A DNA stretch of 45,918 nt from Prosthecobacter sp. (lineage in GTDB: Bacteria; Verrucomicrobiota; Verrucomicrobiia; Verrucomicrobiales; Verrucomicrobiaceae). The position numbers and the translations under genes were made by a program. Numbering within the stretch: the stretch's first letter is position 1; every line of letters starts with the position of its first letter. The stretch is taken from positions 1 through 45,918 of the forward strand of contig JAURHS010000011.1 in NCBI GenBank assembly GCA_030833205.1. Direction: 5' to 3'. Of this stretch, positions 1-45,918 are shown piece after piece. The notes beneath the pieces were generated by a model that did not search any database, was not told where the DNA came from, and saw only the letters and a program-made list of their open reading frames with translations.

Positions 1-150
1 GATGAGTTTCTGGCCTTGGCAGCCCAGGTCACCCCAGCCCAGATCATCGGCCATGATCCAGATCAGATTGGGGCGCATCGCTGCGGCATCGGCCGCGCGA
101 TTGGCGGAGGGCAGGAGCAGCAGGAGAACGAGCAGGGCAAGCAGTGGCAT
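1..150 (-). CDS. Sulfatase, N-terminal fragment cut by window edge
   Basis: The complement of 148-150 is an ATG that opens a 50-codon frame running off the left edge. The first ~20 residues are a Leu-rich signal peptide ([20 protein letters not shown]). They are followed by [19 protein letters not shown], the standard N-terminal strand of type I sulfatases, in which the two Asp residues bind the active-site calcium. The C-x-P-S-R formylglycine site is not reached, so catalytic competence cannot be judged. It lies 112 bp downstream of another sulfatase on the same strand and may be the last visible gene of the same transcript. The enzyme would be exported and would hydrolyse sulfate esters on a glycan. 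The substrate is unknown. Confidence 0.85.
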
Positions 151-262
151 GTCGGCTGGTTTAACGCTGGCATCGGCTGCTTTCTACCGCCGATGAGCCT
201 TGAGTTGAGCTTCACGCAGGCCCCTGCGTTGCGCTGTTTCCCTCTCTTGGCTGCGGCCGCGC

Positions 263-2161
263 TCAGTGCTGCACTTCAGAGGTGGTGGAAAAATCAAAGA
301 CATGGGGTTTGCCCTCGTCGTCTTGGATCTCGATTCGCCGGATGGCGATGCCGCTGCTGTTCTGGGGTGGGTTGAGGCGCAGGTGCAGGATGTCGGCGCG
401 TTGGGGCAGGGTCAGCTCCACAACCTGCCAAGCCTCGCCTTGCGGCCAGACAAACTCGCGGGCTTGATGGGGCAGGAAGCTCTCCTTGCTGCTGCGCCAG
501 GTCAGTTGGGCGCGGCCCTTGCCGGCGTCCTTGGCGCGCAGGGTCAGACGCAGTTGCAGGGGGCCTTGCAGATCAAGGCCAGCGCGGGCGTAGAAGCCTG
601 GCTTGGCGGGGGATTCGGGGATGAGTTCAAGGCCGCCATCTCTCAGTTTCAGGCTGGCGCTGCGGGCAATCCATCCCTGCATGGGGTCGCTGGTGGCCAG
701 AGGGGGCTTCGCCGGGATTGGCTTGATGAGCCCGTGTTCAGCGAAGAGGTCCTGATGGTGGCGGGTGAAACCGGACTCCTCCGGCTGCAATCCAGCCGGT
801 TTGAGTTGCGCAGCCCAGGTTTGCAGCGAGGTTTTCAATCGTTGCAGGATCTGCGGCTGGCTGGAGGCCAAATTGGCTCGGGCGTTTTCGCCGCCGGCTT
901 GGCTGACATCAAACAGAAGCGGGGGTTGGCTGCCGAGTTGGATCAGTTTGTAGGGCATCTCCAAGACGGCGGCCTGACCACCCCAACGCCAAAACAGTTG
1001 GCGCTTGGGCCAGGGGCCCTGTCGGCTGATCTGGGGATGCAGGTTGATGCCATCGAGTCTGGGGTCGGCAGGCAGGCCGGCCAGGGCGTTGATGGTCGCG
1101 GCCACATCCAGATTGATGACGGGTTCATCAATGACCTTGCCTGCGGGCCAGTGGCCGGGCCATGCGCCCAGGAAGGGCACGCGAATGCCGCCTTCCGAGA
1201 GCATGCCCTTCTGCCCCTTCATGGGTTCGTTGAGCGAGCCATTCCAGGATTTGCCCAAGGGCGCGCCGTTGTCTCCAATGAAGAAAATCAGGGTGTCCTG
1301 CTCCTGGCCCATGGACTTGAGGGCAGCGCGCAAGCGTCCGAGTCCCTCGTCCATGCAGGCCATCATGGCCAGGGCCTGACGGCGCGGCAGTGGCAACTGG
1401 GACGGAGTGCGGTCAAACCAGGGCTGTGGCGATTCCAAGGGCACATGGGGTGCGTACCAGGCGAGGTACAGCAGCCAGGGTTGCTCAGGCTTGGCCGCGC
1501 GGCGTTTGAGGAAGCCAAGGGCGGCCTCGGTCTGCACCTCGACTCGGAAGCGTGGGTCATGGATGAGTTGCGGGGGATGGGGCAGTGGCTGGCCGGCGAG
1601 ATCGTGCGAGGCATGATAGGATTTGAGCTCACCGCGGAAATACTCATCAAAGCCCTGATGCTGCGGCAGGTGGGTGGGCAGCAGTCGCGTGGCCTTGGGG
1701 CCGCCCTCGCCACCGATGTCGAGATGGCTTTTGCCGACAAAGCCACTGAGATAGCCTGCGGGTTTGAGGCGCTCGGCCAGGGTGATTTCAGCCAGGGGCA
1801 GGGGGCCGCGGCGGTTGTCCTCCAAACCGAAGCGCTGCGGATAGCGGCCGGTCATCACGCCGGCTCGTGAGGGCATGCATTGGGGGGCGCAGACCAGACC
1901 GCGGGAAAAGCGCAACCCGTCTCGGGCCAGTTGGTCGAGATGCGGTGTGTGCAGATGTGGGTCCCCGCCTTGAATGCCCAGATCGGCCCAGCCATGGTCA
2001 TCGCTGTAGAGCAGGAGTAGGTTGGGCTTGCGTGCCAACTCGGGACCTGAGGATTGCCCCGAGGCAGCAGTCCCGCTGAGGGCAAGCAGCGCAGGCAAAA
2101 GGCAGTAAGACAGGAGGCGGCAACAAGGCATGGGCCTGCTAACGCCGGGAAGGCTCCTCAT
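263..2161 (-). CDS. Secreted Cys-type sulfatase with C-terminal beta-sandwich-like extension
   Basis: This is a type I (formylglycine-dependent) sulfatase of 632 residues. After a signal peptide ending near residue 33, NLLLLYSDDHGWADLG supplies the metal-binding Asp pair (D54, D55). CMPSR at residues 95-99 is the C-x-P-S-R active site, whose Cys is oxidised to formylglycine by FGE or anSME; neither is in the window. FFIGDNGAPLGKSWNGS gives the downstream Asp-Asn metal ligands. Residues ~500-632 exceed a plain sulfatase and look like a beta-rich domain (alternating hydrophobic strands such as LQLRLTLRAKD), perhaps glycan-binding. The first ATG lies 3 bp after the upstream stop. A second ATG at 2131 gives a more compact signal peptide and is equally possible. 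It probably acts in the periplasm or outside the cell on a sulfated polysaccharide together with the beta-helix protein upstream. Confidence 0.93.
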   Translation of the reverse strand: MRSLPGVSRPMPCCRLLSYCLLPALLALSGTAASGQSSGPELARKPNLLLLYSDDHGWADLGIQGGDPHLHTPHLDQLARDGLRFSRGLVCAPQCMPSRAGVMTGRYPQRFGLEDNRRGPLPLAEITLAERLKPAGYLSGFVGKSHLDIGGEGGPKATRLLPTHLPQHQGFDEYFRGELKSYHASHDLAGQPLPHPPQLIHDPRFRVEVQTEAALGFLKRRAAKPEQPWLLYLAWYAPHVPLESPQPWFDRTPSQLPLPRRQALAMMACMDEGLGRLRAALKSMGQEQDTLIFFIGDNGAPLGKSWNGSLNEPMKGQKGMLSEGGIRVPFLGAWPGHWPAGKVIDEPVINLDVAATINALAGLPADPRLDGINLHPQISRQGPWPKRQLFWRWGGQAAVLEMPYKLIQLGSQPPLLFDVSQAGGENARANLASSQPQILQRLKTSLQTWAAQLKPAGLQPEESGFTRHHQDLFAEHGLIKPIPAKPPLATSDPMQGWIARSASLKLRDGGLELIPESPAKPGFYARAGLDLQGPLQLRLTLRAKDAGKGRAQLTWRSSKESFLPHQAREFVWPQGEAWQVVELTLPQRADILHLRLNPPQNSSGIAIRRIEIQDDEGKPHVFDFSTTSEVQH

Positions 2162-2164
2162 CCA

Positions 2165-3424
2165 TCAGGGAGTTGCGGCCACGGCGCCAGCGCTGTTGCC
2201 GCTGCGCGGGCGGTCAAAAAAATCCCTCGGCAACCGATGGGCGGGATCCGCCTTGTCCAAGGGGGCATCCGAACTGGGGGCGCAATCATGATTGACGCCC
2301 TCCCAATCGGCCTTGATGAAATCCTGCAGGCCGCGACCGAGGCTGCATCCTTCCTTGGGGCCATGGCCGAACACCACATTGCCACTGATGCGCACGCCCT
2401 TGGCGCCGTTGGCAAAGTGCAGGGCATTCTGCTCGGCGGAATAGAGGATGTTGTTGGCCAGCAACATGCCCTCGCGCGCGTTCCAGGAACCTCCGCTCAA
2501 GGCATGGCCGCGGTTGATGATGGTGTTGTGAATGAGCTGCAGGTTGAGGGTTTTGCCCTGATGATCCGTGCTGGTAAAGCCACTGCCTTTGGCGCTGATG
2601 AGGATGTTGTTGCGCACGATGGCCTCGCCCTGCACCTGCATGCAGTGATCCCCGCTGCGTCGGCAGAGGTTGCGCTCAATGAGGTTCACGGGCCTGCCAT
2701 TGGTGCCGTAAACGGTGATGCAGGGGTACTGGGTGTCGTGCACATCGTTCTCCGCGATCAGGTTGCCCCAGGAGCCCTGCTTGACTTCAATGCCATCGCC
2801 CTGATCGCCCTGGCAGTCGTGGATGTGGTTGAGGGCGATGATGCTCTCTGACATGACATGCTGGGCGTTGTTGGCGCCCAGATACATGCCCTCGCCGTGG
2901 CCGCCGCCGTGATGAATGTGATTGCGGGTCAGATGCAGGTGGTGGGTGTCGGCGCTGTTGGCACTCAGGCAGACCGATCCGGTGTGATGAATGTGGCAGC
3001 GGTCCACCCAGACTTCATGGCAATGATGCAGGCGCAGGCCATGGCTGCCGCCGGTGATTTCAAGCCCGCGCAGGATCAGGTGATGCACCTCGGTGGCCTG
3101 CCCAACATTGAGCACATTTTGTTTGTCGTCAGGGCGGGTGATGATGACTTGGGCACCGGGCGCAGCCACGATGGCAATCGGGGCCTGCTCGCTGCCGCTG
3201 ACCTGCAGGTCCCAGAAGCTCGGCACGCTGTAGGTGCCGGCGGCCAACTCGAGTTGGTCGCCGGGTTGCAGCGCGGCGACGGCCTTCACCAGGGCGGCTC
3301 CATCGCCGCTGCCCAGCGCAATCACGCGTTTGGGGGTGATGTTGCCCCAGGCTGGATCGTAATTGGCGGCCGACAGGGCGGTGCTGATCAGGGCGAGGGT
3401 GGCAAGGGCAAGGTGGCGCAACAT
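2165..3424 (-). CDS. Secreted right-handed beta-helix protein, polysaccharide-lyase-like
   Basis: This protein has 419 residues. Residues 1-19 form a signal peptide. They are followed by a GDGAALVKAVAALQPGDQLELAAGTY segment, typical of the start of parallel beta-helix lyases and related carbohydrate-active proteins. The body repeats short strand-turn units rich in His and Asn (for example HHLHLTRNHIHHGGGHG and NHIHDCQGDQGDGIEV), as expected of right-handed beta-helix coils. The end, LPRDFFDRPRSGNSAGA, resembles the 'DFFGRPR' closing strand common in this superfamily. The stop lies 3 bp before the sulfatase ATG, so the two are very likely co-translated. Lyase activity is an inference: I see no family-specific catalytic triad that would fix the substrate. 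A non-catalytic glycan-binding helix is the alternative. Confidence 0.85.
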   Translation of the reverse strand: MLRHLALATLALISTALSAANYDPAWGNITPKRVIALGSGDGAALVKAVAALQPGDQLELAAGTYSVPSFWDLQVSGSEQAPIAIVAAPGAQVIITRPDDKQNVLNVGQATEVHHLILRGLEITGGSHGLRLHHCHEVWVDRCHIHHTGSVCLSANSADTHHLHLTRNHIHHGGGHGEGMYLGANNAQHVMSESIIALNHIHDCQGDQGDGIEVKQGSWGNLIAENDVHDTQYPCITVYGTNGRPVNLIERNLCRRSGDHCMQVQGEAIVRNNILISAKGSGFTSTDHQGKTLNLQLIHNTIINRGHALSGGSWNAREGMLLANNILYSAEQNALHFANGAKGVRISGNVVFGHGPKEGCSLGRGLQDFIKADWEGVNHDCAPSSDAPLDKADPAHRLPRDFFDRPRSGNSAGAVAATP

Positions 3425-3498
3425 CGTGGTGGAAGCGGTTGCTGGTTTACGCGCCAGGCTGAGGCCTTCACGCAGAGAAAATGCAGCCTGCCCGCTGC

Positions 3499-4950
3499 CT
3501 AGGCCACGATGTCCTTGAGGACATGGCCATGGACATCGGTGAGGCGGCGCTCAATGCCGTTGTTGTAGAAGCTCAGGCGCTCGTGATTGAGCCCCAGCAG
3601 GTGCAGCAGGGTGGCGTGCAGATCGTAGATGGTGCTGACCTTCTCGACGGCCTGATAGCCGAACTCGTCGGTGGCGCCATGGCTGGTGGCTGGCTTGACG
3701 CCGGCGCCCATCAGCCAAACGGTGAAGCCCTTGGGATTGTGGTCGCGGCCATTGGCGCCTTTCTGGAAGGTGGGCATGCGGCCGAACTCGGTGACAAAGG
3801 CCACCAGGGTGTCGCGCAACATCCCGCGGGCCTTGAGGTCGCGCAGCAGAGCGGCGCAGGGTTGGTCGAGGATGGGCGCGTGGACGGCGTACTGCTGATG
3901 AATGGTCTTGTGGCCGTCCCAATTGCCAACGCCCTCGCCCATGGCGTAGGAGCCGTTGAAGAGTTGCACAAAGCGCACGCCCTGCTCAAGCAGGCGGCGG
4001 GCCATCAGGCAGTTTTTGGCAAAGCCGGCCTTGTTGCTGTTGCTGTCCTCGGTGCCGTAAAGCGTGCGGGTGGCCGCGGATTCACCGCGCAGGTCGCTGA
4101 TCTCAGCGGCAGCCAGTTGCATGCGCGCGGCCAGTTCGTAGGCGGAGATGCGTGCGGCCAGATCGCTGTCACCGGGATTGCGCTCGAGGTGGGCGTCGTT
4201 GAGGCGGCGCAGCAGGTCGCGTGTGGCCTGCTCGGCGGCGGGGCTGAATTGCGCGGGTGTGGCGAGATTGGGGATGGGTTTTTGGGCGTTGAAGGCCGTG
4301 CCTTGAAAGGCGGCGGGCAGGAAGGCACTGCTCCAGTGCCTCGGGCCGATCTGCGGCACTCCACGGGGATCGGGGATGGCCACAAAGGCCGGGAGATTTT
4401 GATTCTCGCTGCCCAAGGCGTAGGAGACCCAGGCCCCACAACTTGGAAAGCCATCGAGGATGAAGCCGGTGCCCATTTGGTTCTCCGCTGGACCGTGCGT
4501 GTTGGACTTGGCCGTCATCGAGTGGATGAAGCACATGTCATCGGCAAGCTCGGCGAGGTTGGGCAGCAGGTCAGAGATCATCTTGCCGCTCTGGCCGCGG
4601 GGTTTGAAATCGCGGATGGGCTTGATGAGGTTGCCTTGCTCGCCTTGGAAGGTGATCAGATTGCCCGCCCCTGGCATGGGCTGATTGTGGCGCTTGAACA
4701 ACTCCGGCTTGTAGTCCCAGGTGTCCACATGGCTTAAGGCGCCGCTGCAAAAAATCATGAGCACCTGCTTGGCGCGGGGCGCGAAATGCGCGGGGCGCGG
4801 GGCGTAGGGGCGGGCGGGATCAATCTGCGGGCGCAGGGGGGCTTCGTTGGCCAACAGGCCATCGTCGCGCAGCAGGGAGGCCAGTGCCAGGCTGCTGAGG
4901 CCTGACACACTTTGGCCGAGAAATTGCCGACGATGCAGAAGGTGGTTCAT
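3499..4950 (-). CDS. DUF1501 family protein with Tat-type signal
   Basis: This 483-residue protein belongs to the DUF1501 family, which is abundant in Planctomycetes and Verrucomicrobia and has a sulfatase/alkaline-phosphatase-like fold. The N-terminus [24 protein letters not shown] is a twin-arginine signal. Family landmarks visible are [20 protein letters not shown] near residue 65, the [20 protein letters not shown] region, the [11 protein letters not shown] segment, and [14 protein letters not shown] followed by [15 protein letters not shown], which contains the conserved Asp-His pair. It starts 7 bp after the PSD1 cytochrome gene stop. The PSD1-DUF1501 pairing is a recurrent PVC module whose biochemical function is not established. 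Export as a folded, possibly metal-containing protein is inferred from the Tat signal. Confidence 0.93.
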
Positions 4951-4957
4951 GAAGAGG

Positions 4958-7519
4958 TCAGTCCAGGCGAATGAATTCGTTGCTGTTGTAAAGCGCGCGG
5001 GTCAGCAGCGGCAGGCCGTGTGCCGCAAGCAGGGGCTCGCAGGCCGCCATTTCATCAGCGCGCGCTGCGCGTTGATAAAGCAGCGCAAAGGCGCGCTGAA
5101 TCTGGGCCTTGGGGGCCTTGCCCACTTCCGTCTCAATGCGCTTGGCCAGGGCCGCGGCTTGATCCAGCGCGAAGCGGCTGTTGAGCAGGTTGAGAGCCTG
5201 CAGCGGTGTGGTTGAGGAGGTGCGCTTGGGTTGGGGTTGGCCGGCATCGGGGCAGTCAAAGGCGCCGAAGAAATCGTCGAGCATCGTGCGCGGTTTGCTT
5301 TGGTAAACCATGCGGCGGTACTCGGCGGGACCGTATTGCGCCTTGGTCACATAGACCTTCACATAGTTTTCGTTGGGTTCGAAGAGATCAAACCCCGGGC
5401 CGCCCATCTTCAGGTCGAGCAGGCCACTGCTGGAGAGCATGCTGTCGCGAAGGGCCTCGGCTTCGAGGCGGCGCGGCGGGAAGCGCCAAAGCAGGCGGCT
5501 TTGCGAATCGCGGGTGGCGGCCTCAGCCTTCCATTGGCTGCCTTGGGCAAAGGCGCGTGAGTTGAGGATGAGACGGTGAATGTGCTTCAGGCTCCAGCCG
5601 TTTTGCATCAACTCCGAGGCCAAAAAGTCGAGCAGTTGGGGGTGGCTGGGTCTTCCGCCGTTGAAGCCAAAATCACTGGGGGTGTCCACCAGGCCGCAGC
5701 CGAAGTAATGATGCCAAAGCCGATTGACGATGACGCGCGCCGTCAGCGGGTTGTCGCTGCTGACAATCCAATCCGCCAGGGCAAGGCGGCGTTGTTGCTC
5801 GCTGCTGTTGGCCGCAAGGGTCATGGGCCTGCCGATGCGGCTCAGGGCGCTGGGCGCGACTTCCTCACGCGGTTGGGTGGGGTCGCCGCGATGATTGCGC
5901 CTGGTGGGGCCAGGGGTTTGAAAGGTGCCGGCATAGACCTGCGGGCCTTCGATGCTGGTCTTGCTGCGACCAGCCTCGCTGGCCACCTGTTTCCATTGCT
6001 TCCGGTCGGCGGAGACTTCAACGCGGTAGCCGGTGACCAGGCGGTCCTTGAAGCGTTGGCCGCCGCTGCCGCTGCGGTCGCGGCTGAAGATCACCCGCAC
6101 CAACTCCTGGGGTTGGGTGAATTCCATCTCGATCCAGCCGCGCCCTGGCTCCTTGCTGATCCAACTGCGGTCGTTGCCGTAGCGTCCGTCGTTGATGAAT
6201 TCCATGCGGTGCTTGCTGTGCCTGCCGTCCTCAAAGGTTCCCGAGACCTTGACCCGCGCTTGGCGGGCCACATTGGCGCCGCCCTTGTTGTAAACCTCAA
6301 GCTCATCAATGCAGGGCTGGCTGCCGCTGCTTGCGGTGATGGTGAAGCGCAAAAAGCGCGCCAACTGCGGCACGAAGTTCTCCTCATTGGGGCCGGGGCC
6401 GATGGCAGGGCGCAGGCTGGGTTGGGCGAGGGGAGGTGCAGCCTTGTCGGCAAGTTTTTCGCGCCAGAGTCGCTCGCCGTGTTGCACGCCCTGAAAGGCG
6501 GCCAGCACGCCGTAGTAGTCCGTGGTGGGAATGGGGTCGAACTTATGATCGTGGCAGCGCGCGCAATTGAGGGTCACCCCCAGGAAGGTGGCGGCGGTGG
6601 TGCTGACCATGTCATGGAGTTCATCGGCGCGTTGGTTGGCGGTGAGCACTGGGTCCTTGGAGCCAACGCGGTCCTTGGCGCCGCCGACCAAAAAACCCGT
6701 GGCGGCATCGGCGCCCAGAGCATCGCCGGCGAGCTGCTCGCGCACAAAGCGGTTGTAGGGCTTGTCGGCGTTGAAGGCCTCGATGACATAATCGCGGTAG
6801 GGCCAGGCATTGGCGCGGGCGCGGTTCATTTCAAAGCCATCGCTCTCGGCGAAGCGGACCACATCCAGCCAATGCCTCGCCCATTTCTCACCAAAGCGCG
6901 GCGAGGCCAAAAGCTCATCAATGACCCGGGCCTTTTGCGCCACGGTGAAGTCGGCGACCTGCTCCGGGCTTGGGGGCAGGCCGGTGATGCTGAAGTGCAG
7001 CCTGCGCAGCAAGGTGCGCGAATCGGTTGGTGGGTTCATTTGCAGGCCTGCGCTGTTGAGCTCGCGCTGCAGAAAATCGTCAATGCTGCGGCCCTGCGCC
7101 GGGCGCTGGATGGGTTTCCAGGCCCAATGCTGGAGGCGGGGGTCGCTGGCCAAGGCGCGATCCTGCGCGTTCTCCGGCCATGAGGCACCGGCATCAATCC
7201 ATGCCGCCATGGCCTTGACCTGTGCGGGGCTGAGGCGTTCGCCTTTGGGCGGCATGCGCAGATCGGGGTCGCTGGAGGTGATGCGGGCCAGTAGCGCGCT
7301 CTTGGCGCTTTGACCGGGTACAATCACCGGGCCTTCGCTGCCGCCTTTGAAGGCGAAGGATTTCGCGTCGAGGCGCAGGTCACCGCGTTGCTTGTCCGGA
7401 CCATGGCAGGACACACAACGCTGGTTGAAGGTGGCGCGCACTTCGCGTTCAAAGTCAAGCGCCTGCAGGGGCAGGTGGCTCAGGGCAAGGGCAATGAAGC
7501 AGGGGTTGGGGATCTTCAT
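4958..7519 (-). CDS. PSD1-type planctomycete cytochrome protein (PSCyt1-DUF1549-DUF1553) with discoidin-like insert
   Basis: Starting at the ATG at 7519 gives 853 residues with an immediate signal peptide. An upstream in-frame start at 7552 adds 11 non-hydrophobic residues and is less likely. Domains in order are: PSCyt1 with haem motif CVSCH at residues 35-39 and a MPPKG motif that can supply the Met ligand; DUF1549/PSCyt2 (~150-330, [18 protein letters not shown]); and a second conserved [13 protein letters not shown] motif. These are followed by a ~160-residue insert that resembles an F5/8-type C (discoidin) domain ([12 protein letters not shown] ... [20 protein letters not shown]). The last domain is DUF1553/PSD1 ([25 protein letters not shown]). 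The protein is probably exported to the periplasm or cell surface. The role may be electron transfer or glycan binding, which I infer only from the domains. Confidence 0.93.
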
Positions 7520-7537
7520 GCGCAGCGGCGATGAGGC

Positions 7538-7583
7538 AAGTGGTCCTACCACTTACGCCTGCCGCAGGTCCGCTATTGCGGAC
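7538..7583 (-). other. Two tandem perfect hairpins between sulfatase and PSD1 genes
   Basis: The short spacer between the PSD1 start and the sulfatase stop holds two perfect inverted repeats. One is AAGTGG-5-CCACTT at 7538-7554. The other is GTCCGC-4-GCGGAC at 7568-7583, which begins 2 bases after the sulfatase stop codon. Neither is followed by a run of U on the minus strand, so they are not typical intrinsic terminators. They could stabilise or process the polycistronic RNA. Confidence 0.5.
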
Positions 7584-7585
7584 AG

Positions 7586-9304
7586 TTAGGGCTGGGGGCC
7601 CGTTTTCCTGGGGGCTGCGCCGCGGTGGATGAATTCCTCGGCGCTCAGGCGTCCGTTGCCATTGGCATCAAAGCTCTTGAGGCGCTGGGGGGCATCGGCC
7701 TTGTCCTGAATGCCGGCGCGGTATTCCTCGAGCGAGAGCTCGCCATTGCCGTCGCTGTCCCACCGTTTGAAAATCAGCGCGCGCTGCGCGGGGTCCATGG
7801 CCTTGGCTTTGCCCTTGGCCTTGGGCATGGTCGCCTTGGCGGGTTGGGCAGGCGGGTTGCGCGCGCCGGGTTGGCCCTGCTTGAGGAGCTTGTCGCGCTC
7901 GGCGCTGGGTGGCAGGGTCTTGGCCCATGCCAGGGCCAGTTGGCTGAGTTGCTGCAAACGCTCGGGCTGCTCGGCCGCCAGATTGCGCGATTCGCCGATG
8001 TCCTCGGCGATGTGGTAAAGCTCGCCGCCGCTGCCGTCGTGATTGACGAAGGCCTTCCAAGGGCCATCGCGCACCGCCAGGGCCGGTGACTGGTAGCCGC
8101 CGTCAATGCCACCAGCGACGCTGAAGAGCCACTCCCAAAACAGCGGAGCCTTGCGCGGCCGCGATTGGCCAAGCCAGATGTCGCTGACATCCTCGCCATC
8201 GAGCTTGAGTCCGGCAGGCAGGTCAACGCCTGTCAGTTTGCAGATGGTCGGCAAAAAATCCACGCCGCCCATCAGGCTTTGGTCATCGCGGCGCCCTGCT
8301 GCAATGTGGCCGGGCCAGCGCACCAGACCAAGGGTGCGGATGCCGCCCTCATAGAGCGAGCGTTTGCGTCCGCGCAGCGGGCCCGTGTTGCCCACGCCGC
8401 CATTGGCGGCGTTGCTGATTCGGTAATCCTCGGCGCCATTGTCGCTGGAGAAAAACACGATGCTGTTGTCGGCAAGTTGCAGCTCTTCAAGGGCGGCGAA
8501 GAGGCGGCCCAATTGCTGGTCCAAGTCGGTGAGCGAGGCGCAGAAGACCTGCATCTGCGCCTTGAGGTCCGGGGCCTGCTCGAGGTATTTGGTCAACCAG
8601 GGGCCAAAGCCCTCGGCCTTGGCGGAGGGTTCGAGGGACTCGTACACGGCCAACTGCTCGGGCGTGGGATTGAGCTTGGCGTGGGGCAGCAGGGTCCAGA
8701 GGTTGAGATAGAAGGGTTGATCCCTGTGGCTGCGCAGGAAGGCAATGGCTTCATCAACCATCAGCGCGGTGGATTTGGCGCGGAAGTAAGGCTCCCTGGC
8801 TTCATCGCCCAATTGCGGGCCATTGGCGTTGACGGTCTTGCTGACCTCAAAGCCATAGGCGGCGGGCTCGGGCGCGCCATCCCCATGACCGAGGTGCCAC
8901 TTGCCAAAATGCGCCGTGGCGTATCCCGCACCCTTGAGAAGACTGGCCACATTGGGGTGTCTGGGGTCCATCCAATCGGGCATGTGCCGCGCGCTGTTTT
9001 GCGCATGGGTGCTGAAGTGGCCGTGGATTTCATGGCGGGCTGGAGACAGGCCGGTCATGAAGGCGGCGCGGCTTGGTGAGCAGACACTGCCGCCCACATA
9101 GAACTGGCGGATCCAGGTGCTTTGGGCGGCGAATCGGTCCAGGTGCGGTGTCTTGACCAAGGGATGGCCGGCGAAGTGCGCATCGTTCCAGCCCTGATCA
9201 TCGGTGAGAATGAAGATCACATTGGGGCGCTTGGCTGCGGTGGCTGGAGTTCCGCCGCAGAGGCAACTCAAAACCAGCGCAAGGATTGGGGAGGGCAGTT
9301 TCAT
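7586..9304 (-). CDS. Secreted Cys-type sulfatase with two C-terminal EF-hands
   Basis: The ATG at 9304 gives 572 residues with a signal peptide ending around residue 24 (CLCGGTPATAA). A longer frame from 9376 would bury the signal behind 24 residues. RPNVIFILTDDQGWND holds the Asp metal pair (D35, D36). CSPSR at 75-79 is the formylglycine site, and IVFFSSDNGAED carries the distal Asp-Asn ligands. After a Lys/Pro/Ala-rich linker, the last ~60 residues contain two canonical EF-hand loops, DSDGNGELSLEE and DANGNGRLSAEE. EF-hands fused to sulfatases are seen in PVC bacteria and may give calcium-dependent stability or attachment. The gene sits between the LPS-type methyltransferase (87 bp upstream) and the PSD1 gene (66 bp downstream), in the same orientation. 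Confidence 0.94.
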   Translation of the reverse strand: MKLPSPILALVLSCLCGGTPATAAKRPNVIFILTDDQGWNDAHFAGHPLVKTPHLDRFAAQSTWIRQFYVGGSVCSPSRAAFMTGLSPARHEIHGHFSTHAQNSARHMPDWMDPRHPNVASLLKGAGYATAHFGKWHLGHGDGAPEPAAYGFEVSKTVNANGPQLGDEAREPYFRAKSTALMVDEAIAFLRSHRDQPFYLNLWTLLPHAKLNPTPEQLAVYESLEPSAKAEGFGPWLTKYLEQAPDLKAQMQVFCASLTDLDQQLGRLFAALEELQLADNSIVFFSSDNGAEDYRISNAANGGVGNTGPLRGRKRSLYEGGIRTLGLVRWPGHIAAGRRDDQSLMGGVDFLPTICKLTGVDLPAGLKLDGEDVSDIWLGQSRPRKAPLFWEWLFSVAGGIDGGYQSPALAVRDGPWKAFVNHDGSGGELYHIAEDIGESRNLAAEQPERLQQLSQLALAWAKTLPPSAERDKLLKQGQPGARNPPAQPAKATMPKAKGKAKAMDPAQRALIFKRWDSDGNGELSLEEYRAGIQDKADAPQRLKSFDANGNGRLSAEEFIHRGAAPRKTGPQP

Positions 9305-9391
9305 TGACGAGGCAGGAGACCGCAGTTGCGGCATCGTCCCAACGCTGCGCGGCCCCAAATCTCTCGGCTTTTTCAACGGCGACGCCCTGCC

Positions 9392-10234
9392 TCAGGGCCT
9401 CTCGATCTGCACCTCGGTGGACCAGGCGTCGGAGGGCGCAGGGCAGGGCGGAGACCAGTCCGATGGGCGGCGAACGCGCACGCAGAGCAACACAGGTTGC
9501 ATGGGGTCATGTTGATGCAATTCCCGATGAGAAAGAAATTCTGCGGGCAAGTTCATGGTCCACGCCACTTTGGCAAAGGCGCTGCCATAACTGGTGATGG
9601 AAAAGTCGCTGCGGCTCAGGCCGATCTGCTCAAACAAGTGCTGCACATGCAGGGGCGTGAAAAACCAGTGATGGTTCTGCAGGCCGCCTGTGCCCATGTT
9701 TACTCCTTGGTAAGTGATGGCCGTAACGCAGATGAAATTGATCAGCAGGATGCCGCCGGGCTTGAGCAGTCGAACGCTGTGATAAAGCGCCGAGGGCAGA
9801 TCGTGCAAAATGTGCGTGGTGAATTGGTTGATGAAGCAGTCGTAGCGCTCGCCCTCAACCGCCTCGGCCCGCATGAGATCCGCGGTGATCTTCACCTCGG
9901 GGCTGTGGGCAATCAGGTCCAGTGCATGGGCCTCGTCAAGATCGCCAGCAAAGCGGCGCAAGGTCTTGGTGGTGCCGATCTCAAGGCCGAGGCCACGGAT
10001 ATCGGCACGGTGCTTTTCCAGAAAGTGGTGCCAGTAGGCCCGCACAATCGGGGTGCCCAGGGACGGCAACAGCTCATCACCTTGACTCAGTCGGCTGCCA
10101 AAGGGACGCTTGCGGCGAAGCAATGGCATGACCAGGCTGCGCAGCAGGGGGAGTCTGCTGAGACGACAGAGAATGCGGATGAGTTTCTTGCCCACGATGT
10201 CAAAAAGGTTAGTTGCGCGCTTCAGGGGTGACAA
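9392..10234 (-). CDS. SAM-dependent methyltransferase of the LPS/surface-glycan associated type
   Basis: This is a class I methyltransferase of up to 280 residues. GTPIVRAYWHHFLEKHRADI followed by RGLGLEIG matches a methyltransferase group usually found near glycosyltransferases ('GTPIDRYY...DIRG..LEI'). FDCFINQFTTHILHDL-like strand 4 reads here YDCFINQFTTHILHDLPS. LLKPGGILLINF is the post-motif III segment, and the end VLLCVRVRRPS is also typical. Motif I reads LEIGTTKTLRRF and lacks the usual Gly-rich loop, a known feature of this group, so SAM binding needs confirming. The start is uncertain: 10234 is a TTG, a GTG lies at 10195 and the first ATG at 10129. Its position inside a sulfatase cluster is unusual. 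It might methylate a surface glycan, but the substrate is unknown. Confidence 0.8.
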   Translation of the reverse strand: MSPLKRATNLFDIVGKKLIRILCRLSRLPLLRSLVMPLLRRKRPFGSRLSQGDELLPSLGTPIVRAYWHHFLEKHRADIRGLGLEIGTTKTLRRFAGDLDEAHALDLIAHSPEVKITADLMRAEAVEGERYDCFINQFTTHILHDLPSALYHSVRLLKPGGILLINFICVTAITYQGVNMGTGGLQNHHWFFTPLHVQHLFEQIGLSRSDFSITSYGSAFAKVAWTMNLPAEFLSHRELHQHDPMQPVLLCVRVRRPSDWSPPCPAPSDAWSTEVQIERP

Positions 10235-10279
10235 TCCCGAGATTGAGCCAAAATTGCCTCCTCCAAATGGCGTCCTGAA

Positions 10280-11572
10280 TCATGGTCGCGATGGCGACGC
10301 CGGCAGTGGGTCGCTGAGATGATTGCGGTTGTTGCGCAGCAGGGGCTTCTGTGGCTGTTGCCAGCCGCTGGGAGCACCAAAGATCACCACGGGTTTGTTT
10401 TCATTGTCGCCCACCCGCAGGTTGTCGGCAATCACGCCGTCCTGGCTGTGACGCCAGCAGTGAATGGCGGCGCCCTCGCTGCGGATCACATTGCCAATGA
10501 CCTCGTAGCCCACGAGGTTGAAGTTGGGTTCGATGGCGGTCAGGCCCGTGATCATGTCGTTGTGGTTGCAGCGCACCTGCCGCAGGCCACCACGGAAGGA
10601 GGGGTGGCCAAGCAGGTAGGCGGCACCGCGCGGATTGATGGTGCGGGTGCGTTCAATGACGATGTTCTCAGCGTCAAAGGATTCGCCTGGGCCGGTCTTG
10701 CCTCCGGCCAAAAACTTGCCGGTGTGCTCGCCGTAGCACATCACCGAGCGCATGGTGTTGGTCATGCTGATGCCCTCGACACGCACATCGCGCACGCGGC
10801 CATGGATGAGCACGCAGGCGTTGATGTTTTTCACCAGGCCGCTGGGCTGGGCATTGTGCTCACTGTTGAGATCAATCGTGCCCAAGCCGCTGATCCGCAC
10901 GCCCTCAATGGTGTTGGGCTGGGTGCCATGGCCGATGCGGATGCCATAGGCCTCCGGGCCGCCATAGGACACAAACCAGAGGCTGCCCTTGCTGTGGCCG
11001 TTGCGGTGGTGAAAACGGATCTTCACGCCATGGCTCAAGGCCTGCCAATCGCCGGTGATTGGCACATCCTGGTGCATGAGGTCGAAGAGTTTGCCATCGC
11101 CCCAGGAGAAGGCGTCGGGTTCACCGTTGCGGCCTTCGCGGCTGATGCGGATGCTGTACACCGTGGCGTTGTAGAGCTCTGGGCCTTGATGGGCGCTGGG
11201 ACTGCCATCATGGGCGCCACCAATCTCGAGGTCATCGAGCTTTTTGCCGGCATCCTGATCGGTGGTGATTTCACCCTGAGGCATGCGCCTGCATTCCCCG
11301 GCTCGCAATTTGAGGACGGCACCTCGTTGCAGTTCCAGATGCACAGGTTTGTCCACATAGAGGATGGCGCGGTGGCGGCTCAGGCCATGCTCATGCAGGC
11401 CAGGCAGGAAAATGAGCTTGTCCCCTGGCGCGGCCTGATCCAGCACGGCCTGCGGCGCTTGGCCTGGGGCGATGCGGTGCTCCGCAGCCTTGAGCGTTGC
11501 GGCAAGCGCCTGGCCAAGCAGAAGACCAAGCAGGGCAGGCAGAAGGGTGTGGGTGGGGCGGCGTATGGGCAT
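10280..11572 (-). CDS. Secreted parallel beta-helix protein (pectate-lyase-like superfamily)
   Basis: This 430-residue protein has an N-terminal signal peptide (LLPALLGLLLGQALAATLKA). It then has HRIAPGQAPQAVLDQAAPGD and KLIFLPGLHEHG, the opening of pectate-lyase-superfamily beta-helices. The central part contains repeated strand units such as IEGVRISGLGTIDLN, VRDVRVEGISMTN and VRCNHNDMITGLTAI, consistent with right-handed helix coils. It is the first gene of the minus-strand series and lies divergent to the second PSD1 gene, so its promoter should be in 11573-11816. The presence of two beta-helix proteins with three sulfatases in this series suggests joint degradation of a sulfated polysaccharide. 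No catalytic residues could be assigned, and a glycoside hydrolase, lyase or binding role are all possible. Confidence 0.82.
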   Translation of the reverse strand: MPIRRPTHTLLPALLGLLLGQALAATLKAAEHRIAPGQAPQAVLDQAAPGDKLIFLPGLHEHGLSRHRAILYVDKPVHLELQRGAVLKLRAGECRRMPQGEITTDQDAGKKLDDLEIGGAHDGSPSAHQGPELYNATVYSIRISREGRNGEPDAFSWGDGKLFDLMHQDVPITGDWQALSHGVKIRFHHRNGHSKGSLWFVSYGGPEAYGIRIGHGTQPNTIEGVRISGLGTIDLNSEHNAQPSGLVKNINACVLIHGRVRDVRVEGISMTNTMRSVMCYGEHTGKFLAGGKTGPGESFDAENIVIERTRTINPRGAAYLLGHPSFRGGLRQVRCNHNDMITGLTAIEPNFNLVGYEVIGNVIRSEGAAIHCWRHSQDGVIADNLRVGDNENKPVVIFGAPSGWQQPQKPLLRNNRNHLSDPLPASPSRP

Positions 11573-11816
11573 TTGGAGTCAGAAATCTACGCCTGATTCG
11601 ACCCGTTTCGATCAGCGCAACTGGCTCAGCAGCAGTTCAAAAGAACCGCCAAGGCGAAATGCGCTTGGCACCAAGAAGACGGCAGGGTAGACTTGAGGTT
11701 CGTGGTCGGCGAGGACAGTGATGGGGGGCTGAAGTGGTGCCGCCAGACTCCCCAGCAGCGCTGGCAGCAGTCCAGTCTGCTTTGGCAACCATGCCCGGCA
11801 CAGGCATGCGGTCTTG
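11573..11816. promoter_or_regulatory. Divergent intergenic region between beta-helix and second PSD1 genes
   Basis: This 244-bp gap separates two divergent transcription units and must contain promoters for both. I see an inverted repeat GCCAAG-10-CTTGGC at 11648-11669 and another CATGCC-7-GGCATG at 11790-11808, the latter ending 8 bp before the ATG at 11817, where it could occlude the ribosome-binding region. No convincing -35/-10 pair or Shine-Dalgarno sequence was identified. Confidence 0.4.
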
Positions 11817-14801
11817 ATGCCGAACCCAATTCACCAAGCGCAGAGGGGCCTGCGGGCAGCCGTGCTGTCTGATGAATTTGCGCCTAGATTGGGAGGGTCT
11901 GCGGCGTTGTCTTCAGGTGTGGTGCCTGTTGTCCTTCTTCTGATCTTGACTGCTATTGGGCGGCTTGGAGCGCAGGTGCCTGCAGGCAGCCCGGCGGAGT
12001 TGTTGTTTGTTCGCCGAGTGTCCCCGTTGCTGGCTCAACGCTGCCTTGCCTGTCATGGTCAGGACGCCGCGCAAATCAAGGGCGGTTTGGATCTGCGCTC
12101 CAGGCAGGGCCTGCTCAAGGGCGGCGAGAGTGGTCAGGCCTCGCTGCACCCCAAGCATCCGCTGCAAAGCCCGCTGTGGCTTGCCGCATCACGACAGCAT
12201 GAGGAGCAGTGGAGTGCAATGCCGCCCAAGCAGGCGGATGCCCTCAAGCCCGAGGAATTGAGCTGGCTGGAGCAATGGCTGAAGGCGGGCGCGCCCTGGC
12301 CTGAGGCCGAGCGGGCGCAGGCCCTGGCCAAGGCCCACGAACAGGCTTGGAGTCAGGAGGACGGCGTGAGGGTCAAGACCCTTGGTGGCTTGTCTGCGGC
12401 TTGGCGGGAGCGCAAGTATGCGCTGGATGCACTCTGGGCCTATCAACCGCTGCGTGCTGCCAAGCCCGCTGAGTTGGCTGCCGCCGCGCATCCCGTGGAT
12501 GCCCTGCTGCATCTGCACTGGCCCAAGGGCCTGCAGCCTGCGCCCGAGGCCAGTCCCGAGGCATTCATTCGCCGCGCCTGCTTTGATTTGACCGGCCTGC
12601 CACCCAGCCCGCAGGAGGTCGAGGCATTCCTGAAGCAAGTGGCCGGCAAGGGCCTGGGTTCTGAGACGGGGCAACAGGCGATTGCGGCGTTGATTGAGCG
12701 CCTGCTGGCCTCGCCGCACTACGGCGAGCGCATGGCCCAGCATTGGTTGGATGTGGTGCGCTACGCGGATAGCAGCGGCTTTGCCAACGATTATGAGCGC
12801 GGCAATGCCTGGCGTTATCGCGATTATGTCGTGCGGGCCTTCAACGCCGATAAGCCCTGGGCGGACTTTGTGATCGAGCAGATTGCCGGCGATGAGCTTG
12901 ACGGCAGCAATTCGCAGAACTTGGTGGCCACGGGCTTTCTGCGCATGGGGCCGTGGGAGCTGACCGGCATGGAAGTCGAGCGGGTGGCCAGGCAGCGGTT
13001 TTTGGATGATGTGACCAACAGCGTGGGTGAGACCTTTCTGGGGCATGCGCTGCAATGTGCGCGTTGTCATGATCACAAGTTTGATCCGGTGCCCACGGCC
13101 GATTACTACAGCATTGCTGCGGTGTTCGCCACCACCCAACTCGCCGAGGCACAGGCCCCCTTCACGGCTGTCGAGAACACGCAGGGCTTTGAGGAGCGGC
13201 GCTTCCTGGAGTTGCGGGCCCGTGAGCACCAGCAAACGCTGAGTCAACTCGATGCCTTGCTGCTGCAAAACGCGCAGGCATGGTTCAAGGCGCAGGGCCG
13301 CGACCCCAAGCGCTGGAACGAAGCGGTGGCGGCGGTGCGCGCCCAGGGTGGCAAGGGCAAGGGCAGGCCTGCCTTTGCGCAGTTCAGCGATGTCTTTGAT
13401 GCGGCCAGGCGCAAGCTGCTGCAGGCCGCCGTGCCGGAGCAGGAGTTCCCGCCGAAACTGCTTGGTTTTGGCAGCCGCGAGTTCGGCATGGAGCGGGTGG
13501 CCAGAAAGGGGCTGGAGCGGTTGCGCTTTGAGTGGGAGCGCTATGAGCCAGTGGCCCTGAGCGTGTACAGCGGGCTGACCCGCACACTCAAGACCGTGAC
13601 CTCGCCGCTGCGGGTGCCGCAGGATCGGCTCTCTTCCGGCGAGTTGGAAAAGACCTGCATTCGCAGCGCAGGCGATCCCTTCGCCGAGGGGCCTGCGGTC
13701 AAGCCCGGCGTGCTCAGTGTGCTGGGCTTGCGAGGTGCCGCACCCATCCCTGATGGGGTTGAGGGTAGGCGCCTGGCCTTGGCGCGCTGGGTGGCCGCGG
13801 CGGACAACCCACTGAGTTGGCGCAGCATCGCCAATCGTCTTTGGCTTTGGCATTTTGGCCGCGGCATTGCCGGCAACCCGAATAACTTCGGGGCTACGGG
13901 CAAGCGCCCCACGCATCCGGAGTTGCTTGATTTTTTGGCCCTGCATCTTCAGGGGCAGGGAGGGTCCATCAAGGCCATGCATCGCCTGCTGATGACCAGT
14001 GCGGCCTATCGCCGCAGCGCCATTCACCCGGACCCCGCAGCCTTGGCCAAACTCGATCCCCAGGGAGTCTCGGGGGCGGTCTTTGCGCTGCGCCGCCTCA
14101 GTGCCGAGGAGTTGCGCGATGCCATGCTCTGGGCCAGTGGCGAACTCAATCCGCAGTTGGGCGGCATTCCCAATCGCCCGGAAATCCACGAGGAAGTGGC
14201 CCTGCAACCCCGTCAGGTGATGGGCACCTTTGCCGCCGCCTGGGTCCCCAATCCAAGGCCGCAGCAGCGCCATCGCCGCAGTTTGTATGCCCTGAAATGG
14301 CGTGGTCTTGGAGATCCCTCGATGGAGGTTTTCAATTCGCCGCCGCCGGACTTTTCCTGTGAGCAACGCGAGTCCAGCAGCGTGACGCCGCAGGTCTTTG
14401 CCTTGTTCAACAGCAAGGCCAGTTCAGCCCGCGCCCTTGCCATGGCGGCGCGTGTGCTGCGCGAGACCATGGACGATGAGGCGGCCTTGCAGCGCTGTTT
14501 TGTCCTGGCTTACTCGCGTCGGCCAACTGCCGATGAACGCATCGCGGCAAGGCAGCACTGGATGGACATGCTCAAGCTGCAGCCTGCCCAGGCAGCAATT
14601 CCGCCCAGTCCTCCATTGCAGGTCAAACGCGAGGCGGTGGAGGAGAACACCGGAGAGAAGTTTGTCTTCACCGAAACGCTGCATGCCCATGCGCAGTTTG
14701 TGCCGGACCTCGGGCCCCATCAGGTGCCGGCACGCACCCGGGCCTTGGCTGCAGTCTGTCTCGCCTTATTCAACAGCAATGAATTTGTCCATGTCGAGTA
14801 G
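11817..14801 (+). CDS. Second PSD1-type planctomycete cytochrome protein
   Basis: This protein has 994 residues from the ATG at 11817 (a TTG precedes it at 11814). Its hydrophobic export segment (VVPVVLLLILTAIGRLGAQ) begins only near residue 36. A downstream GTG/TTG start is therefore possible and would give a conventional signal peptide. Domains in order are PSCyt1 with haem motif CLACH near residue 75, DUF1549 (FDLTGLPPSPQEVEAFL; HYGERMAQHWLDVVRYADS), the second conserved [18 protein letters not shown] motif, and DUF1553 (WRSIANRLWLWHFGRGIAG). The C-terminus reads ALFNSNEFVHVE, the usual 'FNSNEFV' ending. Unlike the minus-strand copy at 4958-7519, no discoidin-like insert is evident. The stop overlaps the start of the DUF1501 gene, indicating translational coupling. 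Confidence 0.92.
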   Translation: MPNPIHQAQRGLRAAVLSDEFAPRLGGSAALSSGVVPVVLLLILTAIGRLGAQVPAGSPAELLFVRRVSPLLAQRCLACHGQDAAQIKGGLDLRSRQGLLKGGESGQASLHPKHPLQSPLWLAASRQHEEQWSAMPPKQADALKPEELSWLEQWLKAGAPWPEAERAQALAKAHEQAWSQEDGVRVKTLGGLSAAWRERKYALDALWAYQPLRAAKPAELAAAAHPVDALLHLHWPKGLQPAPEASPEAFIRRACFDLTGLPPSPQEVEAFLKQVAGKGLGSETGQQAIAALIERLLASPHYGERMAQHWLDVVRYADSSGFANDYERGNAWRYRDYVVRAFNADKPWADFVIEQIAGDELDGSNSQNLVATGFLRMGPWELTGMEVERVARQRFLDDVTNSVGETFLGHALQCARCHDHKFDPVPTADYYSIAAVFATTQLAEAQAPFTAVENTQGFEERRFLELRAREHQQTLSQLDALLLQNAQAWFKAQGRDPKRWNEAVAAVRAQGGKGKGRPAFAQFSDVFDAARRKLLQAAVPEQEFPPKLLGFGSREFGMERVARKGLERLRFEWERYEPVALSVYSGLTRTLKTVTSPLRVPQDRLSSGELEKTCIRSAGDPFAEGPAVKPGVLSVLGLRGAAPIPDGVEGRRLALARWVAAADNPLSWRSIANRLWLWHFGRGIAGNPNNFGATGKRPTHPELLDFLALHLQGQGGSIKAMHRLLMTSAAYRRSAIHPDPAALAKLDPQGVSGAVFALRRLSAEELRDAMLWASGELNPQLGGIPNRPEIHEEVALQPRQVMGTFAAAWVPNPRPQQRHRRSLYALKWRGLGDPSMEVFNSPPPDFSCEQRESSSVTPQVFALFNSKASSARALAMAARVLRETMDDEAALQRCFVLAYSRRPTADERIAARQHWMDMLKLQPAQAAIPPSPPLQVKREAVEENTGEKFVFTETLHAHAQFVPDLGPHQVPARTRALAAVCLALFNSNEFVHVE

Positions 14802-16227
14802 GCCTGCATTCTCCTGTCTCGGGCCTTCGGCCCTGCGCGCGCCAACGCGGCGCGAGGCCCTCTATGGGCTTGGCGCCTCGCTGGGTAGTGTGGCCTTCAG
14901 CGCCTTGATGGCGCAGGAGCAGCAGGCGGCTTCAGGGCCTTTGCCAAGGCTGCCGCATGTGGCCAAGGCCAAGGCTAGGCAGGTCATTTTTTTGATGATG
15001 GAGGGCGGGCCCTCGCACCTCGACACCTTTGACCCCAAGCCCATGCTCGAGAAGTTGCACCTGCGCGAGTTTGTGCGCGAGGGCAACCAGAAGTCGGCGA
15101 TGGAAAGTGGTCGGCGTTATTATGTGCGCAGTCCCTTCAAGTTTCTGCGCGCCGGGCAGAGCGGGGCGGACATGGCGGAGAACTGGACGCACCTGGCCAA
15201 GGTGGCCGATGAGCTGTGTTTCTTTCGCGGATGCACGGTGGACAGTGTCAACCACCCCACGGCGATGTACCAGATGAACTGCGGCAACCGCTTTGGTGGC
15301 GATCCCGGTCTTGGGGCCTGGGTCAATTATGGTCTGGGCAGTCTCAATGCCAATCTGCCGGGCTTTGTGGTTCTGCCCGAGGTCAGTTACCCCCAGGGTG
15401 GCGCAGCCAACTGGGGCAATGGATTTCTGCCCGCGCAGTATCAGGGCACGCCACTGCGGCCGCGCGGTGCCCCCATTCTGGATTTGAGCCCGCAACCCGG
15501 GACCAGCCGCGAGGCCCAGCGCCGCAATCTTGACTTCATCGCCAAGCTCAATGCGGCTCATGCGCAGCGTCACGCAGGGCAGGATGCCTTGGCGGCGCGG
15601 ATGGCGAACTATGAGCTGGCCTTTCGCATGCAAATGGAGGTGCCTGAGGTGCTGGACCTCACGCGCGAGAGCGAGGCCACGCGTGAGCAATATGGCTTGA
15701 ATGCGGAGGCGACGGCGGGCTTTGGTCGCAAGTGCCTGTTGGCACGCCGTCTGATTGAGCAGGGCGTGCGCTTTGTGCAGCTTTACCATGGCTCCTGGGA
15801 CAGTCACGACTACATCGAGCGTGCGCATGGCAATCTGGTGCGCGCAGTGGATCAGCCGATTGCCGCGTTGATCCGCGACCTGCGCCAGCGCGGCCTTCTG
15901 GAAAGCACGCTCATCGTTTGGTGCGGCGAGTTTGGCCGCACCCCAGACAACGGGGTGCGCGGCGGCACAGCCTACGGCCGCGACCACAACCCCAATGCAA
16001 TGACTCTCTGGCTGGCCGGTGGGGGTTGCCGTGCCGGGCACACGGTTGGGCAGACCGATGAATTGGGCATGCAGGCCGTGGAGGGCCGCGCGCATCTGCG
16101 CGACTTTCATGTCACCCTGTTGCGCCTGTTGGGGTTGGATGACAACAAGCTCACCTATTACCACGCCGGGCGTTTCAAGCAATTGAGTCAGTTCGGTGGG
16201 CGAGTGATCGAAGAGCTCTTGGCCTAA
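14791..16227 (+). CDS. DUF1501 family protein, partner of second PSD1 protein
   Basis: The start at 14791 (ATG inside the last codons of the PSD1 gene; another ATG is at 14779) gives 478 residues and an 11-bp overlap. The frame stays open upstream to 14398, but that part merely shadows the PSD1 gene. A TRREALYGLGASLGSVAFSALMA segment resembles a twin-arginine signal. Family landmarks are QVIFLMMEGGPSHLDTFDPKP, the CFFRGCTVDSVNHPTAMYQM region, VRFVQLYHGSWDSHD, LIVWCGEFGRTPDN and YGRDHNPNAMTLWLAGGG, with the conserved Asp and His residues. The closing LRLLGLDDNKLTYYHAGRFKQL is also typical. The gene mirrors the DUF1501 partner on the other strand (3499-4950), so the window has two complete PSD1-DUF1501 modules, in divergent orientation. 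Confidence 0.92.
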   Translation: MSSRPAFSCLGPSALRAPTRREALYGLGASLGSVAFSALMAQEQQAASGPLPRLPHVAKAKARQVIFLMMEGGPSHLDTFDPKPMLEKLHLREFVREGNQKSAMESGRRYYVRSPFKFLRAGQSGADMAENWTHLAKVADELCFFRGCTVDSVNHPTAMYQMNCGNRFGGDPGLGAWVNYGLGSLNANLPGFVVLPEVSYPQGGAANWGNGFLPAQYQGTPLRPRGAPILDLSPQPGTSREAQRRNLDFIAKLNAAHAQRHAGQDALAARMANYELAFRMQMEVPEVLDLTRESEATREQYGLNAEATAGFGRKCLLARRLIEQGVRFVQLYHGSWDSHDYIERAHGNLVRAVDQPIAALIRDLRQRGLLESTLIVWCGEFGRTPDNGVRGGTAYGRDHNPNAMTLWLAGGGCRAGHTVGQTDELGMQAVEGRAHLRDFHVTLLRLLGLDDNKLTYYHAGRFKQLSQFGGRVIEELLA

Positions 16228-16313
16228 ATCGCTGCCTGCCTTGTGGTGTGCGGCGCCACAGGCGCTGTGCTTTGCGTCGCGGACTTGAAGCCGCTTTATC
16301 CTGCTTGCGTGCC

Positions 16314-18590
16314 ATGAGTTCGCGCGTTCGCCTTGTCCTGAGTGTGGCATTTTTCTTTTCGGGGTGCAGTGCCCTGATGCTGCAGTTGGCGTGGCAGCGC
16401 CTGCTGTTGCCGTGGATGGGTGGTGATGTGGGGGCGGTGAGCCTCGCTGTGGCGGTGTTCATGACCGGACTGGCCTTGGGCGGTGCTCTGGGCGGTTGGT
16501 GGGGGCGACGCCGAGACCCTCGGGATTGCCTCAGGTCACTGATGGTTGCGGAGTGGTGTGTGGCTCTGTTTTCCCTGGCGGGCCTGAGTGGAATGCGCAG
16601 CCTGAATGCATGGTCCGCGGTTATGGGCTGTCCGCCCCAGCTCGGTGCGGGCCTTCTGATTCTCGCCTGCATGTTGCCCTCGGCCATGGCGATGGGAGTA
16701 TCCTTCCCCATGCTTGTGGCCGCTCTCGCGGGAAGGGATGGGCAGGTCGCATCGGTGGTCGCGCCAAGGTTGAGCGCCGTCAACACGCTGGGAGCTGGGG
16801 CTGGCGCCCTGACCATTGGATGGGTGATCTTCCCGCTGTGGGGAATCCACAACGCTGTTGCGGTGGCAGCCACCCTCAATGCGGTGGTGGCCGCGGTGGT
16901 TTGGACCGCGGCCCGCTCCGGCCTTGAAGATCCGCCAACCGAGACGGAGGCATCTGGCCCGGCTCCTCATGCGGCGGGATCGGCCGGCCTGCGTCAGGGC
17001 TTGGTATTTTCGGCGATGCTCGGGTTTGGCAGTCTGGCGGTGGAGATGGTCTTTCTGCGCGTGCTCGGGGCAATGTGCAAGGCCTCGGCCCAGACTGCAG
17101 GCAGCCTGCTGTTTTTGTATTTGGCAGCCATGGGGATTGGCGCGCTTTGGGGCGCCAAAAGGCAAGCGGTGCGCGACTGGCCTGCCATGGGGCGCCTGCT
17201 CGGGCTGGCCTTGGTGCTTGGTGCCTTGTTGCCGGCCTTTGCCCCGGTCATGGCGCGTTGGCTTGGCCATGGCGAGTATTTGGCAGGTTATGAACCTCTG
17301 GACGCTTCGAGTGCTTGGACGGCCTTGTTGCAGAAGTCCGCGCCTGGCGCTGCGCCGAAACTGATCTGGACCTTCCTGGGCCTGCAGTGGCTGGTTCCCC
17401 TGCTGGTCATTTTTCCCTCGGGTTTTTTGTTCGGGCTTGCTCAGGTGAGGTTGCAAGGCCTGCTGCTCATCGAGGAGGGTTCATCCTGCTGGATTTTGGG
17501 TTGGAATCAGTTTTGGGGAGTCGTCGGCGCACTGGTGGGCACCCTGGGTGTTTGGCTTGTCGGTTTCCCGTGGTTGGGTAGCGCCGGTCTGCTTGGGTTG
17601 CTGTTGCTGCTGGGTATGCTTTGGCTTGCCTGGTTCTCGGGAACGCGCTTGCGGCTTGCCTTTGTCATTGCGGCATCCGCAGGCCTGCTGGTGATGCCGG
17701 ATCAGCATGAGCTTTGGTCCATGGTGCATGGAGCTACCGTGAGGATCCCTCGAATTGTTGAGGACTCCACCGGAGTTTCAGTCATCACCGAGCAGCCCGG
17801 GTCCGGCTTCGCTTTTCACATCAATGGAATTGGGCAGAGTTGGATTCCCTACGGTGGTATCCATACGCAACTCGGAGCGCTTCCTCTGTTGCTTCATCCC
17901 CGCCCGGAGCGGGTGGCTCTGATTGGTCTGGGTTCAGGCGATACCCTCAACGCCATGCTCTGTCGCCCTGAAACCCGGTCAGTGGTTTGCACCGAGATTG
18001 TCGGCGCACAGATTCAAACCTTGCGTGCGCTTGGCAGGGAGAGCGGCATGGAGTGGCTCGGTGCCATGTTGAAGGATCCCAGGCTTGAGCTTCGGGTGCA
18101 GGATGGGCGGCAGATGCTGCAGCAGGAGGCTCTGGGTTTTGATGTGATTGAGATGGATGCCATGCGCCCCAACAGCGCGCATGCCGGAGTGCTTTACTCC
18201 AGCGAGTTTTTCCAACTCATCCGCTCGCGCCTGAGGCCCGGTGGTATGGCGGTGACTTGGTTGCCAAGCCTGCGGGTGGCAAGAACCTTGCTGAAAGTCT
18301 TTCCCCATGTGGCGATTGTTGCCGGGAGCATCGGATTGGCCTCCAATGAGCCCCTCCCTCTGGCCTCTTCCCATTGGCAGCAGCGGTTGGCCTCACGCAG
18401 CCTACAAGACCATTTTTGGCGCAGCAAGGTGGACATTGTCGCCGAGGTCACGGCCATCCTTGGGCCCCATTGCCGCCATGAGGTGATCGGGGCGGATTTC
18501 AACCGTGAGAGCCTGACTGACCTCAACACCGACGCCTTTCCACGCGACGAGTTCATGCTGCCAGGTCTCTGGGGGCAGGTTCCTCCCTGA
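16314..18590 (+). CDS. Polytopic membrane protein with C-terminal spermidine-synthase-like domain
   Basis: The ATG at 16314 gives 758 residues and begins with a transmembrane helix. The GTG-initiated frame from 16248 adds 22 residues of no known type. About ten hydrophobic segments fill residues 1-500 (for example LAVAVFMTGLALGGALGGWWG, GWVIFPLWGIHNAVAVA, LLLLLGMLWLAWF). The region ~530-700 is a spermidine-synthase-like Rossmann fold: VALIGLGSGDTLNAML is the nucleotide-binding loop, VVCTEIVG holds the acidic ribose contact, and FDVIEMDAMRPN is the strand carrying the Asp of the aminopropyltransferase active site. LYSSEFFQLIRSRLRPGGMAVTW follows. Such fusions are common in environmental bacteria and their substrate is generally unknown. 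It follows the DUF1501 stop by 86 bp on the same strand and could be co-transcribed with it. Confidence 0.85.
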   Translation: MSSRVRLVLSVAFFFSGCSALMLQLAWQRLLLPWMGGDVGAVSLAVAVFMTGLALGGALGGWWGRRRDPRDCLRSLMVAEWCVALFSLAGLSGMRSLNAWSAVMGCPPQLGAGLLILACMLPSAMAMGVSFPMLVAALAGRDGQVASVVAPRLSAVNTLGAGAGALTIGWVIFPLWGIHNAVAVAATLNAVVAAVVWTAARSGLEDPPTETEASGPAPHAAGSAGLRQGLVFSAMLGFGSLAVEMVFLRVLGAMCKASAQTAGSLLFLYLAAMGIGALWGAKRQAVRDWPAMGRLLGLALVLGALLPAFAPVMARWLGHGEYLAGYEPLDASSAWTALLQKSAPGAAPKLIWTFLGLQWLVPLLVIFPSGFLFGLAQVRLQGLLLIEEGSSCWILGWNQFWGVVGALVGTLGVWLVGFPWLGSAGLLGLLLLLGMLWLAWFSGTRLRLAFVIAASAGLLVMPDQHELWSMVHGATVRIPRIVEDSTGVSVITEQPGSGFAFHINGIGQSWIPYGGIHTQLGALPLLLHPRPERVALIGLGSGDTLNAMLCRPETRSVVCTEIVGAQIQTLRALGRESGMEWLGAMLKDPRLELRVQDGRQMLQQEALGFDVIEMDAMRPNSAHAGVLYSSEFFQLIRSRLRPGGMAVTWLPSLRVARTLLKVFPHVAIVAGSIGLASNEPLPLASSHWQQRLASRSLQDHFWRSKVDIVAEVTAILGPHCRHEVIGADFNRESLTDLNTDAFPRDEFMLPGLWGQVPP

Positions 18591-18652
18591 GTCGGTCAAT
18601 CTTTGGTTCGAAGCGACAGAACTCGTGGATTCGGGCGCTGGTAGTCGCGGCC

Positions 18653-19540
18653 TTAACGCGCAGTTTTTTTGCGGTTGATCAGTTTGGCCAGCAGGGGATT
18701 GGGAAAGCGTCGCGATGGGGTGATCGCGTAGAAGGTCTCGGTGATTTCGGCCAGGCGGTGGCGCTCCACCAATAAGCCGGATTCCAACTCGTCCTTGACG
18801 ACTACCGGTGGCACCAGCGTCAGGGCGTCGCACTCACGGGCCATCAACCGCAACATCGCCATGTCATCGACCTCGGCGGCGATGATGGGGCGCACGCCGA
18901 GGCGGTGCATGAGGTTGTCGAAGGCGGTGCGAATGCTGCTGTCGAGGCTGGGCAGGACCACGGGGATCTGATGCAGGTCCTCGGGGAATTTCAGTGCCTT
19001 GCGACCACGCACCCTGTGGCCAATCAGGCTGACCGGTTGCTCGTCGAGCAGGTGGCAGTGCCAGCGGGCCTCGCCATCGCGTTTGACGGCGGTGTTTGAA
19101 AGCACCACATCCAGGGTGTGGGCCTGCAGTTGAGTCAGCAGGTCGCTGAGACTGCCACTGTGAATGACGAGGCCACTGTCGGTCTTCTTCAGCAGCGGGG
19201 AAACAAAACCAAGCTGGAAGTTGCGCGACAGGTTTGATGCGGCGCCAATGCGCAGCAGTCGGCGGTCTCCATGACCCTGTTGCTGCAGCACCGTGGCCAG
19301 TTCCTCGCCGCTGCGAAAAATGCCTTCGGCGTACTCCAGGGCAATGTGGCCGGCTTCGGTGAGGCTGAGGCTGCGGTTGCGACGCTCGAAGAGGGCGTGT
19401 CCCAGACTTTGTTCGAGGCTGCGCAACTGCACGCTCAGGGCCGATTGCGAGAGGCGAAGATGTTTCGCCGCACGGGTGAGATTGCCCTCCCGGGCCACGG
19501 CATGGAAGTAGCGCAGATGATTGTAATTGAGCTGGGACAT
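18653..19540 (-). CDS. LysR-family transcriptional regulator, NhaR-like
   Basis: This is a LysR-type regulator of 295 residues. The N-terminal winged helix-turn-helix (LNYNHLRYFHAVAREGNLTR then AAKHLRLSQSALSVQLRSLE) and the linker helix LFERRNRSLSLTEAG are clear. The 'NYNHLRYF' start resembles the NhaR branch. Residues ~90-295 form the periplasmic-binding-like effector domain. A GGGAG ribosome-binding sequence lies just before the ATG, one of the few seen in the window. The gene is convergent with the spermidine-synthase-like gene and lies 80 bp downstream of the sulfatase at 19621-21066, with a perfect palindrome in that gap. Autoregulation or control of neighbouring sulfatase genes is plausible. 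The inducer is unknown, and sodium response (as for NhaR) is not supported by any neighbour here. Confidence 0.92.
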   Translation of the reverse strand: MSQLNYNHLRYFHAVAREGNLTRAAKHLRLSQSALSVQLRSLEQSLGHALFERRNRSLSLTEAGHIALEYAEGIFRSGEELATVLQQQGHGDRRLLRIGAASNLSRNFQLGFVSPLLKKTDSGLVIHSGSLSDLLTQLQAHTLDVVLSNTAVKRDGEARWHCHLLDEQPVSLIGHRVRGRKALKFPEDLHQIPVVLPSLDSSIRTAFDNLMHRLGVRPIIAAEVDDMAMLRLMARECDALTLVPPVVVKDELESGLLVERHRLAEITETFYAITPSRRFPNPLLAKLINRKKTAR

Positions 19541-19570
19541 GACTCCCTTTTTACTTCCTTAAAATCGAAC

Positions 19571-19592
19571 GATCAATCAGGATTGATTGATC
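19571..19592. promoter_or_regulatory. Perfect 22-bp palindrome upstream of the LysR gene (candidate operator)
   Basis: GATCAATCA (19571-19579) and TGATTGATC (19584-19592) form a perfect 9-bp inverted repeat around GGAT, 31-52 bp before the LysR ATG. CGAACGAT occurs on both sides of it (19566-19573 and 19597-19604). LysR regulators usually bind partial dyads in their own promoter, so this is the best operator candidate. Because it also lies 28 bp after the stop of the sulfatase at 19621, a weak terminator hairpin is an alternative, although the following T-run is short. Confidence 0.6.
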
Positions 19593-19620
19593 AAAACGAA
19601 CGATTGGAAGCCGGCGCGTT

Positions 19621-21066
19621 TCAGCGGGAGGGCTCGGTGCGTTGTGCCTTGGCCGCTGCCTTCCTGCCACCGCGTTTGCCCGAACCCGAAGTTGGCAGGG
19701 CCTCTTCAATGGGGAAGTTGGCAGCGAGTCCCGCCTTGACCTTTTGGTGCGCAGGCTCACTGGCAAGGTTGGTCCATTCCATGGGATCGGTTTGGTGATC
19801 GTAAAGCTCCTCGCTGCCATCAGCATAGCGGATGTAGCGCCAGCGCCCATCGCGGGCGGCGTGATTGCCGCGGCCATGGCTGCAGATGGCCACCTCCTGC
19901 CAGGCGGCGCTTGGGTCCTTGAGGAGGGGCAACAGGCTGCGGCCCTTGACCTGTGGCGGTGTGGGCAGCTTGGCCAACTCGCAAAGCGTGGGATAGACAT
20001 GCGTGTAATCCACGGGAGCGCTGCAACGGCTGTTGGGCTTGGTGATGCCTGGGGCGGCGATGGCAAAGCTGGTGCGCGTGGTTTCCTCCCAGAGCGCGAA
20101 TTTGCGCCAGTGCTGCTTTTCGCCCAAGGCCCAGCCATGATCTGTCCACCACACGACGATGGTCTTGTCGCGGCGTGGGCTGGCATCCAGCCCCTCCATG
20201 AGTCGTCCCACTTGGTCATCCAAGAAGGAGATGGCCGCCAGATAGCCCTGCACGGCCTGCTTCCATTGGCCTGCGGCCAGCACCTTGGCGTGATCGCCCT
20301 CGGGCTTGGCCATCGCGACTCCTGCGGCTGGGATGTCCTGCAGATCCTCTGCCATGACCTCGGGGAGTTGAATGGACTCCAGGGGAAAGCGCGCAAAATA
20401 CTCGGCGGGCACATGCCAGGGCAGGTGGGGTTTGACATAACCCACGGCAAGAAACAGGGGTTGATCCTGCGGGGCCTGCTGCAGTTGCTCGATGGCCCAG
20501 GTGGTGAGCTTGTGGTCGGCCATGTCGCTGGGCTGGCAGTTCAGGGCGCCCCAATCGAAGTGGTCCTGCTTGAGGCCGTTTAAATTGTGGACGGCGGCGT
20601 GGGTGGATGGAAACAAGCCCTTCCATTGGGTCCAGCTGTCCTTGCGGCCCTCACTGCTGAAGCTGTGGTAGATCTTGCCGCCGCCAAGGGTGCGGTAGCC
20701 TTGGGCCAGGAAGTGGCGGTTCAAGGTCTGCACGCCCTTGAGCACGCCCTGAGCCGGATCGCCATTGGTGTAAATGCCCGTGGTCCAGGGCCGCAGGCCG
20801 CTCATCAGCGCCGCGCGCGAGGGATTGCAGGCTGGCGCCGCGCAATGCGCGTTGGTGAAGGCCGTGCCGCGTGCCACCAAGCGGTCGATGTGGGGTGTCT
20901 TGGCCTGAGGGTGGCCGCCCAAGTGTCCAGTCCAGTCGTTGAGGTCATCCACCGCAATGAACAGCACATCGGGGCGGTTTGATGCAGCTGGGCTGATGAT
21001 TGCTGATGCCAAAAGCGATGCGCAAACAAGCAGGCAGGAGCGGAGGCGGCGGTTCAAGACGATCAT
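19621..21066 (-). CDS. Secreted iduronate-2-sulfatase-like Cys-type sulfatase
   Basis: From the ATG at 21066 the protein has 481 residues and an immediate signal peptide (LRSCLLVCASLLASAIISPA). ATGs at 21099 and 21195 would add Arg/Lys-rich residues. RPDVLFIAVDDLNDWTGHLG followed by GHPQAKTPHIDRL is the characteristic start of the iduronate-2-sulfatase branch. D40 and D41 bind the metal and CNPSR at 80-84 is the formylglycine site. TIVVWWTDHGWALGEKQHW supplies the distal Asp-His ligands, and GGGKIYH near residue 123 is also conserved in this branch. The C-terminal ~30 residues are a basic Gly/Lys/Arg/Ala tail. The gene begins 76 bp after the stop of the giant haemagglutinin-like gene, and no terminator is evident between them. 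The substrate is likely a sulfated uronan or similar glycan, inferred from the family only. Confidence 0.93.
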   Translation of the reverse strand: MIVLNRRLRSCLLVCASLLASAIISPAASNRPDVLFIAVDDLNDWTGHLGGHPQAKTPHIDRLVARGTAFTNAHCAAPACNPSRAALMSGLRPWTTGIYTNGDPAQGVLKGVQTLNRHFLAQGYRTLGGGKIYHSFSSEGRKDSWTQWKGLFPSTHAAVHNLNGLKQDHFDWGALNCQPSDMADHKLTTWAIEQLQQAPQDQPLFLAVGYVKPHLPWHVPAEYFARFPLESIQLPEVMAEDLQDIPAAGVAMAKPEGDHAKVLAAGQWKQAVQGYLAAISFLDDQVGRLMEGLDASPRRDKTIVVWWTDHGWALGEKQHWRKFALWEETTRTSFAIAAPGITKPNSRCSAPVDYTHVYPTLCELAKLPTPPQVKGRSLLPLLKDPSAAWQEVAICSHGRGNHAARDGRWRYIRYADGSEELYDHQTDPMEWTNLASEPAHQKVKAGLAANFPIEEALPTSGSGKRGGRKAAAKAQRTEPSR

Positions 21067-21142
21067 GGGCAGGCATGGCAACGGCAGCAAGGTCGCCATC
21101 TTGCAGGCAGGCCTCGCTGGCGATTGGCGAAGTCTGGTTGCC

Positions 21143-24100
21143 CTAGGTGCCCGGCGCTTTGCGCTTGCGCTCGTCTTCCTCCGCCTCGCCTTCACCGCCG
21201 CCGTAGCCGAGGACCTCCACGCTCATCAGCGAGATGCCACCCTCAGTCTGAGCGGCAACGCTCTGCTGTTCCTTGCCCCCGCTTGGCCGAGCGGCACTGG
21301 CATTGCCTGCGGCGGCTGCGGCATTCGAGGAGTTGGCCACGCTGGAGACGCTGATTGCCGGGGCAGAGGGAGCGGCAGCCGATCCGGATGCCGTTCCCCC
21401 GACGCTGATGTTGTTGCTGTTGAGGACCACGCTGGCGGCAATGTTGAGATTGCCGGTGGCGCGAATGCCGGCATCACCGGCATCCACGGTTCCGTTGGGG
21501 GCGATGAGATCCACATTGCCGGGGGCAATGCCAGCGACGGAGGCCAGGACGCCAATGCCACCACCGGTGGCGAGGCCGGCGAGGTCGGTTTTGACATCCG
21601 CACTCTGCGGATCAATGAGCACCCGTGTTGGAGGAGCAGACTGCACCGTTTTTGAGGAACTGCCCGCAGCAATGTTGCCGAACGAGGACCAGAGAATCTC
21701 ATCGCCTCCCCGCAGCGTGAAGATTCGCGCGATGCCAATGTCTATATCGTTGCGGGCGAAGATATTGATGCCGCCACCACCCTCAGTGATGATTCCCGGC
21801 GGAGCAAGAGAGGTGCCCAGCAGCGCTGAGGCCAGCGTCAAACCACCGCCTGGGGCCAGGATGTCAATGCTGCCGCCGCTTCTGCTGCGGATGTCTCGCG
21901 CCTGCGTGCTGATGTTGCCCTGCCAGTCCTGCCCTGGAAAGAGGCTTTCAATCGCCGCAAATCCATCCGCATAGCTTCCGCCCTTGGCCGCCTGTTCCCT
22001 CCCAGCGGTGCGCAGAACAATGGCAAAGAGATCGAGACAAGCCTTCTGACGCTCAACGGGATCAAGCGCATTGAACTCGGCGGCAGTATCCACATTGCTG
22101 TTGGATTTTGAGGCGTAGAGGCGCAGGTACTCCTCCGCCCTGGATCCCTGCAGGATGTCCGTGACAAAGTCCTCGATGGTCAGACGGCTGTTGCCAATGC
22201 TGCCGGCTGCCCCGATCCCTGCCGCCAAAATCAGGTCGGCACCCTGAAAGGGCAGGCCAGGATTTCTTCCGTTGCCAATGCTGGTGATGCCAGCGCCGGT
22301 TCCGTCGCTGTTGTTTCCACCGAGACCGAGATCAAGATGGCGGCCGGCGAGCACCTGCAGTTGCCCCGGGCCGCTGATTTGCAGGTCACCGCTAAGCGGG
22401 TCTGCTCCAACATTGAGAAGATTGGCGCCGCTTTGAGCCTGGGTGCGCAGTGCAGAGTTGGCGTCGTAAAGCAGGATGTCCCGGCCTGAGCTGACGACGC
22501 TGAGATCCGTGCTGCGATTGTTCTGAAGATAGAGGGAGACATCGCGAATGTCCCGGCCTGCGCTGATTTGGGAGAAGTGAGCTGAGAAAAGCTCCAGCCC
22601 GCTGAGATCTCCAGTGTTGGCCCTGATCTGGAGGGGTTGGTCATGGTTGAGGTGCAACAACCCTGGGGCATGCAGCGCCTGCCTGGCCTGCAGGACTGCG
22701 GCTGCGCCAATGGTGGATCCTGTCTCGCGCAGGTTCGCTTCCAGAAACAACAGAAAGTTGTCACCTGAAACGCTGGCCCTCGAGGGGCTCAATCCGGCAA
22801 TGCTTTGAAAGGCGAAGGGATTGCTGATTCCCGGAATGTTGCGCGGATCAGCATCGGAAACGGTGATGCGGCTACTGCCCCATGCGGCCACGCTCTGAGC
22901 GTTGAGGCTTGTTCTGCCGTTGGGTTGCAGGGCGTTGATGGACCCCTCGGCAAACAGGTTGAGTCGCCCCTGAGGTGAGGGGGAAAGAATGATTGAGCCC
23001 ACCAGATTGAGGTCGCCGCCCAAGGCCTGAAGCGCCAGACTCGGGGAGGTCAATTGGCTGACCGTGCCAAATGAATCCACCTTGGTTTCATTCAGGCGCA
23101 GCCAGGGATGGTAATAGGATGCCGTGCCGGGATTCTGGAAGTTGTAGACCAACTGGGTCTGCAGCCAGGCCTGAAGAATGGGGATGGCGCCGCCTCCGCC
23201 AATGGTAGGCAAAGTGGTGGCCGCGCGCAGAGTGATGGACCCGGTGATGGAGGTCGCATCCAGCAAGGCCGTTTCCGCATAGGTATTGAAGTAGCTCTTG
23301 TACCAAAAACTGTTGTTGTAGCCGCCGGGAAGCAAAAAGGGATTGGAGGCAGGAGCGATGAGGATGGAGCTGCGCGCCGTCAGTTCCACTGACGCCTTGC
23401 CAACAAAGAAGGTGGTTGGCAACCAGGTTTCCGCCGCCAGCGGCCCTGCATCAGCAAGATTGGTCAGGGAAGGGGATCTTGTGGCATTGCTGAGCACCGC
23501 TCCGCCAACCCTTGCCTTGGCTTGACCCCTCTCCACATAGAATACGCCGGCGTCCAGGTGGCGTCCACTCGTCAAGCGAAGGTTGCCACCGCCAAGTTCG
23601 ACGAGGTTTCCACTGCGATCCAGGCGCGCGTTGGTGGGGATCACCGCGTCCACATTGCGAAGGTCTCTTCCGGCGCTCAGCGTCACATCGCCGCCGCCCA
23701 GCGCGCCGACCCCCTGAAAGAAATTGCTGAAGTCCACCCACCATGTGGTTGTGGCCAGGTCTCCAAAACGCGCGCTGGCGAAGGCGCCCGTCATGGGGTC
23801 GACATAGCCGCGTCGGTAAAGCCAGTTCATCGGCAGTTGGCGCGAGGAATCCGGGACCAATTCATCGGCGGCGTTGCGGGTGAGTCGTTGGATGTCCCGT
23901 CCGGCTTCAATTCTCACATCGCCACCGGAGAGGCTGTACTGCGGGCTGTGGGCTGGGGTTTGTTGAATTGGGCCGAGGCTGTTGCTGCCTCCGGCGAAGC
24001 TGATCACCGGCAGGTCGAATTGGCCGCCAAGGGTCGGGTCACTGACCTGGGTTCCGGCTGTGTAAATGCCGGCAAAGAGGTTGAGCAGATTGATGTCGGC

Positions 24101-27100
24101 GCCGGTTTGGATATCAATGCTGCCTGAGCCGGTGCGAATAACCTGATGGAATCCTTGGATGGCCACACTGGTGCGCGCGTTGTTGCCCAGATTGGAGGCA
24201 ATCTCATTGGCGTCACCGGCGTTGCGACCGAGCATGAGTGAGCCGACAGCACCCACCACGCTGGCACGGTTGACGGAAGTGAAGTCGCTGCCGGCGCTGA
24301 GGTGATAGGACCAACTCTCGGCGAGGTCTGGCAGCAGGGCATTGTTGGTCAGCAGCCCTGCATTGTAGGCGGCCGAACTGAACCCATCGCTAAGAGACTC
24401 GTAGAAGGTCAGATTGCCGCTGGCCCTCAGGGTCAGGACCCCTGGGCTCATGCGACTGCCGAAGCGCTGCGAGGAAAGGTCCCATGCGCTGCTTGTTGGA
24501 CCGGCGAGGGGGCTGCCGAGCTGGAGATCGCCGCCCCGGTTGATGATTTCGATGCCCGGCACAATCAGAAGATCATTGGCAGCGAGCCCACTGCCCCCAC
24601 TCAACAGCCTGCTGCTGATGGCAGCCTCATGACTCATGAAGCTTGAGGCATCGGCCTGTGCCTGGACGCGGACGCTGTTGCTGATGTGGCCTGCACCGGC
24701 GAGTTCGGTGATTCGATACCCCTCGGCTGTGATCAGTGCAGCGCCGATCACCGATCCCGCCAGGGGGCGGATCAGCAAATCATTGCCGACGGCGTTTTGA
24801 GGGGCTCGCAGATGCAAGGTGCCGGAGTATTGACCAAGCGCCGTGGGAGCGGAGAGTCTCAAGTCGATCAGGCTCCCCGATGCGATGTTGATCTCTCCCC
24901 CCAGACGCCCGGAGGTTTCCAGCGCGATGGAACCACTGCGACCGTTGGCCCTGGTCTGCATTGAGGTTGCCAGAAGTTGGCTTCCGGCCTGCAGGGTCAA
25001 CGAGCCTGCGGCCATCAGTCTGATATCGCCTGCGCTGTGTCCGGAAACTTCAATGAGTCCACTGACGAGGATGGAGCCATTGTCGGCGCTGAGGCTGAAG
25101 TTCGAAACGCGGGTCTCCCCATTGATGAGGACATTGCCTTGGCGAACACGCAGAGTGCGGTCGCCAGTGAAGGCCTCAGGGCCCAGCTCTTGGTTCAAGG
25201 ACAAGATCTCCGGCAGTTGCTGCACATCAATGCGCAGACTGGCAGCGTGATCCGCAAGAATGGTCGCCTCGGCCAGACTCATGCTCCCGGCTGGGGTTTG
25301 GAGATCCAGCAGGCCGCCAGTGGCCCCTTCTGGAGCGCGCAGGCTGATGCTGCCGCTGGCAACGAGGTTGCCCTGGGCGGCGCGCAGCAGCAGTTGGCCG
25401 CCGTCAATTCTTTTGGATTGGGTGCTGGTTCCGGCTTGGATGCCGTCGAGATTGATCCGGCCTCCGATGGACAGGTTGCCTGCATTGGCGATGAGACTGA
25501 GTTGCCCGCCGGGCAGAGTCATGGCGCCGTCATAGGTGAGGCTGGCTCCGGCAAGGCTGAGGCTGACGCCAAGACCGCTGGCTTGAGCCTGTGCGTTGCC
25601 GCCATTGATTTGCAGATGGCCGCCGCTGACGATGCCATTTTGGGTCGCGCTGAGTGCCCGAAGCTGCGGGGCATCAATCTGAAGCCCGCTGCTCACGGTG
25701 AGCAACCCAGTGCCGCTGAAAAGAAGCTCCTGCGAGAGGCTCATCTCAACAGCGTTGAATCGGCTGAGGCGCAGATCATTGGAGGCCATCTCGAGCCGTT
25801 GCGCCTCGAAGATCAGATTGCCTGCAGAGGTTGGTCCCGATCCAGAAATTGGGGCGCCGTTGTTGGGGTTGCCGATTTGGATTGTTTTTGCGCTGAAGGT
25901 CAGGCTCCCTGAGGACAGATTCATGCCGCGAATGTCAGCCGCTCCCAGTCGCAGGGATTGCAGTTGCTCGCTCCCAATCTGACCGGCGCCATAAGTATCC
26001 ATCCTGCTGTAACTCAATAGGGCGAGTGACTTCGCCTGTCCGAGGGCATTGAGCGCTGCGGGGCCCAGCCTCAGGGCACTGGATGCGGCTGGATTGAGCG
26101 TTTCGTCAACGATGAGTTCGATGGCCCCGCTGCTCAGGGTCAGGTGGTTTCCAGTGAGAGTGGCAGAGGGGTCGAGGAGGAACTGATTGGTGCTGTCGAG
26201 AATGATGGAATTGCCATGGAGCGTGGCGTTGGCGGCCACTTGCAGTCTGGCGGGTCCGGTGCCCGCAGTCACAGACTGCCGTTGGATGCTGGCTTGTGCA
26301 TCGCTGGAGATTCGAATCAGAGCCCCCGAGCCACTGCCTGAAGCGTCGCTGCTGCCAAGGGTCAGCCGCTGGGAATTGCCGGAAAGAGCGCCCTGCTGGT
26401 TGAGCAGGGCATCGCTCCTGATCTCGATGCGCTGATTGGCAACAAGGATGATCTCAGGGCCGCCCAGGGCCTCTGCAGTGCCCGTGTAGGGGTTGAAGTT
26501 GTCGAGAACGATCTGTCCGGTTTTGACACTGACTTGGGCTTCGGACGAGTCGCTGCTTCTTGCGCCCCCGATGAGGAGGCTGCCCACCCCGGACTGCGTC
26601 AGGGTCGAGGAAATCAGCAACATTTGTCCGCTCGAGGCGATGCTGTCAGTGTGGCCAATGAGGATGTCCAGTGGGCTGCTGATGTCCAACATGCCATCGC
26701 GTCCTGCCGTGGAATTGGGTTTGGCCGTGATGCTGCCAAGCATGGCCATGGATTGGGTGGCGGCAAGCATCATGCGGCCGGAGTCCTGGGGAAGCCGGGG
26801 CACCGCCTCACCGCGTGAAGTGGCAATGTCTGCGAAGAACTCATTCCCGCCGAGGAGGTCATAACGCGCGCGCTGAGCCAGCGTTCCTGCTGAAGCAATT
26901 TCGAAGGACTGACGCAGCCGTGGCGCGCTACGGTTGGAATTCAAACCGTTGTAAATGCTGCCTGAGGTCAGGCTGGCTCCATCGGGGAGCAGTTGCGCAC
27001 TGACGGGGATTTCGCTTTGCGGGGTAATCAGGAAGGCTCCGGGAAGCAGGGCATAGCGAGCAGGAAGAAGCGTGTAGGTCCCCGCCCGAAGTCCACTGCC

Positions 27101-30100
27101 AGCGCCCAGAGTGATGCGGTCACCGACTTGAATCCTGGGATTGTCGTATCCCTGGTCGCCCCGAAGCAGAGTGGCTTGCGCTCCACGGTTGAAAAGACCC
27201 CAGGCGGCAATTTCGCTGTCGTAGCCGGGAAGGACCGCAAAGAGTTGTTCGCTGGCCAGGAGGTCACGGGTGCCGTTGAGGCCGCTGACAAAGCGGTAGG
27301 CCATGAGATTGCCCCCACCGCGCAGATCGGTGGTGGCTCCCAATTCCATACTCACGGATTGGGCGGAAAGGTTGATGAGCTTGGTTGTCGGTCCGTTCTT
27401 GGTGATGTCCACTCCGTTGGGATGAATCCAGGAGCGACCATCACTGCTGACACCAAGGGGCATGATCATGGCACGGTTGCCATCCATCGCGGACACCGAG
27501 GTGAGGCTGCCGGCTCCCAGTTCCAGCCGTTGAGTCACCGGAATTTGCGCCTTGTCGCCGGCGATCAGATCCACGGGGCGTTGTCCCTCGCCGTTCCAGC
27601 CCAACAGGATTTGCCCCAAGGGAGCGCGCAACACGCCATCGCTGCGAATCGCAGAGGCATAGAGCGCAAGCGTGCCTCCCGCACTCAGGGGAAGACGGCG
27701 TTGTCCATTGCCCTGCACCGTGATGCTGCCCTGCTCAGTGGCTGATGGATCGAAGACACTCAGCGCGAAACTGCTGCCTGAGAGCGGGTAGATTTGCGTC
27801 GCGTTGAGGGTCAGGTGGCCCGCCATGTTGAGGCTGCCCTGACCGCGCAAATCTCCGCCGAGGGCACTTAGGGTTGCGTTGCCAATGCCCTGAAGTGACA
27901 AGTTCCCAACATCCACATGGCGGGCAATGACCTCGAGGCTGCCGCCGCCGCTGGTTGGGGCGAAGAAGAAGGGCTGCACATCCTGCAGGAATGGGTTGGC
28001 GACATCGAGGGGCGACAGCGGCCCCTCAAAAACCTTGCCCAAGGCGACATGCGCGGCCTGCAGTCGCACGGATGCGTCTGCCTGCAGGACACCGCCGCTG
28101 GCCACGCTCATGCTACCCACAGCCTGGAGGCTGACCTCTCCCTCAAAGGACACATTGCCACCGAGCTTGAGGTGGTCGAAACCACCGCCAACAAAAGCCT
28201 CTGCCGCAAAGTAGCCACGGCCCGAGGGCTGGGCCGGTGCGTTGCCAATGGCCTGAGCTGGGTTGTTGAAAAATGGGCCGGATGAAGCGCTTTGGCTGAT
28301 GCTGAGATTCAAGTCGTCAGGTTCAGGAGTGATCCCACTTGGATAAAAACGCCCTGAGGAAACCTCAAGGGAACCGCCTTCAGCCTCTTGTCCCCCGGCC
28401 GCCGCGCGCAGCGTCGCGCTGCTGTGCAGCATCTGTCCTCCATGAAGGACGATGCCGCCGCCGTCGCTTTGCAGCGTGGTGATGATCGAAGCCTGCGCAT
28501 TGGCGGTGGCGCTGATCCCTCCTGAGGTCGGCAGGGATGACATGCCAAGATTCAAGGATTGCCCCTGGGGATTGAGGCCCAACTCCGCAGGAAGAATCTC
28601 CATCCTGCGTGAGATGCCGCTGGCATCGAGAACTGCACCCTGCTCGGCCACAAGGTTTCCGCTGACTCGGATGCTGCCTCCGTTGAGCAATCTCCCCAAC
28701 TCCCGACCGAATGGATCCGGAGTGGCGAGAAAACTTCCAGCCACATCCAAGCGGGCCGTTTGAGCCAGGTAGACCGTGACGAAGGCACTTGGTGGGTTGG
28801 GATCAAGAGAGGGAAGGCGGTCGGCTGCCTTGAGGTTGATGCTCCCCCCTGAGGCGATGAGGCTGCCGCGCACATCCAGAGTGTCCGCCTGCAGGTTGAT
28901 GTTGCCGAGGGCTCCGGCATTGACTTCTGCAGTTGAGCGGATGAGAAGATCGCCTCGTTCGATCAACAGGCGCGTGAACTCATCGGTAGCACCCTGCGCC
29001 CCCAGACTGAGGTGATAGGGCTGACGCAGACCCGCTGGCGGTAGGATTTCGCGCATCGGACCCCCGACATCACCGGGAGTATAAAGGTAGCTACGCACCT
29101 CTGGGCGCAACATGACTCCGTCGTTGATCACGAGGTCAGCAGAGTCGTCCGACCCTTGTGATCCGACGGCGCTGAGCGAGTGACTGGCAAATCCTCCGCG
29201 ACTGAAAAAATCAGGCGTCAGCGACAGTGCCCCTGCCACTGGGTCGTTGCTGACCGCCAGCCGCGGAGCCTGCAACACCAAGCTTCCGCCGAGGGCCTGA
29301 ACGCCGGCGATGCCGCGGAGCGAACCGCCAAGGGTCATGCCACCGCCCAACACCCAGCTCATGCTGAGAACCGCGCCTGATTTCAAGGTGATGGCCCCGG
29401 CGGCACCATAGCGCACACTGCCACTGGCGGCCATTTGTGCGCCACCGCTGACATCAATCAGGCTGCCTTCCTGAAGCCTGATCTCCCAGCCCTTGAGAAG
29501 AACTTCACCGCCCTCCAGGCGATAAGGCGACAGGTGCGATCCAAGGCGCTCGTCAATGAGATCACCGCGAGTCAGAATCGCACCTTGAGCGCCAACGCTG
29601 ATGAGGCCTCTGTCGCTGTTGGCCGTCAGGGTGTAGGGATCGGCACTTTGGCGCACCTGATCGGCCAGGTAGGGTGATAGGTTATACGCACGAAGGGCGA
29701 TTCGGCCACCCGCGCTCTGAATGGTGCCCTCGATGTGAATGTTGGCAGCATCCACCTCCAAGGCTCCATGCACTCCCAGGTCCAAGGTCTGACCCGAAGC
29801 AAGACTGACCTCGCCCTCGCGGTTGTTGATCGCAAGTCTGCCAAAGCCCGCCTGCCGTAGGCTCTGAGGGGAGAGGACAATGGATTGGCGATGTTCTGAA
29901 GACAGGCCCATGGGTTTGCCAAGAGCATCGAGTGCGAATTGAGGCGCAGCTGGCAGGGAGGATGAGCCCTGAAAGAGGATCCGGGCCGAATAGGGGGATT
30001 GGGCCAAATATTGAGGCCCCACATCGCGCTGATTGGAGAGGTTCAGTGAGAGTTGACTGGCATCGGCCTGGAGACTGAGTTGGCGTTCGCCATTCACGAC

Positions 30101-32284
30101 TGCCCCACGGGTGGTGGCGTCAAGCGCCATGCTTGGGGCCTGCAGAAGCAGTTTGCCTCCTGCGCCACCAAAGAGGTAGCCGGCTTCATATCGGGTGCCG
30201 CGGTGCAGTGGATTGATGTAGGTATCTCTGACGCCCCACTGGGAGTTGATGACGGAAAAGCTGCCACGGTACAACCCGCTGTACACGCGGTCGGGAGTGG
30301 CATCGGCGATGTCAATCAGGCGCCCCTGATACAGGACGCGGCTGGTGGTGACACTGGCGCCAGCGTAATCGAGATAGCCTCCGGAGACATCCAGGACGGC
30401 GTCGCGTTGCAGAATCAGGCTGTCACCCGCCCTGAAATTGAGAATGCCACCATCAATGGTCAGGCGGGCCACATCCCGTTCGATGAGGCCAACAAAACCG
30501 CTCGCATCGGCAATGGGCGTGCCGATCCAGGCACGCCCATCGAAGACACCTTGACGGCGAATGTCCACCAGGAGGTCCACGCCACGCAGGTCGCCGTTTC
30601 GGTTGTAGGAAAAGTCCGCGAATTCCGATCCTCGCAACTGCAGGGACAGGATGTTTTCGAGGACACTGGCCTCGACGGCAGCGCTGCCGGCGACGCTGAT
30701 CAGTGCACCTTGGCCCACATGAATTTGCCCATCGGTGTAAGCGAATTGTCCGCGCGGCGTGCCTCCTGCGAGGTCAATTTTCCACTGACCCGCCTCCATG
30801 TTGACCACGCCACTGGGCGCCAGCAGGGTGGCCTGGTCGGCGAGGCGGATCCACGCGCCACGCAGGTTGATCTGCGAGGACAGAGCAAGCTGGCTGCCAA
30901 CCACTCTTTCCCGACTGTCCCATTCGGGCAGAACCTGAGTCAAGCTCGATGGGCCCAGGGTGATGCTACCGCTGGTGGAGGCCAAAAACGGCAGACCGTA
31001 GGCAGCGTTGGTGGGATCATAAATCGGATTGCTGATGGATCCGTAGGCAGCCTGAAGATCAATGCGCCCGTTGAATGAAACGGAGGTGGTGGCATGCAGG
31101 ATGCCTTGGTTCTCCAACGCCTTGCCGGCGAGAGTGATGTTGCCGCGTGCCGCTGAAATGATGCCACTGTTGCGGACGCTGCCAACACTGCCTGCCCAGC
31201 CGCTGACCCTGCCGTCTTCCACGGCGCCGACATACACATCCAGACCGCGCAGGCTTGGGTCATCACTGCGGTGGCCCATCACGCCGAGTTGCAGGCCTGC
31301 GGCAAGAATGGTCTGGCCGTCAGGAGTGTCAATGCTGCCCTCCTGAATCACATTGGCTCCCGCAAGGAGGACGCGCCCGCCGACCTTGTCCGCCGAGGTT
31401 GGCGCGCTGATTTGTGCTCCCGCCTCGACCTTGATGTCACCGATCTTATTGCCAGCGTTGAGTTCCGGTGTGAATGCCGCTGTGCCCTTGGCGCCGGCGG
31501 CCACTTCCAAGGCGCTGAACAGCGGCTGCAGGTCTGGATTGTTGAGCAGGCCACTCTGGGTCAGGTTGGAATTCAGGGGCAGGCTTGAGGCCACCAGCGT
31601 GTGCGTATTGACCTCGGAGCCCGAGCCAAAGATGATCCCGTTGGGGTTGATCACATAGACCTGCCCCGGCGCCTTGATTTGCCCCAGGATTTGTGAGGGC
31701 CTCAGACTCGGGTCGCTGACCTTGTTGAAGGCGATCCATTGCCCTACATCGCGTCCTCCCTGACTCTGGTCGAATTGCAGGGTGGTGTTGCGTCCCACAT
31801 TAAAGCTGCGCCAATTCAGGAAAGCCTGCTGCAGGTTTTGGCGGATACTCACCGTGGTGCGCCCATTGGCGCTGCTCTGGGTCGGCGCATCGGCCCCCAC
31901 TGCGGAACCGATGAGGTCCAAGCCTCCCTCGCCAAGCCCGTCAGGCACGGTGGGCAGCGAGGTTCCCGGTGCATTTGGGTTTGGCCTGTTGGCAGCAATC
32001 TGGGCCCTGGCCTGTGCCTGCAGATTGCGAACCGCCTGCATGGCCTGTGCTGTTCTGGCAAGGGCATTGCCAGCATTGACCCGCGCAGCCTGTGCTGCAG
32101 CTGCACCCACCCGGCTGTCCAATCCTTCCTGTGCAGTTGTGGCCCCGGAGCCCGATGAGTTCTGTCCGCGATGGGGACGCAGGATGTCAATGGCAAAGCC
32201 CTGAATTGGCATCAGGCCTGCCAGAACCGCAGCCAGGATGCAGCGATGCAAGGGCTGTTGCCGACGATGCTTGAGCGAGGGCAT
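21143..32284 (-). CDS. Giant filamentous-haemagglutinin-family exoprotein (TpsA, DUF3739)
   Basis: This 3,713-residue protein is the presumed cargo of the TpsB transporter encoded seven genes upstream in the operon. Residues 1-31 are a signal peptide. The TPS/Haemagg_act secretion domain (~140-300) contains LNWRSFNVGRNTTLQFDQ, QWIAFNKVSD, SQILGQIKAPGQVYVINPNG and IIFGSGSEVNTHTLVASSL, including the NPNG motif at 213-216. The long middle is Gly/Ser/Leu-rich with countless 'LTLSAGGD-like' strand repeats, as expected of a right-handed beta-helix fibre. The region from ~3,400 on matches DUF3739 (LFPGQDWQGNISTQARDI; RGGDEILWSSFGNIAAG; GNVDLIAPNGTVDAGDAGIR). The end, SVEVLGYGGGEGEAEEDERK, has an acidic then basic tail. 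No LPXTG- or PEP-CTERM-like anchor is seen. It is probably a surface or shed fibre; adhesion is inferred. It starts 5 bp after the coiled-coil gene stop. Confidence 0.95.
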   Translation of the reverse strand: MPSLKHRRQQPLHRCILAAVLAGLMPIQGFAIDILRPHRGQNSSGSGATTAQEGLDSRVGAAAAQAARVNAGNALARTAQAMQAVRNLQAQARAQIAANRPNPNAPGTSLPTVPDGLGEGGLDLIGSAVGADAPTQSSANGRTTVSIRQNLQQAFLNWRSFNVGRNTTLQFDQSQGGRDVGQWIAFNKVSDPSLRPSQILGQIKAPGQVYVINPNGIIFGSGSEVNTHTLVASSLPLNSNLTQSGLLNNPDLQPLFSALEVAAGAKGTAAFTPELNAGNKIGDIKVEAGAQISAPTSADKVGGRVLLAGANVIQEGSIDTPDGQTILAAGLQLGVMGHRSDDPSLRGLDVYVGAVEDGRVSGWAGSVGSVRNSGIISAARGNITLAGKALENQGILHATTSVSFNGRIDLQAAYGSISNPIYDPTNAAYGLPFLASTSGSITLGPSSLTQVLPEWDSRERVVGSQLALSSQINLRGAWIRLADQATLLAPSGVVNMEAGQWKIDLAGGTPRGQFAYTDGQIHVGQGALISVAGSAAVEASVLENILSLQLRGSEFADFSYNRNGDLRGVDLLVDIRRQGVFDGRAWIGTPIADASGFVGLIERDVARLTIDGGILNFRAGDSLILQRDAVLDVSGGYLDYAGASVTTSRVLYQGRLIDIADATPDRVYSGLYRGSFSVINSQWGVRDTYINPLHRGTRYEAGYLFGGAGGKLLLQAPSMALDATTRGAVVNGERQLSLQADASQLSLNLSNQRDVGPQYLAQSPYSARILFQGSSSLPAAPQFALDALGKPMGLSSEHRQSIVLSPQSLRQAGFGRLAINNREGEVSLASGQTLDLGVHGALEVDAANIHIEGTIQSAGGRIALRAYNLSPYLADQVRQSADPYTLTANSDRGLISVGAQGAILTRGDLIDERLGSHLSPYRLEGGEVLLKGWEIRLQEGSLIDVSGGAQMAASGSVRYGAAGAITLKSGAVLSMSWVLGGGMTLGGSLRGIAGVQALGGSLVLQAPRLAVSNDPVAGALSLTPDFFSRGGFASHSLSAVGSQGSDDSADLVINDGVMLRPEVRSYLYTPGDVGGPMREILPPAGLRQPYHLSLGAQGATDEFTRLLIERGDLLIRSTAEVNAGALGNINLQADTLDVRGSLIASGGSINLKAADRLPSLDPNPPSAFVTVYLAQTARLDVAGSFLATPDPFGRELGRLLNGGSIRVSGNLVAEQGAVLDASGISRRMEILPAELGLNPQGQSLNLGMSSLPTSGGISATANAQASIITTLQSDGGGIVLHGGQMLHSSATLRAAAGGQEAEGGSLEVSSGRFYPSGITPEPDDLNLSISQSASSGPFFNNPAQAIGNAPAQPSGRGYFAAEAFVGGGFDHLKLGGNVSFEGEVSLQAVGSMSVASGGVLQADASVRLQAAHVALGKVFEGPLSPLDVANPFLQDVQPFFFAPTSGGGSLEVIARHVDVGNLSLQGIGNATLSALGGDLRGQGSLNMAGHLTLNATQIYPLSGSSFALSVFDPSATEQGSITVQGNGQRRLPLSAGGTLALYASAIRSDGVLRAPLGQILLGWNGEGQRPVDLIAGDKAQIPVTQRLELGAGSLTSVSAMDGNRAMIMPLGVSSDGRSWIHPNGVDITKNGPTTKLINLSAQSVSMELGATTDLRGGGNLMAYRFVSGLNGTRDLLASEQLFAVLPGYDSEIAAWGLFNRGAQATLLRGDQGYDNPRIQVGDRITLGAGSGLRAGTYTLLPARYALLPGAFLITPQSEIPVSAQLLPDGASLTSGSIYNGLNSNRSAPRLRQSFEIASAGTLAQRARYDLLGGNEFFADIATSRGEAVPRLPQDSGRMMLAATQSMAMLGSITAKPNSTAGRDGMLDISSPLDILIGHTDSIASSGQMLLISSTLTQSGVGSLLIGGARSSDSSEAQVSVKTGQIVLDNFNPYTGTAEALGGPEIILVANQRIEIRSDALLNQQGALSGNSQRLTLGSSDASGSGSGALIRISSDAQASIQRQSVTAGTGPARLQVAANATLHGNSIILDSTNQFLLDPSATLTGNHLTLSSGAIELIVDETLNPAASSALRLGPAALNALGQAKSLALLSYSRMDTYGAGQIGSEQLQSLRLGAADIRGMNLSSGSLTFSAKTIQIGNPNNGAPISGSGPTSAGNLIFEAQRLEMASNDLRLSRFNAVEMSLSQELLFSGTGLLTVSSGLQIDAPQLRALSATQNGIVSGGHLQINGGNAQAQASGLGVSLSLAGASLTYDGAMTLPGGQLSLIANAGNLSIGGRINLDGIQAGTSTQSKRIDGGQLLLRAAQGNLVASGSISLRAPEGATGGLLDLQTPAGSMSLAEATILADHAASLRIDVQQLPEILSLNQELGPEAFTGDRTLRVRQGNVLINGETRVSNFSLSADNGSILVSGLIEVSGHSAGDIRLMAAGSLTLQAGSQLLATSMQTRANGRSGSIALETSGRLGGEINIASGSLIDLRLSAPTALGQYSGTLHLRAPQNAVGNDLLIRPLAGSVIGAALITAEGYRITELAGAGHISNSVRVQAQADASSFMSHEAAISSRLLSGGSGLAANDLLIVPGIEIINRGGDLQLGSPLAGPTSSAWDLSSQRFGSRMSPGVLTLRASGNLTFYESLSDGFSSAAYNAGLLTNNALLPDLAESWSYHLSAGSDFTSVNRASVVGAVGSLMLGRNAGDANEIASNLGNNARTSVAIQGFHQVIRTGSGSIDIQTGADINLLNLFAGIYTAGTQVSDPTLGGQFDLPVISFAGGSNSLGPIQQTPAHSPQYSLSGGDVRIEAGRDIQRLTRNAADELVPDSSRQLPMNWLYRRGYVDPMTGAFASARFGDLATTTWWVDFSNFFQGVGALGGGDVTLSAGRDLRNVDAVIPTNARLDRSGNLVELGGGNLRLTSGRHLDAGVFYVERGQAKARVGGAVLSNATRSPSLTNLADAGPLAAETWLPTTFFVGKASVELTARSSILIAPASNPFLLPGGYNNSFWYKSYFNTYAETALLDATSITGSITLRAATTLPTIGGGGAIPILQAWLQTQLVYNFQNPGTASYYHPWLRLNETKVDSFGTVSQLTSPSLALQALGGDLNLVGSIILSPSPQGRLNLFAEGSINALQPNGRTSLNAQSVAAWGSSRITVSDADPRNIPGISNPFAFQSIAGLSPSRASVSGDNFLLFLEANLRETGSTIGAAAVLQARQALHAPGLLHLNHDQPLQIRANTGDLSGLELFSAHFSQISAGRDIRDVSLYLQNNRSTDLSVVSSGRDILLYDANSALRTQAQSGANLLNVGADPLSGDLQISGPGQLQVLAGRHLDLGLGGNNSDGTGAGITSIGNGRNPGLPFQGADLILAAGIGAAGSIGNSRLTIEDFVTDILQGSRAEEYLRLYASKSNSNVDTAAEFNALDPVERQKACLDLFAIVLRTAGREQAAKGGSYADGFAAIESLFPGQDWQGNISTQARDIRSRSGGSIDILAPGGGLTLASALLGTSLAPPGIITEGGGGINIFARNDIDIGIARIFTLRGGDEILWSSFGNIAAGSSSKTVQSAPPTRVLIDPQSADVKTDLAGLATGGGIGVLASVAGIAPGNVDLIAPNGTVDAGDAGIRATGNLNIAASVVLNSNNISVGGTASGSAAAPSAPAISVSSVANSSNAAAAAGNASAARPSGGKEQQSVAAQTEGGISLMSVEVLGYGGGEGEAEEDERKRKAPGT

Positions 32285-32289
32285 AAGTT

Positions 32290-33015
32290 TTATTTGATGG
32301 CGGCTTTTTGAGCCTCGGCAGGGGACTGCGTCTGCTCTTTGGAGTTGGGGGCTGCGGCAGCCGAAACGGGTGGATTTACCCTCGCCTCCTTGAGCCTGTT
32401 GCCGTAGTCATTGATGTAGTTCTGGAACTTCACCCGCATGGATCCGACAAAGGGTTCGCGGGCCATGAGGGCAGTGCCCAGCCCAAACTTGCTGTAGCGT
32501 TCAAGAATCTCCTGGCCGAGGGCCAGCAATTCGCGGTTCTTGCGCTCGTGCTGCTGGCTGAGGCGCTCGCACTGCAGGGCCTTCTCCATGGCCTCGACTC
32601 GTTCGGTCTCCTTGGTTTGGGCGATGGACTTTGCCTGCTCAAAGCCCTGCTTCCACTTTTCAAGCGCCTCGGCGTATTGTTGGAGTGACTTCTCCTTTTG
32701 CGCGAGTTTTGTCTCCAGATCGTTCAGGCGCTTCTGGGTTTGGTCGCGGTAATCCTTGGACTGGGCAAGCTGCGCCTTGAGCTCCTTGGCCGTTGCTTCC
32801 TGGCGATTGGTCATTTCCTTGAGGGCAGCCTCGGCCTGCAACTGCGCGGCCTGGGCGTTGACCATTTGGGTCTCAGCATCGGTGATGCGCTGGGCGAGCT
32901 TCTTCATCGCATCGCGCATGCGCTGCAGCATGGGGTCCTGGGCTTGTTGGGCATGCAGGGTGGGGCTGGCCAGAATGGCGATCAACAACAGGGCAGGGGA
33001 AATGAAGCGTGACAT
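32290..33015 (-). CDS. Exported coiled-coil protein, function unknown
   Basis: This 241-residue protein is not assigned to any named family by me. Residues 1-22 form a signal peptide (LLLIAILASPTLHA). Residues ~30-185 are almost entirely heptad-like, rich in Gln, Lys, Glu and Ala (AQAAQLQAEAALKEMTNRQE, LNDLETKLAQKEKSLQQY), predicting a long alpha-helical coiled coil. The C-terminus contains a short folded segment (FVGSMRVKFQNYINDYGNRL) and a Pro/Ala/Gln tail. It lies 5 bp downstream of the porin and 5 bp upstream of the haemagglutinin-like gene. That position suggests a periplasmic chaperone, spacer or length-determining factor for the exoprotein, or a structural link to the porin. This role is inference from position only. 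Confidence 0.8.
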   Translation of the reverse strand: MSRFISPALLLIAILASPTLHAQQAQDPMLQRMRDAMKKLAQRITDAETQMVNAQAAQLQAEAALKEMTNRQEATAKELKAQLAQSKDYRDQTQKRLNDLETKLAQKEKSLQQYAEALEKWKQGFEQAKSIAQTKETERVEAMEKALQCERLSQQHERKNRELLALGQEILERYSKFGLGTALMAREPFVGSMRVKFQNYINDYGNRLKEARVNPPVSAAAAPNSKEQTQSPAEAQKAAIK

Positions 33016-33020
33016 GATGG

Positions 33021-34898
33021 TCAGAATTTTGCGGTGAGATCAAACAGCAGCAGATCCTGGCTTAGCGGTGGGCCGGACAGTTCGCTGATGCTGGCCCAAC
33101 GGGCGCCAAGCTTTACATGGGGCGAAAGACCGATGGCCCCGCCGATTGAAAACCCTGAGAAATTTGTGCCGCCACCAAAGACGCTGTCGGTAAAGGCATC
33201 GGGCATGGCATCGGACTGAACATGGCGGAAATCCAAAAAGACCTGCCAATCCCCGCGGCGCTCAAACTTTGGTTTGCCGAACTCGCTGCGCAGCATGAAG
33301 GCCTTGTTGCCGCCTTCGTAGTCGCCAAGAACCGCGTCACTTGGGGATGGGCCTCGATTGTTGATGGCCGTCGAGTTGATTTGGTCCTGATCCCAGGCGA
33401 GATTCTGCACATAGTTGGCGATGAAGCTCAGGCGGTAGGGTTCCCAGAGGTCAACATCCAGGCTGCCGTAAAGGTCGAGGTTGCGAAACGCCGAGGCCAG
33501 ACCGAAGTATTGAAACTGGTTCGTGGTGCCATTGCCATTGGCAGGGTCAGGCCGGATGTCGCGCAGGGCCCGATAAGTGTTGCCGCGTTGGGCAAAGGTG
33601 GGTCTGGTGTGGTCTGTGTCCCCGATGTCTTGATCGGAGAGTGGTACCATGGGTGAGGAGAGCAACCCTTCCATGTTGATGAACTCATGGTAGGCGGCGC
33701 TGAGCTTCGCGCTGACCTTGTCAGCGATGGGCAGTTGCATCCCAAGTTGCGCGCCCAGCAGGTAGCGGTCCCGACTCTCGAACTTGGCAGGTTGGTTGGT
33801 CCCGAAGTTGAGGTCAGTGTTGTAGATTGGGAAGGCTCCTGCGCTGCCAAAAACAACGGCATCGCCAACCCTGCGACGACCCTTGAGTGAGAGGCCATCG
33901 AAACCAAGGTCATTGTCCCACATCATCTCGGTGGACAGGAAGGGGTTGGCGTGACGACCGGCGAAGAGTTGGAATTGGTCCTCCAGGGCGTTGCCCACCT
34001 CGTAACGCATGTAGGCGCGGTCCAGCCAGATGCTGAATTTGCTGAAATTGCCACCCTGACCTGCCGCACCGCCCAGCGTTTGATTTTGGGTGACCGGAGA
34101 GCTGTTGTCACCGGTGGCGAGGCCCCCGCCCATGAACCAGCCTTCGCTCAGTGCCGCCTCAATGCCAACTCTCGCACGCAATTGAAAGCGGTAGCGATCC
34201 TGGTCCACATTCTGTTGCGGCGCGTAATTCAGTCCCCGCAGATCGTAGGGGTGGCCATTGTTGATCTGGTTGAAGTTGGGGAATGCACCCGTGTTGTCAT
34301 TGCCTTGGCCCGCGAGCAGATCGGCCCGCGCCCGCATCCGCACATCACCATAGACCTGATAACGCTCGCTCTCTTCCTCTGGAACCTTGAGCCATTGCTC
34401 GGCCTTCGCCTTGTCGAGAACCTCGTTGCGGATTTCCTCGCGCAGCTCCTGCTTCACATTTTCCGGCACATAGGCCACCCGCACCTCATCCTCGGCGGCC
34501 TGTCGTAGTTCGGCGTCTTCGAGCAGTTGCGTCTTGGCAAGCTCAGCCTCCGCCTCGGCCTGTGTGATCAGGGCCTGCGCCTCATCCGCACTGAGCAGGC
34601 CCTTGGCGACCATGAGCTTGAGTAGATTGAGAGTCACGCTCGTTGCCGGCGAGGGCATGGCTGCATTGGCTCTGCCTGCCAGAGGCTTGGGCAGTTGGTC
34701 CACGGGTGGCTCCCCGAGCAGTAGGTTGGTCTCGGGGCTGGATTGAGGTTGGCTGGAGGAGGGCTGTGGCAGGGTGGGCTCGCGCAGGGCTGGTGGCCTT
34801 GGCCCGGAAGCAGGTTGCTGCGCCATCAGGCTGTCGCAGTGACAAAGCGTGGGGCAGAGCACGCAGAACAGCGATTGGAGAAGGGAAGAAAACTTCAT
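33021..34898 (-). CDS. Putative outer-membrane porin with helical N-terminal region
   Basis: The ATG at 34898 (after a GTG at 34904) gives 625 residues with a signal peptide. Residues ~30-90 are Pro/Ser/Gln-rich. Residues ~95-165 form an acidic helix (LLSADEAQALITQAEAEAEL; VKQELREEIRNEVLDKAKAE), possibly a coiled-coil periplasmic module. The remainder alternates aromatic and polar residues as in a 'putative porin' beta-barrel: YQVYGDVRMRARADLLAG, YRFQLRARVGIEAALSEGWF, FSIWLDRAYMRYEVG, FAGRHANPFLSTEMMWDNDL, LSFIANYVQNLAWDQDQ. It ends in DLLLFDLTAKF, with the terminal Phe recognised by the BAM machinery. It lies directly downstream of tonB (20-bp gap). It may be a solute channel or a partner of the TonB module; selectivity cannot be read from the sequence. 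Confidence 0.88.
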   Translation of the reverse strand: MKFSSLLQSLFCVLCPTLCHCDSLMAQQPASGPRPPALREPTLPQPSSSQPQSSPETNLLLGEPPVDQLPKPLAGRANAAMPSPATSVTLNLLKLMVAKGLLSADEAQALITQAEAEAELAKTQLLEDAELRQAAEDEVRVAYVPENVKQELREEIRNEVLDKAKAEQWLKVPEEESERYQVYGDVRMRARADLLAGQGNDNTGAFPNFNQINNGHPYDLRGLNYAPQQNVDQDRYRFQLRARVGIEAALSEGWFMGGGLATGDNSSPVTQNQTLGGAAGQGGNFSKFSIWLDRAYMRYEVGNALEDQFQLFAGRHANPFLSTEMMWDNDLGFDGLSLKGRRRVGDAVVFGSAGAFPIYNTDLNFGTNQPAKFESRDRYLLGAQLGMQLPIADKVSAKLSAAYHEFINMEGLLSSPMVPLSDQDIGDTDHTRPTFAQRGNTYRALRDIRPDPANGNGTTNQFQYFGLASAFRNLDLYGSLDVDLWEPYRLSFIANYVQNLAWDQDQINSTAINNRGPSPSDAVLGDYEGGNKAFMLRSEFGKPKFERRGDWQVFLDFRHVQSDAMPDAFTDSVFGGGTNFSGFSIGGAIGLSPHVKLGARWASISELSGPPLSQDLLLFDLTAKF

Positions 34899-34918
34899 GA
34901 ACACAACGATGATGATGC

Positions 34919-35653
34919 CTAGGGAGCAGAGGCGAGGCCGCCGGATTTGCGCGCGCCGAGGCGCATCACGATGGGCATGGGCATGTCCGGTGGTGGCGGG
35001 TTGTCGAGAATGAGTCCGGTGAGGACCTCGCTTTTCAGGGCGCTGTCCACCGCAGGGTCACCGCTGCTGCCACTGAGGCTTGCCCGCGTGATGCGGCCTG
35101 AGCTGTCAGCCCAGATTCGGGCGGTGAGATTGAAAGTGGCGCTTTTGGTTTTGGGATGGCTGCGCATCGCGGCGGCGATGGACTTTTGGATCTTGCTGGC
35201 GAACAAGCCGTACTTGCCACCGTTGCCGCGGCCCCCGACGCGGCCTGTTCCCGAGCCCTGACCTGGCTTGTAGGCCCCCAAACCAGCCATGCCTGGTCCG
35301 TTGCCTACCAAATTTGTTGAGATCGGCGGAGGTTCATCTGGCGGTGGTTCGTCAGGCTTTGGTTCCTCTTCCACCTTCTCCTGGGCAACCATCTCCTCTT
35401 CCTTGGGCGGCTCGGGCTCCTGAGTCTTTGGAGGCGGGGGAGGGGGCGGCGGTGGTGGTGGAGGCGGTGGTGGCGCGATGCTGACCATCATCATCGGCGG
35501 TGGACGATGGGAGGTCGTGGTCTTTTTGCCGGCGCCGAGGTTCATCAGTGCCACGGCCACAAGGGCGGCACTCAGCAGGATCAATTTGCCTCGGTGACGA
35601 CGCAGGAATCCATCCTCCTCTTCCTCATTCATGGGCTGTGTTTTCATCATCAT
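34919..35653 (-). CDS. TonB-like energy transducer with 15-proline run
   Basis: This 244-residue protein (three consecutive ATGs at 35653, 35650 and 35647) starts 7 bp after the exbD stop. It has a short acidic/basic cytosolic N-terminus (MNEEEEDGFLRRHRGK), then one transmembrane segment (LILLSAALVAVALMNLGAG). The periplasmic part contains 15 consecutive prolines, then Glu/Pro/Lys repeats, the classical rigid TonB/TolA spacer. After a Gly-rich stretch (GVGGRGNGGKYG-like) comes a C-terminal domain, FASKIQKSIAAAMRSHP ... FNLTARIWADSSGRITRASL ... ALKSEVLTGL, which fits the TonB/TolA C-terminal fold (strand with 'DSSGRI', helix, final strand PIVMRLG). It should connect ExbB/ExbD to an outer-membrane client. 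No canonical TonB-dependent receptor is in the window, so the porin or the TpsB transporter are the candidate clients. Confidence 0.9.
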   Translation of the reverse strand: MMMKTQPMNEEEEDGFLRRHRGKLILLSAALVAVALMNLGAGKKTTTSHRPPPMMMVSIAPPPPPPPPPPPPPPPKTQEPEPPKEEEMVAQEKVEEEPKPDEPPPDEPPPISTNLVGNGPGMAGLGAYKPGQGSGTGRVGGRGNGGKYGLFASKIQKSIAAAMRSHPKTKSATFNLTARIWADSSGRITRASLSGSSGDPAVDSALKSEVLTGLILDNPPPPDMPMPIVMRLGARKSGGLASAP

Positions 35654-35660
35654 GCTGGGG

Positions 35661-36065
35661 TTATTTGTTTGGCTTGGTGGCCAATCCGATTTGCTCAAAG
35701 CCGGTGCGTCCCAGGACATCGAGCACATCCATGATCAGTTGATACTGAGTGCCGCTGTCGCCGCGCACAACGACTGGCGCATCCGGCAACGAGGACTTCA
35801 CCGCAGTCAGCTTGGACTCCAAATCCGCGATTGAGGCGACCGGGCTGGCATTGAGCTTGAGGTTGCCGGCACTGTCCACGGTGATGGCCTGAATCTTGGG
35901 TGCGTCCATCTTTTTGGCGGCCGCATTGCTGGCCTTGGGTAGGTTGACCTTGACCCCCTGAACGCCTGCCGTGGTCATGATGATGAAGATCAGCAGCAGC
36001 ACCAGGTAGAGGTCCACCATGGGCGTGACATTGATGTCGTCGTAACTCTTGTTGTCGGCCTGCAT
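35661..36065 (-). CDS. exbD: ExbD/TolR biopolymer transport protein
   Basis: This protein has 134 residues, standard for ExbD. The N-terminus is cytosolic (MQADNKSYDDIN) and the single transmembrane helix contains the essential proton-carrying Asp in VTPMVDLYLVLLLIFIIMTT (D18). The periplasmic domain contains VKVNLPKASNAAAK, then the two characteristic beta-alpha units AITVDSAGNLKLNASPV and PVVVRGDSGTQYQLIMDVLD, and ends TGFEQIGLATKP. It sits 3 bp after the exbB-like gene and 7 bp before the TonB-like gene, so the three are almost certainly translated from one RNA and form the inner-membrane proton-driven motor. Confidence 0.96.
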   Translation of the reverse strand: MQADNKSYDDINVTPMVDLYLVLLLIFIIMTTAGVQGVKVNLPKASNAAAKKMDAPKIQAITVDSAGNLKLNASPVASIADLESKLTAVKSSLPDAPVVVRGDSGTQYQLIMDVLDVLGRTGFEQIGLATKPNK

Positions 36066-36068
36066 GGT

Positions 36069-37922
36069 TTAGGACTCCTTGTGATGTTCAGCCATCTTGG
36101 CGATGAACTCGTCGATGAAGGTCTCCATGCTGGAGACTGCCGTTTTGATGCGGGTACTCAGGTAGCTGTAGACAAAGAGGCATGGGATGGCGACGGCGAG
36201 CCCAGCCACTGTGGCCAACAGCGCACCAGCGATGCCCGGGGCAATGCTGTTGACCTCAACCTGACCGGATTTGGCGATCACGGCGAAGGTGATCATCACC
36301 CCAATCACTGTTCCGAGCAGGCCAAGGTAAGGGCCGCCTGCGATGCCGATGGTCAGAAACACAAGATTGCTGTTGAGGCGCTCCACCTCGCGCATCAGGC
36401 CCCCATGCATGGTGGCCTTGATGGCCTGAATGGAACGGCCCGAAAGGCCGCGCTTGGTTGTGGCGATCTCCGCTCCCTTCTCAGCGGTGCTGGCCTGCAC
36501 TCGTTTGGCAATCTCCGAGCTGCCGAGGTGGTAGATGCGGTAAAGCGGGGATTGTTTCATCAGGCGTAGGGATTTGCCCGTGAGAGTTCCCCCCATGCTC
36601 TGAATGCTCGCGTCGCTGTCCGAATCCAGCGCGGTGAGGTCTGAGGAAATGCTCTCCCAACGCCGCAGGAATTCCTTCGAGGACTTGTCCATGGCATTGA
36701 GGTACAAAAACTTGCCGACCGCAATCACCATGCCAACGACAGCCAGCAGGGCGCAGAGCACAATGACGACCCAGCCGTCAAAGGTCAGGTCCTTGGAGAT
36801 GTCCACAAGCAGGGTCAGGTGCTTGGCCAACTCGCTTTCCTCAGCATGGTCTGAAAGTTCCTCGGCGCCCAGAGTGATCAATTTTCCTGCTTCGGCTGAG
36901 CTGCCGTGGGCGATGGCTTCGAAGGCCACCCAAGACTCACCACGGGCCACCGTGGCAATTTTGAGTTCGTCGAATTCACCCAGCACCCCTGGTCTTCCCG
37001 CGACGGCGGATCCCAGAGTCAGCGGGGCCTGCACTTCACCCATGGTGGCATTGATGGCTCCGGCGGATTTTCCATCCACAAAGAGCTGGACCTTGCCCTC
37101 GGCAATCACCGTGGCGAAGTGGTGCCAGACCGCTGGCGTCAGCGGGGCGGTTGGGCTTGAGCGACTACCATTGGCCTCCACCCAGGGACCAGAGGAACTC
37201 AGGCCAACTGCCAATCCCTGATTGCCGCTCTTGCGCTCAAGGATGCTGCCCTCAGAGCCTGCGGTTGGTTTGAACCAAAAGCTAAGGGTCAACGCACCAT
37301 TCCAAGGGCCGCCCTGCGTCGCTGGCAGAGTCAGTGCTGCGCTGCCGGTGAGGCGAAGCCCAGAGCCCACGATCCCGGGGCCGCTGCTCGCTGTCCCTTC
37401 AAGATTGGCGCCGTCATTGATGCTGTTCCTGCTGAGCTTGGCGGCGTCGGCGAAATGAAACAGCGCAGTCGTTGCCGAGTCCACGCTGGCCTCGGCATCG
37501 GCGGCATCGGCGGCGTCAGTCACATTGCCGCTGTACATCCACAGGGTGACCTTGGCTCCTGGCTTGAGATCCGGTGCCTTGACCCAGACAAAGGCCTCAT
37601 TGAGCAGACCGTCCCACTTTTCGATGTGGTGGGGCAACAGCGTCTTTCCATCCTCCCCAAGAAAGCGCAGATCCGAGCCATCTTCCCGTGAGGCAAGAAA
37701 GTTGAAGTTGCCTTCGTGAAGCCGGATCAGCAGCAGCCCCGAGCGAACCTCTGCGCTGACGCTTTGGGAGACAGCGGCCGTGTCCACGACGATGGGTTTG
37801 CGGCTCGGCCACTTGGCATCCCACCATGGGGCCTTGGCCTCTTGGTCGTGTTCTGCAGCGTTCAGGTTGAGGCTGCCGAGCAGCAGACCGGAGAGCAATA
37901 AGGTTTGAAGGGTTCGGTTCAT
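36069..37922 (-). CDS. exbB: ExbB/TolQ proton channel fused to DUF2341 and LamG domains
   Basis: Starting at the ATG at 37922 gives 617 residues and a signal peptide (LQTLLLSGLLLGSLNLNAA). Residues ~30-125 resemble DUF2341 (WWDAKWPSRKPIVVDT; LLLIRLHEGNFNFLASREDG; VTLWMYSGN). Residues ~150-340 form a LamG/concanavalin-like jelly roll (ALTLSFWFKPTAGSEGSILE; WHHFATVIAEGKVQLFVDGK; LGEFDELKIATVARGESWV). A transmembrane helix (VVIVLCALLAVVGMVIAVG) follows, then the MotA/TolQ/ExbB channel with LVFLTIGIAGGPYLGLLGTV and GIAGALLATVAGLAVAIP. A normal ExbB is ~240 residues, so the ~380-residue N-terminal part is an extra periplasmic module on the motor, perhaps sensing or binding glycan. The gene starts 8 bp after the TpsB stop. 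No domain appears broken. Confidence 0.95.
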   Translation of the reverse strand: MNRTLQTLLLSGLLLGSLNLNAAEHDQEAKAPWWDAKWPSRKPIVVDTAAVSQSVSAEVRSGLLLIRLHEGNFNFLASREDGSDLRFLGEDGKTLLPHHIEKWDGLLNEAFVWVKAPDLKPGAKVTLWMYSGNVTDAADAADAEASVDSATTALFHFADAAKLSRNSINDGANLEGTASSGPGIVGSGLRLTGSAALTLPATQGGPWNGALTLSFWFKPTAGSEGSILERKSGNQGLAVGLSSSGPWVEANGSRSSPTAPLTPAVWHHFATVIAEGKVQLFVDGKSAGAINATMGEVQAPLTLGSAVAGRPGVLGEFDELKIATVARGESWVAFEAIAHGSSAEAGKLITLGAEELSDHAEESELAKHLTLLVDISKDLTFDGWVVIVLCALLAVVGMVIAVGKFLYLNAMDKSSKEFLRRWESISSDLTALDSDSDASIQSMGGTLTGKSLRLMKQSPLYRIYHLGSSEIAKRVQASTAEKGAEIATTKRGLSGRSIQAIKATMHGGLMREVERLNSNLVFLTIGIAGGPYLGLLGTVIGVMITFAVIAKSGQVEVNSIAPGIAGALLATVAGLAVAIPCLFVYSYLSTRIKTAVSSMETFIDEFIAKMAEHHKES

Positions 37923-37930
37923 GATCGAAG

Positions 37931-39544
37931 TCAAAAGTCAGCCCAGAGGCGGAAGCTCAGAAGAAGGTCTCCGGCCTGGGTCTCGTTCAGGTCGAGAAGG
38001 GGAATGCCAAGGTCTGCAATCGCCTGCCAATGCGAGCCTAGGCGAAGGCTTGAGCCGATGCCGAGGCTGGCAAGGCTCCATTGCCGTTGCTGCTGGGGGA
38101 GTGCCTTGTGAATGCCCAAAAGCGCGCCGTCGGCAAAGACATGAAATCGCCACTCCCTTGGGCTGGGAGTCCCATCGTCTTGTCTGGCATTGCCTGGCCC
38201 CAATAGTGATGGCGTGCGCAGTTCCAGAGTTGAACTCAACCCGACATCCCCGAGGGCCGCAGAAACCAGATATCCGCGCACGCTGTCGAGACCACCTGCA
38301 GAGAACTGCTCGTTGTTGATCAGTGCGTCATGGCTTGCCTGTCCTGCAATGCGAACAAAGCCCTGCCAGGCTCCAGGCAGATCCTGCAGGTGGTTGGCGT
38401 CGGCCTTGAGCGCGAGATAGCCGCCAGATGAGGCATAGCGTCGCGCATTGAAGTCACTGCGGCTTGCCATGCCGCGAAAAGCCCAGTTCAGGGCGATGTT
38501 GGCCTGGGTGAAGGATGCCTTGCGCGTGGCGGCTAGGCTGTAAGCCACATGCAATGGCCAGTAGGAGACTGGTGCACTGAGACGGTTTCCTGTCTCGCCA
38601 AGATTGAGCACCTGGCTGAAGTTTTTGTAATCAATGCCTGCGGAGATGCTGTGCATGAGGCCTTCCGCAGCGGGGAGTTGGTGGCTCAGATTCAAACCAA
38701 CCACCTCTCCCTGGCCAACCACCGCAGATCCTCCCAGTGTGTTGATGTTGCTGCTCTGCTTCATGCCAGAGAAAGTGAGCTCGCTTTTTTCCGAAATGGG
38801 CAGGGAGTAAAACCCTGAGTACACCTCACCATCGTCGAGACGCTCGGGAGCCACCTGGAAGCTCGCCCCCATGCTGTGACCCATCTGCCAGAGGTTGCTG
38901 TAGGAAATGCCCCCATTGATTCGGAGTGGGACGGTGTTTGGACTGTACCGGTTGTTGATTTCGAAGTTGCCGTGAAGCGGTGCCCGGTCCTCGACCTCAA
39001 GCTCAATGTCGAGAACCCCAGGGTCATCGCCGGGGTTGAGTTTGGGGGTGACCTTCAGGTCACTGCCTTGATTCAGGGCCACGATGTCGCGCTCGATGTC
39101 CTTGAAGTGCGGAGCCTTGCCTGGTGCGAGCGATGGTGCCCTCTTTGCGATTTCGCTGGGCAGATTCCATTTCGCCCCCCTGACCGAGAGCTTGCCAATG
39201 CTTGCCTCAGTCACCTCAAGTTTGATGATGCCACGGCGGCCACTCTGCTGTGGAACCGTCACAGTGACGGCCTGCCAGCCTCGGTCGTGGTAGCATTTTT
39301 CAAGGGCGGCTCTCGCCTCTTCGATGTCTTGGGCCCGGCGACCGGGTCCGAGGTGCGGATACACGGCCTTGGAGATTTCCAGCGAGCTGAGCAGGCGGTT
39401 GCCGCTGACCCGGTACTCCCTGATGAAGTAAAATGGCTCGGGGTTGTCTGGTGGTGTGGCCACTGGCACCGTCTGCCCCAGGGCCAGGCTGTGCAGAAGC
39501 AGGCCAATCACCAGGAGCGAAAGTTGTGGCGAGAGTCTCGACAT
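37931..39544 (-). CDS. TpsB/FhaC/ShlB-type outer-membrane transporter of two-partner secretion
   Basis: The ATG at 39544 gives 537 residues with signal peptide LSLLVIGLLLHSLALGQ. An ATG at 39565 and a TTG at 39589 are longer alternatives. Two POTRA domains follow: FIREYRVSGNRLLSSLEISK with ARAALEKCYHDRGWQAVTVT (~35-110), and IIKLEVTEASIGKLSVRGAK onward (~110-185). The ShlB-type 16-strand barrel includes HGNFEINNRYSPNTVPLRIN, SAGGLDSVRGYLVSA with the conserved VRGY lid-lock motif, WRFHVFADGALLG, and a terminal Phe (LLSFRLWADF). It is the first gene of the seven-gene operon whose last gene is the TpsA-like exoprotein. Two TonB-related differences stand out: the operon supplies its own Exb/TonB motor, whereas classical TpsB proteins are thought to need no energy input. 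Confidence 0.93.
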   Translation of the reverse strand: MSRLSPQLSLLVIGLLLHSLALGQTVPVATPPDNPEPFYFIREYRVSGNRLLSSLEISKAVYPHLGPGRRAQDIEEARAALEKCYHDRGWQAVTVTVPQQSGRRGIIKLEVTEASIGKLSVRGAKWNLPSEIAKRAPSLAPGKAPHFKDIERDIVALNQGSDLKVTPKLNPGDDPGVLDIELEVEDRAPLHGNFEINNRYSPNTVPLRINGGISYSNLWQMGHSMGASFQVAPERLDDGEVYSGFYSLPISEKSELTFSGMKQSSNINTLGGSAVVGQGEVVGLNLSHQLPAAEGLMHSISAGIDYKNFSQVLNLGETGNRLSAPVSYWPLHVAYSLAATRKASFTQANIALNWAFRGMASRSDFNARRYASSGGYLALKADANHLQDLPGAWQGFVRIAGQASHDALINNEQFSAGGLDSVRGYLVSAALGDVGLSSTLELRTPSLLGPGNARQDDGTPSPREWRFHVFADGALLGIHKALPQQQRQWSLASLGIGSSLRLGSHWQAIADLGIPLLDLNETQAGDLLLSFRLWADF

Positions 39545-39597
39545 GGAAGACAACTGCCCAGCCATGGGCGCTGGCAAGCCTCTGCTCAATCATTGAA

Positions 39598-39615
39598 AGG
39601 TGACGAATCTGTCGC
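39598..39615. promoter_or_regulatory. Second Pho-box-like 7-4-7 element before the TpsB operon
   Basis: AGGTGAC-GAAT-CTGTCGC reads as two 7-bp units with a 4-bp spacer, the geometry of the enterobacterial Pho box (CTGTCAT-AAAT-CTGTCAC). It matches that consensus at 12 of 18 positions but in the orientation opposite to the genes. It lies 54-71 bp before the TpsB ATG and 22 bp from the stronger shared dyad. I count it as supportive only. Confidence 0.35.
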
Positions 39616-39637
39616 ATGGTTCTTGGGTCTCCGTTTT

Positions 39638-39655
39638 GGTGAATTTTTCGTCACA
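39638..39655. promoter_or_regulatory. Shared 18-bp dyad upstream of the TpsB operon
   Basis: GGTGAATTTTTCGTCACA matches 15 of 18 positions of the element GGTGACTTTTTGGTCACC found before the PstS-like gene. Its near edge is 94 bp upstream of the TpsB ATG (39544), against 99 bp for the other copy. It sits between the terminator of the Calx-beta gene and the operon start, where a promoter must be. It can be read as a GGTGA/TCAC dyad or as a 7-4-7 Pho-box-like repeat (TGGTGAA-TTTT-TCGTCAC). Confidence 0.55.
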
Positions 39656-39674
39656 AAGCCAGGCTCCGACTCCC

Positions 39675-39712
39675 AAAAAAAAAGCCCCATGATCCCGGGG
39701 GATCATGGGGCT
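39675..39712 (-). terminator. Strong intrinsic terminator after the Calx-beta gene
   Basis: AGCCCCATGATCC (39683-39695) pairs perfectly with GGATCATGGGGCT (39700-39712) around a 4-base loop. On the minus strand the stem is followed by a run of nine T (the nine A at 39675-39683 on the plus strand). It lies 23 bp after the stop of the Calx-beta gene and ends the PstS-like/Calx-beta transcript, so the TpsB operon downstream needs its own promoter. Confidence 0.95.
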
Positions 39713-39735
39713 CGTGGGAGGGCCTCAATTTTCTT

Positions 39736-42700
39736 TTAGAGTCGGGTCGGCAGAATTTCCACCGAACCTGCCTCACCCAAGCCGTCCACCTTGACGGGTC
39801 TTGGAGAGAGGAAGTAGCCATAGACTCCAGCCAGTGGTCCCTTTTGGTAGATGCGGGCCACATAATTCAGCCTTGCGCCATTGCTGTGGGTAAAGAACCC
39901 GGCCACCGATCCCGCGGGCGCGGTGATGACAACGCTATAGCTGGCGGGCGCCAAGATGCCTGCTCCAGCGACTGCGGTCACCACATTGGCGCTGCTGATG
40001 GAGAGTCTGCCAAGGGCGGCATCTTCCAACAGGCCGCCCGCGAAGGTGAGGTCGGCATTGCCAGAGGGGTTGGCCGCCGAGAGCCCTGGCAGGACACCCC
40101 CGGACAGGGCGGGGTTGTAGCTGGCTGCATACAACTCCACGCTCAAGCCCTCATCCCATCCCCAAGGATACCACTGCGTGGCGTTTTGCCACGGGCGATA
40201 CCATTGGCACTGGGCGGCCTTCATGTCGCTGTCGGCTCTGCTGCTGTCGAGTTGGAGTTGAGCACCAAAACTTCCCCGGTTGGCATAGAGTTGGGCAAAC
40301 AGAGAAGATTCAAGGCTGCCAGGGCTGCCGCCGTTGACGATGGGACTGCTGAGGGTCAGGGCCGTATCGTCGGCAAGCCTGACGGACAGGCTGATGATGC
40401 CCAGATTGCTGACCTTCAGGCTGCCTTGACCGTGACCCTGTGGGTAGTCCTGTGGCTCAAGGCCATTGGCCTGCGTCGCCGCAGGGATAACCACGGTGTG
40501 GTAGCCGCCGCTGCGCAGGTACGGCGAGTTTGCCGGCAGCGGGCTTTTGCTGTTGAAGGCGGCTCGTTTGAGGCTGAAGACGCTGCGCGAGACCAGGTTG
40601 CGGCGTTGATAAAGACTGATGCTGCCGGTGATGCGGTCATTGGCTTCATCCCAGTTGAGACTGCTCAACTCAATCGCCGGTTTACCCAGCCTCTCGACGC
40701 GCACACTCCTGCTGGTGTCGGCACCAAAAAAGGCGAGCCCAGAAGCACTGAAACTGCCCGCGGGCAGGGTGAGCTTGAAGCCGTCAATCATCAGGCTGCC
40801 CGTAAAGCTGCCCTTGTTGGTCAACATGACTTTGGCGTATCCGAACGAGGCATTGCTTTTGGCAAAACCCGAATCGGCGCTGACCAATCCACTAAACTCT
40901 CCCACCTTGCTGTCTGCAAAGGGCGAGCCCGCGAAGTTGGCCGTGATGCTTGGCGCCAGTCGAATCGCCTCCGAGTAGGTGAAGATGAGGCTGGGAACCC
41001 GAGTGCTGGGGTCGCTTCCCAAACCGGGGACCGTCCAACTGGAGAAGGCAAATCCGCTTTTCGGCGTGGCACGCACCACATAGGTGGCGCCCGTTTCGAA
41101 GTTGTTGCCAGTGACCGCCACTGTGCTGCCCAGGCGGGTGATCACGCCAACCGTGCCACGGCTCCCGTCGGCGGGGTTGGTGACCACGCTGAGGCTGCCC
41201 TTGCGGACATAGGTGACAAGCCGGGTGATCGTGGTGACATTGCCACGACTGTCCGTGGCGCGGGCGACGATGGTGTTGACTCCAGGAGTGACCGACACGG
41301 TGCGGAGGTAAGTTCCAGCGGAGAGCGCGGCCAGTGCAAAGTTGCCGCCATTGAGTGAAACCTCCACCCGCTCCAGATTCACATTGTCTGAGGCGGTGAG
41401 ACGCACGGGCACGCTGTTGCTTTGAGGGTCTTCAATTCTCAGGTTCGCGGCAGGGGAGTTGAAGGACAGGGAGGGTGCCGTGCCGTCTTGGGCCAGCAGG
41501 GTCACTGCCATACTGGTCACCGTTCCCAAGGCAAGGTAGGTCGGGGCGTCCACAGGCCTGCTGATGTTGACGGTGAAGCCTCGATTGTTGGCAATTGCAG
41601 CGCTGGTCAGGGAGATCGGAAAGCTGACGCTGTTGACATCCTGACCAAAGCTCACCCTCGTGTTGAGCGCCGGTGCCGTGAAGTCCGTGCCTGCACTTGC
41701 GCTTCCATTGCTGGTGCTGATGATGACTTCAACAGGCTCAGTGCCGCCCGAGCGAACCAGACTCAGGCTGGCGCTGCCGCTCTCTGCGTTGACGCGCAGC
41801 GTGGAGGCTGCGAAATCCACAGTGCTGGTGATGAAGGTGTCGCTGACGGTGAGGGTGAAGCTGCTGTTGGCTCCGAGTTGGGCTGAGGTCGGATTGGAGA
41901 GAGAAAGGACAAGGTTGCGATCTCCCTGCACGCCGGGGCGGTTGACCAGGGACAAGCTGACTGTTTTGCTGGTCTCACCAACGCCGAAGCTCACGCTGCC
42001 GCTGGCCAGCGGGCTGAAGTCTGCCGCAGAGCCCGAGGTGACCGCAACTGAAGCCTCGCAGCTTGTGGTCAGGTCCCCATCCCGATGGACGGTTACACTC
42101 AGGCTGCCGTCAGCCTCAGCCGCAGTAGCCGAGGCGCTGGCAAACTGAATTGTGGCTGTGGTCACGCTTGCCGGTTGAAAGGTGAGCGCGCCGTTGCTGC
42201 CGAGATAGAGCAATCCAAGGTAGTCTCCCGGGGTGTCAATCTCGGCACCCGTGGTTGCTGGTTTGATGCGGTGAAGGCGCAGAATCGCCCCCGCAGATCC
42301 AGAGCCAAAATTGGCCTCGATGCTTGGGTTAAAAAAGGCGAAGCTGGTTCCCGGCGCCGGCCCGGAATTGGCAAGGGTGCCGCCTGGCTGATAGCTGCCC
42401 CAACTGTTGGCGTCAGAGAGCGTCTGCAACACGGCATTGCCAAGGGACAAGCCAGAGCTCGATGCGCCATTGAAGGCGGTCATTGCCGCCACCAGTTTGT
42501 TGGTGGCCGCAGCTTGAGTGCTGTCGTTTTTGCGAGTCCATGGAGTGAGCAAGGCGCTCGAGCCGTAGATGGTCTTGGCCGGAATCGCGCCGATAGCCTG
42601 AAAGGACCCCGTGGTTCCTGCAGCGCCCCAGAAGAGGTTGGCGCGGCTGTTCCAGGCTGCGCCGTAGGTGGCGACAAGATCAGGCCCGAGATTACCCAGG

Positions 42701-42906
42701 TTGAGATTGGAGTTGGCCGCCTCGATGGTGGCGGCCGAGCCAAGATTGACCACGAGGTTTTTCGTGGACCCAGTGCCATCCGTGGCCCTGAACCCAAGTA
42801 GGATATCGCCATCGGCGACTGTGGCGCCTCGTGCCAGGCCAGGTGACAGCACAAAAGCTGTCCCCAGCGCCAGCATGCAGGCCAGCCGTTGAGAGAGTGA
42901 TTTCAT
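39736..42906 (-). CDS. Large exported Calx-beta domain protein
   Basis: This 1,056-residue protein has a signal peptide ending near residue 28 (FVLSPGLARGA). Residues ~30-245 form an N-terminal domain with GDILLGFRATDGTGSTKNL and VVNLGSAATI, a pattern common in exported Verrucomicrobia proteins. Residues ~250-470 hold two Calx-beta-like modules (TIQFASASATAAEADGSLSV; VDFAASTLRVNAESGSASLS with a typical GTDFTAPA turn). An Ig-like stretch follows (PVRLTASDNVNLERVEVSLN), then a bacterial repeat-like segment (YVVRATPKSGFAFSSW). The C-terminal ~400 residues form beta-rich repeats with GYAKVMLTNKGSFTGSLMID. No PEP-CTERM tail is seen. The gene starts 47 bp after the PstS-like gene and is closed by the strong terminator. 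It is probably a surface or matrix protein that binds calcium, which I infer from the Calx-beta modules. Confidence 0.85.
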   Translation of the reverse strand: MKSLSQRLACMLALGTAFVLSPGLARGATVADGDILLGFRATDGTGSTKNLVVNLGSAATIEAANSNLNLGNLGPDLVATYGAAWNSRANLFWGAAGTTGSFQAIGAIPAKTIYGSSALLTPWTRKNDSTQAAATNKLVAAMTAFNGASSSGLSLGNAVLQTLSDANSWGSYQPGGTLANSGPAPGTSFAFFNPSIEANFGSGSAGAILRLHRIKPATTGAEIDTPGDYLGLLYLGSNGALTFQPASVTTATIQFASASATAAEADGSLSVTVHRDGDLTTSCEASVAVTSGSAADFSPLASGSVSFGVGETSKTVSLSLVNRPGVQGDRNLVLSLSNPTSAQLGANSSFTLTVSDTFITSTVDFAASTLRVNAESGSASLSLVRSGGTEPVEVIISTSNGSASAGTDFTAPALNTRVSFGQDVNSVSFPISLTSAAIANNRGFTVNISRPVDAPTYLALGTVTSMAVTLLAQDGTAPSLSFNSPAANLRIEDPQSNSVPVRLTASDNVNLERVEVSLNGGNFALAALSAGTYLRTVSVTPGVNTIVARATDSRGNVTTITRLVTYVRKGSLSVVTNPADGSRGTVGVITRLGSTVAVTGNNFETGATYVVRATPKSGFAFSSWTVPGLGSDPSTRVPSLIFTYSEAIRLAPSITANFAGSPFADSKVGEFSGLVSADSGFAKSNASFGYAKVMLTNKGSFTGSLMIDGFKLTLPAGSFSASGLAFFGADTSRSVRVERLGKPAIELSSLNWDEANDRITGSISLYQRRNLVSRSVFSLKRAAFNSKSPLPANSPYLRSGGYHTVVIPAATQANGLEPQDYPQGHGQGSLKVSNLGIISLSVRLADDTALTLSSPIVNGGSPGSLESSLFAQLYANRGSFGAQLQLDSSRADSDMKAAQCQWYRPWQNATQWYPWGWDEGLSVELYAASYNPALSGGVLPGLSAANPSGNADLTFAGGLLEDAALGRLSISSANVVTAVAGAGILAPASYSVVITAPAGSVAGFFTHSNGARLNYVARIYQKGPLAGVYGYFLSPRPVKVDGLGEAGSVEILPTRL

Positions 42907-42953
42907 GAATGGTGAAGGGATGAGAGTTCTCGCGTTTGGAGGCAGAGAGGGGC

Positions 42954-44369
42954 TTAGTTGTGAAACACCACGCCGCCGTCTGCAGTGCGTGAGCAGTTCA
43001 TTTCGGAGAGCTTGATGGGGGAGTAGGTTGTCTTGATCTTGTCGGCCATGTTGTCAGCGATGGCCTTCTTGGCCGCGCTGATGGTCTGTTGATAAAGCAC
43101 ATGCTGATAGCACCAGAAGGTGTACTGGCCCTCCTTGACGGCCTCGAGGCTGTAGGGCACGCCGTTGTAGGTCAGCTCCTTTGCGCCTGCGTTGATGCCC
43201 GTCGGAGCGTCACCTGTGCTGACATAGCTGATCAGATAGCCGACATCACTGACATTGCCAAAGTAGCCCACCAGGGTGCCACCGCTGGATTCCCCTCCAT
43301 TGCCAACCGTGAAGGTGATGCCATTGACCACCTGCTGGGGGTAGGGCGTCAGTGCCGTAATCACACCGTTCACCACGGTGGGCCTGTACTGAGTCACCGT
43401 GCTGTCCACACCGATGCCGGTTTCGGCAAAGGTGGTGAGGCGCGTTCCAGAATCGGGATCGCGGCCGGTGGCGTAAACACGAGTCGCTGCATCAGCGGCG
43501 CTCCCTGTGAACTGGGAGAGACTGAGGCTGCCACTGCTCCAGAGTGCCTGTGCCTGCTGGGCGTTGATGTTGGTGATGGGCGCCGGAGTGGCAAAGGTAA
43601 GGGTCACCGGCGCGGGGCTGGTGGCCGTGGCTTGGGAGCTGAGGGTCACCTGCGTGGCGGAGTCCACCGACAGCACTCGGACATGAGCGCTTGTCGGAAT
43701 GCCGGTGCCCTTGACATTCATGCCAACGAGGATGCCGGTGGTGTCCGCCATCGTGACGGCGGCGTTTCCGCTGACCGTCGAGACATCAGCCTTGGTGACC
43801 ATGCCCGTGGTCAATCCCCGATTGATCAACCATTTGAATCCGATGACTCCAACCTTTTGGCTGGCGAGCACGGGCGTCTTGAATGGAGTGGCGGCCTGAA
43901 AGCTGTCGCCCATGGCCACATCAGCCACCTGCAGGTTGGGCCCAAAGGAACTCGAGGAGCTGATTTGCGTGCCGCCCGTGGCATTGGCGCCAGCGACCTG
44001 CAGTGTTGGAGTTGCTCCGGCGTCGGCAAGGGTGTCGGGTAGGAAGCCCACGGGAATGGAACCGGCCACCACCTGAATGCCTCCGGTTGAGCCAGACCAT
44101 GAGGTGCTGACAATCACCTTCTGTCCGCCAACCAGCCCGTAGAAGAAACTTCTGCCCGAGCCACTGAGGCTGGAGCCGGCATAACCTGCCAGCGGGGGGG
44201 CGTCGAAGAGAGCGACGATGGCGTTGTGAGTGGCGGAACGAAAAGCCGTTGACCCCGTGATTCGAAGAATCGTGGATTCATTGGAGGGCTCGGCGTGAGC
44301 AAGCATGGCCGACCCAAACAGGGCAAGGCCTGCGGCGTAGTGTTTCAAGGCAGTCAGGGTTGTCTTCAT
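42954..44369 (-). CDS. PstS-like periplasmic/extracellular binding protein with inserted beta-module
   Basis: The ATG at 44369 gives 471 residues with signal peptide ALKHYAAGLALFGSAMLAHA. ILRITGSTAFRSATHNAI (35-52) resembles the first ligand loop of phosphate-binding proteins. VIGFKWLINRG (~174-184) and ITNINAQQAQALWSSGSLSL (265-284) match the hinge and 'NLT..Q...I..G' region. GRDPDSGTR (302-310) matches the R-x-x-S-G-T ligand loop, and VGYLISYVSTGD the closing 'IGY' strand. Between the lobes (~188-262) lies an extra beta-module (LVGMNVKGTGIPTSAHVRVL ... ATQVTLSSQA) of a kind usually found in adhesins and phage fibres. No PstABC permease genes adjoin it, so a surface-bound or secreted phosphate-binding (DING-like) role is possible. 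The promoter region has a dyad shared with the TpsB operon. Confidence 0.8.
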   Translation of the reverse strand: MKTTLTALKHYAAGLALFGSAMLAHAEPSNESTILRITGSTAFRSATHNAIVALFDAPPLAGYAGSSLSGSGRSFFYGLVGGQKVIVSTSWSGSTGGIQVVAGSIPVGFLPDTLADAGATPTLQVAGANATGGTQISSSSSFGPNLQVADVAMGDSFQAATPFKTPVLASQKVGVIGFKWLINRGLTTGMVTKADVSTVSGNAAVTMADTTGILVGMNVKGTGIPTSAHVRVLSVDSATQVTLSSQATATSPAPVTLTFATPAPITNINAQQAQALWSSGSLSLSQFTGSAADAATRVYATGRDPDSGTRLTTFAETGIGVDSTVTQYRPTVVNGVITALTPYPQQVVNGITFTVGNGGESSGGTLVGYFGNVSDVGYLISYVSTGDAPTGINAGAKELTYNGVPYSLEAVKEGQYTFWCYQHVLYQQTISAAKKAIADNMADKIKTTYSPIKLSEMNCSRTADGGVVFHN

Positions 44370-44399
44370 GGCAGTAGGCAATGGTTTGTTTGTGGGTGT

Positions 44400-44459
44400 G
44401 GTCTCACTTGTTGGGATGAGACCTACCCATCCAAGCCTCATGTGGCGATGTGCCGCCAC
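44400..44459. repeat. Two inverted repeats in the leader of the PstS-like gene
   Basis: GGTCTCA (44400-44406) and TGAGACC (44417-44423) form a perfect 7-bp stem around 10 bases, 31-54 bp before the ATG. GTGGCG (44442-44447) and CGCCAC (44454-44459) form a second, 6-bp stem around 6 bases. Both lie between the shared dyad and the start codon. They may fold in the 5' untranslated RNA or be protein-binding sites, and neither has a T-run. Confidence 0.5.
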
Positions 44460-44467
44460 GGCTTGCG

Positions 44468-44485
44468 GGTGACTTTTTGGTCACC
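44468..44485. promoter_or_regulatory. 18-bp dyad / Pho-box-like element upstream of the PstS-like gene
   Basis: GGTGACTTTTTGGTCACC is a perfect 6-bp inverted repeat around 6 bases, 99 bp before the ATG of the PstS-like gene. It can also be read as two 7-bp units separated by four T (GGGTGAC-TTTT-TGGTCAC), the spacing of a Pho box. Fifteen of 18 positions recur before the TpsB operon at nearly the same distance from the start codon, which argues for a common regulator. The identity of that regulator (PhoB-like or other) is inference. Confidence 0.6.
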
Positions 44486-44620
44486 TTCGTGCCGATGCCC
44501 CAGGAGTGCTTTTGCACAATAGTTCCATACTTCTACCGCAGGGGTTGAGGCGGCGTCACAGGGCTGCCCGCATCCTCCGCTGGCGAGGATGTTTTGAGGA
44601 AGAATCGCGATGCGAGCCCT

Positions 44621-45466
44621 TCAGGAGACAAGCACGGCCTCAGCTTCGCCCTGAGTTGAAGTCATGGAGTTCAAGGCTGCTTGTTGGTGCACCGTGCCCT
44701 TGGGGAGACGATGGGTGCGACGACAGAATTCAGGGTAGTCAATGACCTCGAAGCTGCCGTCGTGGTGCTCAATCACTGCCGTGCAACTCTCCACCCAATC
44801 CCCGCTGTTGAGGTAGTGAACGCCGCCGATGACGCGGTCTGCTGCGGTGTGAATGTGGCCGCAGATGATGCCGTTGCAGCCGTGGCCGCGGGCCAGGCCC
44901 TGCAGTTGTTGCTCGTAGGCTCCCACAAACTTCATCGCCTGCTTGACCCGGGATTTCACCCATTGGCTGAGTGAAAAGGCCTCTGCCCGGCGAAGTCTGC
45001 GCCATGCATTGAAAAGGCGGTTGAAGCGAAGCAGCAGGTCGTAGCCAATGGCGCCGACTTTGGCCAACCAGAGATAATGGGTGCAGACATGGTCGAATCC
45101 ATCACCGTGAACCACCAGATAGCGCTGCTCTCCGCGTTCGAGAATGTGTTGACGGCCAAAGCGGATGCCGGGCAGCGTAAAATGGCCGAAGTTCTCCAAA
45201 ACCTCGTCGTGATTGCCGCGCAGATAAATGACCTCCACGCGTTCCTTTTCCATTTTTTTCAGCAGGCTGCGCAGGAAGTGCGTGTGCTTGGGCAACCACT
45301 TGCCCGAGCTTTTCAGGGCCCACCAATCAATGATGTCGCCGTTGAGGATGAGTTGGTCGCAGCAGGTGTGACGCAGCAAATGGGCGGCCTCGAGGCTACG
45401 GCTATCCTTCATGCCCAGATGGAGATCGGAGAGAATCAGCGTGCGGACGCGAAGCTTGGATTTCAT
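44621..45466 (-). CDS. PlcP-type metallophosphoesterase (phospholipase C-like / LpxH family)
   Basis: From the ATG at 45466 the protein has 281 residues with all calcineurin-like metal motifs: SDLHLG, GDIIDWW, GNHDE, HGDGFD and GHIHTA. Its overall pattern and the segment LNSGDWVESCTAVIEHHDG match the Pho-regulated PlcP of alpha-proteobacteria. PlcP hydrolyses phosphatidylethanolamine and phosphatidylcholine to diacylglycerol so that phosphorus can be recycled. Databases commonly label such proteins UDP-2,3-diacylglucosamine diphosphatase (LpxH), which is the main alternative. No signal peptide is seen, so it probably acts at the inner face of the cytoplasmic membrane. Its ATG overlaps the stop of the upstream methyltransferase (ATGA), which strongly links the two; a BtaB-like partner favours the PlcP reading. 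Confidence 0.85.
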   Translation of the reverse strand: MKSKLRVRTLILSDLHLGMKDSRSLEAAHLLRHTCCDQLILNGDIIDWWALKSSGKWLPKHTHFLRSLLKKMEKERVEVIYLRGNHDEVLENFGHFTLPGIRFGRQHILERGEQRYLVVHGDGFDHVCTHYLWLAKVGAIGYDLLLRFNRLFNAWRRLRRAEAFSLSQWVKSRVKQAMKFVGAYEQQLQGLARGHGCNGIICGHIHTAADRVIGGVHYLNSGDWVESCTAVIEHHDGSFEVIDYPEFCRRTHRLPKGTVHQQAALNSMTSTQGEAEAVLVS

Positions 45467-45918
45467 GGTCTGGTGGTTGGGGTGGTGGCGCGCGTGCCAA
45501 CAAAGCTGAAGTACTGCCACAAGCCCCCATAGGCGCTGTGGCGGCTGGCATCCACTGGCAGGAACTGAGTGCACAATCCGGGCAGGATGCGACCATCCAT
45601 GCGCACATGGTTCAGAGCCATCCACCTGGCGAAACCAGTCCTGGGACTGGCGTCAAAATCAACGACGGCCAAGTAACCACCGGGTTGCAGGGCCTGCGCA
45701 ATGCGATGAAGATTATCGTTGATCGTGCCTGAGAACATGCTCAGCGAGTAGGAGCAGAGAATCAGATCGTGCTGCATGCCTGCAGGATCAAATGCCGCCT
45801 CGGTGAGTTTGGCGCGCGGGCAGTGGCGGCGCGCATGACGAAGCATGCTTGAGCAAAGATCAATGCCGTGAAGTTCTGCTCGGGGATAGAGTTGCTCGAG
45901 AACTTTCAGATTGCGGCC
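45463..45918 (-). CDS. BtaB-like SAM-dependent methyltransferase, N-terminus beyond window
   Basis: The frame is open to the right edge, giving the last 151 residues. GRNLKVLEQLYPRAELHGID followed by LCSSML is the end of SAM motif I with motif II ('TGRNL...GIDxSxxML'). LILCSYSLSMFSG and IAQALQPGGYLAVVDF correspond to motif III and beyond. This set resembles BtaB, the methyltransferase that turns diacylglycerylhomoserine into the betaine lipid DGTS under phosphate starvation. UbiE-type or phosphatidylethanolamine methyltransferases are the alternatives. The stop overlaps the PlcP-type start by ATGA, the arrangement expected if PlcP supplies diacylglycerol to betaine-lipid synthesis. The BtaA partner would have to lie to the right of this window. 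Confidence 0.75.
   Translation of the reverse strand, partial: GRNLKVLEQLYPRAELHGIDLCSSMLRHARRHCPRAKLTEAAFDPAGMQHDLILCSYSLSMFSGTINDNLHRIAQALQPGGYLAVVDFDASPRTGFARWMALNHVRMDGRILPGLCTQFLPVDASRHSAYGGLWQYFSFVGTRATTPTTRP

Follow-up and report, generated by a model that had tools for sequence, protein, structure and literature searches.

In the textbook view, two-partner secretion needs no energy source for protein export, and a Ton motor works as the partner of TonB-dependent receptors. Which outer-membrane protein, then, does a Ton motor serve that is encoded in one operon with a two-partner secretion pair and a porin? This question is raised by a gene cluster from Prosthecobacter sp., which we analyzed within a window of 45,918 nucleotides (contig JAURHS010000011.1).

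Open reading frames and Pfam matches place seven genes on the minus strand. The first gene, tpsB (39544-37931; ShlB 7e-13, POTRA_2 3e-11), is followed by exbB with its DUF2341-LamG extension (37922-36069; MotA_ExbB 4e-27, Laminin_G_3 9e-16, DUF2341 4e-13), exbD (36065-35661; Pfam match 1e-25), a tonB-like gene (~35656-34919), the gene of a porin (34904-33021; Porin_5 4e-168, whole model covered), that of a coiled-coil protein (33015-32290) and tpsA (32284-21143; TPS 2e-19, DUF3739 5e-27). The genes are separated by gaps of ~3-20 bp. An overlap between the open reading frames of exbD and tonB would arise only from an upstream tonB start; the likely ATG of tonB (35656) comes after the exbD stop codon. 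The strongest intrinsic terminator on the minus strand (39713-39682; 14-bp stem and T run) is located just upstream of tpsB, between the seven genes and an upstream pair, g21 and g20. The transcription unit therefore begins at tpsB, and a common transcript with g20 and g21 was rejected. Promoter-like sites in a scan of positions 31900-45918 were at chance level (2 found, 2.5 expected). The gene order and spacing of the initial annotation are thus borne out, and its view of one cohesive unit agrees with the small gaps, the promoter scan and the terminator: the seven-gene operon is real.

TpsA and TpsB form a type Vb pair, the former with a TPS domain and the latter with POTRA domains and a ShlB barrel. 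TpsA comprises 3713 residues with the TPS domain at residues 135-330, a DUF3739 domain at residues 3526-3635 and two cysteines. According to Pfam and an AlphaFold model, TpsB is built up from two POTRA domains and a ShlB/FhaC-type barrel; its closest PDB folds are CdiB (6wim) and FhaC (4ql0). An N-terminal plug helix H1 and a linker of ~30 residues are common in type Vb TpsB proteins, H1 not being obligatory. Both are absent from the model of the window TpsB, in which the signal helix alone precedes POTRA1 at residue 43 and ~15 residues lie between signal peptide and POTRA1. A comparison across the family revealed compact N-termini in its relatives, too. As judged from the model, a TpsB without plug helix and long linker is a new feature here. 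A stretch in the window's N-terminus resembling a TonB box ('QTVPVAT') was discarded, since it is not conserved among the relatives.

All components of a Ton system are encoded. ExbB starts with a signal peptide, followed by a DUF2341 and a LamG domain, both predicted to be periplasmic, and the MotA/TolQ/ExbB channel; the family aligns over its full length with 41-47% identity (alignment A1). ExbD carries the transmembrane aspartate in NVTPMVDLYLVLLLIF. ExbB and ExbD scored well above the cut-off, and TonB reached 21.0 bits at a cut-off of 22 (Pfam TonB_2; NCBIfam tolA_full 9e-06, tonB_Cterm 0.0012). We nevertheless assigned it as TonB because of its layout, with one transmembrane segment and a proline-rich linker in front of a TonB_2/TolA-like C-terminal domain, and because of its conserved position.

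The Porin_5 protein was modeled as a 16-stranded barrel with a periplasmic, helical N-terminal region and no plug domain. Model and fold search argue against a TonB-dependent receptor: the barrel has 16 long strands and a helical N-terminus instead of 22 strands and a plug. The top PDB matches are general porins and OmpM1, the outer-membrane attachment porin of Veillonella. OmpM1 is the best of them, its likeness being weak (13% identity, TM normalised by query 0.37). No peptidoglycan-binding domain was recognised in the porin by Pfam. The segment VxVxY[IV]P (residues 141-147) is conserved and periplasmic by prediction; a porin of this non-receptor type with such a segment is, on the basis of the model, a new feature here. 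The coiled-coil protein is secreted or periplasmic and yielded no match in a Pfam scan. Its C-terminal motif EILxRYExxxLGxAlxAREPFxGxTRVKLEN is conserved in an alignment of 44 relatives (A8), including those from Methylosinus, Burkholderia and Klebsiella.

All seven genes occur in the same order at 37 of the 41 loci with room for them, nearly all from Verrucomicrobiota. The set is also found on alpha-, beta- and gammaproteobacterial plasmids (Methylosinus, Cupriavidus, Variovorax, Burkholderia, Aquabacterium). Among 388 Verrucomicrobiota genomes, full-length Porin_5 and DUF3739 TpsA matches are present in the same 12 (Fisher 6e-22), with a weak 13th DUF3739 match and with weak Porin_5 matches (E > 1e-40; ~97 Verrucomicrobiota genomes), mostly to partial barrels, left uncounted. 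Where both lie on one contig in this phylum, the DUF2341-ExbB gene is 3.4-5.0 kb away from the porin gene (10/10 genomes), and 229 Pseudomonadota genomes contain the porin and the full-length LamG-ExbB in the same six. Culturable bearers of the module include Haloferula sp. BvORR071, Brevifollis gellanilyticus, isolate IMCC26134 and Methylosinus sp. C49. Two apparent deviations were resolved: in Methylomagnum, where the motor seemed to lack a TpsB, tpsB was found 27 kb away on the same plasmid, and a fused TpsB-ExbB in Burkholderia arboris is an open-reading-frame artefact with TpsB in another frame. The module is inherited all-or-none and is conserved across phyla. The conserved order and co-occurrence that the initial annotation had named as a check are found in two phyla, and the arrangement, which it considered too cohesive for chance, is far beyond chance by these tests. 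The dedicated motor it proposed corresponds to a full-length LamG-ExbB subtype accompanying this porin and TpsB family.

What the module might handle is suggested by the genes upstream of it. The protein encoded by g21 (42954-44369, minus strand) matched no Pfam family by itself, and one of 20 members of its family matched PBP_like_2 (0.0034). The family profile (A4), however, aligned with PDB PstS with an E-value of 1.4e-07 across RdtdsGtR, the R-x-x-S-G-T anion-binding loop. At the profile level, the family is thus related to PstS phosphate-binding proteins. In a 175-genome sample it is present in exactly the five genomes with the module. Seven genomes together contain nine copies, eight of them no more than a few kb from tpsA or the operon and the ninth at a contig end. 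This diverged PstS-like family, confined by sequence matches to module genomes, is a further new feature, and a dedicated protein of this putative type beside the operon suggests nutrient scavenging. The secreted protein of g20 (39736-42906, minus strand) has an N-terminal 'DxLLGFRAT' domain and Calx-beta repeats. Its 'LGFRA' alignment (A9) matched in 61 genomes, nearly all of these being matches to the PEP-CTERM tails of short g20 relatives, and full-length matches are confined to the module genomes of the sample.

Further genes near other loci point in the same direction. A PhoU gene adjoins loci L032/L059 and L064, OmpR/PhoB-type regulator genes neighbour several loci, and Methylomagnum has genes for PhoX and another alkaline phosphatase near its motor genes. 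A Pho-box of the E. coli consensus, the one type searched for, was rejected upstream of the window tpsB (9/14 matches, 8.95 expected) and did not exceed chance upstream of g21; over 66 upstream regions its score was slightly above that of shuffled sequences (9.23 vs 8.88).

The gene combination is not unprecedented: Pseudomonas aeruginosa has the same set, though it is barely studied. Its PA0690-PA0701 region comprises pdtA and the genes phdA-pdtB-exbB2-exbD2-tonB4-PA0696 (porin)-PA0697 onward; descriptions of the stretch from pdtB to PA0697 go back to 2009, and it is regulated by PhoB and VreI (PMC2729926, PMC4971064, PMC7035377). A single promoter, PphdA, was reported to transcribe phdA-pdtB-exbB2D2-tonB4-PA0696-PA0701 (PMC4971064). 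The regulon needs PhoB, the cluster is induced by phosphate starvation, and its Ton part has been termed uncharacterised (PMC7035377). The cohesive, conserved unit with its dedicated motor stands as first annotated, whereas its novelty as a combination does not, and the phosphate link (the PstS-like gene upstream and the phoU, phoB-type and alkaline phosphatase neighbours elsewhere) had been missed.

Based on these results we tentatively propose, with less than even confidence, that the operon is the Verrucomicrobial version of the Pdt (PUMA3-regulon) module, a system for scavenging at the cell surface that is linked to phosphate limitation. The ~390-kDa TpsA would reach the surface through TpsB, and the coiled-coil protein, together with PpiC in many relatives, probably keeps TpsA unfolded in the periplasm. 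Outside the cell TpsA may form a long adhesive or capture filament. The ExbB-ExbD-TonB motor would use proton motive force to drive an outer-membrane protein encoded in this same operon, most likely the porin, which it would contact at the conserved VxVxY[IV]P segment on the periplasmic side. This could let in phosphate or a phosphorylated compound, which in Verrucomicrobiota the dedicated PstS-like protein would then bind. These are the most likely functions that we infer for the individual proteins. The phosphate reading is based on the PstS-like family, the PhoU, PhoB-type and phosphatase neighbours and the PhoB control in P. aeruginosa; scavenging is further suggested by the co-inheritance of porin, TpsA and LamG-ExbB and by the precedent of HxuCBA, a two-partner pair with Ton-driven uptake (PMC4873976). 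Several observations stand against scavenging: the porin has no plug, no Pho-box of the E. coli consensus rises above chance at tpsB, and PstS-like membership is a profile match. In zebrafish infection, single mutation of tpsA, tpsB, tonB or PA0696 left P. aeruginosa without a phenotype, nutrition being outside that assay (PMC2729926).

The main rival, which we regard as rather unlikely, is energised two-partner secretion. The motor would act on TpsB or on a TpsA-TpsB-coiled-coil assembly, gating the pore or pulling or releasing the giant TpsA, with the porin as an accessory. tpsB and the motor do share one operon in two phyla, and in the Methylomagnum plasmid record both are present at a distance of 27 kb. 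The TpsB family has neither the H1 plug nor the periplasmic linker, secretion by FhaC depends on its linker (PMC5422565), and Oar/PopC is a precedent for Ton-dependent protein secretion (PMC6434023). On the other hand, type Vb export, which has been reconstituted, is considered to proceed without external energy (PMC5422565), the short N-termini of the TpsB family contain no conserved TonB-box-like stretch, and the inseparability of the porin and the PstS-like family from the set would be left unexplained. Coupled uptake has somewhat more circumstantial support. It is improbable that the motor works for the cell's other TonB-dependent receptors in phosphate stress, with co-regulation alone holding the cluster together. 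Transcription of nearly all P. aeruginosa cluster genes from one starvation-induced promoter would fit (PMC4971064); against it, full-length LamG-ExbB occurs in the Pseudomonadota sample only where this porin does and lies beside it in every contiguous case in Verrucomicrobiota, the gene order is the same in phyla whose regulators differ, and six further ExbB-family genes of the window genome could serve such receptors. Least probable of all is a role of motor, porin and coiled coil in tethering or signalling at the envelope, with the helical region of the porin and the lectin-like ExbB domain sensing or clamping exopolysaccharide or the cell wall and thereby setting off the export or release of TpsA. 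The OmpM1 match, the predicted periplasmic LamG domain and the PEP-CTERM-tailed neighbours, a hint at matrix-associated proteins, are offset by the weakness of the OmpM1 likeness and the lack of a recognised peptidoglycan-binding domain in the porin.

A bolder reading is that a Ton motor energises a non-receptor, either the plug-less porin via VxVxY[IV]P or a type Vb transporter without H1 plug; we consider this slightly less likely than not. To our knowledge, no report describes a 16-stranded porin energised by TonB, which counts against the porin as partner. Both textbook rules meet here in a set co-inherited in two phyla, in which TpsB and the porin are the only candidate outer-membrane partners of a dedicated motor. 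If the motor energises either of them, this would be a two-partner system driven by proton motive force with its own phosphate-binding protein. The connection with phosphate limitation, extended in Verrucomicrobiota by the module-specific PstS-like family, offers a concrete, testable function.

Related systems share parts of this arrangement. FhaB/FhaC and CdiA/CdiB have the TPS domain, the POTRA domains and the 16-strand-type barrel in common with the window, which differs by the motor, porin and coiled coil in the operon and by a TpsB without H1 helix and long linker. HxuCBA of Haemophilus influenzae, like the proposed module, couples a two-partner pair to Ton-driven nutrient uptake (PMC4873976, PMC5422565), but it uses the TonB-dependent receptor HxuC and is a three-gene operon without its own ExbBD/TonB and without a porin. 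In the Oar/Ton system of Myxococcus xanthus (PopC secretion) a Ton motor serves protein export (PMC6434023); there the outer-membrane partner is a TonB-dependent transporter rather than a TpsB, and the substrate is a protease rather than a giant filament.

The closest counterparts belong to the Pdt type, to which the window is tied at the sequence level via the proteobacterial plasmid loci and not via PAO1 itself. Plasmid pMSC49a of Methylosinus sp. C49 (NZ_AP022333.1) carries TpsB-ExbB-ExbD-TonB-porin-coiled coil and TpsA on one strand with TpsA last, as in the window, but has PpiC and YbjN genes before TpsA and, as in PUMA3, sigma factor, FecR and secretin/TonB-N-domain genes upstream. Sigma factor, FecR and VreA-like genes, present in Methylosinus, were not found among the window proteins examined. 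Since no vreAIR-type signalling genes adjoin the operon, we term it a variant and not a plain member of the Pdt/PUMA3 type. With the published Pdt locus the window shares the order TpsB, ExbB, ExbD, TonB, porin and the gene at the PA0697 position, which the coiled-coil gene occupies. It differs from that locus, where the giant TpsA is encoded nearby under its own promoter and vreAIR sigma/anti-sigma, phdA, YbjN and PpiC genes are present, in having tpsA as the last gene of the operon and in adding the PstS-like and 'LGFRA' families upstream.

The seven genes lie on the minus strand in the order tpsB (39544–37931), exbB with DUF2341-LamG (37922–36069), exbD (36065–35661), tonB (~35656–34919), porin (34904–33021), coiled coil (33015–32290) and tpsA (32284–21143), with spacings of 3–20 bp. 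The order and gaps agree with the initial annotation. Pfam matches back the gene assignments apart from those of the coiled coil, for which there is none, and TonB, whose match is one bit below the cut-off. Promoter-like sites were no commoner than chance in the region scanned (31900–45918), and the strongest terminator (39713–39682) is located directly upstream of tpsB. The window, contig C36, belongs to a draft genome of the Verrucomicrobiota; among named relatives, the closest one found was Prosthecobacter sp. Bin_70R (porin identity 62%).

The flanks (263–9376, 11814–16227 and 19621–21195) encode three sulfatases, two cytochrome-DUF1549-DUF1553/DUF1501 pairs and beta-helix proteins, as is typical of polysaccharide-degradation clusters of Planctomycetes/Verrucomicrobiota. 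A spermidine-synthase-like domain is fused to a multi-span membrane protein (16248–18590). Two genes downstream of tpsA a LysR regulator gene is found on the same strand (18653–19540); one also lies near the end of the Pseudomonas aeruginosa and Klebsiella clusters, which may be coincidence.

A search with the window proteins found the full order in seven further Verrucomicrobiota genomes. Scanning 84,980 species genomes with the porin as anchor yielded 80 loci, nearly all from Verrucomicrobiota. All seven genes are kept in order at 37 of the 41 loci with room on both sides, which bears out the conservation proposed as a check in the initial annotation. The rest look like ORF-calling or duplicate-gene cases; tpsA is missing from one roomy locus (L106). 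The gap between coiled coil and tpsA measures ~900 bp in about half of the loci, and a PpiC-type isomerase gene occupies it or the equivalent place in three loci examined. LamG-ExbB and partners also occur on plasmid records of Methylosinus, Burkholderia, Cupriavidus, Variovorax, Aquabacterium, Klebsiella and Methylomagnum. On the Klebsiella pneumoniae plasmid, tpsB consists of two adjacent ORFs without an annotated gene (3584–5250 of locus L122) and may be broken. Four loci carry a tandem exbD duplication within the operon, a Rhizobiales genome has three copies each of porin, LamG-ExbB and TpsB, and one Verrucomicrobial-looking locus labelled Bacteroidetes is possibly a mislabelled bin.

Co-occurrence held in two genome draws, one from each phylum. 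Of 388 evenly drawn Verrucomicrobiota genomes, 13 carry DUF3739 and 12 carry full-length Porin_5, and all 12 of the latter also have DUF3739 (Fisher 6e-22); DUF2341-ExbB lies 3.4–5.0 kb from the porin in the ten genomes with both on one contig. Full-length Porin_5 occurred in six of 229 Pseudomonadota genomes, and LamG-ExbB in exactly those six, for the most part about 3 kb from the porin. The module is rare (about 3% of sampled genomes) and was not found in the three congeners or in other genomes of the family that were sampled. It is inherited as a block.

Upstream of the operon and on the same strand are genes for a PstS-like protein (g21, 44369–42954) and an 'LGFRA' protein (g20, 42906–39736). 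Relatives of g21 precede tpsB in about 30 loci. Single sequences of this family have almost no Pfam matches; a profile built from 20 members aligns with PstS proteins of known structure (1.4e-07), and the match covers the R-x-x-S-G-T loop. Among 175 genomes the profile matched exactly five, all the module genomes present there. Of the nine PstS-like copies in seven module genomes, eight are a few kb or less from a tpsA gene or the operon, and one is at a contig end. Three solitary satellite tpsA genes in two genomes lie away from tpsB, each beside its own PstS-like gene, an arrangement of several exoproteins with one exporter machine. The g20 protein combines an N-terminal 'DxLLGFRAT' domain with Calx-beta repeats, and PEP-CTERM tails terminate its short relatives; in the sample, only module genomes have full-length matches, most of which neighbour the operon. 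A PhoU gene is next to the operon in three loci (two in one genome), an OmpR/PhoB-type regulator in several more, and Methylomagnum has alkaline phosphatases near the motor genes. A Pho-box (E. coli-type consensus) was not found above chance in the window.

The predicted porin (pLDDT 77) combines a helical N-terminal region with 16 long strands and shows no plug domain; in the PDB it most resembles OmpM1 of Veillonella and general porins. A VxVxY[IV]P segment in its low-confidence periplasmic linker is strongly kept in both phyla (V143 83/92, others Ile; Y145 88/92; P147 89/92) and is a candidate TonB contact. The TpsB model (pLDDT 87) matches CdiB and FhaC and contains no H1 helix. Compact TpsB members have about 8–15 residues between signal peptide and POTRA1. 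In FhaC, secretion requires the ~30-residue linker (PMC5422565).

We tentatively favor uptake of phosphate compounds through a motor-driven or gated porin, since the porin is inseparable from the set and the PstS-like family is module-specific. TpsA would capture, the porin, gated or driven by TonB, would let in phosphate or phospho-compounds, and the PstS-like protein would bind those admitted; HxuCBA is a functional analogue. Energised secretion, in which the motor would work on the plug-less TpsB by analogy with Oar/PopC, competes with this reading and is only somewhat less likely. We found no experiment on which outer-membrane protein the module's motor touches.

The VreI regulon of P. aeruginosa includes tpsB/pdtB (PA0692), exbB2, exbD2, tonB4, PA0696 (putative porin), PA0697, PA0698 (YbjN-like), PA0699 (PpiC) and tpsA/pdtA (PA0690) (PMC2729926, PMC7035377). 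One promoter, PphdA, reportedly transcribes phdA-pdtB-exbB2D2-tonB4-PA0696-PA0701 (PMC4971064), and transcription of the regulon needs PhoB (PMC7035377). Its Ton part was termed 'still uncharacterized' in 2020 (PMC7035377), and four single mutants showed no phenotype in zebrafish (PMC2729926). At the Methylosinus locus a sigma factor, FecR and a secretin/TonB-N gene adjoin the same operon, so that this locus bridges P. aeruginosa and Verrucomicrobiota and, together with the P. aeruginosa cluster, shows that the combination is not new. In contrast to P. aeruginosa, the window has tpsA inside the operon and no sigma/anti-sigma genes among the proteins examined. Judged by published annotation and bridging loci, the window operon is a Verrucomicrobial variant of the known P. 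aeruginosa gene combination.

Follow-up and report, generated by a model that had tools for sequence, protein, structure and literature searches.

Candidate Pho-box elements ahead of a TpsB-ExbB-ExbD-TonB operon and a PstS-like gene in Prosthecobacter

Genes and elements of the locus

The window, by which we mean the whole stretch of 45,918 nucleotides of Prosthecobacter sp. contig JAURHS010000011.1 that was analysed, has its relatives in Prosthecobacter and other Verrucomicrobiota. An operon with the order TpsB, ExbB, ExbD, TonB, Porin_5, coiled-coil protein and TpsA follows a PstS-like gene and its Calx-beta/Big_7 partner, from which it is separated by a likely terminator (Table 1). ExbB carries DUF2341 and LamG-like lectin domains, which is unusual for a protein of proton channels. 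The coiled-coil protein is retained between porin and TpsA in most of the loci named across the phylum (see below). To the left of TpsA (263-21195) lie sulfatases, PSCyt/PSD1 proteins and a LysR regulator.

Table 1. Features of the window, from right to left. Scores of the elements are those of the pst-trained matrix described in the text.
Feature	Position	Strand	Basis or remark
Methyltransferase (BtaB-like from its context), truncated at the end of the contig	45463..45918	-	neighbour of DUF3419 in relatives
Metallophosphoesterase, PlcP-like by context	44621..45466	-	domain match and context
Pho-box-like element before PstS-like gene	44468..44485	.	GGTGACTTTTTGGTCACC; score 11.2
PstS-like periplasmic binding protein, PstS fold with inserted domain	42954..44369	-	predicted model; no Pfam hit
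Calx-beta/Big_7 protein, downstream partner of PstS-like gene	39736..42906	-	domain matches
Hairpin then T run, likely terminator, separating PstS-like/Calx unit from TpsB operon	39675..39712	-	read by eye from sequence
Distal Pho-box-like element before TpsB operon	39638..39655	.	GGTGAATTTTTCGTCACA; score 14.8
Proximal Pho-box-like element before TpsB operon	39599..39616	-	TGCGACAGATTCGTCACC; score 16.5, rank 1
TpsB (ShlB/FhaC type, POTRA_2)	37931..39544	-	domain matches
ExbB with N-terminal DUF2341 and LamG-like domains	36069..37934	-	domain matches
ExbD	35661..36065	-	domain matches
TonB-like protein	34919..35728	-	weak matches, below cut-off
Porin_5 putative porin	33021..34904	-	560.8 bits
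Coiled-coil protein without family	32290..33015	-	conserved between porin and TpsA
TpsA exoprotein, 3713 aa, TPS domain	21143..32284	-	domain match

The name PstS-like, which an earlier reading of the sequence alone had given to the binding protein, holds as far as the fold is concerned, because the predicted structure (mean pLDDT 84.1) found its best PDB matches among PstS proteins. The 14 PDB fold matches at E ≤ 0.001 were all phosphate-binding or phosphate-transport proteins. Only this fold comparison gave a match; sequence searches of Pfam, NCBIfam and the PDB returned nothing strong, with no Pfam hit and 13.1 bits for TIGR02136 against a cut-off of 206.6. A GRDxGSGTR stretch is widely conserved and may resemble the phosphate loop of PstS.

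Three Pho-box-like elements were found in the short gaps that precede two minus-strand genes, the first gap lying before the PstS-like gene (ATG 44369) and the second between the likely terminator (hairpin and T run) and TpsB (ATG 39544). The 15 of 18 identical positions between the 44468 and 39638 elements, from which the sequence-only reading had started, were confirmed. Its statement that both stand at the same distance from the start codon rests on 99 and 94 bases from the near edge to the first base of the respective ATG. It hinges on the start chosen, because translation of the TpsB frame could also begin further upstream (TTG 39589, ATG 39565). Equal spacing is moreover no constraint, since the sites of relatives sit at varied upstream distances. 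The third element, which had been placed at 39598-39615 and described as weaker, is present, but its best placement is one base further on and it is the strongest of the window rather than a weaker one. The originally noted pattern also recurs at seemingly corresponding places in three related genomes (G015, G040, G041).

Shape and specificity of the element

Each site consists of two 7-bp half-sites on GTNAC, 11 bp apart, with the consensus TGTGAC[GA]NTTTCGTCACA. Among 151 distinct sites, which were selected by the matrix so that their letters are partly circular, GTNAC stood at offset 0 in 138 and at offset 11 in 113, and positions 8-10 were T-rich. The sites thus have two half-sites of ~7 bp, one helical turn apart, around an AT-rich spacer. 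They can be read as a dyad and equally as a direct repeat, because the GTNAC core is self-complementary. Flanking the 18-mer, the 151 sites showed a weak, symmetric pair of triplets, CAA at -12 and TTG at +27 to +29, perhaps because some of the sequences are related or because the contact extends further.

The Pho box of the E. coli type has the consensus CTGTCAT-N4-CTGTCAT. This strict consensus was rejected for the window sites, each of which mismatched it at 6-7 of 14 positions. The 7-4-7 arrangement, the 11-bp spacing, the AT-rich (here T-rich) spacer and the location upstream of pst are shared with the E. coli box; the letters are not shared, as the half-sites here read TGTGAC[GA] and CGTCACA, whereas both half-sites of the E. 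coli box read CTGTCAT. The element looks like a lineage-specific version of the Pho box.

The pattern shared by the first two elements occurred 3 times in the window at ≤3 mismatches against 0.37 expected, and none of 100 shuffles reached 3. At 0 or 1 mismatch it was found nowhere else in the whole genome, and at ≤3 mismatches it gave 100 matches genome-wide against 75 for the reversed pattern. The form TGTGAC-N6-GTCACA at ≤3 mismatches was no commoner genome-wide than its control (668 vs 1003 per strand). The pattern is accordingly over-represented in the window, but loose matches are common throughout the genome. The loose motif therefore proves nothing by itself, and it is position and conservation that carry the case. 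The exact pattern was dropped as a genome-wide marker of a regulon, its matches being too few or too loose.

We built a matrix from 40 sites (≤1 mismatch), with the window left out; the sites came from other members of the family, in which 25 of the 38 pst loci supplied them. Scanned over both strands, it gave no other position of the 45.9 kb as high a score as the three elements: they accounted for the five best combinations of position and orientation, with 44468 at rank 5 and the next position at 9.3, and exactly three positions scored ≥11, all inside the two relevant gaps (0.96% of the window). Dinucleotide shuffles of the window had on average 0.54 positions at ≥11 (maximum 3) against the 3 real ones. 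The best score of 16.5 is not extreme in itself, as 99% of the shuffles peaked at ≤17.0. The letters alone lift the motif only modestly above chance.

Across 68 genomes of the family, the exact consensus TGTGACRNNTTYGTCAC without mismatch had 81 matches, compared to 3 for the reversed control, and 35 of the 81 lay within 8 kb of a pstB. The proteins adjoining 10 of the remaining exact-match loci included a PhoB-like regulator and, divergent from it, a glycosyltransferase (L407), the glycosyltransferase (L415), PhoU_div (L411), Porin_O_P (L396, L413) and a PstS above its cut-off (L414). Genes without an evident phosphate role adjoined three further matches (aldo-keto reductase, L403; PSCyt protein, L406; DUF3450, L398), and a protein without family adjoined the last (L397).

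Conservation at phosphate genes and TpsB operons

In the same genome, a pstS-pstC-pstA-pstB-pstB operon with a divergent Porin_O_P (OprP/OprO-type porin) gene lies on contig C12. The intergenic region common to the two contains three copies of the element, two of which are perfect TGTGAC-N6-GTCACA and are the only perfect matches to this form in the genome. The element thus precedes both pstS and a phosphate porin here, and among relatives a score of ≥13 was reached by 34 of the 38 pst loci. PhoU, above its cut-off, is encoded on C94, with a PhoB-like regulator and a PhoR-like kinase nearby. The promoter of a second PhoB-like regulator, on C225, holds a copy scoring 19.8 that is common to a divergent DUF3419 gene. 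A PhoB, PhoR and PhoU set is therefore encoded, of which the PhoB- and PhoR-like members fall below cut-off: PhoB was the best family for both regulators, yet with 234.6 and 231.6 against the NCBIfam cut-off of 296.2, and PhoR was the best match of the kinase.

A near-perfect dyad is usual for other dimeric regulators, and one of these (CRP/FNR-, GntR- or Rex-like) could read the element and control the pst and TPS genes together for a reason other than phosphate. We regard this as improbable. With a self-complementary GTNAC, a direct repeat also mimics a dyad; the fixed 11-bp spacing and the T-rich, asymmetric spacer are as in PhoB sites; and the genes matched are phosphate genes, among them those for PhoB-like regulators.

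We examined 560 bp around the TpsB start at a threshold of ≥13. In the family, 22 of 27 TpsB loci reached it, as did 2/29 for ExbB, 0/27 for ExbD, 0/26 for TonB and 0/26 for the porin. Among 80 named loci across the phylum, 56 of which had a usable TpsB start, the element was present before TpsB in 36/56 and before ExbB, ExbD and TonB in 2/61, 0/67 and 0/68, respectively; the two sets are not independent, because their loci partly overlap (e.g. L273 = G029, L275 = G004, L277 = G003). Before the internal genes of the operon, both sets thus gave background rates only. When the 11 loci that belong to the family or are labelled Prosthecobacter were removed, a score of ≥13 was still found for 26 of 45 TpsB promoters. 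Unseeded expectation maximization from random starts on 45 TpsB promoters outside the family recovered NTGTGACNGNATCGTCAC, with a log-likelihood of 249 compared to 54 for the best shuffled run. The element therefore recurs before orthologous TpsB operons, although not universally.

These data bear on whether the two T-rich dyads first noted might resemble each other by chance and share no regulation at all. Loose matches are indeed common genome-wide and the scores alone are not strongly above those of shuffles, but the position of the elements, their conservation across genera and the unseeded recovery of the motif contradict such a coincidence, which we consider extremely improbable.

The compact Calx-PstS-TpsB clusters L238, L241, L242 and L244 of the family had no box before TpsB or in the flank examined, and most named loci of this layout were likewise boxless (also L281, L292, L310, L336). 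In both G029 and Haloferula BvORR071, one cluster with a box and another without occur in the same genome; the clusters thus seem to fall into two subtypes that are controlled differently. In seven loci (L284, L299, L319, L330, L338, L347, L350), an additional, separate box stood before TpsA, as reported for pdtA of P. aeruginosa.

At the PstS-like gene the picture is less uniform. Directly before it, only 3 of 24 loci scored ≥13. Where a PstS-like gene, or a Calx/PstS-like pair, is the first of its own unit, the head of the unit scored ≥13 in 12 of 24 loci, a total that includes one locus too near the contig edge to score. The window's own site, 44468-44485, ranked 13th among the 50 matches listed with ≤2 mismatches in the genome, a ranking among the matches listed up to contig C205. 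In G029, which has the closest PstS-like orthologue (79% identity), the aligned site scored 9.3 and stood beside a stronger one of 17.4. The promoter of the second-closest orthologue, in G016 (63% identity), was without the site. The TpsB sites might thus be real Pho boxes while 44468 is a chance dyad, as its score of only 11.2, its rank and its absence in G016 would allow. We think this unlikely, though well worth keeping in mind, given the stronger neighbouring site in G029 and the boxed heads in half of the loci. It is nevertheless the least secure of the three sites and the weaker half of the regulon claim.

Phosphate control and related systems

Taken as a whole, the elements are very probably sites of a verrucomicrobial PhoB-type regulator, which, on the sequence evidence above, would switch on the TpsB operon and, less surely, the PstS-like/Calx unit at low phosphate. 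Support for reading them as Pho boxes comes from the copies in the pst/porin promoter and in the PhoB-like promoter, from the pst loci and from the TpsB orthologues. The proposal of a regulon shared by the binding protein and the secretion/TonB operon is well supported on its TpsB side and less secure on its PstS-like side. Under phosphate shortage, a PhoB-like regulator would be activated by the PhoR-like kinase and would then bind the 39638 and 39599 sites and turn on TpsB, ExbB, ExbD, TonB, the porin, the coiled-coil protein and TpsA; binding at 44468 may, less certainly, activate the PstS-like/Calx pair. As its part in phosphorus scavenging, the module would export a surface protein of very large size and supply energy for traffic across the outer membrane.

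Phosphate control of the related pdtB operon of P. aeruginosa, via PhoB, is already known. Passages of PMC4971064 describe transcription of phdA, pdtB, exbB2D2, tonB4 and PA0696-PA0701 from PphdA, and pho boxes that bind PhoB in both PpdtA and PphdA. In part of PMC7035377, PA0696 is given as a putative outer membrane porin and exbB2-exbD2-tonB4 as a still uncharacterised putative TonB system; the cluster was, by a passage of PMC2729926, discovered as a target of VreI. Compared by gene order, not protein against protein, the window shares TpsB, ExbB, ExbD, TonB, porin, an extra protein and a TPS exoprotein with the PUMA3 regulon (phdA-pdtB-exbB2-exbD2-tonB4-PA0696-PA0697 and pdtA). Pho boxes precede the operon and pdtA in P. 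aeruginosa (parts of PMC4971064 and PMC7035377), and a Pho-type box precedes the operon here. The window thus combines the TpsB-ExbB-ExbD-TonB-porin order and TPS exoprotein of the pdt/PUMA3 type with a Pho-type box before the operon. Unlike in PUMA3, TpsA directly follows the operon and the letters of the box differ. The PUMA3 system, as far as the same sources describe it, also needs the VreI/VreR sigma factor system and is followed by PpiC, YbjN and LysR-type genes; no VreI/VreR, PpiC or YbjN genes were found among the window proteins scanned.

Plasmid clusters of Methylosinus C49, Klebsiella quasipneumoniae SB98 and Cupriavidus USMAA2-4 have the identical order ShlB-ExbB-ExbD-TonB-putative porin-hypothetical, and the porin of such proteobacterial pdt-like plasmid clusters is 35-40% identical over 86-89%. 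The stretches scanned of the Methylosinus, Klebsiella, Burkholderia and Reyranella loci had no box of the verrucomicrobial type. Because its gene order agrees with both P. aeruginosa and the plasmid clusters, the window operon is a far relative of the pdt kind. Very probably, TPS-ExbBD-TonB-porin operons are under phosphate control far beyond Pseudomonas. Such control, shared by different phyla, suggests that the operon serves to acquire phosphorus rather than virulence as such, and this role becomes testable in harmless aquatic and soil bacteria. The sites also provide a usable definition of the Pho box for Verrucomicrobiota, of which we found no description in the titles and abstracts of the literature searched. 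By analogy with HxuA in haem uptake, we tentatively raise the rather doubtful idea that the set is one phosphate-starvation import machine from Pseudomonas to Verrucomicrobiota, in which TpsA would capture a phosphorus-rich polymer at the surface, TonB-coupled outer-membrane proteins would import it and the PstS-like/Calx pair would bind the phosphate released.

The right end of the window holds genes of the lipid-remodelling type. The methyltransferase homologue adjoined a DUF3419 (BtaA-type) gene in 30 of 30 relatives examined, and in G003 and G004 the DUF3419, methyltransferase and phosphoesterase genes stand in this order beside the PstS-like cluster. We take DUF3419 to be BtaA. The btaB/plcP-like neighbours fit a phosphate-starvation island. 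Part of PMC4796936 describes plcP-btaA-btaB clusters with Pho boxes, which the present set resembles in having a metallophosphoesterase and a methyltransferase beside DUF3419 in relatives; unlike in those clusters, it adjoins the PstS-like/TPS cluster, and the DUF3419 gene of this genome lies on a different contig. A score of ≥13 ahead of DUF3419 was reached in only 6 of 31 loci, many others having weaker look-alikes, so that the box is no general feature of these genes. The genome's own DUF3419 gene runs off the right end of C225 (L257), which suggests that C225 and the right end of the window are perhaps adjacent.
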